Source of the DNA: Paratrimastix pyriformis
Taxonomy: Eukaryota; Preaxostyla; Paratrimastigidae
Direction: 5' to 3'
Assembly: GCA_027972325.1 (NCBI GenBank)
Contig: JAPMOS010000023.1
Location: forward strand, 320,001 to 384,000
Length of the DNA stretch: 64,000 nucleotides
Position numbers and translations under genes: made by a program. The notes under the pieces were generated by a model. The model was not told the DNA's origin. It did not search any database and saw only the letters and a program-made list of their open reading frames with translations. The number at the start of each line of letters is the position of its first letter. Position 1 is the stretch's first letter. Of this stretch, positions 1 through 64,000 are shown piece by piece.

Positions 1-3000
1 CCCGTGCCCATGCCCATGCCCATGCCCATGCCTTTACCCGTCTCCCAGGGATCCGTCATTCGGACGCTCCTTGTTACCTGCCGGTGGCTGATGATGATGA
101 TCTTGGCTGCGTGGCTGCGGCACTGCAGGTTGGGGGCCGGGGGGCGGGCGGGCTCAACCTGGAGGGCGCCTTCGCCCGGCTGTACGTGAGCAAGCTGGCC
201 TACCAGGGCATTCACCATGTCAAGGCCCTCGAGGACATCCAGCGCGAGGTGGCGTCCGTCGGCAGCCCCTGCCCACGCCCTCGTCGCCACCAGGACCCCC
301 CCCCCCCCCCCCCCGCACCTGGGTTCTCTGTGATCACACAAACACGTCGCACACCCCACACCTGCTGTGGGCTGCAGGGCCGAGTGCACCTTCCACCCGC
401 GGATCAACCCAAAGTCGATGGCCCTCGAGGCCGCCACCAGGTCAGCCCCTGCCCCCCCCCCCCCCCCCCCCCCCCCCGCGGCCCATTTTCGACCACGCTC
501 TGGGCCTCTGTTCCTCGGACTCATATGTCTGGGGCGGTGCGATGCGATGTGGCAGCGGGCAGGCCGGGTCCGGCTACATCACGACGCCTGCCCCGGGGCG
601 GCCCCGCAAGACCCGCCACGAGCTGCTCTTCGAGAAGGCCCGCCTCAACAAGGAGCGGTCCGCCAGGCCCCGCCAATGCCACACAGCCACCGCCACCGCC
701 ACCGCCACCGCCACCGCCAATGCCGCACACCCACCGATGGGGGCGCGCATGTTGGGTGTGTGCAGGATCGAGCAGAAGCTTGCCCAGAAGCAGTCCGAGG
801 AGCTGCTTGGGTGCACCTTCCACCCGCAGATCCTGCGGCCCCCCCGCTGGGTCAGCCCGGGCGAGGCGGCCGGCGAGCGTCCCTCGACGGCCCCCGAGGC
901 GGACCCCGAGACCGAGCGGGAGGTGCACTTCCAGCGCCTCTACGCCCAGCGCACCCACCAGGTCACAGACGTCGCCGCCCAGGTCCGCTCCCCCCGCCCT
1001 TTGGCTGTGGCCGTGGCCGTGGCTGTGACCCCCTCCCCCTCCCCCCTTCTTGGGCACCGGCTGATGGGGGTCTTTGTTGGTGCTGGTGGTGGGCTGTGCG
1101 GGGCGGGGGCGGGGGCAGCTGACCACCCAGGAGCGCGAGGTGCAGGAGCATTGCACCTTCAGGCCCAACACGGCCCTCACCAAGACCGCGTCCGTGCCGC
1201 CGCGGCCTCTGCGCCCATGCCCTTGGCCCATGCCCCTGGCCATCCTGACCGTTGCCCCCTGGCCAGGCCCCTGGCCAGGCCCCACGGCACAGCCCATGTT
1301 TGCGCCCATGTGACCTGCGCGCGTACTCATCGTCACGGCCATCGGCCATCCGCACCTGCGCTTATCTCATCATCGGTTCCTCCCCGTGCCCCCGCCCCCT
1401 TCGCGGCGCCGCTCAGCCGGCCGCCCATCCCCCTGGTGACGGGGGCCCCCCAGCCGCGCGGCTTCGACAAGACCATCGAGCGCCTCCGCAAGGTCCGCCC
1501 CCCCCCCCCCCCCCCCCCCGGCCCTGAGCCCCGCCCTGGCGTGCACGCAGCCATATTATGTCCCTCATGATCCGGTTCCTGTACCGATACTGGTGGCGTG
1601 GCGGCGGCGGTCGGCGTGTGTGTGTCTGTGTCTGTGTCTGTGTCTGTGTCTGTGTCTGTGTCTGTGTCTGTGTCTGTGTCTGTGTCTGTGTCTGTGTCTG
1701 TGTCTGTGGGGGGGGCAGGCGACGAAGGCCCGTGAGCAGCGCCAGGAGGAGCAGGAGCGGAGCCCCTACACGGACGAGACCTACCGCAACCGGGCCCGCA
1801 CCGTGCAGCCCTTCCGCTTCCACACGGCCCAGCGCCAGGCCCGGGCCGTGCCGCTGCTCTACATGGACGTCAACCTGGGCGCCGGCAAGTCCGCCCCCCG
1901 TCCCCGCGCCGCCCCGCGCCCCATCGCCCGTGCCCGCGGCAGACCAGGCGCCTCCTCTTCTTCCCCCGCCCGGCTGACCGGCCCGCTTTCCTGTGCGTCA
2001 CCCTCTGGGCTGGGCGGTGGGGGGTACGCGCAGGACGGGCCGGATCGGCATCCACGCGGGGGACGACCCCCGGGTGCTGGCCCACAACTTCGCCACCACC
2101 TACAAGCTGGACGGGACCCTGACCGAGCGCCTCGAGCAGCTCATCCGGCAGCACATGCAGTCGCTGGCCCCCCAGGGCCTCCCCACCACCCCCGCCAGCG
2201 GGCCGGCCACCCCCGCCAGTGGGCCGATGTCCCCCCAGGGCTACGGCGGCGCCCCCCCGCCCGGCGGCATGCTGCCTGCCCCTCCCCCCATGGGCGGCGC
2301 CTACCAGGCCGGCTCGCCCGGCCCGGCCCCGACCATGCTCCCCATGCCGCCCATCTTCCAGAGCAGCCCCGGCCCGGCGGCGGCTGCCCCCGGCGGCGGG
2401 GCGACGACCAGCCCCATGCTGAGCCCGAGCCCGCAGATAGGCCTGCTGCTGGGCCAACTGCAGGACGTCGAGAGCAAGCAGGGCCAGGTGCAGGCCATCC
2501 TGGCACAGTTCGCCAGCCTGCCCGCGGGCCAGCTGCAGGCCCAGCAGCGCGGCCTGGAGGCCCAACTCCAGGAGCAGCTCGTCCAGCTGCAGCTGCAGCG
2601 CCAGTACCTCCTCATCCAGCTCCAGCAGCAGCCCGCGGCCCCCAGCTCCCTCAGCCCCATCATGATGGCCCCCCAGGGCCAGCAGGGGCAGGGCCAGGGA
2701 CAGGGCCAGGGACAGCGACAGCGACAGCGACAGGGACAGGGACAGCGACAGGGACAGCGACAGGGACCGCGCGCCTCTGGGCTGGTGGCGTCCCCCGGGC
2801 CTGCGAGCGGGGTCGTGCGCGGGGTGGACGAGTTCCTTCAGGCTGCCGAGCAGCAGCAGCAGCAGCAGCAGCAGCGGGGTGGGGGCGGGCCGGACGATGA
2901 GTTCGATGCGGAGCGGCGGCCGGAGGGCGCGGGCGAGGGCGTGGGGGATGGCGGCTCGTGGGACGAGGAGGGCGAGGAGGACGACGAAGACGGGCCCCAG

Positions 3001-3036
3001 GGCCAGCAGGCTCCCTCGCTCAGGGTCGAGCTGTGA
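1..3036 (+). CDS. CTF-x-P repeat protein, 3' part (gene runs in from the left edge)
   Basis: I do not recognise a named family. The 3' portion of a multi-exon gene ends at TGA 3034-3036. Spliced exons give three copies of a cysteine motif (ECTFHPRINPKS, GCTFHPQIL, HCTFRPNTA), then a basic/acidic stretch, then a globular-looking segment containing LLYMDVNLG, TGRIGIHAGDDP and FATTYKLDG, which resembles a protist-wide 'VNLG...RI.V..GD...LA..F...LD' domain known to me only from uncharacterised proteins. The last ~280 residues are Pro/Gly/Gln-rich with GQGQ and poly-Q runs and an acidic tail. Introns begin with GTCCGT or GTCCGC (for example near 254, 658, 981, 1492 and 1890) and end in CAG; reading frame is kept across each. 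One intron (about 1492-1716) holds poly-C and a TGTGTC hexanucleotide array. The first bases (a CCCATG hexamer array) are probably intron. Confidence 0.6.
1616..1709 (+). repeat. (TGTGTC)n hexanucleotide array inside an intron
   Basis: About fifteen uninterrupted TGTGTC units lie in one intron of the CTF-x-P gene, between its C-tract 5' end and a G-tract just before the CAG acceptor. Confidence 0.9.
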
Positions 3037-3597
3037 GGCCGCAGCCCGAATTCTCCACACACGCACGCCTCCACACGCCCGCTCCGTTCCTCGATTCCAC
3101 ACAAGGGATGCCTCCAGGGGAGGACATTAGCCCTCGGGACGGCTGCACACACACACACCCATCTTCTCCGGGGGTGGCTTCCACCCGTCCACAGGCGCCG
3201 CGCCTCGTCCCGGGCATGGGCCCCACCCAGCCAGCAGCCCACCTTCCTGATGCGTACCTCCAATCCCACTTTCGGTGCCCCAACCCTTCCCATCTACTTC
3301 TCCGGTGAGTCACACCGGTTTCGCATCCCCCAGGATGAGCCACAGCAGAGTTACGAAAAAAAGTTGCTTTCTTCTTTTTTCTTTCTCCACGAGCCAGTCT
3401 CGTTTGCGGATTGCGATGTACGGGCCATCTCAAAAGCACACATTAACGTTACGCTGGCACCAGCACGAAACGTTTGTTTGGTCACCAAGGTGGGAGGGCC
3501 ATGGGCGACCGGCTAGCGTTGCAAACGAAGAAGCAAATGAAAAACGCCACAAACAATGAAAAACGACGAGATAACGGGATAATGGGACAGGCTCAGA
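3037..3597. other. AT-richer intergenic stretch
   Basis: No supported gene. Base composition drops sharply from the preceding exon, with runs of A and T. Short open frames here have no recognisable domain. The stretch ends at the left terminus of an inverted-repeat element. Confidence 0.5.
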
Positions 3598-3981
3598 AGA
3601 GTAAAGTCACAACGGGGTTACAACGCCTATCTTCCGCAACGCGTTTTCCCGCCCCAACGCGTTGCACCGCGTTGCACCGCGTGACAACCCGTTTCAACAC
3701 CATCTCAACGCCATTCAACACCGTTGCATGCCGTTATACTGTTTGCAACCCCGTTGCACCCCGTTGCACCCGTTGTGACCCGTTGCCCCCGTTTACAGGC
3801 CATCGCAGTTGAAACAAGACGGGAAACTTCTTCTTTCTTTCAACTTGGTTGCGTGTGCCTCAACCCAACCATCAACCGCGAAATTCCAGGAATCTTCTTC
3901 CGATGCATCCTTCACTCATACGCGACTTCCCCCCACTCCACTTCCGAGACGAGGAACCCGAACTCGTCCATGTGAGGCTCG

Positions 3982-4162
3982 ATGAGAAAATGAACGTAAT
4001 AATGGTTTTGGACACGAAGACAGCCTCAGAAAGACGACATGGGTGGGCCCGTGGTAATGCATTAGAAAGGGCAGGCAATGAATCGTGTCGAAGCAGAAAA
4101 TGATCTATTAATGTAACTCGAAAACATGTGCCGCGGAGAGCCAGCCACCCTCAGAAGATCCC
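3982..4162 (+). repeat. dispersed repeat, copy 1 (inside the TIR element)
   Basis: About 180 bp that match the reverse complement of 9305-9480 almost throughout, with scattered substitutions and small indels. Shared landmarks include ATGAGAAAATGAACG at one end, GGTTTTGGACACGAAGACAG in the middle and CTCAGAAGATCCC at the other end. No protein-coding conservation is evident. Confidence 0.85.
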
Positions 4163-4195
4163 ATCGGAAAGAAAGGGCAGGGCAGGGCAGGTGGT

Positions 4196-4310
4196 TGCTT
4201 GCAACGGGGAAAACGCGTTGCAACGGGGAAAAGCGCGTTGCAACGGGGAAAAGCGCGTTGCAACGGGGAAAACGCGTTGCGCATGTTCAGATGTTGCAAC
4301 GGGGAAAAAC
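4196..4310 (+). repeat. minisatellite of TTGCAACGGGGAAAA-type units
   Basis: Four to five direct units of 18-20 bp built on GCGTTGCAACGGGGAAAA, in the right arm of the TIR element. The left arm (about 3650-3790) carries degenerate units of the complementary type (CCCCGTTGCACC), so the two arms could fold on each other. Confidence 0.8.
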
Positions 4311-4442
4311 GGTCCGAACGCGTGGCAGCGCGTTGTAAGGGGTTAAAATGGGGTTAAAATGGGGTAAAATGGGGTTGCGACGCGTCGCACCGGGTTGCAG
4401 CGCGTTTTTGTAGGCGTTATAACGGCGTTGTGACTTTACTCT

Positions 4443-4700
4443 AGAAAGCCACCCCATTTTCTGAGAGCACCATCAGAGAGAGAGAGATAGCGTGTTCAAC
4501 CTCAACGGCACGCAGACTAAGTTGAAATTCAAACTCGAATTATTACATTCAAGTCTGTCACTCTCCTGAGTCCTCGCATGCCACACGCGTCCACTAAGCG
4601 TGCGAATCGCAGATCCGCATTGACTCCCTCGAATTCTGTGGGAGCGCTCGGTGGAGATAGTCAATGGTCACTGACTTCCTGGTTCTTCGTCGTGCTCTTT
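4443..4700. other. intergenic / LINE 3' flank
   Basis: AT-richer sequence with a short GA run near 4478. The exact 3' end of the minus-strand LINE cannot be placed here; no poly-A tail or target-site duplication is obvious. Confidence 0.4.
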
Positions 4701-4844
4701 GCGGGTCTCGTTTGTTCTCGCCTCCGTCACTCCTGATCGACGGCAATAGGACTTCGTTGCTCCGATCGCTTCGACCGGGCAAGATGGAGCTGGTGATGGT
4801 GTCGTCGGGGTGGTGCGTCGTGTGCGCGATCCGTCCGCCGCTCT

Positions 4845-6557
4845 CTAGGCGGCGCGACCTGGGGGGGCGCGGCTCCCCGCTCTCGCCGGTCTGCCGTCGG
4901 TCTTCCGCCTGCCGCCGCTCATGGTTGCCGCGCACCTCATGCCGAACAGGGCGAGCATGCTCTCCACCAGCTGCGTCCCGATGCGCCGGCAGAGGCTTTG
5001 CACATCCAGCTTGGCCTTGCCCCTCGACTCCAGGCGCTTTTTCCTGGCCTCCGCATTCTCCGGCGGCCGTGGCTCTCTGCCCTTCCTCTGCGGCGCTCCC
5101 AGCGGGCTCAGTGACAGCTCGAGGAGCTCCTGGTACGTCAGGCGCGGCACAATGCCTGTGCTCCCGAAGAGGAGGATGCGGTACCGGCACGCTCGCCCGC
5201 TCCTGGCGATGGCCTCACAGAGGGGCCCGTACTTCGCGCTTTTGGCCTGGAACGCCTCCTCAAAGTTCGAGGTGACCTGGATCTCCAGGACCTCCATCCC
5301 GCCGTCCGGCCGTTCCAGGACGATGTCCGGGTGCTGGTCCCTGGCCTCCGGCACCGCGGCGAGGACCTCTTCCGGGAAGGCTGCCTGCTTGTTGGTTCTG
5401 GCCACCCCGTGGTATCCGAACTTGTGCGGGACCCTCTGGGCCAGGAATCTGAAGACCCGGTCCGTGATGGCGTCACTCCTCTTGACGTAGTAGTCTCCGA
5501 ACTTCCTGCCGCATCCTCCCAGCAGGTGGCTCTGCGTCTCGGGGGCCCTGCATCCAAAGGGGCACCAGCAGTCCCCTCCGCCGCCGAACCGGGCCGACAC
5601 GGCCTTCACGCCCGGGAAGGCGTGGAAAAACCCGAAGCAGATGTTCCGGAGCTGCTGGACCGGGCGCGTGATCTTGCCAGCCCAGCCCGACGAGAGCTTC
5701 CCCTCCAGGGGGTCCAGGGTGTGCCACCACCCCGTGGGCGCCTTCAGCCATTCCTCCGTGATGTCCTCCTCGTTCCACCATTCGGCGGTCCGCTTGGCCG
5801 CCGCCTCGCTCAGCAGCCTGTAGCAGAATGGCAGGTCCCCTGCGGGCGGCCCGCTCGCCCTCGGTCCCACCGGGGTCTCCGCCTCGACGGTGATCATCTG
5901 GAGCGCGACCTGCAGGCCCGTGGTGGGTGTCCGGTCCAAGAAGCCGAGCGGCATGGGCGGCTTCCCCCTCGCCGCCTCCGCCGCTGCTCTGGCCTGTCGA
6001 TCGACCCACTGGTTCGCCGGCAACCGGGGCGCCGGGAGCGCCACCTCGTCGAGGTGGGCCGGGCAGTAGCGCAGCACCAGCCGGGGATACTTCAGCAGCT
6101 CTCGCCTGATCTCGCCAACCACGTCCCGGTAGCGCTCCACGCGGGCCACGCCCGCAATGGCCCCCAGGGTGTACTGCGAATCGCTGAGGAGGATGTAGTT
6201 CGCCCGCCGGTCTGCCTGCTCCTCCTCCAGAAGTTTCAGGGCCATGCTCACCCCCATCAGTTCCGCCAGGCCGTTCGATCCGCAACCCGGGAGGCCCATC
6301 GCCGCGCCGAGGGTCGACCCCCGCCCGTCCCTCGGGGGTAGGCCGACTATCAGCGCCGCTGCACCGCCATCCTGCCTGGCCGCGCTGCGTACCATCGACC
6401 CGTCCGTCCAGACCAGCACCGCGTCGGCTGGTGCCTGTCCGAGGTACTCCATCAGGTCTGCCGCCTCGAGGGCCCGCTTGACCTCCGGAGTCATGCCGCT
6501 GGGCCTCTTGGGGGAGAACAGCTTATGAGCGTGGACCCGGCGGTATTCCAACAGCAT
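4845..6557 (-). pseudogene. LINE RNase H - zinc knuckle - restriction-like endonuclease frame
   Basis: A continuous 570-residue frame from the LINE. Residues roughly 45-200 are RNase H, about 325-350 the CCHC-like knuckle, and about 400-470 the endonuclease-like PD...E.Q core. The codons are GC-rich, like neighbouring gene ends. It begins out of frame with the thumb region upstream, so it is not translated as one protein with the RT in this copy. Confidence 0.8.
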
Positions 6558-6886
6558 CTTCTCCTCTCCTCCACGCTTGAAGGCGAAGCGTCGCTCGATG
6601 CCGGCGTGGCGTACCCACCCCCAGAGTCCGTCCGCTGCCGCCCGACGCTCCTCGTAGCAGGCCCAGGCCCTCTGGGAGATCTCTTGCCCCTCGTGGGCCA
6701 GGAGCCGGGCCGCAAAGGCGAGGCGATCTCTCGTAGGCCGCCTTCAGCCCCCGCAGGCCCAGCCCGCGCTTTCGGATGGGCTCGAAGAAGAAGCGATGCG
6801 GGATGCCCGGGAGCTCCTTGCCTCGCTCGTTCCGCAGCCAGGCCACGCACCTGTGTTCCAAGGCCTTCTCCATCTCCCCAGCCACT

Positions 6887-7702
6887 TCAGGGGAAGTCCG
6901 CGATGGGGAAGAGGTAGCTCAGCACCGGGACGGCCCAGCAGTTGGCGGTCTGGATCTTGGCCATGGGCGGCAGCTCCGACTCATCAATTGCAGCGAGCCG
7001 CTCCTCCAACGTGGCCCTTGCCCGTTCCCTGGCCGGCCCCCAGTCCAGCCGCAGGTTGATCACGAACCCCAGGTACTTGTACTCCCCTCCGGCCTCCATC
7101 AGGGGGATCGGCGCCCCAGTCCTGGTCTGTAGGCCCCATTGCTGCGGCTCTCCGGCGCTCATCCATGCCGCCATGCACTTGGCGGGGTTCAGCTCCAGCC
7201 CCACGATGGCGAAGTACTCCTCGGCCGTTCGCAGGAGCCGCTCTGCCTCCTCGGGGGTATTGGCCGTCAGGAGGAGGTCGTCCGCATAGGCCATGGCTGC
7301 CGTCCGCGACCCGTCTCCCCACTTGAAGCCTCCCGCCGCCCTCTCAAGGCGCTCGAGCAGGGGATTGAGCAGGCAGTTGAACAACATTGGCGACAGGGGG
7401 CACCCTTGCCTCAGGCCTCGCTCGAGGTGCACGTGCCCGTCGGGGTCCTCCCGCTCGCTCAGGCCCCTGAAGTACATCTCCGGGTTCCGGTACAGCTGGC
7501 CCACCGCCTCGCGGAACGCCCTGGGCACCCCGTAATGGTCCAGGATCCGATCGGCCAGCTCCCGGTCCACTCGTCCGTACGCATTGGCCAGGTCGATCCA
7601 CACCGCAGCCACTGATGTCTCCTTCCTCTTGGCCTTGCGCAGCATCTCGGTGAGCGTCCACATCAGAATGGATTGGTTGAAAACTTGAACAGTGACCGGC
7701 AA
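6887..7702 (-). pseudogene. LINE reverse transcriptase fragment
   Basis: About 270 residues covering RT motifs A to E: WIDLANAYGRVD (A), RGLRQGCPLSPMLFN (B), YADDLLLT (C), then EYKYLGFVI, the 'YLG' box typical of non-LTR RTs. Fingers and all N-terminal domains are absent, consistent with 5' truncation on insertion. Confidence 0.85.
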
Positions 7703-7776
7703 AATGCGACGAGATCTAAATACCCCATGGTCTAAAATTCCTGCGTGTCCGGGGGTCAGGGGGTTATTCGTTATCC

Positions 7777-7795
7777 TTCCTTTTTTTTTTTTTTC
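7777..7795 (+). repeat. poly-T run between the two LINEs
   Basis: A T run sits at the junction of the two head-to-head LINE fragments, between two copies of GTTATCCTTCC (about 7765 and 7838). It may be the tail of a third minus-strand retrocopy or a plain homopolymer. Confidence 0.5.
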
Positions 7796-7879
7796 AAACC
7801 CAGCCCAGCAACCGAAATTACCAGGCAGGTGCAGGCGTTATCCTTCCCCCCGGTTCGCGGGGTGGGCACAAGAACCAGA

Positions 7880-8600
7880 GGGTGTTCCATACCCTCTGCT
7901 CTGACGGAAGGACCTGGTCCGGAAGAAGGTGCGCGCACACGTGGAGGCCCAGTGGCGCGCCAAAATGGAAGACACCCGCTCGCGCCCGAGGCTGGCACTC
8001 CTGCGGCAGGTCAAGCAGGACTTTGCCCACAGCGAGGCCTACCTGGACGACAAGTGCCCTGCGGGGCGCCGCATCGCGGCCCAGCTGCGCGCAGGAATGT
8101 ACCTCGACGGTGAGTTCCTCCGCACCTGGAAGTCTAGACCTGCTGAGGTGAAGCGCGGTGGGGCCTGCATCTGCTGCAGCGACGCGGGGCCCCTCGAGGA
8201 CGCCCAGCACATCATCCAGCAGTGCCCGGCGTACGAGGGCCTGCGGAAGAATGCTTGGGACCGCATCCATGCCATCCTGGGGGCCCCCGACTGGGCCCGA
8301 CTGGAGGCCCTGGGCGGTGACAGGTGGCAGATCATGATCGGGAGGCCGGCAGCGGGATGGGGCCGCCTGACCAAGGAGGCCGTTAACAGGATCGCGGGGG
8401 ACTTCCTGGCCCAGGTCCACGCGCTTCGCCTCCAGCTGCTCCGAGAGAGGGGGGCCGAGCCGCCGCGGGTGGCCGGAGAGCGCGCGCCCCGGCGTCAGGC
8501 AACTTCATGGCCGAGCCGAAGACGGCTGCCTGCTGTGCCCATCCAGCAGACTAGCGGCCACCACAACGAGGCCTCCACTACATAACAATGGACTGAACCC
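7880..8600 (+). mobile_element. second, different LINE: 3'-terminal fragment
   Basis: A plus-strand frame of about 220 residues (7929-8585) with CICCSDAGPLEDAQHIIQQC, a CCHC-type knuckle of the kind found after the RT/RNase H of many LINEs, preceded by a basic helical region. The sequence is unlike the C-terminus of the minus-strand element next door, so this is a separate family. RT and upstream domains are missing. It lies head-to-head with the other fragment, about 150 bp apart. Confidence 0.65.
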
Positions 8601-9304
8601 CTCTCCCTTGCGGGTGGACGACGGCGGCCTCAGGCTTGCCGGGTGGGCTCGTCCACGAAACCTGCAGGGAGGGGGGAGAGGTCTTAGGTCGTCGCTCTTT
8701 CCAGTCCCCTTCTCCTCTTGTCCCGCTCCTGTGACGCCTAGGGTGAGGCATACGCCGACCTTGCGGGATGACGTTGGCCGGGACTTTGGCTCAGTTGGAC
8801 CCCCGGCCGTGTGCGTGCAACGTTCGAAATGGTGTCCCCTTTTGGGAAGGACACCTCCAGGGGCCCAAACGGGCCACCCAAACAAACCGGGACATACCCC
8901 AGATGCCCCATCTGGTGCAGCGAGCCTGGACTCGCGGTGGGTGTGGGTGAAAGTGAATGCCCATCTCCGTCAGATGGGGTTTTCCCGGACCTTTTCCAAA
9001 AAAGCCCTCTGGAGTGATGTGCACTCTGGTGGGGGAACTTCATCCCCGATGAGAAAATGGGGCCCCTCCCAACCAGGCCGTGGGAAAATGGGCGCCAAAG
9101 CACCACAGAAACGCGCCCCAAAAAAATAGCCGCTCTCACCACTGTGCGCTTTTGGCTCTTCCCGGAAGAGAGTTCGGCGGCACTTCCGCCTTTCCGAGGG
9201 TCTTTGCGGGTGTCTTATCAGCGTTAGTGGCTTCTGTTGTGTATCTTTCTATCTTGGCGCGTTTTTCCGGCCGCCGTTCAAGCTTTTCGACCAATCTAAT
9301 CTTT
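8601..9304. other. non-coding, probable LINE 3' flank
   Basis: No gene supported. A small perfect hairpin (GGTGTCC...GGACACC, about 8832-8856) and several G/C-rich inverted words are present. Open frames are short and overlap each other on both strands without recognisable domains. Confidence 0.4.
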
Positions 9305-9480
9305 GGGATCTTCTGAGGGTGGTTGGCTCTCCGCGGCGCATGTTTCCGAGTTGCAGTCATAGATCATCTTATTTTATGCTTCGACACGGTTCATTGCCTG
9401 CCCTTTCTAATGCATTGCCACGGGGCCACTTTCTGAGCCTGTCTTCGTGTCCAAAACCATTTTTGCGTTCATTTTCTCAT
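9305..9480 (-). repeat. dispersed repeat, copy 2 (inverted)
   Basis: Matches 3982-4162 in reverse complement. This copy shows no TIR-element ends around it, so the repeat exists independently of that element. Confidence 0.85.
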
Positions 9481-10825
9481 CCTCTGTGGTGTTTTCCATT
9501 CGCTTTTTGTTTCACAACCCGCTGGGCCAAACCAAAACGACGCGAAAGAGAGCTTCTTGATCCGTGAGGTTGAAGCGGCGCCTCATTTTTTGAATTGTCA
9601 GGGTTTGAGTGCGCTTTTGGTGAGTCGGGGTTTTTTTTCGAGCAGGTTTTCCCCACTGATCCCATTTTTCTTATGTGAGGACTTCCATCTCACAAGTTGA
9701 CGCTCCGCAACGGGAGCATCTCATGATGGCGCCCACTTTCCCAGAGTTGGGCAGGAAGATGAAACCCCAAAGCACTGCGGGCTGAATCCTGGCATGGGGC
9801 TATCGATCACTCCAGAGCCCTCTTTTGGAGATCACCTTCCGGTTTCGGGCATCGCCATCACCGGCATGCCGATTGCACAACACCCCCACCCACGTTGGTC
9901 ACCGCCCCACCTGGTTTTGGCCCCCAGGTGCCCCGCACCGATAGCTTGCCACTCAGCACCACACTGGGGCACCCCGGGGGACTGGTCGAAAATGGGCGAA
10001 TTCCTGTACCCATTTCGACGGTTGGATCACTCCGGAGATGCCTGGAGTGAGGGATGGTTGGATGGGTGGGTGGGGGGTGGGATAAAACCTTTTGAGATTC
10101 TCCTCTTGTAATTTTCAGTTAGCCTCCCACGAGGCTGCACTAACACGAGAAAGAAAAAAGAAAGATCGTGGCAAAGTCAGCAACTTGCTCGGGGGTGGTG
10201 GAGGCAGATTCCCGCCCATATTTTTTTCCATCATGCTCGAAGGTGCGAAAATCCATCTTCAAGAAAGGTCCGGTCACCTCTTTGTCCGAGATCCCTGAGT
10301 TGTTTGCCAGAGGGGATGTGCGTGATTTTCCCCTCAAGATTGCTCGTTGTTCCGAAGATCCCTTGCCGCCATCAACATCTGTCGCGAGACAGGCTGCGCC
10401 CACGTTCGTCCCCCCTGCTCCGCCAGTCAAAAGTGCACAGCCTTCCCCGCCTTCCGCCCCTTCTATGTCGACTCCGGGTTCGGCATCCTTCGCCCCTTCC
10501 TGTTGTCCCGTCGCGTTCGGCTCTATTGTGAGTTCGATCTGTGCCGCGTTGCCATTGGCCCCGAAAAAGCGGGATGAAAGCTGGCCGAGCCACACTAAGT
10601 TACAGCTATCACTTCGGAACTACTTCGCACAAAACGCTGCAACTTGCGGCCTTTCAGTGGGGCCTGGTGCTGGGTTGTGGGCCGGCCTGGGTGACATGGT
10701 CTGCCCTTTTGTGACGCCCGCCCGCCAATCGGAATGTTTTTTCTATAGCCAACAGACGCGAGCGACGTCTGGGCTCATCCCTCTTTTCGGGTGTCACCCG
10801 CGTCCCTTTCGGATGCGCAACTCCT
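9481..10825. other. AT-richer region; possible upstream exons of the kinase-like gene
   Basis: A long plus-strand frame (about 10168-10923) has no clear domain and no ATG at its beginning. Some of it may be 5' exons of the gene that follows, since GTCTGC and GTCTGG words and TATAG/GAAG acceptors occur near 10700-10835, but I could not join them convincingly. Confidence 0.35.
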
Positions 10826-10829
10826 TTTT

Positions 10830-12139
10830 GAAGGTTTCCCGATCATTCACGGGGAGGTGCAATCGAGTTCACTGGAGGGTCCGTACGCCAGAGTCTATCG
10901 CTGACCCAACTCGGGGGCTGTAGCGAGTATCACCCAATGCGTCGCATACGCATCAATGAGCGCTTTTGCCGTCTCTTTATTGTGCCGGGGTGAGCCCTCT
11001 CCGCCACTCGAGCTTCCTTTGTTTTTCATGCCTCGTCGGGAGGGCATGTTGTTTTATCTCTTGATCTTTCGCCTCGCCGTGCAGGTCGGTTTGGGCTTTT
11101 ATGCTCCACATTTCATCCGGGCACGCAGAGGTCCCCCCCACCGAATCCCACAGCCGAGCTGGCCTTCTCATTTGTGGAGGTGCTCGGCCCCTTTTCATTC
11201 TCCAACGCTGCCCCAGAAGGCCTCGGACTGAAACCCGAAGGGCAAGCCTGGGACCGCGTGTCCCTGGCTGTGCGGCGAATGGTGCCTCTTTTCCGCGCGC
11301 CGGGGGATGTCCGCAGGGAGATCGTCCCATCCTGGCTAGTCGCGCCTTTTCTCGGGGACGCTCGTCGCGTCCCCGATTTTGAGGGGATACACCGATTCAG
11401 GAACCTCTATTTTTCGGCCCACCCGGCGGGACCCTCTCAAGCTGCTGGCGAGGGTCACGTGGGAAGCGATGGCATCTACTTCAAAGTTGTCGCGCGGGAG
11501 GTGCATCTCCTGATGTCCGCCGTCCCTTCTTATCTCGAAACGCACGAAGTTGCCTGCACGGTCTGCATTCTGCGGCCTGTACCGAGCGCTCATCCTTGTT
11601 GCGCAGATTGGGCTCTTCGACAAAGCACACTTTTACCTCCTCCGGATGAAGGATTGTGGGCACGCGTTGCCTCGGCTGCCCGCCCCGTCGCCCTGGGACA
11701 GGATTGCTCTTGGGTTGGTCGAGTGCGTGTGCGAGCTCCTCAAATTCGACCGGGGTCTGCTGCTCCGTTCGTTGAGCTTTTTTTTTTACAACCTCGTTCA
11801 GCGCACGGTGACTTGCGTCCCGCAAACGCAACGTTCAACCAAGAAAGGAACATTGTCCAACTGATTGACTTTGAACGGGCCACAGTTGCAGACGACGTCT
11901 ACACTTTCGACTACGTCCCTGATGATTACAACCCGTCACCCGCCCTCGGGCCAGCCAGAAATGCCGGGGTGTCGATCTTTCAACTCATCTCCTGTCTCAA
12001 GGCCCTTCCACCGACGCGAGTGGCTGCGATTTTGCTGAGGCGCTTCGAGCTTCCATCAACCTATTTGAACATGCGTTCCTCTGAGGCCTACCTGTTGTTG
12101 GACAAGACTCTGCAAGAAGGGAGGGAAGGTGCTTGTTGA
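10830..12139 (+). CDS. kinase-like protein with HGDLRPAN loop (Crinkler-like layout), 5' end unresolved
   Basis: Splicing with the window's own GTCYGY rule joins five exons in frame: introns at about 10882-10926 (GTCCGT...TAG, 45 nt), one near 11085-11152 (GTTTGG...CAG), one near 11561-11606 (GTCTGC...CAG, 46 nt) and one near 11755-11808 (GTCTGC...CAG). The product has FPIIHGEVQSS, then ASMSAFAV, a middle region, then AHGDLRPAN followed by IVQLIDFE. HGDLR-x-x-N and the following ID-F resemble the catalytic loop and DFG-like segment of the kinase-like proteins found as C-termini of Crinkler (CRN) effectors and in fungal FunK1-type kinases. The 'GEVQS' word upstream is also typical of those proteins. 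Start codon and any N-terminal localisation domain are unresolved. The stop is at 12137-12139. Confidence 0.5.
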
Positions 12140-13234
12140 TGTGCTTCTTTTTTTCAAGTCAATAGAGTTGTGGGACTGGTTTCGACCTTTTGGTACCAGC
12201 CCCGGGTGCGTGGGCTGATGCGTCGCTCGAAATGGGATCCTCGGTTTTGGGGATGGGGATGAAGGGAAGATTGGGTGCGGGAGATACTTAAAAAAAAAAA
12301 AAGGACTGGGATCCTGGGAGGGGGGTGAGTGGGAATCCGAAAAAATCGATGCCGGCTCAAAAAAAGATCCAAGTGTGGTGACAACGGAACGGTGGGCCAC
12401 TAAGGTCGGAGGTCCCTGGGAACGCGGGGGTGGCGTGATGAAGATTGCGGATGAGGGGAAAAGTGTTCAGATGGTCGTGTTCTCTGTCGTCTTCCAATAA
12501 CTATATACGTACTAACAAGTTGCCGTGGTGAGTGGGACTTGATGAAAGGGTGTGCGCGGTGAATGAAAGATATCTAATGTGCAAAGTGACCAATGGAGAG
12601 ATGAAGCTAAAAAACGATAGAGAATGACTAAAAAAGCTTGCAGCTAAATGAAGAAATGATGCCTTCAAAGAAAGTGAGAAGAGAAACTGAATAGGATTGC
12701 CTGCCCCCGAAAAGCGATGAATCGGCCATTCTTTGCTCCTGTACAGATATCTGTGTGAGGTAAACTTCTCGATGAAAGGATGAGTGTGAGTGCAGCTCCC
12801 AAGACCCACCAAAGGCAAGAAAAACAGCCGAGTCAAAAAAAAGATAGCGAATTGTGGAGGGGTTATTTACGCTCCCGGCGGTTTTGGGTTTTGTGTGGCC
12901 GGCAGGTCGCCCTGTACGCTCACCGGCGCACGGGGTTGTTTTAGTTCAAATCTTCATGCGTTCCCTCTTTTATTGCGATCAGAAAAGTGGGTACAAACAG
13001 ACTTTTTTTTGTGATGCAATTTCCCACTCCCCTGTACGCTCACCCCGAACTCCCACCACCACCACGGGAAAGTTTGGGAGCGTGCCGCTTGTTTTGGCAC
13101 AAGAAAACCGGGTACAAACAGACTCGTTCGGGAGGTGTGACCCCATCCATGGGGCCCGGAATGCCGAAACCAGCCCCACTGAGCCACCCCAGTTCCGGGT
13201 CGCCCCTCCGGGGGGAGGTCGACATGTCCGGTTC
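12140..13234. other. non-coding, with a diverged ~120-bp tandem duplication
   Basis: No gene supported. CCTGTACGCTCACC occurs at 12911 and 13031, and GGGTACAAACAGACT at 12989 and 13110, giving two diverged units of about 120 bp. A-rich and T-rich homopolymers are common. Confidence 0.55.
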
Positions 13235-14190
<956 letters not shown>

Positions 14191-14206
14191 AAGGATTGGT
14201 TTCGTC

Positions 14207-14232
14207 CCCCCCCCCCCCCCCCCCCCCCCCCC
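14207..14232 (+). repeat. poly-C run
   Basis: About 26 consecutive C residues in the 3' flank of the pseudouridine synthase gene. Runs of this length recur throughout the window inside introns. Confidence 0.9.
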
Positions 14233-14365
14233 ACCACCACCACCCCCAGAAAGGGCCAAGCAGCCAGCCTTGTTCGCGTAGTTGCGACGCAGATGGCTCA
14301 GAGGGGGAAGGGATGTGGGATGGTGGAATGGGCTGAGGGCTCGAGATGGCGGGTGCTCATCATCA

Positions 14366-16867
14366 TCAGGCCGCGGGGCGGGTCCGGGGCGCGGCGGGGG
14401 CGGCGGGGGCCTGGTAGCGGGCGCGGACGGCGTCGAGGACGGCCTGCATGTCGGCCGGCAGGGGCGCCTCGAAGTGCATCGGGCGGCCGGTGCGCGGGTG
14501 GGCGAAGGTCAGCTCGCGGGCGTGGAGGCACTGGCGCCCCACCAGGCCCAGCAGCTCCATGCACAGCCCCCGGTGCTCGGGCGGGATGTTCCCAACCTGC
14601 CGCCCACCCGCCCACGCCCGTCAGCCCCCGACCAGCCAGTGGCGTGAAGCGCCCGTCATCGCAACCGAGAGAGAGCGCGGGGACGGGGGGCTGCAGGCAG
14701 ACCCGGTTGCGGCCCCCGTAGATGGGGTCCCCGAAGACGGGGTGGCCTGCGTGGTGCATGTGGACGCGGATCTGGTTCTGGCGGCCCGTCTCGAGGGTCA
14801 CGTCCAGCAGGGACAGGAAGGGGAAGCTCCGCTCCACCCGGAAGTGGGTCACCGCCTGGCGGGCCCCCACAACGGCTGCCGTCGCGGCAAGCAGCGGGTG
14901 CGTCGCCTGGCCCCCGCGGTGAGAGAGACCACCCCCCGTGGGTGAGAAAGCTCACGATGAGGATGAGGATGAGGAGCGGCGGGGCGTCCGAGGGCGCGAC
15001 GGGAAAGCCGAGTCGAAACCCTCGGGGGAGACTGCCTGGTCATGCCGGGCAGGGAAAGGGGACGGCTCGATCAGGGATCCCAAACGGGAAGGGGAACGGG
15101 AACGGGAACGGGGGAAGGGAGACGGACGACGGTCGTGTCGGCGACGACGGCCCGCTTGGTGCCCTTGCCGGGGGCCCGCCCAATGGCGGCCACGATGGTG
15201 CCGGTCATGCCCTCGACCCCGTTGGTGTTGGTCAGGGCGGCCGCGGGGTCGACCCCGCTCGCGCTGACCAGCACCGCCCGGGTGGGCTCCATCTGGGGTC
15301 GCCCGTAGCCACGCTCCGCCTCGCCCGGGCCCGCCTCGTCCCCTGCACAGCAGAGCCAGAAGAGGGTGCAAAATGAGGCCGCCTGCTGCCACGCCAAATG
15401 ATGGGGGGGGGGCGGGCAGGCAGGTGGGGGGCGGGGGGCGGGAGCATGGGACGGGCCATCGGCATGGCTGGCGCAGCCCTCGTCGCAGCTGCTCATGAAG
15501 TCATCCTCGACCTCCTCCTCCTCCCCCTCGGCCTCGGCCTTGCCGGGCTGCGGGGCCTGGGCCGCCTGGGGCTGGGGCGGGGGCAGGCCGCGCTTGGCCG
15601 CTTCGCGGGCAGCGACGCGGAGGGCCTTCGCCTCGGCCTTCCGGGCAGCCTCAGCCCGCTTCTCGGCCTCCTCGGCCTCCTTGCGCGCTTGCTGCACCGC
15701 ACCTCGCACATCCCACACACCCCACATCCCAACCATTCCCGAGAAGGGGGCCGGTGAGGGGCGCTCACTCCGACCATGGATGGGGGGCGGGAGCGGCAGC
15801 GGCGGCGGCGGGTCGGACCTCCTCCTGCTGGGACTTGAGGAGCCTCTGGGCGGCCAGGTTGTGGCGCTGGATCTCGATGGGGGTCAGGGCCCCCCACACC
15901 AGGGCGCTGTACCGCCGCCCCACGCTGTGCGACTCCAGCTGGGGCTGCAGGGCCTCGTGGGCGGCGTTGGTCTTGGCAACGATGAGCAGGCCGCTCGTTT
16001 CCTGCGGGACGGGAGAAGGTCGGTGGGTGCCGGGTGAGCATCGGATGGCATGGCAGCCGGCGGGGCGGGGGTGGGGGTGGGGATGGGGGGCGACCTTGTC
16101 GATGCGGTGGACGATGCCGGGCCGGCTGGGATCGTTGGCGAAGGTGGACAGGCGCCCTTGGGTGTGCTCCATCAGCTGGCCGGCCAAGGTCCCATCCAAG
16201 CTGCCATGCCGCCATGCCGCCACCATCCAAAAAGGGACGAACGGGTTGGGTCCGCGAATGCGGTGTGCGGGGGGGGGGGGGGCGGACCCGGACCTTTCGC
16301 CGGGCAGGGGGTGGACGAGGATGCCCGCCGGCTTGTTCACGACAATGACATCGTCGTCCTCGTAGACGATCGAGAGGGCCGGCAGCTTGGCGGCTGCTTG
16401 GCCCGTGCTGGTGGGCGCAGCCCCAGCCGGGGGAGGGGCAGCGGCAGTAGCGGCAGTAGCGGCAGGGGGAGGAGGCCGGCGAGCGGCGGGCTTGCGAGGT
16501 GCCCGGGCTGGGGCGGGTGCATCTTCATCTTGGTCTTCGCCCCCCTGATGTGCTTGGGTGGGGCGCTGCTCGTCGGTCTGTCGAGGCGGAGTGTCAGCTG
16601 GCTGAAATGCAATTGAGACGACCTCAATCTTGATCGTGTCCCCTTCTCGCACAAGGTGGCCGCACTTTTTTACCAATGTGCCGACCCCCCTGTTGTTCAC
16701 AATGGTAATGCAGGAGTTCTTGATCCAACGCTCAATTTTGCCATGTGTTGCGTCCCCGGCCAGAAACTGGTCGTCAGAAAGAATATGGCGCCATTTGGGT
16801 CCGAAGAACAGCAGACCTTATCCAGACGGCAGCCCAGTGAGCCTTGGGGCACCACGATTTCCCACAT
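14366..16867 (-). CDS. RluA-family RNA pseudouridine synthase with S4 domain
   Basis: It should isomerise uridine to pseudouridine in rRNA or tRNA. The start ATG (CAT at 16865-16867) opens MWEIVVPQGS. Splicing a 50-nt intron (16767-16816, GTCTGC...CAG) gives RLDKFLAGDATHGKIERW, the N-terminal part of an S4 RNA-binding domain, ending REGDTIKIEV. After a Pro/Ala linker come VVNKPAGILVHP and GIVHRIDKETSGLLI, which holds the catalytic Asp (HRID). A Lys/Glu/Ala-rich helical insert (AEEAEKRAEAARKAEAKALR) interrupts the catalytic domain before GTIVAAIGRAPGKG. The last exons give THFRV...LETGRQNQIRVHMH and HPVFGDPIYGG, hallmarks of the RluA core. Most other introns begin GTCCGN or GTCGCC. GC rises strongly toward the 3' end. 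It is divergent from the exonuclease gene, with 52 bp between start codons. Confidence 0.85.
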
Positions 16868-16919
16868 CCAATTCCCTGCGGAAAGAGACTTCTGCTCCGG
16901 CCTTACACACACGCGCCGG
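16868..16919. promoter_or_regulatory. 52-bp divergent intergenic gap with CGGAA motif
   Basis: The start codons of the pseudouridine synthase (-) and the exonuclease (+) face away from each other across 52 bp. The gap includes GCGGAAA (16878-16884), a word shared with three other divergent gaps. Both genes must use very short leaders or overlapping transcription starts. Confidence 0.6.
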
Positions 16920-19140
16920 ATGAGCTTCCTCGATGATGTGCCCACCAGCACCCCGGAAAGAAGCACCATCGGAAAGAAGCATACTCGAGTGAATTCGGAA
17001 ATCCCCAAAGCTCGCGCCACCAGACCCGAGGACGAAGAACGAAAGGCCCTCCGCGAATTTATTGCCAAGAAGACCATTCAAACACACCACCAGATCGCAG
17101 CCCTTCCTCTTTCTGTAAAAGCGAAAGAAGAAGCAGCCATCCAAATGATCAGCCCCCGACCTTTGGCACCACCCTCCTCGCAGTCAGCACCCAGCCCCCA
17201 ACAACTGCGCCACTCTCCCTCTCCGCCGCCGCAGCAACGACACCCAGCGAAGATGGCCAAACTGGCGTGCCGTGAAGAAGAGGTCAAAACGGAGCTCACA
17301 AATGAGGACGTGATCGACGCGGCCCTCGAGTTCCTGGGGGGTCCGCGGTGCGTCATTTCCACGGTTGGCCAGTGCATGGCTGCTGTTTCCTTACTTCGGG
17401 GGCGACACGAGACAGTCCTGGCAATCGATTGCGAAGGTGTCAATCTTTCGCGAACTGGCCGACTTTGTCTCCTACAAATGGCCACCACACCTCCGCCCCC
17501 GCCCGGTCCCTTGCTGGCCTCGTGGAAGGCGGCCGGGCGCATCCAGACCCCCCAGTTGGTCTTTCTTTTTGATATCGTTGTGGGTGGGCGGGCCATCTTC
17601 GACGCAGGTCTTCGTGAGATTCTTGAGGATCCCTCGATCATCAAGGTGCGGCTTCTCGGTTCTCCCTTCCCACTTCCCTCCGTTTACCAGGTTTTGCATG
17701 ACACGCGTGGAGACTCCGATGCCTTGCTGCACCAATTCCAAGTCCGCCTCACGAATGTCTTCGACACCCAGATCGCGTACGCATGTTTGCAAACCCAAGA
17801 GGGTCAGGGCGTTCCCCTGCCAGCCTCCCTGAACACAGTCCTGAAACGTTATGCTCGTGGCTCCGAAAACGAGTACAAGGAGCGCGTCCGGGCAGCCATG
17901 GAGGCTGATCCGCAGTACTGGTCTGTACGTTTTGGACGCCTCCTTTTCCCACCGCTCTCGATTTCCAGGGTCAAGCGGCCCCTGTCCGATGACGCCTGCG
18001 AGTACGCCAGCCAGGATGTGATCCAGCTGCCCGCCGCCCGGATCGCCATCGAGTACGTCCTAAGGCCGGCCTCGCGCAAGGTCATGCGCCGGCCAAGCTC
18101 CCCACCTCCCATTCCAGCTCCTCCCTTTCCATCAGTATGATCGTTTTCCTTTGATCCGGCCCCTATGCAGGTATTTGTCGAGTACTGTGCCCGGTATCTC
18201 GAAATGTACCGCTCGGTCTGTTGGCTTGTGTCCTGAATGGCTCCACGCATTCGTTACTCAGGTTCCCGACGATCAGATCGACGCAGTCCGGGCGGCCTCC
18301 TTCCAGGACGGGCTGCCTCGTTACGGGTTCCCAGATTGGGACCAGGAGGCCTCACGGAGGCGGCGCCCCTTTCGGCCTGCCGCGACTCCTCGACCACCAT
18401 CCGAATCCTCGGTTCCGAAGCCTGCCCCCAAGCCCTCCGGGGTTCCCTTTGTTCGTGCCCCGACACCACCGCCAAAGTCCACCACCGCGGCAGCTGACTC
18501 GAAGGACAACTCGCAGTCTGAATCCGAATCTGAAGAAGAGGAACCCTCGGCAGCGCCCCCAACGAGTTCGGGCACGAAGCAACCGCATCCTCCTCCTCCT
18601 CGTGCTCAGCCGCCCACATCAAGGCGGGCCGCCGCCGTCCTTGGGGCCACGTGCAACCATTTCCGAAAAGACGCCACGCCCACTGGGGCCTCGGTATCAG
18701 CCTCCCCTTCCAAGAGTCCGGCTCCGAGCTACCCCGCCTACGATCAATACTACCGAGAGCGTTACCCGGATCCCGTGGAGACGGTACCCGCACCAGAATA
18801 CCGCCCCCTCGGGGGCAGGACCGTTTCCCCGACTCCGCTCCCGTGGGCACCCGAGCCAACCCCCAGGGAGCAGCGGACTGCCACCGCCTCTCCGCCCCCC
18901 TGTCCTGTCCCTGCGGACCCCGCCCCCCTCCAGCCATATGGGGCCGACCCATACCAGCAGCCCAGCGCAGTCTTCCTGCCCTCGGCCCCCCAGCGATACC
19001 CATCCGTCCCGGCCGAGGTGGACCAAGTTGGGATCCCGCTCCTCTCGACCGAGTCCCTGGCGGCCCTGAGCAGCGAGCAGATGACCCGCCTCCTCGATGC
19101 ACTTGCCCCGAGGGCCCCCACCCCGCCCCAGTTCCGCTGA
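16920..19140 (+). CDS. EXD1-like 3'-5' exonuclease domain protein
   Basis: A predicted DEDDy-type 3'-5' exonuclease-fold protein, of the group that includes EXD1 and Egalitarian. These proteins are usually RNA-binding factors, and some lack nuclease activity. The start ATG at 16920 opens MSFLDDVPT. An N-terminal ~120-residue basic/Pro-rich region precedes VLAIDCEGVNLSRTGRLCLL (Exo I, D-x-E), VLHDTRGDSDALL (Exo II, Asp) and CEYASQDVIQ (Exo III, Y-x3-D), so the catalytic residues are present. Introns: about 17649-17690 (GTGCGG), about 17921-17969 (GTCTGT), one near 18080-18172 and about 18210-18260 (GTCTGTTGG...CTCAG). About 20 Pro-rich residues sit between Exo I strands. The C-terminal half is a Pro/Ser-rich low-complexity tail to TGA 19138-19140. 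Confidence 0.85.
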
Positions 19141-19508
19141 GTCAGGGGGGAGCGGGTTGATTGTTCTGGAGGGAACCCTGTTCATCATCACCCAAGAAAA
19201 ACACGCCCTCCAGAAGAGGCATGGGCTTGCGGAAGAAGAGCCCCCAATCCGCCCAACCCCAACACAAAAGGGAAGGCGCTCTGGGGGGTCTGGGGGACGG
19301 AGGAGGACAGACAGCCGAACGGAGGACCCCAAGACAACAAATAGCAAAGGGGAGAAGGAAAAGGAGAGGGGACGGCGACCCAGAGAACACAAAAACAACG
19401 ACAAGAAGAGCAGCAGAGGAAAGTCGGTTGGCCGAAGAAGAAGTGCGCATGTTTACAAGCCCACCAAGGCGGCCCACCTGGCCGCGCGCGGGCGCCCAGG
19501 GACCGGCC
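19141..19508. other. convergent intergenic spacer
   Basis: Purine-rich sequence between the 3' ends of the exonuclease and SPFH genes. I see no gene or clear terminator signal in it. Confidence 0.5.
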
Positions 19509-20984
19509 TCACTGGGTGCTGAGGATGGCGTTCTGGGGGCGTGGGGAGGATGGGCATGAGGTTCGGGCGGGGCGGGACGGGACGGGGCGCGGACCTTGAT
19601 GCCGACCGCCATGCGGGCGTCGGGCATGAGGCGCAGGGCGTCCACGTAGAGGAAGCCCAGCAGGTGGGTGCTGTTGAAGCCCATCCGGTCCATCTGCAGC
19701 GACCGCCCGCCGCCCCCCCCGGGCACAGGTCAGTAAAATCCCCCATCCCAGCAGCGGGCGGCCGCGGGGACCCGGGCTTGTCGGGCGGAGGTGCGGAGGG
19801 GGCGGCGCGGGTGCGGACCATGTACTTGTTGGCCGACCCGTAGGAGGCCAGGTTGATGAACGTCGCGTCGGCCTCAGCCCTGTGGGAGAGGGGGGGGATG
19901 GGGGTGGGAAGGGATGGAGGGAGCGCGTGAAGGAAGCCGAGAGGGGCGTGAGGGTGGTGGTGGGTGGTGGGTGGTGGGTGGTGGGTGGTGGGTGGTGGTG
20001 GTGGGTGGTGGCGGGTGGTGGCGGGTGGTGGCGGAGGGGGCGTGTGCGCGGAACTGCTTGGAGATGAGGGTGACCGAGGCCTGGGTCTGGGCGTTGATGC
20101 CGGAGATGGTGGCGTCGGTGGTGGCGTCGATGGTGGACTTCTGGGCCCGGATGGTGGCCGCCTGCTGCTGGTACTGCTTGATCTCGATGTTCTGCCGCTC
20201 CACCTCGCTGCGCCCAACGCGGTTGGGTGGTGTGCGTATATGTGTGTGGGAGGCCGGGGGAAAGGGAGGGGCGGCGGGGGCAGAGGGGCGAGGCGGGGCG
20301 GACGTGTTGACGATGGCCTCCTCGAAGGAGTCGGGCAGGTCGATCTTGCGCATCTGCAGGAAGGGCACGATGACGTGCTGCGCCGCCAGGGTGGCGTTGA
20401 GGGCCTCGTGGCAGGCGTTGCCGATGGCCGTGCGGTTGTAGAAGAACTCCGTGGCACGATACAGGGAGGCTGCAGGCAGCACCGGGGGGATGCAGGGTTT
20501 GAAGGGGCAAGACAACAGACCGGTCTTGCGAATGGTGGCATCAGCAATGGTCTTGAGGGTGGTTTCGTAGCCCCGCAGAAGGGTCTTGAAAAGAAGCCCA
20601 ACTTCTTCCGGGATCACTTGATACTGGAAGGTGATGTCCAGCTTCAACGAAAGACCATCAAGGGTTTGCGTAGAAATAGCCCCCGAATCCACAAAGGAAA
20701 CAGTCTTCACATAGCGAGGGAAGAGCAGGTAGTCCTGGCCGGGGCCGTTGAAATACTGGGAATAAGATCGTGACAGTGCGGGAAGGAGAAAAATCAAATT
20801 TACAAACCCTGCCTTCGTAATAAACTTTTTCTGTGTTAACTTGATTCGTGTACGAGTTCATAAGAAGGCCGCACTCGTTCATCGGAACCCACTGGACGGA
20901 AGAGCCCAGAACGGAACCCAAAACAATAGCGATAATAACGGCAGCGATGATTCCAACGACAGTAACTTTACAGCAAAACGACAT
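19509..20984 (-). CDS. SPFH / band 7 (prohibitin-like) membrane protein
   Basis: A membrane scaffold protein, probably anchored on an organelle or the plasma membrane. The start (CAT at 20982-20984) opens MSFCCKVTVVG followed by one hydrophobic anchor (IIAAVIIAIVLGSVLGS). After an intron beginning GTTTGT, YFNGPGQDYLLFPRYV leads into the SPFH fold, with LDGLSLKLDITFQYQV, YRATEFFYNRTAIGNAC and VPFLQMRKIDLPDSFEEAI. A coiled-coil follows (VERQNIEIKQYQQQAATIRAQ), then ADATFINLASYGSANKYM and a short C-terminus ending NAILSTQ. Introns begin GTTTGT, GTCTGT, GTCCGC, GTTCCG, GTCCGC and GTCCGC in 5'-to-3' order, tracking rising GC. One intron is a TGGTGGG array on the plus strand (about 19950-20040). 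The start lies 93 bp downstream of the CWC25 stop (head-to-tail). It could equally be called stomatin/prohibitin-like. Confidence 0.85.
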
Positions 20985-21077
20985 GGGTCGTGGGTCGGGA
21001 AGCGAAGAACGAAAAAGAGGGAAGGGCGAGGCAGTCACGCCAACGTGCTCGAAACTATCCCCAAGCCAAAACGGTTT

Positions 21078-23038
21078 TCAGTCGTCCGCCCTCTCCCGCT
21101 GGAGACTCTTCTCGCCAATATCGGATTGGTGTCCGTGGCGAGTACTGCGAATGCGGTCCTGCATGGTTGTGGAAGTCCCAATGACTGTTGTCTGAATGCT
21201 CTCCAAGAATGTGGGTCCCTGAAGGGCAGCTGCATCCGGGTTCTCACGGAACAGCTGTTGTCGGCGTGCCTTGGAAGGTGGAAAATGTGAATGAGGGCGA
21301 GAGGGAGAAAAAAATAATCGGATGCCAGACCTCTTCCGCCTCCTCGCGGGACACCCGCTGTGCGTGGCGGATACGCTCCTCCGTCCGAACAGCGTTGATT
21401 TGTTCGGCAGTGTTCTTCATCGACTCCAGGTGCTGGGCCACGTTCTCGGTGGTCATGGCTCTGAAGGCGGAGGAGGGGGGGGGGGGGGGGGGTGAAGACC
21501 AAACAAAGGGGAACAAAGTCAAGCGACCTTCGGGCCTCTTCGGCGGCGCGGCGGCGCTCCTGGATGATGAGCCGAGCGGCGAGCTTTTGCTTCTCCACGT
21601 CGCGCGCGTGCAGAATCAGCTTTTGCTCGCGGGTGCTGCCGTGCGAGGAGGAGCAGGAGTGGGCTGAGCCTCGAGATCATCGCACTGGACGCCCCTCCAT
21701 CCCTCCCCCTCCCCACCCCGCCTCGCTCACTCGCTCACCGGCACAGACCCGTAGAATCGAAGGTCCTTCTCGGCCTGCGGTGCGGAAAGGGAAAGATGTG
21801 AGGGCAAGTTCAGAAGAGCTCCCTCCCCCTCCCTCCCTCCCTCGCCAGATCCTGCAAGCTCTGCCGGCGCAAGAACGGACCTCTTCGGCCGAGGGTGTGG
21901 GCTCCTTCTCAGGTCGCGGGGCCGCAGGCGAGGGCGACCGGGACGCCGAGGGAGACGAGGAGGACCGCCGCTTCTTGTGATGGTGGCTGTGGCTGTGGCT
22001 GTGGTGGCTGTGATGGCTGTGGCGGCTGGGACTGTGACGTGGACCCGCAGATGGCCCTTTCGCGCGCTGATCGGGTTCTGGACGTTGCTGGGGGCCGGGA
22101 ACACGAGCCGGCGCGGGCGGGTCAGCCCGTCCTCGCGGAGGGGCGCTGCCGTCATGGGGTTGGGGCTGGGCTGAGCGGCCCTTTGAGGGGGCCGGCGACC
22201 GGGGGGAGCGGGATGGGGAGCGGGAGCGGGACCCTGGGGAAGAGGAACCCGAGGAAGAAGAGGACGAGCGCGAATGGTGCCGGTGGTGCTGCGGAGGGGA
22301 CGAGTCGAGGATGAGTTTGGGGGGCGGGCGAGACAAGGTGCGGATGGCGGGGAATGGCAGACTGGGGAGACCTTCTTCTTGTGGTGGTGCTTGTCCTTGT
22401 CCTTCGGCTGCTTCTTGGCGGCCTTTCGCAGGTCGCGTTCCTGCAGCTTCTGCTTGAGCTTCTCCTCGAGCAGCTGCGCCCCGCACGGAAGGCCCACCCC
22501 GCAACCGACGGCGATGGTGGTGGTGCGATATCAGGAGCCAAGCCCACCAACAAAAAGCTGCTCCCTCCCCAAGAACAATGGGGGGACCTTGGCGAAGAGG
22601 GTGGCCTTGTCTGTGGTGCCGTGAATGCCCAGCCTGGCTCCGGTCAGCTCGACCTTCTCACGCTCCTGCTTTTTCAGCTCAAACAGCGGATCGGAGATGA
22701 TCTGTGGCGGCAGGGTGGATGGGAAAGAAAGCAACCGAAAGGGAATGACCTTGTTTCTCAGATCTCGCGGATCGAGTTCTTTCGATTGCGAGATGAAAAG
22801 AGACCCTGGAGTTCGCCCGAGCTGTAACGGAACGCACGTTGAAGTCATCCAAATCGAAAGGACAGGCCTGCCGCACAACATTTTCCTCGGCCTTCTCCTT
22901 GATGGGAACGCCCATCATGTAATCGTCTTTTGTGGGCTCGTTTTGGTACATAAAGTCGAGCCGCTGCATCTCGGGCTCCTGCTGTTGCTGACCATGACCA
23001 AGCCCATGCCGAGGACCTTGGTCTTCCTGTGGCTCCAT
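21078..23038 (-). CDS. CWC25: CWC25-like pre-mRNA splicing factor
   Basis: CWC25 joins the catalytically activated spliceosome and promotes the first transesterification. The match rests on RLDFMYQNEPTKDDYMMG (human: LDWMYQGP...YLLG), TPGSLF, IISDPLFELKKQE (human: DPLFIIRKKEEE), a long RS/HK-rich middle with KKRRSSSSPSASRSPSP, and a C-terminal helical segment with ERIRHAQRVSREE and FLESIQTTVIG...MQDRIRSTR, which parallels the conserved CWC25 tail. The stop is TGA (TCA at 21078-21080). I place the start at CAT 23036-23038 (MEPQEDQGP). On that model the N-terminal CIR_N segment (LKKSWHP... in other species) is absent, although the residues next to the divergent gene could hide a further exon. 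Introns begin GTTGTG or GTGCGT, then GTCATT, GTCCCC, GTCTCC and GTCTGG. Confidence 0.75.
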
Positions 23039-23102
23039 TTCCGGAAAGCCTCGAGCACCCCGCGAGTAACGAACTGTCCCCCCGACGACTGCCGCTGGTA
23101 GG
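23039..23102. promoter_or_regulatory. 64-bp divergent gap (CWC25 / IFI6-like) with CCGGAAA
   Basis: The start codons of the two genes diverge across 64 bp. CCGGAAA lies at 23041-23047, immediately upstream of the CWC25 start and overlapping a TTCCGGAA palindrome. Confidence 0.55.
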
Positions 23103-24105
23103 ATGATGTGGCGTACAATTGCCCTTTTGGTTTTGATCGCTGTTCTCGGCACCCGAACCACTCTGCCAGGTGACTTCGGGAAAAAGCCCGACGGTGAGAA
23201 CACATCCTTTTTCTCTCCTTCAACTCGGAGGATTCTCTTTGAGGCCGCTGTTGGGGCTGGTGTAGCTATGGCCTTTACCCCAATTCTCTTGCTGCTAGCT
23301 GGTCTGACCAAATCAACTGACTCAAAAGTCGATAATACCTATCACAACAGGATTTACTGGGGTTGGGGTTCGAGGAGGCCGACCCGCCGCATCGTGGCAA
23401 GCAGAACACGGCATCAACAGGCTTTTCGGAGCTCGCCAAGTAGTCGGATCTGCCGGTTGTAAGGCTGCATTCATCGATGTTGTGATCGTTGTCGCTCCCT
23501 TCGCCTGCGCCGGTGCCGGCTTCGGTGCCGCCTTTGAGTACTTCTTCCAGGCCGTGGATTCGCTCTTTGTCTTTCGGGCCTGGGCCACGGCCAAGGGCAT
23601 CATCTCCGGGGCAACGGGCCTCCTCAAGGCCGGGGGCAAGTGGCTTCGGGAGGACTCCGTGGGGGCCGCCAAGCGCGCCACGGTCGGCGCTGGGGCTGCA
23701 GTCAAGGGGGCCGCCTCGGAAACGGCCGACCTGGTGCGGCGGCTGAAGGACTCGGAAGGCGCCCAGCGGGCCATGAACGACACCGTGACCGCCCTGAAGG
23801 GGGCCGGGGCCGCAGCCAAGGCGGCCGCCTCGGGGACGGCGGACCTCCTCAAGGCCACGGCCAAGCAGCTCAAGGAATCGGAGGGCCTCAAGCGGGCCGT
23901 GGACGGCGTGGGGGCCGCGGCCAAGGGGGGGATGCAGGCCGCGGCCAAGGGGGCGGCCAAGGTTGGGGAGGCCGCCAAGCGGGTGCTGACCGACGAGGAG
24001 CTCCGGGCCGCCGCCAAGCGGGTCGCCAACGGGACCAGCCAGGCCGTCCGGCAGGCCGGGGCCAGGGCGGTGCAGGGATTGGGGCGCTGGATGCGGAAGG
24101 AGTAG
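23103..24105 (+). CDS. IFI6/IFI27 (ISG12)-like membrane protein with a long Ala/Lys helical tail
   Basis: MMWRTIALLVLIAVLG is a signal peptide or first membrane segment. A second hydrophobic segment (AAVGAGVAMAFTPILLLLAG) runs, after removal of a 50-nt intron (about 23302-23351, GTCTGA...CAACAG), directly into FTGVGVRGGRPAASWQAEHG and VGSAGCKAA. That order (glycine-rich hydrophobic helix, GFT-x-x-G, A-A-S-W-Q, G-A-G) is the ISG12/IFI6 family pattern. In animals these are small mitochondrial or ER proteins linked to apoptosis and innate immunity; in protists the role is unknown. The remaining ~170 residues are repeated amphipathic helices rich in Ala, Lys, Gly and Thr (AAKAAASGTADLLKATAKQLKE and near-repeats), reminiscent of LEA or apolipoprotein-like helices. 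No intron in this tail. GC rises from 30/60 in the first codons to 44/60 in the last. Confidence 0.65.
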
Positions 24106-24364
24106 GATTCATTATGGGGGCGGGGCGACCCTGCCTTTTTTTTTTCTCAGTCGCGATGCGATTGGCGGGGGCCTTGGGGTGTCGTCTTATTTACCGGGTG
24201 TTCCGCGGGGGCGGGGGTCGGTTTATTATTTTGCCGCGTTTCCTGTGTTTTGCATTTGTAAGACAAGTCAAAGAAACCTCGCGTCTGACGGCCCGAGAGA
24301 ACAAGACCGGCAGCCATCATCTTCCACCGAGGCAGGCGAGAAGGATTTACACGGAAGGACGGCC

Positions 24365-27300
24365 TCACTTGAGGTACTTGACCATGTAGGGCCCTGCGGG
24401 TGGGGGTGGGGGTGGGGTGGTGAGGCTATGCAGGCGGCGGGGGGGGGGAGGGAGGGCAGACCCTCGAGCTGGTAGCCGAGCTTGCGGTAGTAGTGGCGGG
24501 TGCCCACCCCGGCGATGACGGCCAGCTTGGTGGTGCCGTGCTCCATGCGGGCGATCCGCTCGGCCTCCTCCATGAGCAGCGTCCCGTAGCCCTTGTGCTG
24601 GAACTTGCCCGCGTCCCGGCTGTGGATGGGCACCACGCTCCCGTACCTGACCAATGGGATTGGCACGGCATCGCGGGGGGCGGGTCGGGAGGATCATCAG
24701 GAGGAAGAGCAGCGGGCGATGCGTCCAGGTCCCGAGACGTGACCGTCCCATTCCCCCCCATTGCGGGGGCTGGCCAGCGCCAGGGCACAAGGAGCGGCTG
24801 TGGATGTGTGGGCGTGTGACAGACACGTGCAGTTCGCGAACGATCGAGGCGGGGCGCCACTGCTCCGCGTCATGTGCCGCCGGTTGTTGTTCCGCCTCGG
24901 GCTGCGGGCAGTCGCCCTCCATGGGGCCCGCCCCGTCCTCCTCGCCCCAGTCCAGCCCCGCGTCGGCGTCCGAGGCCCCGGCTGCGGCAGCCGCCTGGCC
25001 GGCGACGACCTCGGGGGGGCGCGGGTGGGCGATGCCGGCACACGGGGGCCGCGCGGCGGTCTTGCAGAACAGCTCCGGGCGGAAGGTGCGGCCCGCGCAG
25101 AGCCGCAGCCGCAGGAGCCCCACCAGGATGTCTGCGCCCAGCGCCAGATGAGATGAGATGAGCACCGACCCCCACCGATCTGGCCCTCCGGATATGAGTG
25201 CATGGACCTCCTGATGATGGTGATGGTGGTGGTGATAATGATGCTGATGATGGTCCACCCCAGGTGTGTGGCCCCGCGATGAGCGGACCCTGCCTGGGGT
25301 CCTCGTAGGAGAGGAAAGTCTCCCAACCCCCGCTGGCGACGTAGTCGCGCCTGATGAGCTCCACCTGGTCGGGCCGCACCCGGAAGTGGATGTCCTGGAT
25401 GCCCACCTCCCGGGTGCGCACGTCCCGGCACCGCAGCCCGTAGACGGCCCGCATCCGGGCGAAGGCGTCCTCACGCAGGTTGCCCGAGTCCACACCCGAG
25501 GTCACCAGCGGCATCGGGATGTCCCTGTGTGGACACGATGGCGTGATGGTGAGAGGGCTGTGGGGCCGAGCGGTGGGAGCGGCCACGGGCAGGATTGGTT
25601 GGCATCAGGGGCGGGCGGACCGCTGCACCCGGAAGACGCGCACCCATGGGGGCACGTAGGCCAGGGCGCGTGCGGTCAGGTCGACCAGCTGCGAGGGGGC
25701 GTAGCTGCGGTACTGGCGCTTCTTCCACAGCTCGTACAACCCTGCGCGCCACCCAGCGGCCAACCGTCGTGCGTGAGACGGGCGCAGATCCGGAGCCTGT
25801 GAGTGGGCGCTCGTGGTGGTGATGCGGACCGGTGCCCCGCATGACGAGGGTGGGGTAGAGCTTGAGCCCGTCGGGGCGGAAGGCGGGGTTCTCGAAGAGC
25901 TCCTGGAAGCCCTCCACGTCCCGGTCGAAGGGCACCCCCGGCAGGTTGGGCATCATGTGGGCGCACACCTTGAACCCTGCCCCGCCCACCCCCGCCCGCC
26001 ACGCAGTGAGCAAACGAACTCGCGTTCCGCAGCCCTGGCATGCCCGCCTTCCACCTGGTGTCGCCCAGCCCAGGGGGCAAAGAGGCGCGGCCCCGGACCG
26101 GCGTCCTTGCAGAGGGCGAAGCAGGCGGCCACCTCGGCGACGGTGTGGCCCCGGTTGACCTGATGGGCCACGTCCTCGTAGACGGTCTGCACGCCGATCT
26201 CAAGCCGCGTGCAGCCTGTCCCACAAATGACCAGGGGACCGAAGGAGATGAGGCCTGGCCGCCGGCGGGGCTGGGCGTGGCGGCGGACCGTAGTTGAGCA
26301 TGTCCGAGATGTGGGGCGCGTAGCAGTAGTCGGGCCGGGTCTCGATGGTGATGCCGATGCACTTGTTCACGCTGTGCTCGGCGAACCTGCGTTCGGCCCA
26401 GGGCAGTGCGCCAGTCCGCGGGACGAATGAATGGGGGAAGTGCTGGATGCGGCGATGGGAGATGCCCGCAGGAGGGGAGATGCCCGCAGGAGGGGAGATG
26501 CCCACAGGAGGGGAGATGCCCACAGGAGGGGAGATGCCCACAGGAGGGGAGATGCCCGCAGGGTGCCGACCTGACCGCCTCCGCGACGGAGCTCGAGGTG
26601 TGGCCCGTGAGGGCGTCGTGGAGCTGGGTGACGAAGGTCTCGCGGTACTCCTGGGCCAGGGACATGAAGGTCCCCCCCATGATGATGAACTCCACCTGGA
26701 GGAGACCGCGGAAACCCACAGTGCACCCAGGCGAACCAAAGTCTGAGATGGCGCCCGATGGACAGGATGATGGAGGGAGGGGGGGGGGGGGGGTCGGCAG
26801 AGAGCGGGCCTTATCGACGGCGTGGCCGAGCCGCTGCAGCTGCTCCACACGGACGCGCGTTTGCAAGAAGGGGTCGTACCGGGCACGGATGGCCCGCATT
26901 GACGTGGGTTCGTACCCTGAAGGGGGGGAGGGGGGGGGGGGGGGCTGCGTGAGAAAAATGCCAAAGGCGGCGGACGGACCGGTGTACGACTGGCTGCTGT
27001 ACTCAAAGTCGGAGTCGGGGCCGCCGGGGCAATATCTTCGGCGAGACGGTGTTGTGGGAAAGACGGGACCGGGAAAGGGATACAGACATGCAGGCCCGCC
27101 CGTCCTTTTCGATGTGCGGGCAACGGTGGGGCTTGCACATCACGGCCACGGCAGCAATCTGATGAACAGAGAAGGTAAGGGACTGGGAAAATGGAGGCAG
27201 CGGACCCCAGATGCGGTTCGCACTGGTTTCACCTTCAGGAGGGGGACCAGAGCTTCGCTAATGAGATCCGCGAACATGAGGAAGATGACGGGCTGGGTGT

Positions 27301-27482
27301 TCGCCATCAGACCGGTACTCCTCAGGGATCGCAATCATGACCTCGACAATTTTTGGGATGGAAATCCCAAATTTACCTGCGATCTGCTTGAAGATCGGCT
27401 TGACATCGATATTTTCGTGCTTTTCAAGCTTTGATATCATGGTGGCCACAATTTGAGAGATGGCGACAACTCGGGTCGCCAT
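24365..27482 (-). CDS. ELP3: Elongator complex catalytic subunit ELP3
   Basis: ELP3 is the radical-SAM/acetyltransferase subunit that makes the cm5U-type modification at wobble uridine 34 of tRNAs. The start (CAT 27480-27482) gives [37 protein letters not shown] (the 4Fe-4S cysteine cluster), [89 protein letters not shown] and [24 protein letters not shown] cover the radical-SAM part. SIVRELH...[32 protein letters not shown] and [25 protein letters not shown] cover the GNAT domain. About 65 low-complexity residues (from [12 protein letters not shown] to EQWRP) are inserted between the two halves, where other species have a short loop. Introns begin GTCTGA and GTCCGC, several with expanded repeats. 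It is divergent from XPD. Confidence 0.95.
26458..26562 (+). repeat. 15-bp minisatellite in an ELP3 intron
   Basis: Six near-identical tandem units of GGGGAGATGCCCNCAGGA type lie inside an intron of ELP3. Confidence 0.85.
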
Positions 27483-27607
27483 CTTCTGATGGCAGGGAGG
27501 TGCGGAAGAAAGGCTTGGAAAAGCCGGATTGGCGCTAGTGCCGGGTTCTAGAGAACTTTTTACATAATTTGTGTCTGAGTTGCCCGGAGGGCTGCGGCGA
27601 GACAGCC
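27483..27607. promoter_or_regulatory. 125-bp divergent gap (ELP3 / XPD) with GCGGAAG
   Basis: The start codons of ELP3 and XPD face away across 125 bp. GCGGAAG sits at 27502-27508, close to the ELP3 side. An AT-rich patch (TTTTTACATAATTT, about 27556-27569) is the only TATA-like sequence among the divergent gaps. Confidence 0.55.
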
Positions 27608-30600
27608 ATGAAATTTCAGATTGCTGGTCTCCCGGTCTTTTTCCCATATCCATTCATTTACCCTGAGCAACTGAAATACATGAAGGAGCTCAAAAAGGCG
27701 ATCGATGCGAAAGTCTGTGCTTCTCCTCTCCATCTTTCCAGTATGCCGCACCTTTCCGCAGGGGCACTGTCTTCTTGAAATGCCCACTGGGACAGGCAAG
27801 ACCCCTGCCCTCCTTTCGCTGATCATGTCCCATCAGCAGCACGTCGACGCCGTCCCGGCACCGCTCACCACCGACGGGCCAGCGCCCAGGACATTCCCTC
27901 GCCTGATTTACCTCTCGCGCACCGTCCCCGAGGTCGTCAAAGTTCTGACGGAGGTCAAGCGGACGATCTCCTGCCTGCAGCACTACGGGGCCCTCAAGCG
28001 GCCGCTGGTGTGCCTGGGGCTGAGCTCGCGGGCCAACCTGTGCATCAACCAGAAGGTCTCCGTCGTGCGGCCCTTCGCTCGGCACGCTCACCTCTCGGCC
28101 GTGACGCGTGACCCGCCCCATGCAGGTGGTCAACAGCCCCACGGTGCGGGACACGGACAGCGCCTGCCGGGACCTGACGGCCTCCTGGGTGCGGACCAAG
28201 GCCCACCTGGAGCCCGACATCGAGACGTGCCCCTTCTTCGAGGTCCGCTCCCTCGTCGCCCGTCCCCCTGTCCGACCATCGACCAACCCATGACCGTCCG
28301 CCCCTTGATCACCGTGCGCTCCTCGTGCTGCTGCTGTTGTTGTTGTTGTTGTTGCTGCTGCTTCGGCGGTTGTTGTCCTGGCGGCGACTAGGAGTTCGAC
28401 AAGCACGGGACCGAGCTGCAGCTCCCGCCGGGCGTCTACAACCTGGATGACCTCCGCGAGACCGGGTCCGCCCCCTGCCCATCGATATGGCCGACCGCAC
28501 CCCCCATCGGCTGCCTGCGCACGCGCCTCCTGACCCGCGCCCGCCGTCCCTTTTTTTGGCTCGGCCCCGTGGCTGTGCTGTGGTCGGCTCCGTCTCTGTG
28601 GGCAGGCGCCAGCAAGGGCTGTGCCCATACTACCTGGCCCGGCGGGCCATCCAGTACGCGGACGTGGTGGTGTGCTGCTACCCGTACGTGCTCGACCCCA
28701 AGATCAGCGCCATCGTGGGCCTGGCCCCGCGCGCGGGCGACATTGTGATCTTCGACGAGGCCCATAACATCGGTCCGCATCCCGCCCCGCCCTGCGCCTG
28801 CCCCGCCCCGCCCCCGCCCCCGCCCCCGCCCCCAGGTCGTCCAGGACCCAATCGCCTTTCATCCCCGAGGTGTCCCCCGCTCACCGTCCCCCTGTGCCTC
28901 TCCTGGCCTCCCGTCCCGCTGGGGGCAGACGAGAGCTGCATCGAGTGCTTCTCTGTGCACGTCAACCGGGCCATGGTGGACGCCTGCATGGGCAACCTGC
29001 ACACCCTCTCGCAGGAGATCCAGCGGTCTGCAGCCCCGCCCATCCCGCCACCCTCCCTCCCCCCCGGCGCCGATCCTTCCCGCCCCCGCCGGCCCGCCCG
29101 TCCTCACGGCGCCTCGCTCTCGTGGCTGTCGGGTGGGTGGGTGTGTGGGGCCCGCCTGCAGGGCGAAGAACACCGACGCGCGGAAGCTGGAGCAGGAATA
29201 CCAGAGGATGGTCACCGGTCCGCCTCCCGCCAGCCTCTGGTGGTGGCGCTGAGGGTCGGGTGGGCCCCCAATCTCCACGCTCCCGCCACACGGGCGGCCT
29301 CGTCTTGGAAGAAGGGTCATCATCGTGGGTTGGGGCGGTGGTGATGGGGCCGGGGGCGGCACGATGGGCAGAGATCGCCCAGCACTGGGCCGGCCGGGGC
29401 GGCGAGGAGCTGCTGGGCAACCCCGGTCCGCCTGCCTCCCCCCGTCATGCCCCCCCCCCCCCCCCCCCCCCCTGCCCTGTTTGCTCACGAAGCCTCCTTC
29501 CGGCCCACCCGTGGGCAGCCCTGACGGGGGACATCATCCGGGAGGCCGTCCCGGGCAGCATCCGCAAGGCCGAACATTTCCTGGGCTTCCTCAAGCGCTT
29601 CCTCGAGTACATCAGGGTCCGCCGGCCGCCCCGCCAGGCTGTCCCTGGATTCATATGGCCGGCCTTTTCGTCCCTCGACCCCCTCATCACTTCCCTCCCC
29701 TCGGCCTCTGCTGGCCCCCACCACGGTCCTTGGGGATGGGCAGCTGCGGCTGAACTCGGACGAGGCCGTCCACGAGAGCCCGCTGGCCTTCCGGCACCAC
29801 CTCTACCAGACCACCCAGATCTCGGACAAGCCCCTCCGGTCCGCCAGCCCCACCCACCCCCTCCTCGATGGCTGCCCTGCCCTGCCCTGCCCTGCCCTGC
29901 CCTGCCCTGCCCTGCCCTGCCCTGCCCTGCCCTGCCCTGCCCTGCCCTGCCCTGCCCTGCCCTGCCCTGCCCTGCCCTGCCCTGCCCTGCCCTGCCCTGC
30001 CCTGGCGCCACCTGCCCGCTCCTCGATGGCAGCCTGCCCTGCCCTGCCCTGCCCTGCCCTGCCCTGCCCCTTGTGCCGGCATGCTCGGCCTGGGGGCTGA
30101 CTGACCACGGGGGGTTGTGACGGGGTGTGTGGCTGTGGCCCCAGCTTCCTGACGGACCGGCTGCAGTCGCTGCTGCGGACGCTGGAGCTGCCCAACATGG
30201 GCCAGTTCGCGCCCCTCCTCGAGGTGGCCAACCTGGGCGTCCTCCTGGGCACATACACAGAGGCCCGCCCCTCCCGCCCGCCCCTCCCGCCCGCCCCCTC
30301 GCCTCCCCTGCACCGGCCCCCTCAGGGCCACGAGTACCCTCTGGCCTCACAAGCCGGCGCTGGGCTGTGGCTGTGTTCTGTGGGCTGGGCTGGGCTGGGT
30401 GTGGGTCGGCTGGCTGCCCGGGGGGCCCGCGCCGGCTGGGATCGGGCGGACGGGACGGACAGGGCTTCTCGGTGCTGGTGGAGGTGGCCGAGGGGGCCCC
30501 CGTCCCGGCCGACGGCCCGACCCCGGCAGGCAGCACGGCAGGGGGCGAGGGCCCCGCTGCGGCCGCGAGCGCCCCGCCGGCCCCGCCGCCACCCGCGCCC

Positions 30601-32876
30601 TCGGCCAAGGGCCTCTTCTTCAACCGGCCCATCCTCCACTTCTGGTCGGCTGCCCCGCCCCGCTACCACAGCACCACGCAGGCATCATCATCGCCGTCAT
30701 CACCACAACCACCACAACCACATCATCAGCTTCTGCCACCGCCACCGTCCTCACCGTCCTCATCCATCCTCACCGTCATCAACGTCACTCATTTTCTCAT
30801 CACGGCCCCCCCTCTGTCTACACTGGGCAGCTGCCACGAGGCCTCGCTGGCCCTGGGGCCGGTCTTCGGGGCGGCCGACACTGTGGTCATCACCAGCGGG
30901 ACCCTGTCGCCCCTGGGGATGTACCCCAAGATCCTCAACTTCGCCCCGGCCGTGGCCCTCTCCCTGCCCATGTCCCTCGCCCGGGAGTGCGTCTGCCCCC
31001 TGGTCGGTCGCCCCGCCCCCACGCTCCCCATATGGCCCCATGGACATATGGCCCCATGGACATATGGCCCCATGGACATATGGCCCCATGGACATATGGC
31101 CCCATGGACATATGGCCCCATGGACATATGGCCCCATGGGCATCTGTGGGCATCTGGGCATGAGCATGAACATATGGGCATATGGGCATATGGGCATATG
31201 GGCATATGGGCATATGGGCATGGTTTCATGGCGGATGGGCATGGTTTCATGGCGGATGGGCATGGCATGCTCGTGGGGCCCGGCAGGTTGTCACCCGGGG
31301 AGCCGACCAGGTGCCCCTCAGCTCCAAGGTCTCTCGCCCCGCCCCTTGCGTGCCCCTCCCATGTCCCCCATGCCACCGGTGCCACCACCACCGGTCCGCA
31401 GGCCATCGCCACAGCCAGCCCAATTACTGACGCCTTGGCATGCCTCCCTTGGTGGCGGCCGGCGGGTCCCCTTTCGCCCCCGGTGTGCAGTTCGATGCCC
31501 GGGGGGACCACGCCGTGGTGCGCAACTACGGGGCGCTGCTGGTGGACCTGTGCTCGGTCACCCCCGACGGGCTGGTGGCCTTCTTCCCCTCGTACAAGGT
31601 CCGCCGCCCCCTGCCGCCCCACCCCTGCAGCCCGTTGCGACGGACTCCCCGCCCGCTGTGGGGTTGTTGGGCTGGCCGGTGCGGCTGGTGCGGCTGTGGT
31701 GATGTGTTTGGGTACGTGGCTGTGGCTGTGGCTGTGGCTGTGGCTGTGGCTGTGGCTGTGGCTGTGGCTGTGGCTGTGGCTGTGGCTGTGGCTGGAAATG
31801 CGGCGGTGATGGGGCTGCGGGGCCGTGCCTGTGCCTGACTGGAGATCTGTGACTGTGCCCGACTGGAAATGTGCCTGTGCCTGTGCCTGTGCCTGACTGG
31901 AAATGTGCCTGTGCCTGTGCCTGTGCCTGACTGGAAATGTGCCTGTGATGGCGTGGGTTGTGCCTGCGTGTGGGTGGGGGGTGCAGTACCTGGGGGACAT
32001 GGTGGCCCGGTGGGAGGAGATCCACCCATACCCATACCCATGGCGGGCTGTGTGTCTATGGTGGGCGGGTGGGGTGCAGTACCTGGGGACATGGTGGCCC
32101 GGTGGGAGGAGATCGGCATCTTCGCCAAGGTGCTGCAGCACAAGCTGCTCTTCTTCGAGACGCCCGACCCCATGGAGACCTCCCTCGCCCTGGCCAACTA
32201 CAGGAAGGTCACACACCCCTCCCTCGCCCTCACCCCTACCACGCCCCGACCCGGCATCCTCGCCCCCCTCCTCTTCCTCTCATCCTCCACCTCCTGGCCA
32301 CGCTTCATCCTCTTCTTTGGGATGCGTGCGGTTTGTGGGGCTGGGCAGGCGGTTTTCTCTGTGTGGCGCGGGGCAGGTCCTCCCCACCTCCCTCCTCCTC
32401 CTCCTCCTCCTCCTCCCCCTCCCCCCCGATTCCCGTCTATGCCTCGGACCAGCCCGTCATCATTCGTCGCATCACCATCATGGGACGGGTGGCGGGTGGC
32501 GGGACGAGGCAGGTCTCGGAGGGCATCGACTTCGAGGGCCCCACGGCCGGTGTGTGGTCATGGTCGGGGTGCCCTTTGTCTACACCGAGCCTCATCCTCA
32601 AGGCCCGCCCCCATGCCTCGTGCCCCATGCCCCCAGCTCCCACCACCCGCCCGCCCGCCAGCCCAATCCACTGCCCCCCGGGGCTCACCTGGCGCACCCG
32701 TCGTGGGCCCTGGCCTGGGGCTGCAGGCGCGGCTGGACTACCTCCGACTGCGGCACGGGGTCAAGGAGGCCGAGTTCCTGGTCTTCGACGCCATGCGGGC
32801 GGCCGCCCAGTGCATGGGGCGCGTCCTCCGGTCCAAGAGCGACTACGGGCTGATGGTCTTCGCAGACAAGGTCGCC

Positions 32877-32907
<31 letters not shown>

Positions 32908-33558
32908 ACACACGCCGCCGCCATCCCCGCCCACGCCCACTTCTCTGTCCGTGTTCTGTTGCCGATCATCCGGTACGTGGACCTGTTGGGGCGGCGTCGT
33001 GGGCTGGGCAGCGATTCTCGGCTGCGGACAAGCGGAGCAAGCTGCCCCAGTGGCTGGGCGAGCACCTGCGCGAGGGCCGGGTCAACATCGGCACCGACAC
33101 GGCCAAGGCCCTGGCCGCCCACTACTTCCGCGAGATGGCCCAGCCCATCCCCTGGGTCCGCCCTCCCCCTTCCCCCCCCCCCCCCCCCCCCCCCCCCCCG
33201 CCCAGCCCCTTCCCTCGCCCTACACGGGCCTCGCCATAACAGCGGGCTTCCCCTTCCCATGGCATCCCGACCCCACCACGGCCTGTCTGGGCTCCCCTTT
33301 CTGGGCGCGCCCATCGGCCGGCTGGCTGCCCAGGAGGACCAGCTGGGGACGGCCCTGCTGACCGAGAGCCACGTGAGCGCCATCGAGGCGCGCGACCGGG
33401 CCGATGCGCGCCAGGCCGACCAGGCGGCTGCCCAGCGGCGGGCCGCCGAGGAGCAGGCAGCCCGGAGGCGCCAGGCCGAGGAGGAGCGGCGCCAGGCGGC
33501 CGAGCTGGCCCTCCGCACGGGCGAGGCCCTCACCCGGGAGGACCTCGAGAACGCATGA
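27608..33558 (+). CDS. ERCC2: TFIIH helicase XPD/ERCC2 (Rad3)
   Basis: The 5'-3' DNA helicase of TFIIH, acting in transcription initiation and nucleotide excision repair. Start ATG 27608 ([21 protein letters not shown]). A 49-nt intron (27713-27761, GTCTGT...GCAG) splits DAK from [14 protein letters not shown] (Walker A). Four Fe-S cysteines are present: NLC, DSAC, ETC and GLC. Then come VIFDEAHNI (DEAH box), [56 protein letters not shown] (motif V), [12 protein letters not shown] and [14 protein letters not shown] (motif VI). The C-terminal ~60 residues are an Arg/Ala/Glu-rich coiled-coil tail. Introns begin mostly GTCCGC with CAG or TAG acceptors, and many are filled with CCCTG, GGCTGT and 16-bp arrays. 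Hand-counted GC rises from 25/60 in the first 20 codons to 49/60 near the stop (33481-33540). Confidence 0.95.
29872..30066 (+). repeat. (CCCTG)n pentanucleotide tract in an XPD intron
   Basis: Two blocks of pure CCCTG units (29872-30005 and 30033-30066), each preceded by the same TCCTCGATGG word, which suggests that the flank was duplicated with the repeat. Confidence 0.9.
31029..31230 (+). repeat. 16-bp then 8-bp minisatellite in an XPD intron
   Basis: About seven units of CATATGGCCCCATGGA (31029-31140) are followed by about seven units of GGCATATG (31165-31222). The second array is built from a piece of the first unit's NdeI-like CATATG core. Confidence 0.9.
31715..31796 (+). repeat. (GGCTGT)n hexanucleotide array in an XPD intron
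   Basis: About thirteen GGCTGT units, followed at 31830-31945 by degenerate units containing CTGACTGGAAATGTGCCTG. Confidence 0.9.
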
Positions 33559-33762
33559 GCGACCGCAATCCCCGTCTCCGTCTTCATCCCCCCCCCCCCC
33601 CCCCCCCCCCCGAAACGCCAGGCCGCGCCTCCTCCATCCAGGACGATGGGTGGGTGGCGATCGTGGCACTGTTGTTATTTGAGGGGCGGCGGCAACCGCC
33701 CTCCCCTCGGGCAGGGCAGCCCACAAGGGGCGGCTCACAGCCGGCCGACGAACACGAACGAA

Positions 33763-33802
<40 letters not shown>

Positions 33803-34125
33803 CGGCACCAAGGGGAACCCCGAAGAGACGAGGAAGGAAGGGATCGGAGAGGAGAGGGCGAGCCCCCGCCAAGAGGAAGCCCACAAAAACCCCACGAGGG
33901 GGGCACGGCGAGGGGCACGAGGGGAGGGGATGAGGGATGAGGGGATGAGATGGGGGGGACACACCCCGAGAACGGCACAGCAACGACGAGCGGACGGCAC
34001 CCCGCAACGCGCCAGAGCGAACTGCCCACCCAACGAATGCGGCAGCAACCGACGCGGGGAGCGGCCGCCTGGCTGTGCCAGGACCCGAGCAGGTGGCCCC
34101 AGGCCAGAGCAGGCGGATCCCGAGC
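33559..34125. other. convergent intergenic spacer with poly-C and (ACGC)n
   Basis: This lies between the 3' ends of XPD and the hydrolase gene. It contains a poly-C run (about 33588-33611) and an ACGC tetranucleotide array (about 33762-33804). No gene. Confidence 0.7.
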
Positions 34126-36442
34126 TTACCAGTACCCGAGCAGGTGGCTCCAGATGCGCTGGAAGACCCACTCGGGCCGCTCGCTCATCAGGTAGTGGTC
34201 GCAGTCGGGGCAGTTGTACCAGGCCGAGTGGTAGGCTACAGGCAGGCAGTCCTCGGTGCACAGGGTCACGTCGGCCGCCGGGCCCGCGGGGCCGACCAGG
34301 GGTGTGCCCGCCTGGAGGCACATATCGTAGGCGGCCATGGTGCGCACGTAGGGGTCGCTGGCGTTCTTGGCGGAGAGCAGCAGGACGGGGACGGTCTCCT
34401 TGAGGCGGTGGCAGCAGTGCAGCCCGTCGGGCCCGCAGGCCATCTCCATGACCTTCTGGTACCACTGCTGGCTGAAGGTGCGCAGCTCGCGCGAGTAGGC
34501 GTGGCTGTGCTTGTCGGTGGCGTAGAGGTTGGCCACCACCAGGCCCGCGTTGCCCACCAGGGGGGTGGGGAAGTCCGCCCAGTAGGCGAAGACCGGCCGC
34601 CAGAAGCCGAAGACCCCCAGGAAGGGGCCCCACCGCGAGGCCATAAGCTCCAGCAGCGGGTACTGGTCCAGCGAGTCTGCGGGCGGGGAGAGAGGGAAGG
34701 GCAACGTCAGTTTCAGAAGTGGGGACTGGTCCAGCGAGTCTGCAGGCGGGGAGAGGGGCAGGCGGGGAGAGGGGCAGCTTGGCAGCGGGGGTCCTGGTCC
34801 CGCAAATCTCTGCAGGGGCGAGAGGCGGCTGTCCGCTTCGGGCGGCCAGCTTGGGATGGAGAGGGCAGACCCACCCGGCCGGTGAGGTTGCCGTGCGCGC
34901 GCAGCCAGGGCTCGTCCAGGATATATGGGCCGGCCGTGTCCATCAGGGCCAAACCCTGCCCAGAGGCCAGAGGCCAGGGGGGGGGCCACGCGGAGGTGAG
35001 CGCCAAGCACAACAACCACACGGAACATGGGGCGCGGGCGGTGGGGGACAGGCATGGACATACGGGCGGGGGCGGACCACGACCCGGTCGGGGTTGCGGA
35101 TGGCGACGATCCGGGTGGCGATGCCAGCGATACTATGGCCCAACATGATGATGGGCCGGGGGCTGGTCTGGTTGCCCACCTTGGACACGAAGTAGGGCTG
35201 CCCGGGGGCCATCCACAGCAGGGGAAGGGCGAAGGCGAGGGCAGGAGAGCGCGGAGGAAGGAGCGGAAAATCAGCGCCAGAGATGACGAAGGGTCAGGAG
35301 AGTGAGGGCAGGAGAGTGAGGAAGATCGAGCGGAAAATCAGCACCAGCGAACGAAGACAGCGCCAATGCGGTGCGGGTGCGAACCGAGAGCCTGGGGTCG
35401 ACCAGGACGGCCTTGAGGAGGCCCTCCACGGCCTCGACGTCGGACTCGGGGCCGAAGTTGTGCACCCCGGGGGCACCCTCGAGTGCCCAGGGCATGGGCG
35501 ACCAGCCGAGGCCCGTCCGGTCGAAGAAGCAGGCCGTCGTCCGCTGGCTGGTCCGCCGCACGAGGGGCAGGAAGGTCGCCCCCGGGGACCCGTGGCCCGC
35601 ATCCATCAGCACCAGGGGAAGGCGTCCCGTGGACTGGGTGGACCGGGTCTTGTCCTCGCAGTACACGTGCAGCGAGACCCCCGTGCCCGTGTCGACGATG
35701 AACCCTGCGGGGGGGTGGGGGGGGGGGGGGGGGGGGGCAAAGGGCACGTGAACGGGTGGGTCAGACATGGGGGGATGGATCGGCCAGACCGGGCGCCGGG
35801 AACCAGATCGCAGTCGCCGCCTGCTGGACGTCCTGCACGGTGATCGCGTACATGGCCTACACCAGATACAGCACCACCGGGGTGAGAATGACGGAAAGCC
35901 CCTAAAGTGGAGGGACTGCAGACGGCGACTCCGATCAAAGGAATCAGGAAGCATGCTATCGTGCACGCGATGGCACAGCCAGGCCGGCCGCGCAGCGGAG
36001 CGGCGCGTCTCTTCGTCGTCGGGGCAGAGGCGGGCTCTTCAACTTCCAGAACCAGGGGCCGGTTGTCAATGGGGAGCTCTGCCGTAGGATCGGCCTCACG
36101 ACGGGGGTATCGAAATCGCAGGTACACAAGAGAGAGAGAAGAAAGGGCAACCAGAAACGCCGAGGTCACAGCACTAGGGACATCGGTATCGATGATGTCG
36201 CAAATGAAGCAGATCGCCGCGGGAACAATATATATGATGGCGACTAAAATGAAAAATACTTTGACAACGCGGGTAGCGCGGAACAGGGGAACCAAATACA
36301 GGAAGGAAAAACAAAAAGAGATGAAAAAATAAAGCGAGGCACGATATCGTTCGACACCGGCGAAAAAAGCCCCCAACAATAATGTCAGAAAGCACTCGGC
36401 GCCGAACGAAAGGAGGACAACAGTGAGAGCCTTACCAGACAT
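34126..36442 (-). CDS. multi-TM alpha/beta-hydrolase
   Basis: Start CAT 36440-36442 (MSGKALTVV). The N-terminal ~130 residues hold four or more hydrophobic segments (for example LTLLLGAFFAGV, ASLYFFISFCFSFLYLVPLF, VFFILVAIIYIVPAAICFI and SAFLVALSSLSLVYL), then a basic loop and another TM (AIACTIACFLIPLIGVAV). The lumenal or cytosolic part is an alpha/beta-hydrolase: LPLVLMDAGHGSPGATFLPL (oxyanion strand), FDRTGLGWSP, IIMLGHSIAGI (nucleophile elbow G-H-S-I-A-G), ALMDTAGPY, VPVLLLSAKNASDPYV, and a C-terminal LPVAYHSAWYNCPDCDHYLM with a His in the expected place. The substrate cannot be predicted. Introns begin GTCCGC or GTCTG in most places. An in-frame ATG at 36617-36619 would add ~60 residues but would run through a TTGAA pentamer array, so I prefer the downstream ATG. 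Convergent with XPD. Confidence 0.75.
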
Positions 36443-37192
36443 CTCCAAACCACCGCAAAAAGCTAAAAGCAGTGTCAAATCCCCTCGGCACTGCTGCTTT
36501 GAATTGAATTGAATTGAATTGAATTGAACCAAACTCAACCGAAACCATCCGGACGAACGGAGAAAGACAAACAAGCCAAAAAAGCCGCACCAGTAACAGT
36601 AACAACAAAAAGCGGTCATAAAAGCCAATTATCTCTCTTCGTTCGATGGCCTCGGAGAGTGCACAACACGGCCGATACACCCCTCCCCGCAAGCGGGGAG
36701 CAAGCACAACGGTCCGGCGGCCCGGCATACCCGAGCGGCAAAGCCCAATGTCAAGTACTCGGCCCAGCGCAGAATCACCTCGGAAAGGTCTCGGAACCAG
36801 GGAGGCCGAGCTCGTACACGCGCGATAACACGACCCAAACAGAGGTCAAGGCCAAAGCCGTCACTTCGCACAAAATCGAGATCAGATCCCGAACTTGCAG
36901 GAAGGCAAACAGCTTCCAGGTGGCCCTGCACCAGCCATACCAAGTCTCAACATGAGCGGTCTCTCGGCCGCAGCCGTATCGCGGTTTGGTGTGGAGAGGC
37001 AAAAATGCATCTCGAGTCAGCCGCACTGTCGACCGTCAGGTTCCCCATTACCTCAGCCAACTGACGCTGGCATCTTGGAGGCGGTCGGGGCACATCAAAT
37101 GCGGCAAATTGCGTCGAGAGTGAGCGGTCCGGCGTCTCACATCATCCTCACCCGGGGAACAGCACTGCTGCTGATTTTGCAGGCAGTTTTTG
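36443..37192. other. 750-bp region without an assigned gene
   Basis: It includes a TTGAA/TTCAA pentamer array (about 36500-36527). Minus-strand frames at 36629-36943 and 36775-37026 encode hydrophobic segments (FLQVRDLISILCEVTALALT and FLLLLLLVRLFWLVCLS) that might be 5' exons of the multi-TM hydrolase, but I could not join them with a convincing intron. No CGGAA motif as in the shorter divergent gaps. Confidence 0.4.
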
Positions 37193-38696
37193 ATGGAAGA
37201 ACTGGTGGAGGGCGAAAGATGTGTGTTTGAAGAAGATAATGAACACGAATTCAAGATTGCCCCAGCCACAAATCTCATCACACAGTATGCGACCATTACT
37301 TTGAACGCCTTCCTCAATTCCAACGGGGGCACGCTCTATTTCGGGATTGACAATAAAGGGCTCGTAAAGGGCATACCTTGCAATTTCGTCTCGCGAGATA
37401 CTTTCCGACTCACAAGTCTGTGATCCATCACTACGATTATGCTTCATCTCTCCATGCAGTTGATACTGTCATCCGGGGGATTGTCCCTCAGATTGATCCT
37501 CGCTCAGTTTCTTTACACTACTACCCCGTGCGATTGAAGAACCTCCGGTCGCTGCCCCATTTTGTTCTGGCCGTCCAAATCCAGCGTGGGATGGCCCCGG
37601 TCTATTTCACCCCCAAACGGGAGGCCTACGTCCGTTACAGCGCGAGCAATTACCCGCTTTCTGTTGAAGTCTGTGCCTCCCCCTGAACTGCCCCGCAACC
37701 TCCCTCCATCTTCACCAGCTAATCAACGAGCGGCTTCGGCTCTACCACGGCCTCCAGCCCTCCATGCCCGATCAGATCCTCTCGCCCTCGGAGTCCGGCA
37801 ATATTCTCTCGCAGCTGCGTGCCATCCAGTCCCTTGTGCAGAATCTCATCGCTCGCCTCGAGTCTCGGGCGCCCGAGCCACCAAGTTCAGAAACTGCTGT
37901 TGAACTGCATCCGCATCCACACACATACCCCGAACCGCCCGAGTCCCAGGTGACGCATCGCCAGAAACGGATTCGGCCCGACCCAAGCGTTGTGGAAGAG
38001 GCTGACGAGGAGGGCTTACTACCTACTGGCCCCATCATACCCGATGGGGGAAACTCTCGCTCGAGCAGCGAGACACACCACTGCGCGCTCTGCCGGCGGG
38101 ATTTCACCGATGCCAACAGCTTGCAGCAGCACAAAGAAAGTTGCGGACACAAACGGCGAGTGCTGACCCACGGTGGCCCTGGTCTGCCCCCCAATCCGTG
38201 CCCTCGCTCACTCTCCGTGCTCTGCCTAGGGGGTGCGCCAACCCTACCACCGGCTGAGCTGAAAGCGGCACTGCTGGCCTTGGAATTGGATCAGGCCACC
38301 AAAAAGAAATCTCAGCTTCCGGCGGGCACAGCTCATCCCCCAACCAAAACGCCCACTCACGTTCCTGCCGCCGCTCCGATTTCCCACGTGGCCCACACCA
38401 AGGACCCCATCAAACCTATCCCGCCTCCCGTCCCGCTCGTCGACTTGGAGACTGCATGGGGATGCCCCACATGCGGCCACAACTTTCGCACCCGTCGGGC
38501 GTATCAGGCACACCGGAGGGAGGCCCACATCTCTGCCCGGGGCGGGTCCTTGCCCGGGATTTTACTGGTGCACTGCCCACACTGCCAGAAATTCCTTCAA
38601 AAGGACAAACTCCGAAAGCACATCACCAAAGTTCATAAGTCACGACAAGTTGTTGTGCTTCCGGAGAAACGAAGGCGTGCAAGTGCCGGAGATTGA
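37193..38696 (+). CDS. AlbA_2 (Schlafen-type) domain fused to C2H2 zinc fingers
   Basis: The start ATG at 37193 opens MEELVEGERCVFEEDNEHEFK. EHEFK...ITLNAFLNSNGGTLYFGIDNKGLVKG is the first lobe of an AlbA_2 domain. A 44-nt intron (37416-37459, GTCTGT...GCAG) joins it to IDTVIRGIVPQIDP...YPVRL and QIQRGMAPVYFTPKREAYVRYSAS, the second lobe. A 50-nt intron (37669-37718, GTCTGT...CCAG) leads to LINERLRLYHGLQPS and a leucine-rich helix (ILSQLRAIQSLVQNLIARLE). The C-terminal part has one C2HH-like finger (CALCRRDFTDANSLQQHKES) and two C2H2 fingers (CPTCGHNFRTRRAYQAH and CPHCQKFLQKDKLRKH...H). AlbA_2 domains occur in Schlafen tRNA endonucleases and in bacterial transcription factors; the acidic E...E...D positions seem present here. 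A third intron (about 38159-38229) is possible but in frame. Confidence 0.8.
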
Positions 38697-38864
38697 TTGG
38701 ATGCGACGACGCATTTATTAAGACTTGATTTTTTTTCCCCCGACAAATTTGCTCGTTGGGTCTCGTTGGCTTTTTGAGAGTTATCGTGATATGATGCGGG
38801 GGACATCCGCTCGCGAGGAATTTTCCGCTATAACCTGTTTTGCCCCGGTTGCGTTGTGAAAAAC

Positions 38865-41046
38865 ATGCCCAAGGTCATTGACATCATTCGCCAGCGGCTC
38901 GCGGCTCAGCAGCCATTCTACTCGTTCGAGTTCTTCCCGTCTGTTTTCCCTTTGGGTTTGGGGCGATCTTTTGGGTTTTCCAACTTGATCCCGGTTCCCC
39001 CTTCCATGATCGTCACCATGCTCACCTTTTTAATCTGGATTTTTTTGTGTGTGTGTTCTGATTGCGATTGTGCTCATCTAGCCCCAAGACCGATGAGCAA
39101 ACTCAGGCTGTTTACAATCGTATGGACAGCCTGAAGCAGCTGTGCCCCTGCTACTGCGATGTCACTTTCGGTGCAGGTTTGGCTCCTATTTGTGGTGTTT
39201 TTTCCCAACGCTTTGCCTCGGCCGGTGTGCAGGTGGGTCGACCACTGCCCGGTCTCTGCAGGTTGTGGAGACTTTCCAGAACTATCATGGCATGGAGACT
39301 ATGCTTCACCTGACCTGCACCAATATGAACGAGGAGAGCATCAGCCGCCTTCTCGAGGAGGTGAAGTCCCGCCATCTCCAAAACATCCTTGCTCTTCGTG
39401 GTGGTCTGTCGTGGGCGTTTATTCCCGTCTGACCATTGAGACCATTTGTTGATGTGGGTGTGCAGATCCCCCAGAAGGCCAGACCCACTTCGTTGCCACC
39501 GACGCCCGGTTCCAGTATGCCGTTGATCTTGTTCGGTTCATTCGTGAGAAGCACGGCGATTACTTCAACATTGCTGTTGCTGGATACCCCGAAAAGCACC
39601 TTGAGGCAGCCTCCTACGAGGAGGATCTGAAGCACCTGAAGGAAAAGATCGATGCTGGTGCCGACATGATCGTGACCCAGATGTGCTTCTCCCCTCCCGT
39701 CTTTGAGAAGTTCGTCAACGATTGTCGCGCTCTGGGCATCCAGTGCCCCATCATCCCGGGCATTCTGCTCTTCGGCAACTACGCGGGCGTCCATCGGATG
39801 GCCACCCTGAGCGGGGTCGCCATCCCCGAGAAGATGGAGGAGCGCCTGCTGCAGATCAAGGACGACAACGCCGCCGTGTCGGCCTACGCGGTCGATCTGG
39901 CCGTCGAGATGGTGCAGTACTGCATGGCGGTCCGTCCCCGACCCTGCCGACACAACCACCGCCCACAGAGGTTATACTGCCGATTCTGCCCATGGGGAGC
40001 CCCTTGGCCACGGGACGGTGATTGACCTTCTTGTTGGTGCCTCTTCTCTCTCCCCCCGGGTAGCGCGGCATGCTGGGGTTCCACTTCTACGTGCTCAACC
40101 TGGAGAAGGCCGTCAAGACGACCCTGACCCGGCTCGGGTGGCCCATCATCAACCAGGCCTCCCGCACGCTGCCCTTCCTTGAGCCCGGCCAGACCTTCCA
40201 GGCGGCCCTGGGCGAGGCCCGCTTCGAGATGCCCCTGCTCAACGCGCTGGTGCCCGCCTACCGGATGGCCGCCGCCCGGGGCGACCCCGAGTTCCGCAAG
40301 CAGGTCGACCGGCGCACCATCTGGGGGGCCGCCGTCGCCGGCCCTGCCGACGTCAACGGGGTCTTCGGGGCCTACTACGAGGGCAAGATCCACCGGCTGC
40401 CCTGGTCGGAGGACCCCGTGCCCCGCACGCTGGCCTCCTGCCGGGCCGACCTGGCCGACCTGGCCAAGCACGGCGTCTGGGCGGTGCACGCCCAGAACGG
40501 GCTGGTCCAGGTGCCCTCGACCGACCCCATCCACGGCTGGGGCGGCCCCGACGGGCTGGTCTCCCAGCTGGCGGGCCTGGAGTTCTTCATGCCCAAGGCC
40601 AAGTTCGCCCCCTTCATGGCCGCCGTCAACCCGGCCGCTGCCCTCGTCCACGCCGTCCACATCTCGGTCCGCTCTTGGCCCCCCACCCGCTCTCCCCGCC
40701 TCCCGCCCCCGGCGCCGATGTCCTCATCGCCATGTTTCTTCTCTGCTTGCAGGAGGGCACCTTCACCAACGTGACGACCGGCGCCGAGGTCATTCCGACG
40801 GCCTGGGGCCAGTGGGGTGAGGAGAAGCGCCTGGCCACGGTCATGGACGCGCCTCGCTTCAACGCCGCCGCCATCGAGGCCTTCGCCCTGTGGCTCTCCA
40901 AGTGGGCCACCCTCTACGCCGAGGGCAGCTCCTCCCGGCAGGCCCTCGAGGCCATCCAGCAGGACGTGGTCTTCGTGAGCATGCTGGCCCCCCAGCCCCA
41001 GACCACCCTGACCTCCCTCATTGCCATCCTCAAGCTCCACTACTAG
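38865..41046 (+). CDS. MTHFR: methylenetetrahydrofolate reductase (eukaryotic two-domain form)
   Basis: MTHFR reduces 5,10-methylene-THF to 5-methyl-THF for methionine synthesis (FAD and NAD(P)H). Start ATG 38865 (MPKVIDIIRQRLA). Splicing the 143-nt intron 38939-39081 (GTCTGT...CTAG) restores YSFEFFPPKTDEQTQ, the conserved FFPPK. A further intron (about 39177-39232) restores DVTFGAGGSTTARS, and 39404-39465 (GTCTGT...GCAG) restores ALRGGDPPEGQ. Then IAVAGYPEKH, ADMIVTQMCF, CPIIPGILLFGNY, MLGFHFYVLN complete the TIM barrel. The last exons give the eukaryote-specific C-terminal SAM-responsive region, with VNGVFGAYYEGKIHRLPWSE, WGGPDGLVSQLAGLEFFMPK and EAFALWLSKWATLYAEGSSSRQALE. Later introns begin GTCCGT (39930) and GTCCGC. 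TTTTCCGC (GCGGAAAA on the other strand) lies about 40 bp upstream of the start. Confidence 0.95.
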
Positions 41047-41348
41047 ACGCCTCGCTCGACCCCCCCGGCTTTCCCCGTGTCCCTAATTTATTCGCCGCCC
41101 CGTATTTGGTGATCGTTTTGGGCTCAACCTTTTTTTTTAACGCCCTTCTTCGGCTCGGCTTTTGTGTTTTCTCTCAATGTACCAAAGAAATCGTGCCATA
41201 GCCCTCGTGACAGTGCATCCTCGTAGGTTCACTAAAGGCTTCTTCAAGGAATATCACCAAGTCGATTTTCATGCCAACCGACCGATTACGCTCAGTTTTG
41301 ACAGTTTGACGCGGCGCCATTCCGAGCGGAGCACTCGGCTCTTCGCTA
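41047..41348. promoter_or_regulatory. intergenic region between MTHFR and the surface-protein gene
   Basis: 302 bp of lower GC with T runs. It holds the MTHFR 3' end and the promoter of the downstream gene. An ATTCCG word is at about 41317. Confidence 0.4.
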
Positions 41349-44300
41349 ATGATGTTTCGCCGAGTCTCCCTTCTGTTTCTCTTCTGCGTTGCGCTCCGTT
41401 TTGTGGATGCCAACATTGTCGTTTCCCCGCAGCATGGCACAGATTCGGACTCCTGTGGCACCACACCGCCATGCAAAACCTTAGCGCGTGCAGTCGCGCG
41501 TGCTGCCACACTGCATGACCTGATCATTGAGCTTAACTCTGGAACGTACAGTGGTCCCGGGAATCTTCCATTTTCCTTTGACGGACAGAAGGGGCTCACC
41601 ATCCTTGCGAGCGAGCCAGGCAATGCTCTTCTTGATTGTGCTGGCACTTCCGGCTTCTCTCTGACCCAACACGAAGAAGATATTACTTTGGTCTTTTTTT
41701 TATCGCTCCTCCCGCAGCTTCATTTCCTTTATCCTAGGATGGCATCGTCTTTTCTCACTGCAACTCGACGGTGGGTGGCGGTGCTCTGTATGGGGAGGGT
41801 GTGAAAGGGCTCACCCTTCGTAACATGAGCTTTACGAACAACACGGCCGTTTTCTCGAGCGACGCTCCGGAGGCCACTTCCGGCCGGGGCGGGGCCGTCC
41901 TGCTGGTGAACTGCACCTCGGTCGCGGTGACCAATGCGACCTTCGAGAGCAACACCGCTTTCTCGGTCTGCAATGAGAAGTCTCATCGAAAGGAGATTTG
42001 ACGCTGTTCTTGCCTTTGCCTTGGGGTGGCTCCCTCCGGCCGCCGGCAGGGTTCTGCCCTCGAGCTGCACCATTGCCCGAGCCCCGTGCTGAGCCACGTC
42101 CGCTTCGTGGGCCACCGCGCCCGTCTGTCGCCCGCCACTCTTTGTGGGGATCCGCTCAGCCCGGGTTCCGTTGGTGGGTGTCTCCCTCCCCCGCAGTCCC
42201 TCCTCCCGCCGCGGCCGCCTCCGAGCCCAACGTGGCCTCGACCATGCACGGCTTCATGTGCCCCGACATGCGGCTCTCCTTTGTCACCTTCGCCGGCCAG
42301 GCCCTGGAGACGGGCCTCTTCGTGGCGCGAACGGCGGGCCTGACCCTGGAGGACCTGGCCTGCGACCGGGCCAACTACCGCGACGAAGACGACACATGTC
42401 CGCCAGCCCGCTCCTGCCCTCCCTGGATGGTTTCCGGAAGGGTGCCTGCGCGGCCTTTTCATGCTTTCCTCCTGGGTGATGCTGTGCTGCTTCGCCGCGC
42501 CCCTCCAGCGGTCGGGGTGGGCGCGGCGTCCTGCGTGACACTGTACTCGGTGACCCGGAGCTCCATCCAACGGTTCAACGTCACCCACAGCCGGGGCCGC
42601 GACGCCTCGGCCCTGTTCGCCACGGGCTGCTCGGCCCTCAACATCACCCGTCCGTTCGACCACCGTCCCCGCCCCCCTCCCTCCTCGCCCTCCTCGCCTC
42701 CCTCCCTCCTCGCCCGGACCCCCAATGACCGTGACCGTCCCGCTCCCTGCAACCCCCCGATGGGCATCAAGATGTGCGCACGGACCGGCTGATGGCCGAC
42801 TCGGTGCTGCGGCTGGCCGAGCGCACCACGGGGGTGCTCGTCACCGACCTGGAGATGTCCCGCCACTCCAGCAGCGGCCTCTACATCGAGGGGGCCTCCG
42901 TCCGTCCCACCCGCACCCCGGCCTCCCCCCGGCCCTGAAACCCCTGCGCCTCTCTTTATCGCCCTCACCCCCCCACTCGCCATCCACCTTGTGCCCCCGC
43001 CCCCCCCCCCCCATTACAGGCAGCCCATTGGGTTGGGGGGCTGGTTGAGCTTGCCAGGTCGACGGACTCGGGCACGGCGGCCTACCTGACCGGGGGCAGC
43101 TTACTCCACGGAACCCACATCACCGTCCGCAGGGGCAACCAGGCCGTCTCGGTCGTCGGCGAAAGCTCCGTCCGTACGGCCGCCCCGGGGCTCCGCGTCC
43201 CCGTTCCCATCATCCCGCCCGGGCTCGCTCTGCCTCCATTCCCCCATCACCCCGTTCGGGTCCCTCTGGTCTCCCATCCCCTCACCCACCACCACCACCC
43301 CGTCCTGGCTGCGCGACAGGCCCAGCTGTCCCACTGCTACTTCCAGGAGCTGGCCTACCTGGGCGGGGCGGCCATCTACGGAGAGGCCAGCTCGGGGGTG
43401 GCCGTCGAGCTGAGCACCTTCACCCAGTGCACCTCGAGGGGCATCGGCTACGGCGGGGCCATCCTCTCCTCCGGCGCCACGGTCGGCTTCCCTCCCCGCT
43501 GCGCTGCTGCCCCGCCCCTCGCCGCCCGCCCGCCCGCCCGCCCGCCCGCCCGCCCGCCCGCCCGCCCGCCCGCCCGCCCGCCCAGATCCACGCGCCTCCA
43601 AGCTTCCCCTCGGTTTCCGACCCTCCGCCGCCTCATCCCCAGCTTGCTGCCCCCCGTCGTCCCATCGGCCGCATGTGTGGGCTGCGCAGGTTCTGGTGCG
43701 GAACTGCACCTTCACCGGGAACACGGCCTTCAACGGGGCCGTGGCGGGCGTGCTCAGCCAGGGCGAGTTCGTCGACGAGGGCGACTGCCACTACTCCAAC
43801 AACACCGCCACATACGGCGGTTGCATCTACGTCGGCGGTCCGCCAGGCGCGCCCTCCCATGCCCCCGCCCCCGCCCGCCCCTTCCGCACCCATCGTCCGC
43901 CCTCGGATGGGAGTGCTCGCTCACCCCCCGGGGCTCCGTGCCGAGCAGACGAGGACTCGGGCGTCTACGTGCGGCACTCGGTGGCCTACAACAACAGCGC
44001 CACGGCAGGGGGCTTCCTCTACCTGGAGCACACCGCCGACGGGGAGCTCGTCGACTGCCACTTCCGCCACAACCGGTCCGCGGCCCACCGCCCCCCGCCG
44101 CCTGCTCCCGCCACCTGCTGCTCCCGCTCCCCCTCCGCCCTTTCCTGCTCCGGTCCACTTCTTGCTCCTGCCCTTCGCGAACGGAGGCCCGCACACCTGC
44201 TGCGCACCTGCCGCTCCCGCTGCCCTCCGGTTCTCACGGTGGGGGCGAACCGCGCTTGGCTGCTGCAGGGCCACCCAGGGCCTGGTCTTCGTCTCCCTCC

Positions 44301-46742
44301 GCTCACCTGCCTCATGCCTCATGCTCTCCGGTTCTCGTTCCCACGGTGCTGCGCAGGGCCACCCAGGGGGGCGTGGTCTACGTCTCCTCTGACGAGAACG
44401 GCGCCTCGGCCCGCGTCCGCACGCTGGCCGTCCGGCGAGAGGCCGAGCGGACCTTCAGCCGCCGCAACGAGGACGGCGACGACCCCGACCCGCCCACCCT
44501 CGCCATGTACGGCTGCCACGCCGAGTGTCCGCCCCGCGCCCACCGTCCCCCCGTCATCCCCCATCCATCCCCTCATCACCCCCTCATCACCCCCTCATCA
44601 CCCCATCACCCCCCATCACCCCCCATCACCCCCCCATCATCCCCCATCATCCCCCCCCCCCCCCCCCCCCCCCGCCCCATTGGGTTGCCGCCTGGCTGTT
44701 GCCGGTTGGCCCTGGGTGCTGCTGGCGCAGTCAACCGGGCCGAGGGGCAGGGCGGGGTGCTCTTCGCCCGGGCCAAGGGCTCCTGGCTGGAGATCGCCAA
44801 CTGCACCATGCGCTTCAACCACGCCCGCAAGACAGGCTCCGTGGTCCGCACTGCCCTCCCCCCGCCCCCGCCACTGCCGCCCCGCCACTGCCGCCCCGCC
44901 ACTGCCGCCCCGCCACTGCCGCCGGTCCTCCCCCACATTGACGGGCCCTCCTCACTTCCGGCTCGCCTTCTCACGCCTTCATCGCCGTCGGGTGGGCGGT
45001 GGGGACGTGGGGGCAGATCTACGACGAGGGTGTGGGGCTGCTGCGGATCAACGGGACGGCCATGGTGCGCAACCACGCCCTGGACACGGTCAACGTGCAC
45101 ACGGCCCACGGGCAGACCTTCGAGTCGCACGTCGAGATGCGCGACTGCCTGCTGGCCAACAACACCGGCACGGGGCTCTTCCTCCACGGCGACCAGACCG
45201 GTCCGCCACTGGTGGGGCTCGGGACACGGGGCTCGGGGCTCGGGGCTCTTCCTCCACGGCGACCAGGCGGGTTCGTCTCGTCCGGACGACGACGGGAACG
45301 GAACGCATGATCCATCCACAGATTCATTGACCTCCTCCCCTCGCGGCCTGCTGGCAGCCGTGGTCCGGGGCCTGCTGGAGGGGTGCCGCCTGGAGAACAA
45401 CACCGTCATCGACTACCCGGCGACCCCCGTGCCGGCCGTGGCCAACATGTTCTGCCAGACCAACGCCTGGATCTCCCGCGACCCGGCCACGGTCGCCACG
45501 GGGCCCGACGGGGCCGCCTGGATGGTCTGCGGGGCCGGCTGCGAGCCCGAGCCGACTTCGGCCCCTGGCGCATGCGGTCCGCCCTGCCCCCGCCCCGTCC
45601 CGCTCGGCTCTGGCGCCGGGATGCAAGGTTGCCTGCCCCGAGTCTCGGGTCTCTGCATCATTGTCTGACCGAAGGTCGCGTTCGTGCCGGTCGGCCTGGG
45701 CGTGTGGGGGCGCAGAGATCCCCGCGCCCAAGATCGGGGCCGTGGTGATGGTGTACGACGTGAAGGACGGCATGCTGGACATGGACAAGATCCACATCAC
45801 CGCATACGGCGCCTACCCCATCCAGCCCATGGTCTGCACACGGCACACGGCACACGGCACACGGCACACTGCACACTGCACACTGTGGGCGTGTCCGCAG
45901 CTGCGGGTGAGCTCGCCCGACGGCACGGAGACCCGCACCGTGCCGGTGTCCTTCGTCAACCCGGTCCTCCTCGACACGGCCGCCTCCCTCTCCTTCAAGG
46001 CCACCTGTCCGCGCCCCGCCCCTTCCCCTTCCTTGCCCCGCCGCCCCCAGCCGCGCCTCCGCTCACGGCCCACCTCCGTTCGCTCGTCCTGTTCCCTGCC
46101 CCCTGCCCCGGGCAGCCCCGTTGAACTTCGAGTTGAGCAGTGACGGGCGGAGCTGGTCGGCCCTGTACCCGGTGCACCTGGGGCTGCCCATGGCCCTGGG
46201 CACCATCCTGACCATCATCTTCGCCAGCATCGGGGGCGTCCTCCTGGCCGCCGCCGGGGCGGTCTGGTTCTACTGCTACAGGCTCCGCCGCTCGCCCGGC
46301 GCCGTCCATCGCGGGGTCCGTCGAGGGCGGTGCAGGGAAGGGCAGGGAAGGGCAGGGAAGGGCAGGGAAGGGCAGGGCAGGGAAGGGCAGGGAGGGGCAG
46401 GGAGGGGCAGGGAAGGGCGGAGAAGGGCAGGGAGGAGCAGGGAGGGGCAGGGAGGGGCAGGGAGGGGCGGGGAAGGGCAGGGAAGGGCAGGGAAGGGCAG
46501 GGCAGGGAGGGGCAGGGAGGGGCAGGGAGGGGCAGGGAGGGGCGGGGAAGGGCAGGGAAGGGCGGGGCCGCTCCCTTGTTCAGGGAGCCGGCTGGGGGTG
46601 GGCAACTCGCTCAATGGATCTCCCCTCGGCCTCGCCACCCCTCGCGCAGGAGTACGAGCCCCTCCCGGGCGCCGAGAAGGACCTCGTCGTGGGCGCGGAG
46701 GCCCCCAGCCTGCCCCCGACGCTGGGCTCCATCCAAGAATAG
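41349..46742 (+). CDS. large beta-helix (pectin-lyase-fold) type I surface protein
   Basis: MMFRRVSLLFLFCVALRFVDA is a clear signal peptide. The next part (NIVVSPQHGTDSDSCG followed by PCKTLARAV) matches the DUF1565-type start of right-handed beta-helix proteins. Downstream exons repeat motifs such as GGGALYGEGV, LTLRNMSFTNNTA, GGAVLLVNCTSV, NCTFTGNTAFNGAVAGV, CHYSNNTATYGGCIYV and VAYNNSATAGGFLYL, the N-x-T-A...GGA pattern of polymorphic beta-helix surface proteins, with many N-x-S/T sequons. Near the C-terminus LGTILTIIFASIGGVLLAAAGAVWFYCYRL is a TM helix followed by a short basic/acidic tail (EYEPLPGAEKDLVV...GSIQE) to TAG 46740-46742. It is probably a cell-surface adhesin or recognition protein. 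More than ten introns mostly begin GTCCG; they hold CCCG, CATC and GGGCAGGGAA arrays, so exon borders in the middle are approximate. Confidence 0.75.
43518..43584 (+). repeat. (CCCG)n tetranucleotide array in an intron of the surface-protein gene
   Basis: About fifteen CCCG units in one intron. Confidence 0.9.
46330..46566 (+). repeat. GGGCAGGGAA-type minisatellite in the last intron of the surface-protein gene
   Basis: About 235 bp of GGGCAGGGAA/GGGCAGGGAG units. This G-rich coding-strand tract has strong G-quadruplex potential just upstream of the final exon. Confidence 0.9.
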
Positions 46743-47075
46743 GCCGCCGTTGGCCACCCAGCGGCTTTTCCTTTTCTCTTCCCCGAGCCGCCTCTCCATC
46801 CCAACCTTATTGCTTGCCCGTGGCCGCGCCGTCCCACCTGTACGTGATCGTGTGTCCGTCCTTCGCGGAGGCGCGGTGCTGCAACGGTGCCATGCTTATT
46901 CGGTGTCATGGTCCAATATCTCCTCCTCCTCCCTCCTCCCTCCTCCTTCCTCCTCATCCTCATCCTCCTCCTCTTCGTGGCGTATTGACCATCCCCTGCT
47001 TGTTCTCGTGCCTCTCTCAGTGTCGCTTGTGGAAGGAGGGCCCTTTGGTCGCGAATATCGACTGTATGTACGTTG
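46743..47075. other. convergent intergenic spacer
   Basis: It includes a CTC/CAT-rich run (about 46920-46978). No gene. Confidence 0.5.
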
Positions 47076-48011
47076 TTACGAGACCACCACCAGGGGCGAC
47101 AAAACACGAACCATCAAGACGACGGTCCACGCCAAGAGAGCGAGGCAGAATGGCAGCATCATCACAAAATGGACGGCCATGAGCAAGACAAAGGCGCCAA
47201 CACAAGAGAGAGGGAGCGCGTGCACCAGGAGGGCGAGCCGAAGGGTGGGCCCCTTGGCAGCCAAACCCTCACCCTGCGTCACCACTTCCTTGGCAAACGA
47301 CACCATGGGCCCTCGGCAGGAGAGAACCGCCCGGAGGAAGAACGTCAGGTAGTTGCCGAGGGGAATTCCAGAGGGGTTGACTGGACCAACGATCCTCCTG
47401 AGCAGGTGTTCCGTGTCGGCGCGGGCGGGGATGCCGGATTCGGCGAGGTTGCGAGCCAACTTGTTGGATAGGAGGAGGACCCACCAGCCCCCTTCGATGT
47501 ACTGCGAATAAAGCGAAAGGACCACCAGAGAAATTACTACGCGGGGTACGCGCCCTGGAGAAGGGGTTCGATGGGATGGCTTTTGGAACAGACCCCCAAG
47601 ACGGCGACTGAGCAGGAGAGCAACGAGGAAAAAGAGTGGCGGGTATGCGACGAGAGGCGAGTAGGGCGGGGCCTCCCGATTAAGATAGAACGCACGCGGC
47701 GAAGAGAAAAAAAAGCAGCTCCAGAGTAAGCAGAAAAACACGGCGAGGAGAGCGCACGGCACATCAACCCAATGCCGCCATGAACTTCTGAATAAGAACC
47801 ATTGATCATTTTGCGGGAGAAGTTTGGTATCATAGTATGCCCCGCAGATCTCGCAGCGTAAAATTCCGCTCTTCCTGACCCATTTGAGCAGACACCCCTC
47901 ATGGATGAAGGCGATGCTGCCTTTGCATTTGCAGGGCTGTAAGAGTTGGCGATGGTGCGAATTTTCAAGACATATGCGACAAATATTGTCTGGGCTCGCA
48001 GAGCGGGACAT
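47076..48011 (-). CDS. RING-CH (MARCH-type) membrane E3 ubiquitin ligase
   Basis: Start CAT 48009-48011 (MSRSASPDN). RING-CH finger at residues ~9-60: CRICLENSHHRQLLQPCKCK, GSIAFIHEGCLLKWV, RCEICGAYY, giving C-x2-C...C-x-C...H-x2-C...C-x2-C. Then several hydrophobic segments follow (VDVPCALLAVFFCLLWSCFFF, LVAYPPLFFLVALLL, RVVISLVVLSLYS, LVHALPLSCVGAFVLLMAVHFVMML and ALLAWTVVLMV). This is the layout of Doa10/MARCH6-like or smaller MARCH ligases of ER or endosomal membranes. No intron is needed: one frame of about 311 residues to the stop at 47076-47078. Divergent from VPS3. Confidence 0.85.
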   Translation of the reverse strand: MSRSASPDNICRICLENSHHRQLLQPCKCKGSIAFIHEGCLLKWVRKSGILRCEICGAYYDTKLLPQNDQWFLFRSSWRHWVDVPCALLAVFFCLLWSCFFFSSPRAFYLNREAPPYSPLVAYPPLFFLVALLLSRRLGGLFQKPSHRTPSPGRVPRVVISLVVLSLYSQYIEGGWWVLLLSNKLARNLAESGIPARADTEHLLRRIVGPVNPSGIPLGNYLTFFLRAVLSCRGPMVSFAKEVVTQGEGLAAKGPTLRLALLVHALPLSCVGAFVLLMAVHFVMMLPFCLALLAWTVVLMVRVLSPLVVVS

Positions 48012-48160
48012 ACCACCCGGAAACACGACTGTAGCGGTGGGCTGCCGGCATTCAGAGCGAGTCGAACCAGTACACTCTCGACTATCCCGATTCCTCGTCG
48101 CGCCACGGTTTCTGGGCGAACTCAGGTTTGCTTTGGACGAAACCCAGAACGCTTGCGACT
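48012..48160. promoter_or_regulatory. 149-bp divergent gap (RING-CH ligase / VPS3) with CCGGAAA
   Basis: CCGGAAA lies at 48017-48023, 5 bp from the RING-CH start codon. Confidence 0.5.
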
Positions 48161-56767
<8,607 letters not shown>

Positions 56768-57256
56768 GGCCCCTCCCTCCTCCTCCCTCCTCCATCCCCC
56801 CTCCCCCCCCCCCTCCATCCCCCCCCTCCCCCCATCTCCTCACCCCGATCGATGTGCCCCACGGCCGCGGATGCCTTCTTTTCGGCCCTCCCTTTCCAAG
56901 ACCAAGAAGACCGCCCCCTCGGGCCGCCACGACACGAACCGGGTGGAGGATGCAAAGAGCCCTGGGCATGGGCAATGTGCCGCGAAGGACGGGCGGGCGC
57001 CTCCTCACCGGGTACTGGTTGCCACGGGGCCGCGACGGAGGGCCTGGCGCCACTGGGCACGGCAAAGGCGAAGAGGAACGATGTTCAAAACAAAAAGCGA
57101 GGGAGGGAGCGAGAGTTGGAGGGATGGAGCCAGGGGTGGGGGACCTGAGAAGGGTGGGGGGTGGGGGGCCTGAGAAGGGTGGGGGGCGGCCAGGAGAGCC
57201 GGCGCCGAAAATGCGAACAGCAGGCAGCAGCACGGGCAACAACCATCGTCGTGCAT
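56768..57256. other. convergent intergenic spacer
   Basis: C-rich then G-rich sequence, with a short duplication of GCCTGAGAAGGGTGGGGGG near 57145-57190. No gene. Confidence 0.5.
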
Positions 57257-58492
57257 TCACAGCATCTCCACGGTGAGGCCCAGCGTGTACCGGTCGAGCT
57301 GCTGGCTGAGCCAGCTCCACCCGTCAGGTGGAGCCTGCCGTGGAGGTGCTACTGGCGCTGCTGGAGCCTCGGGGGGTGCTGCCTGGGGGAGGTCGGGGTC
57401 GGGGTCAGGCTCTGCAGCCTCCTCTGGGGGGCGCGCCTCCTCGCCGGTCGAGTCGTCCGCGGCTGCTGGGACGGCAGCAGCGGTGGCCCCCCAGCCCTCG
57501 TATGGCGGCGAAGGGGGCGCCTTGAGAGCCCCGAGGGCCGGGCCGGTCTGCGGGGCCCAGTTCCACGCAGACTCCGTGGGACGGTGCGGCAGGCTCCCCA
57601 ATAACCCAAGGATTGTTCGCCGGAGGGCCAGGCGATCGCCGACCAACGTGGGCGCCCAGACGAGGGCCAGGGCAAACCACTGGATCGAGGGGAGGGCGTC
57701 TCGGACGGATTCCCCAGGGGGCGCCAGGGCCGAGGCCGCCCAGAGGGAGAGTGCGGTGAGCGCCCCGGTGAGATGGACCATCAGATGAGCGAGCGCCACG
57801 ACAACAAGAAGGGTGTTTTCGTCCGTCCAGCCGCGGTGGGGATGCTCCCCAAACAGAAACGTGACAAGGGCCCGCTTCCCAGGGCCCACAAGCCCGTCAA
57901 AGAGCTCGCCCTCTTCATGGGGGCGGCCTTCAGGGTCGCAAGGGCGGGGCAGCCCGATTTCCGAGGAAAATCCATCGTCCCGAATCTCGTTGCGAACGAC
58001 CACAATGAGCGGCAGGGCAGCGACCACCAGAGGCATGAGCTGGTTGAAGGAGGACCACCACTGGCTTGCGTCTCCCGGGTCAGAGCTGCCCATAATCGAA
58101 CATAGACTTGTGTAGCCGATAACTTCGGTTGCCAGGAGGACACAGGAAAGCGTGGGCGACCGGAGGCCGCCGAACAGGGTCCACCTAAATTGGTTGTTCG
58201 AGGGTGATGAAACCAATGATCGATCGGTGGTCAGATCCGACCTGAGAAAATCGATGGGCCATCGGCGGTCCCAAAATGCCAGGATAGAGATAGCGGGGAC
58301 AGTAAGCAAGAGGCCGCGCCGAAAGAAGGAGATCAGGGAAGGGAGGAAAGCAGATTCGTCGACTTGCAGAAGGCACACCAAGACCGCCACAAGAAACACA
58401 GCCGAAATGGAGACTGCTGTACAAATGATACCAATAATCGGGGAGAATGATATGCTGTCTCCTTTCGGCTGGTTCATTTGGGCCTTTGTCAT
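57257..58492 (-). CDS. orphan multi-pass membrane protein with Pro/Ala-rich tail
   Basis: I do not recognise a family. One uninterrupted 411-codon frame (396 if the second ATG, CAT 58475-58477, is used). Six or so hydrophobic segments include ISFSPIIGIICTAVSISAVF, GLLLTVPAISILAFW, LMPLVVAALPLIVVV, TLLVVVALAHLMVHLTGALT and IQWFALALVWAPTLV. The last ~110 residues are acidic and rich in Pro and Ala. Composition shifts from balanced at the start to GC-rich in the tail. Divergent from the Nudix gene. It lacks introns, unlike most neighbours. Confidence 0.7.
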   Translation of the reverse strand: MTKAQMNQPKGDSISFSPIIGIICTAVSISAVFLVAVLVCLLQVDESAFLPSLISFFRRGLLLTVPAISILAFWDRRWPIDFLRSDLTTDRSLVSSPSNNQFRWTLFGGLRSPTLSCVLLATEVIGYTSLCSIMGSSDPGDASQWWSSFNQLMPLVVAALPLIVVVRNEIRDDGFSSEIGLPRPCDPEGRPHEEGELFDGLVGPGKRALVTFLFGEHPHRGWTDENTLLVVVALAHLMVHLTGALTALSLWAASALAPPGESVRDALPSIQWFALALVWAPTLVGDRLALRRTILGLLGSLPHRPTESAWNWAPQTGPALGALKAPPSPPYEGWGATAAAVPAAADDSTGEEARPPEEAAEPDPDPDLPQAAPPEAPAAPVAPPRQAPPDGWSWLSQQLDRYTLGLTVEML

Positions 58493-58554
58493 TCAAAAAT
58501 CCCCTGCCTGCGCATTCGACCGGGTGTTTTCTCGCTTTTTCTGCTTGTGGTGCC
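58493..58554. promoter_or_regulatory. 62-bp divergent gap (orphan TM protein / Nudix)
   Basis: A very short gap between opposing start codons, T-rich on the plus strand. It lacks the CGGAA word present in the other four divergent gaps. Confidence 0.5.
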
Positions 58555-59629
58555 ATGACGACCGTGCAGATTGCTGGAAAGGCCGTTCCTGTGACGTCCG
58601 ACGTGAGCGCTGAACTGACCCAACTCGCTATCAACTCCAGCGTTTTCCGCGATTGGGCAAACGGTCTTGAGCCCAGGTTCCGCATCGATGCGGTCCGCAT
58701 TCAGTCCGTCGATTTGTTCGGGAGCAGAGTCGGCTTCGTCAAATGCGTTGCGACTGCCTTCGTGGATAACGAGGAGCATAAGATTCCCGGGATTCTCTTC
58801 CTTCGCGGCGGTGCCGTGGGCATTCTTTTTGAGATCCATTGCGAGGGCGCTCTGTACAGTCTTGTGGTTCGGCAGCCTCGGCTTCCCGTTGGGCGGGCGC
58901 TGTTCCCTGAAATTCCCGCTGGTTTGCGCATTTGTTTTTGTGGTCGTCATCAGTCTCCCAGGCATGCTCGATGGGTCGGGTGCGTTCAAGGGGATGGCTG
59001 CCAAAGAGATCGAGGAAGGTTCGTCTTGGGGGTCGTTTCCGCCCTGTCCGCTCATGTCACCTGGCACCCGCAGAGACGGGCATCACCATCAACGCCGCCC
59101 AGCTGGTCGACCTGACCGAGCTGGCCTACGGGGACCAGTACAAGGGCATGTACCCCTCTGTTGGTCTGGCTCCCCTCCCCCTCCCTGCCCACTTTTCCTC
59201 ATCGCCCGCCGGCTCCGCGGCTCGGGCCCTCAGGTGCGTGCGACGAGTTCATGAAACTCTTCCTCTTCCGCGAGGTCCGTGGCGTCCTCTCCCCGTCCCG
59301 TCCCGATCCCCAGCAGCCTTCTTTCCCTCCATCGCGAGCACCGGATCACCTTCCCTCCTCCCCGGCCGCCTGCTCCCCCCTGGGCGGGCCAGGCCATGAC
59401 CCGGGCCCAGCTGGACGGGCTGCGGGGCCACCTGAGCGGGCTGCGGGAGCACGGCGAGTACATCACGGTCGATATCGTGCCCTTCGAGGACCTCTGGCGG
59501 GTCGCCCCCGACGCCAAGACCCTCTCGGCCCTCTGCCTCCGCGACCGGCTCCACGCCACCGGGCGCCTCTGCCTGCCCGCCGTCGCCCCCGCCCCCGCCC
59601 CCGCCCCCGCCCCCGCCCCCGCCCACTAG
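58555..59629 (+). CDS. Nudix ADP-sugar diphosphatase (plant NUDX14 type)
   Basis: It should hydrolyse ADP-ribose or ADP-glucose-like nucleotide sugars. Start ATG 58555 (MTTVQIAGKAVPV). PEIPAGMLDGSGAFKGMAAKEIEEETGI is the Nudix box in the variant of plant AtNUDX14; it forms only after a 39-nt intron (GTTTGC...CCAG) and a second (GTTCGT...GCAG) are removed. Then YPSVG joins ACDEFMKLFLFRE across an intron beginning GTCTGG, followed by GLREHGEYITVDIVPFEDLW and DAKTLSALCLRDRL, again as in NUDX14 rather than animal NUDT5. The C-terminus ends in an Ala-Pro dipeptide run and TAG. Four short introns keep frame. Confidence 0.85.
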
Positions 59630-59760
59630 GCCTCCGGCCGGGCCTCCAAAAAGACCTCCTTCCTTTCGTTTGTGAAATAATATGTCTGGATCGAAGACCG
59701 CACGGGAGTCGGGCTGAGGTGGGAACTCCCGGGGGGGTTGAAGTGGCTACCGGTCGAAGG

Positions 59761-61847
59761 ATGGGGGGTTTCGTGACGCCTGCGCGGCTCCTTTTCTGTG
59801 CGCTCGTCCTCTTTGGTGTGACCAGGGCCGGTTTGATTTCGGTCCAAATGCTGGCCCGACACGGTGATCGGGAGCCACAATTGCAGATGCCGCTTGATCC
59901 AACGAACTGGACGGCACTCGGTGAGCTTACGCCCATAGGAATGAATCAACACTACAATCTCGGTCGGGAGGTGGTCGGGAGGTACGGTGAAATCATCCCT
60001 CGACACTTTTCTGATCGGGAGATCTGTCTGTTGTTTCTCGACCCCGCGTCCTTTTCTCAGCTCGTCTTCTCCAGACATTCGCTCGACCAACTACAACCGT
60101 GCCCTCATGAGCGCCTACGTCTGCGCTTGTTTGTAGTTTGGGGGCGATCGATCTGACATACCCCGCAACAGAGCCAGCTGCAAGGGATCTTTCCGCCCGG
60201 GTCGGGTCCCTCCATTGAAGGCACGACCACTCCGGCGCTGCCCGATTCCGTCCAGGTCCGACCGCAGCAGCAGCGTCTGATCTGCTTCACCGCCGGTTCT
60301 TGCCCCCAGCCGGTCCCGATCGTGACGGTGCCCATCGCGGCGGAGTACCTCCTGCGGCCCTTCGAGATCTGCCCGAGCGCCCTGGGGCTCCTCCAGGGGC
60401 TGGTCTTCGAGCGGGCCCCCTTCGCCTCCATGTGGGCCGCCCAGCAGCCCCTCTGCCGGACCCTGGAGGGCCTGACTGGGCTCGGGCCGGGCGCGCTGGC
60501 GGACCCGTTCACCCTGACCATGGTGGCCGACACCTTCCGCGTGGCCCGGGCCAAGGGGCGCCCGCTGCCCGCGGGGGTCACCGATGACATCTACAACCGG
60601 ACGGTGACCCTGGGGGAGGCCGTCTTCGTGGCCTGCATGCCCCTCGAGCCCCGCTGGTTCCAGCTGGCCATGGGCCCCTTCGCCGACGAGGTCCCCGCAC
60701 CCACCCTTCCTCCACACCTGTACCCACCGCTGGTGGCCTCCTCTCGGGCCCGGCACATCCTGTGGCCATCTAGGTTCTTATGTCTGCCCGTCTGCTTCCC
60801 CGTCATGTCTGCCGGCCCTGGGCCCTTGCGGTGTCTGCGTTGGGGTGCCCGGTCGGGCCCGGGCAGCTCCTGTCGAATATGGAGGCGGACCTGGCCGGCT
60901 CGGCCGCGCGGCGCCGGTACCGGCTGTACAGCGCCCACGACGACACCATCATGGCCTACATGGCGGCCGTGGGGCAGCCCCTCACCGGTCCGCACCCGCC
61001 CCCTCCGACCGGCGCCACCAGGTGATCGTCCGATCGGGCCGCCTCCCCGCCCCGAACCACCGACCGCCCTCAATACCAGTACGCTCCCCATCCCTCCCCC
61101 CAACCGCCCCACACGACACGGCGGGCACCAGAGTGGCTCCCCTACGCCGCCAATGTCGTCTGGGAGCTCCACGGCCCCGACACAAACCATTCGGTCCGCG
61201 CCCCGCCAGTCGGCCATCCCGCCCAGCCAGCCGCCAGCCAGCCAACCAGCCAGCATCCCCCATCCAGCCAGCCGCCAGCCAGCCAGCCAGCCAGCCATCC
61301 CATCCCAGCCAGCCCCCATCCCAGCCAGCCCTTCACCGATCTTTTGGTCTGTCCGTTTGGGTCGTCTGGCTGGCCAGGAGGCCTTCGTGCGGATCCTGTA
61401 CAACCCGGGGCCCTCCCTGGCGGCCCCCCGGCCCGTGCCGCACAGGGGCTGCGCAGGCAACGAGTGCACCCTCACCCAGTTCCACCAGTCTGGCGCACCC
61501 CTCCTCTCCCCTCCCCTCCCGCGGTTGCCCTTCCTCCCCAGGCTGCCCGGCCTGCCCGGCCTGCCCCGTGCGTTCATCGCCGGGTGGCGGCTGGGGTGCT
61601 GTGCATGGGCATGTGCAGGGCGCTGCGGGCCATCGCGGCTGGCCCCGGCTGGCTGGGCGACTTGTGCGGGGTGGAGGGGGCGCCCGGCGCAGGCAGCACC
61701 TTTGGGGCGGGCGCCCTGGCTGCGACCATCATCGAGGCGGCCGCCCTGGGGGCCGTCGCCCTCTTGAGCGCAGTCGCCTGGCGCGCTCGGCGCACCTTCA
61801 GTCCGTCCGCCGCGCCGCGCCACGCCTGGGGCCGGGCGGAGTTTTAG
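59761..61847 (+). CDS. histidine acid phosphatase, lysosomal type, membrane anchored
   Basis: A secretory or lysosomal phosphomonoesterase of the histidine phosphatase clan. Start ATG 59761. A signal peptide (RLLFCALVLFGVTRAGLISV) precedes QMLARHGDREP, the RHG catalytic box. Two short introns, 60026-60074 (GTCTGT...CCAG) and 60119-60171 (GTCTGC...ACAG), restore YIRSTNYNRALMSAY, the conserved R-S-T segment. Downstream, SNMEADLAG and RRRYRLYSAHDDTIMAYMAAV carry the HD catalytic motif. VVWELHGPDTN and FVRILYNPG are also family-typical. A C-terminal helix (GALAATIIEAAALGAVALLSAVAW) and a basic tail give a type I anchor. One intron (about 61180-61340) is an AGCC/CAGC-rich array. Confidence 0.85.
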
Positions 61848-62398
61848 GGGCCGGAGAGGGCGGCACCCGCCCACCACCCCGCCGCTGCTCACCCGTGGAC
61901 CTGGGTGGCGCATGGGCGTGTGGGTGTGCGTCTGTGTTGGGCTGCGCAGAGCGGGCCGTGAGCCGGCTGGGCAGCGCCGAGGGCATCCTCTGACAAGGCC
62001 GCCCCGCCTCTCGCGGCTTGGCCACCGAGCTCCCCCCACCGTCGCCTGCCATCAGGCCGACCTTCCCCCGTTCCGTCCCCCAACCGGCCCTCCCTGAGGA
62101 CTCCCTCCCGCGGCGGTGCGGCGGTCCCGGCCACCGCTGCCGGGCCATCCTCTGGGCCGCCAGGACGAGGGGCCCCACCCCTGCCCGCCGTCTTGTTCCC
62201 CGCCACCCCTGCCAGCTCCCCGTTTCGGCGTCGGCTCTCCGTTCAGCGATCGCGCATACATCCATCAGCGGCTCTCCGTTCAGCGATCGCGCATACATCC
62301 ATCAGCGGCTCTCCGTTCAGCGATCGCGCATACATCCATCAGCGGCTCTCCGTTCAGCGATCGCGCACGCACACACACAGCACCGGGGGCCGTCGGAT
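61848..62398. other. convergent intergenic spacer with 37-bp tandem repeat
   Basis: GC-rich spacer between the acid phosphatase and MSH2. It holds the tandem array described separately and no gene. Confidence 0.6.
62233..62366 (+). repeat. 37-bp tandem repeat, 3.6 units
   Basis: Unit starts are at 62233, 62270, 62307 and 62344, each beginning GGCTCTCCGTTCAGCGATCG. Units are identical and contiguous, without spacers, and each contains the palindrome GCGATCGC. Confidence 0.95.
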
Positions 62399-63788
62399 TT
62401 ATTGGGCTGCCACGGGGGCAGCGGCGGCGGCCTGGGCAGGGCCGGGGCTGGGCAAGGGCTGGGGCTGGGCAGGGCCGGGGCTGGGCAAGGGCGCCGCGTT
62501 GGGGGCGGGCGAGGGCCCGCAGATGGCCTGCACGGCCTGGGCGGTCTCCTCGGGGCCCATCTGGGGGAGCCGCCCGCCCCGGAGCAAGGTGAGGAGGCCA
62601 GTTGGTCGGCCCCATGGGCGGGTGGCAGGGGGGCCAAAGACCCAGAAGCGAGGGCGGGGGGGGGGGGGGGGGGGGGGGGGGGCGCACCTTGTCGAGGGGC
62701 AGCTGGGCGAACCGGGCCAGCACGTCCTCCGCCTGCTCCTTCACTGCAGCCGCCCCGCCCAGCAACACGCCGTCCAACCCCCGAGGAGGGTGAGGGCGGG
62801 CCGGCGGCCCGAGAAGGGGAGAGATCGTCGGGGGCATGCAGGCACCCATGCGGGCAGGCGGGCAGGCGGGCAAGTTGGTGGGGGACAGGGAGGGCCGGGC
62901 GGTGGGCAGACTGGTGGCCGAGGGGGCCGCGCCCAAGGTGCCTGCCTGCTCGAGGTCGGCCAGCTTGGCCCGGGCCACGGCCAGCACGTCCGCCGGGAAG
63001 GCCGCCATCTCGGCCACGTGGATGCCGAAGCTCCGCTCGCAGGGCCCTGCTCGGCCCGGCCCGCCGCCACGCCACCGCCGTCACCCCGCCATTGATGATG
63101 AAGGGGGAGCCGCGTTGCCATCGGATGCCTTCGAGGCCCTGATCCCGATGGCTCGGGCGGGTGGGGGGCCTCCCTCCGTCTTGGGCCAGACGGGGGCTGG
63201 GGGCAGGGGTGGCGGGTGGCGGGTGGCGGGTGGCTGGGGGCGGACCGGGCATCACCTTGTAGAGGAAGACCAGCCGGGACTCCTCGGCGATGGCGCTCAC
63301 GTGGCAGTTGGCGATGGCCGGGTTGCGGGCCCCCAGCTCGGTTAGCTCTGGGGTGCCAGCAGGGATGTGACAAACCATCTGGGCGGGCGGCGGGGCGGCG
63401 GGGCGGCGGGGCGGCGGGGCGGCGGGGCGGCGGGGCGGCGGGGCGGCGGGCGGCGGGCGGGCGGGCGGGCGGGGGGGCGGACCGTGGAAGTGGGTCGAGA
63501 AGAGGGTCGGTGCGCGGATGGCGGTGGCGATGTGCTCGGCGATGGCCCAGGCCAGCCCGAAGCCGTCGTATGTGGAGGTGCCCCGGCCCAGCTCGTCGAT
63601 AATCAGCAGCGACCGCGAGCTGGCAGCCTGCCGCAACCCATCCACCCCCCCACATGCAAAAGGTGAAGCATGATGGCAAACGGGGCACACGGATAGGGGG
63701 CACACGGATGGGGGAGCACACGGATGGGGGGGACACACGAATGGGGGGGCACACGCACACGCACACGCACACGCGCACACACACACAC

Positions 63789-63837
<49 letters not shown>

Positions 63838-64000
63838 TGCGGGCCTTGATGATGGTGGCCGTCTCGAGCATCTCGGCCATGAAGGTGGAGACGCCCCGCA
63901 GGAGGGAGTCCCCGGCCCCCACCCGGGCCAGGATCCGGTCCCGCACCGAGATCTGCTCCCCCGCGCCCCCCACCGGCAGCCCCACGATGGCAGGTGAGGC
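62399..64000 (-). CDS. MSH2: DNA mismatch repair protein MSH2, C-terminal part (runs off the right edge)
   Basis: The ATPase half of the MutS homologue that pairs with MSH6 or MSH3. On the minus strand, [62 protein letters not shown] (Walker B and signature), [45 protein letters not shown] match MSH2 specifically ([13 protein letters not shown]). The protein ends with an Ala/Pro/Gln-rich tail. Walker A lies beyond the window. The intron between ETATIIK and [14 protein letters not shown] keeps the family's spacing exactly if it starts GCCCGC (63844 downward to 63628), a GC-AG version of the window's GTCCGC; otherwise it starts GTGTGT and adds four residues. Introns are filled with CA, poly-C and GGGGCGGC arrays. 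Confidence 0.9.
63378..63480 (+). repeat. (GGGGCGGC)n array in an MSH2 intron
   Basis: About 70 bp of GGGGCGGC units on the plus strand, passing into GGGC units. On the sense strand it is C-rich. Confidence 0.9.
63745..63835 (+). repeat. (CA)n / CACGCA array in an MSH2 intron
   Basis: On the sense strand this is a GT array that begins within a few bases of the donor site of the putative GC-AG intron. Confidence 0.9.

Follow-up and report, generated by a model that had tools for sequence, protein, structure and literature searches.

A Changed U1 snRNA 5′ End Faces Changed Intron Starts in Paratrimastix pyriformis

Introduction

Canonical U1 snRNA pairs with GURAGU at the intron start in nearly all eukaryotes, and its 5′ end is among their most conserved RNA stretches; altering that end should disturb all introns simultaneously. 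A first-pass annotation of 64,000 nucleotides of contig JAPMOS010000023.1 (the window), from the genome of the free-living protist Paratrimastix pyriformis (Preaxostyla), had proposed that introns here start with GTCYGY, and that either the U1 5′ end is changed or recognition is mainly by U6 or U5. The locus raises the question of whether these intron starts are real and, if so, which partner reads them.

Intron Starts

Introns were called by a spliced aligner with human protein templates for ELP3, MSH2, MTHFR and XPD in the window and Prp8 on contig C456, the sole demand on intron ends being GT..AG. This placed 49 introns in five genes, and 38 of them, from all five genes on two contigs, passed a strict filter in which masking of the donor had to cost at least 8 half-bits and each flank had to hold at least 3 conserved columns out of 8. 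Among the 11 that failed, six had GTC donors and five had others (GTGTGT, GTGTTT, GTACCC, GTGACT, GTGCCC). A protein query with pieces of 11 genes returned a P. pyriformis protein for four of the 11, and the transcript-derived protein P0121 agreed with the MTHFR exons residue for residue over four introns, supporting four donors (Table 1). Seven of the nine GTCYGY donors to which the annotation had given positions (XPD 27713; MTHFR 38939, 39404 and 39930; acid phosphatase 60026 and 60119; RluA 16816, minus strand) lie exactly where protein evidence places them; at 37416 and 37669, in an AlbA_2 gene, the hexamer is present in the sequence.

Table 1. Introns of the window with their donor hexamers and the evidence that places them (strict, passed the strict filter).
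Feature	Coordinates	Strand	Donor	Evidence
ELP3 intron	27258..27312	-	GTCTGA	human ELP3 template, strict
ELP3 intron	27159..27205	-	GTCCGC	human ELP3 template, strict
ELP3 intron	26917..26979	-	GTCCGT	human ELP3 template, strict
ELP3 intron	26387..26570	-	GTCGGC	human ELP3 template, strict
ELP3 intron	26216..26288	-	GTCCGC	human ELP3 template, strict
ELP3 intron	25742..25829	-	GTCCGC	human ELP3 template, strict
ELP3 intron	25525..25620	-	GTCCGC	human ELP3 template, strict
ELP3 intron	25132..25288	-	GTCCGC	human ELP3 template, strict
ELP3 intron	24647..24824	-	GTCTGT	human ELP3 template, strict
ELP3 intron	24394..24461	-	GTCTGC	human ELP3 template, strict
XPD intron	27713..27761	+	GTCTGT	human XPD template, strict; public annotated protein
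XPD intron	28243..28391	+	GTCCGC	human XPD template, strict; public annotated protein
XPD intron	28466..28605	+	GTCCGC	human XPD template, strict; public annotated protein
XPD intron	28773..28928	+	GTCCGC	human XPD template, strict; public annotated protein
XPD intron	29026..29161	+	GTCTGC	human XPD template, strict; public annotated protein
XPD intron	29839..30144	+	GTCCGC	human XPD template, strict; public annotated protein
XPD intron	32871..33011	+	GTCGCC (+5 not G)	human XPD template, strict; public annotated protein
MTHFR intron 1	38939..39081	+	GTCTGT	human MTHFR template, strict
MTHFR intron 2	39177..39232	+	GTTTGG (the set's one +3 T)	transcript-derived P0121
MTHFR intron 3	39404..39465	+	GTCTGT	P0121; human template, strict
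MTHFR intron 4	39930..40063	+	GTCCGT	P0121; human template, strict
MTHFR intron 5	40667..40752	+	GTCCGC	P0121; donor also with human MTHFR template
Acid phosphatase intron	60026..60074	+	GTCTGT	public annotated protein P0122
Acid phosphatase intron	60119..60171	+	GTCTGC	public annotated protein P0122
RluA intron	16767..16816	-	GTCTGC	public annotated protein P0124
MSH2 intron	63348..63482	-	GTCCGC	human MSH2 template, strict
MSH2 intron	63047..63245	-	GTCCGC	human MSH2 template, strict

In the 38 strict donors, C stood at +3 in every case, G at +5 in 35 and G at -1 in 34; 30 read GTCYGY, none read GTRAG, and one had A at +4. Across 62 introns the +4 base was C in 33, T in 19 and A in one. The near absence of the GTRAGT form and the pyrimidines at +3 and +4, both proposed beforehand, are borne out by these counts, whereas the claim that only G at +5 is kept does not hold, the best-conserved intronic base after GT being the C at +3. 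As to U2-type traits, G at -1 and at +5 appeared without being imposed, GT..AG was imposed by the aligner, and the usual +3 purine and +4 A did not characterize the strict donors. At the branch site, CTGAC occurred in 8 of 62 intron ends compared with 2.2 in shuffles, a weak signal, and CTAAC in none compared with 1.1.

Drift of base composition might by itself have led to GTCYGY, with recognition mainly via U5, U6 or proteins and any change in U1 incidental. Introns are 41% C in a window of 55-72% GC, so the pyrimidine preference at +4 and +6 is partly background. However, +3 was C in 98% of 60 called donors as opposed to 34% of 949 other GTs in the same genes (p ~1e-21), and +5 was G in 87% as opposed to 28% (p ~3e-19). 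Drift gives no invariant base; the C at +3 therefore counts against composition alone, which we rejected on the comparison with the 949 other GTs.

A protein-free test compared GTs at which the coding signal collapses (n = 48) with GTs at which it continues (n = 353). GTCCGT or GTCCGC made up 13 of the 48 but only 2 of the 353, GTCTGT or GTCTGC showed no enrichment (2 of 48 and 3 of 353), and GTAAGT, GTGAGT and GTATGT were absent from both groups. Raw hexamer counts point to the donor change less strongly: on the plus strand GTCTGT occurred 35 times (11 expected), GTCCGC 67 (34) and GTCCGT 30 (16), and on the minus strand of the window all four GTCYGY forms were near expectation. GTAAGT occurred on neither strand (~2 expected on each), and GTGAGT 8 times on the plus and twice on the minus strand (10 and 12 expected).

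These counts also bear on the reading that the junctions are misplaced or that the introns belong to the minor spliceosome (U12 type), whose donor is RTATCC. A U6atac gene exists, five of the 11 introns that failed the filter start with hexamers other than GTC forms, and for one XPD donor the public model and the human template disagree (30991 vs. 31003). The aligner, however, prefers nothing beyond GT..AG, every strict donor carries the masking cost given above, GTCCGY stands out in the protein-free test too, and the called donor hexamers are unlike RTATCC. The U12 type was rejected on donor form, none of these hexamers, all of them GT donors, reading RTATCC, and misplaced or U12-type junctions are, in our view, vanishingly unlikely. 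A U11 snRNA search gave no match, and none of its controls matched either.

snRNA Genes

The suggestion of a changed U1 5′ end was upheld by a search of the assembly. Eight U1 genes were found, on eight contigs, and all eight read 5′-ATACAGACCTTG instead of ATACTTACCTG, that is, AUACAGACCUUG where canonical U1 has AUACUUACCUG. Bases 5-6 are AG instead of UU in 8/8 genes and base 11 is U instead of G; all eight carry ACAGACCUU and none the RF00003 recognition sequence ACUUACCUG, and the changed RNA would start with AUACAGACC, as read from the genes. The full-length U1 fold (stem-loops I-IV) was matched over model positions 1-166 of 166 in all eight places, the alignment being examined for one of them (L001). 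Scores were 50.8-60.2 bits and did not reach the Rfam cut-off of 69.5 bits, in part because the changed 5′ end loses bits. A CCCATAA element lies at fixed distances upstream of eight U1, eight U2, seven U5, four U6 and one U6atac genes (-59/-60 for the U1 genes on their eight contigs and -58 to -60 for the U2 genes), and since it precedes genes of each of the five snRNA types examined, the U1 copies appear to be functional. A scan of viral contigs for the changed 5′ end gave 0.

A canonical U1 could have gone unassembled or unscored, the eight changed genes then being a variant set for some introns. A parallel is the diplonemid S. specki, in which a second U1 with a 5′ run of C occurs beside a canonical U1 (PMC12621601). 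The assembly, in 495 contigs, may be incomplete, and the Rfam U1 model scan scored 41 of 992 first-look candidates. On the other hand, a canonical U1 would be expected to outscore the eight on that model, BLAST of the assembly with the U1 body matched only these eight places, and the canonical GTRAG is used by none of the 38 strict donors. Canonical U1 (AUACUUACC) was not found by the scan of those 41 candidates or by the U1-body BLAST, and we consider its hidden presence extremely improbable.

The recognition sequences of U2, U5 and U6 are canonical in every copy read: ACAGAGA is present in 4/4 U6 genes found, U5 keeps GCCUUUUAC in 7/7, and U2 keeps GUAGUA in the eight genes read, out of nine full-length places and one partial place found. 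The C at +3 can therefore be explained without U6 or U5 as its main readers; recognition via changed U5 or U6 was rejected, their functional sequences being intact in these copies. The same unchanged U5 and U6, and a U1 altered in 8/8 copies at exactly the bases facing the altered donor positions, tell against compositional drift with an incidental U1 change, which draws some support from the near absence of U1 proteins in the metamonads studied (PMC6679479) and from U1-C, not detected in P. pyriformis by a search that an intron-split zinc finger would escape. On balance that reading is very improbable.

In that exon-wise search, the U1-C profile PF06220 gave one match in the assembly, and the human U1-C query gave the same place and one weak place with a stop (E 0.6). 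The PF06220 place was rejected as U1-C, its protein being closer to WBP4 (E 1.7e-11) than to U1-C (E 2.3e-6). A METTL16-like gene is present. PF05971 (METTL16) also matches five of 14 controls, all prokaryotes, so that the METTL16 identification rests on a separate comparison, in which the related psilocybin synthases match too.

Pairing of U1 with the Donor

Bases 5 and 6 of U1, which are UU and pseudouridines in human and yeast, face donor positions +4 and +3. With G6 pairing to +3 C and A5 to +4 T, GUCUGU is fully complementary to P. pyriformis U1. In the proposed duplex, A at -3 would in addition pair with U at base 11, and G+1, U+2, G+5 and G-1 would retain their canonical U1 partners. 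A at -3 is enriched (30% of the 60 called donors vs. 12% of the 949 other GTs) and C is not (38% vs. 36%), as expected from U at base 11. The +4 base is mostly C, which does not pair with A5. The ACA of U6 can pair with UGU at +4 to +6, so handover to U6 would need no change.

When the 60 donors were compared with the 949 other GTs, pairing in the canonical register separated them with an AUC of 0.918 when the real U1 was used and 0.717 with the canonical one, and free duplex energy gave 0.861 and 0.593, respectively. Of the 16 possible dinucleotides at bases 5-6, the real AG ranked second in donor separation, a hypothetical U1 with GG being slightly better (0.932). Intron starts and U1 are changed at matching letters, and it appears that both sides of the code were altered together. 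Together, these data make it very likely that P. pyriformis uses a rewritten code for pairing U1 with the 5′ splice site and that its introns are removed by the ordinary major (U2-type) spliceosome. We infer U1 gene expression, the pairing as drawn and the evolutionary route from sequence.

Discussion

Laboratory suppressor U1 snRNAs, in which an altered U1 makes an altered donor usable again, are the nearest engineered likeness; they were made for single introns, unlike the U1 of P. pyriformis. With canonical U1 the latter shares body fold, full-length model match, register and an snRNA-type promoter, and with the canonical system GT..AG introns and canonical U2, U5 and U6; it differs in U1 bases 5, 6 and 11 and in donors with +3 C and with +4 A in only one of 62. 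In Yarrowia lipolytica the donor GTGAGT is reported to be perfectly complementary to both of its U1 RNAs (PMC2911113), likewise a case in which a donor peculiar to one lineage fits the U1 of that lineage, and we infer that this U1 itself differs at base 6; there, however, a purine persists at +3, within reach of canonical U1 through wobble, whereas P. pyriformis has a pyrimidine at +3 and substitutions at two neighbouring U1 bases. S. specki also has a U1 gene with an altered 5′ end, but both of its variants pair about equally well with the canonical donor, while P. pyriformis yielded no canonical U1 and has altered donors as well. Larvacean tunicates share the genome-wide departure from usual intron ends, with mostly non-GT/AG introns, conserved snRNAs and a change in m6A and U2AF (PMC13326754); in P. 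pyriformis it is the U1 sequence that changes and GT..AG that stays. The oxymonad Streblomastix strix, a relative compared by its donors alone, has GTATGT-like donors with A, U and G at +3 to +5 (PMC1501061), sharing +4 U, +5 G and GT-AG introns with P. pyriformis and having +3 A instead of C.

A GUAUGU donor such as that of Streblomastix may have been the starting point. A change of U1 U5 to A would gain a pair with the +4 U already there, and a change of U1 base 6 from U to G would go together with donor +3 A to C; from a GTATGT-like state, this one intron change and two U1 changes would suffice. The U1 changes may have spread across the U1 family through gene conversion, aided by GC-rich drift, and a possible loss of U1-C may have eased the change in U1 and donor. 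We think it probable that the code has been completely replaced, with every U1 gene lacking UU at 5-6 and introns converged on +3 C, as a largely orthogonal natural system that arose along the GUAUGU route, eased perhaps by U1-C loss. No report of such a U1/donor change was found in the literature searched, which left most subscription journals and bioRxiv outside; in the searched text of the P. pyriformis genome paper (PMC10703272), 'intron' occurs twice and 'splic' once, and splice signals are not discussed there.

An intron-rich living eukaryote with both partners altered offers a natural test of code rewriting. It bears on the need for the UU/pseudouridine pair, on the shares of U1 and of U5/U6 in dictating the donor, and on studies that connect U6 methylation with +4 A, given that a METTL16-like gene is present yet +4 A is found in one of 62 introns. 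It is a caution for gene predictors built on GTRAGT and a source of a natural, largely orthogonal U1/donor pair. If the full replacement is true, P. pyriformis introns would be poor substrates for canonical U1, and P. pyriformis U1 would prefer sites passed over in other eukaryotes.

Donor Sites of Paratrimastix pyriformis Introns

Manually entered human templates for MTHFR, XPD, ELP3 and MSH2 were aligned to the window, and a human Prp8 template from Protein Data Bank chains was aligned to contig C456, using a spliced protein-to-DNA aligner that required GT..AG and left all other intron positions unweighted. Errors in the manually entered templates would lower scores rather than produce a common C at +3. 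Each of the 49 placed introns was realigned with its donor forbidden, and an intron entered the strict set when this cost at least 8 half-bits and at least 3 of 8 columns on each side were conserved. This filter retained 38 introns from five genes on two contigs (ELP3, 11; MSH2, 2; MTHFR, 3; XPD, 13; Prp8, 9). The results showed that +3 was C in all 38, with G at +5 in 35 and at -1 in 34. Position +4 was C in 24, T in 9, G in 4 and A in 1, and +6 was C in 23, T in 12, A in 2 and G in 1, although the pyrimidines at both positions are partly background, since the introns are 41% C. Six of the 11 introns failing the filter had GTC donors, and five had other donors with weak flanks or low cost. 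Among these five, the MTHFR donor at 39195 is placed at 39177 by the transcript-derived protein, the XPD donors at 30334, 31849 and 32620 are absent from the public XPD model, and MSH2 63832 is a tentative placement from the human template.

Joined exon pieces of 11 genes, used as a search query, matched seven proteins, of which four belong to P. pyriformis by identity or name. One of these, P0121 (EukProt label GAFH01001351.1.p2), is by our reading of the label the product of a P. pyriformis transcript assembly. With four introns removed, the MTHFR exons equaled P0121 across all 528 residues; the donors at its junctions were GTTTGG, GTCTGT, GTCCGT and GTCCGC, positions that a protein fixes only up to protein-neutral shifts. 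The spliced XPD model best matched P0001, the 876-residue XPD protein annotated for P. pyriformis, with no mismatches in the printed alignment to the window with introns removed; the second-best match was a P. eleionoma protein (56% identical). Public annotated proteins placed six introns in acid phosphatase, eight in RluA (530 of 578 residues aligned) and 20 in XPD, every donor being GTC. These donors are not independent of the species-trained predictor, which is described as retrained on curated models, on intron hints taken from RNA-seq and on transcripts mapped to the genome (PMC10703272). Pooling strict, transcript and annotated donors gave 62 sites, one XPD junction being entered twice because the human template prefers 31003 and the annotation 30991; +3 was C in 61 and T in one, +5 was G in 54 and -1 was G in 50. 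The first-pass annotation had read the donors of the window as GTCTGT, GTCTGC, GTCCGC or GTCCGT in place of GTRAGT, and both observations hold: GTCYGY made up 30 of 38 strict and 42 of 62 pooled donors, and GTRAG was found in neither set.

In a protein-free comparison, GTs across the window and 33 further loci (209 kb in total) were split by whether the coding signal ended or continued. GTCCGT and GTCCGC, the top two hexamers, together made up 13 of 48 GTs at coding collapse versus 2 of 353 where coding continued, a split whose test was picked once the ranking was known. In the same 209 kb, GTCTGT and GTCTGC showed no excess at coding collapse (2/48 versus 3/353), and GTAAGT, GTGAGT and GTATGT occurred in neither group. 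In hexamer counts from the window only, the excess was confined to the plus strand.

The GC-rich P. pyriformis genome seems to have many introns that lack in-frame stops. Other features are collected in the table.

Features observed in the window and elsewhere in the P. pyriformis assembly
Feature	Location	Strand	Remarks
ELP3	window 24394-27312	-	conserved gene unnamed in the first-pass annotation
MSH2	window 63047-64000	-	as ELP3; at window edge
Probable non-LTR retroelement	window 4848-7837	-	neighboring frames encode RNase H and reverse transcriptase domains
Tandem repeat in XPD intron	window ~29850-30070		one-frame reading of 10 protein letters
Open frame in Prp8	C456:83309-84826 (L043 ~4309-5826)		single frame, 1005 residues, spans three exons and their two introns
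Annotated F-box gene	L040 6185-8662 (C388)		826 residues, no introns, unlike the intron-rich conserved genes
U6atac gene	C445:22122-22254 (L042)		46.6 bits, cut-off 33
METTL16-like gene	C332:38824-39153 (L048)	-	putative U6 A43 methyltransferase
LUC7-family gene	C474:74550-75448		possible modifier of donor choice
LUC7-family gene	C46:373670-375001		possible modifier of donor choice

U1 Genes and Other Spliceosomal Components

The genome searched comprised 56.06 Mb in 495 contigs, the window covering bases 320001-384000 of contig C146. The Rfam U1 model, with 41 of 992 first-look candidates scored, identified eight full-length places, each scoring under the curated cut-off of 69.5 bits (range 50.8-60.2), and BLAST with the U1 body gave no place in the genome beyond the same eight. 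All eight genes begin ATACAGACCTTG, the canonical start being ATACTTACCTG, and the cmscan alignment of one copy differed at model positions 5, 6 and 11. The eight loci occupy eight contigs and have dissimilar flanks, but each carries CCCATAA at -59 or -60; by their promoters, they are ordinary snRNA genes. This element is common to U1, U2, U5, U6 and U6atac (L001-L027, L042), lying at -58 to -60 upstream of all eight U2 genes that were read and 70-72 bases ahead of a fixed internal point in seven U5 genes. For U6 (four genes) and U6atac (one gene) it is at -65 or -66, a spacing that sets this group apart from U1 and U2. In a 50-kb sample searched on both strands, the element occurs a single time.

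U6 retains ACAGAGA in all four genes found, U5 retains GCCUUUUAC in 7/7, and U2 retains GUAGUA in the eight read (of nine full-length places and one partial). Among the U1, U2, U5 and U6 genes read, only U1 has an altered recognition sequence. The first-pass annotation had offered two readings, an altered 5′ end of U1 and recognition mainly by other factors such as U6 or U5; the former was borne out in all eight genes found, whereas the latter is not needed for +3 C and the U5 and U6 sequences are kept in the copies read.

U1-C was not detected by exon-wise search of the genome, which could miss it. The METTL16-like gene is present although A at +4 is nearly absent from donors. With a U6atac gene that has the shared promoter element, P. 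pyriformis probably keeps a minor spliceosome; a U11 search gave no match in its genome, nor in the controls.

Pairing of U1 With the Donors

In the canonical register (C8:+1, A7:+2, base 6:+3, base 5:+4, C4:+5, A3:+6), the perfect partner of a U1 with A5 and G6 is CAAG/GUCUGU. When 60 called donors from six genes were compared with 949 other GTs in those genes, the AUC was 0.918 for the real and 0.717 for the canonical U1 by pairs in this register, and 0.861 and 0.593, respectively, by free duplex energy. With U1 bases 5-6 varied over 16 dinucleotides, GG ranked first (0.932) and the real AG second, since +4 carries C more often than T. Donors were enriched for A at -3 (30% versus 12%) but showed no enrichment for C there (38% versus 36%), consistent with U replacing G at base 11 of U1.

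Discussion

The donor would be read by U1 base pairing as elsewhere, with changed pairs +3 C:G6 and +4 U:A5 and with +4 C as a tolerated mismatch. The ACA of U6 is able to pair with UGU at +4 to +6, and thus the handover from U1 to U6 would need no change. We infer from sequence comparison that the route may have started at a GUAUGU donor, where U to A at U1 base 5 would gain a pair with the existing +4 U; U to G at base 6 would follow, needing then only A to C at +3. Paratrimastix belongs to Preaxostyla, Metamonada. Donors of the oxymonad Streblomastix are reported with A, U and G at +3 to +5, resembling yeast GUAUGU (PMC1501061), and the Giardia U1 is given as starting ACUUAC (PMC3510501).

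In Yarrowia, a lineage-specific GTGAGT donor is described as matched by its own U1 (PMC2911113); canonical U1 can still read that change through wobble. A diplonemid is reported to have a second U1 with a C-run alongside the canonical one (PMC12621601). Our literature search found no report of a genome with all found U1s and most donors changed together at +3/+4. The mechanism predicted for P. pyriformis is the classical U1-donor one, with a changed code.
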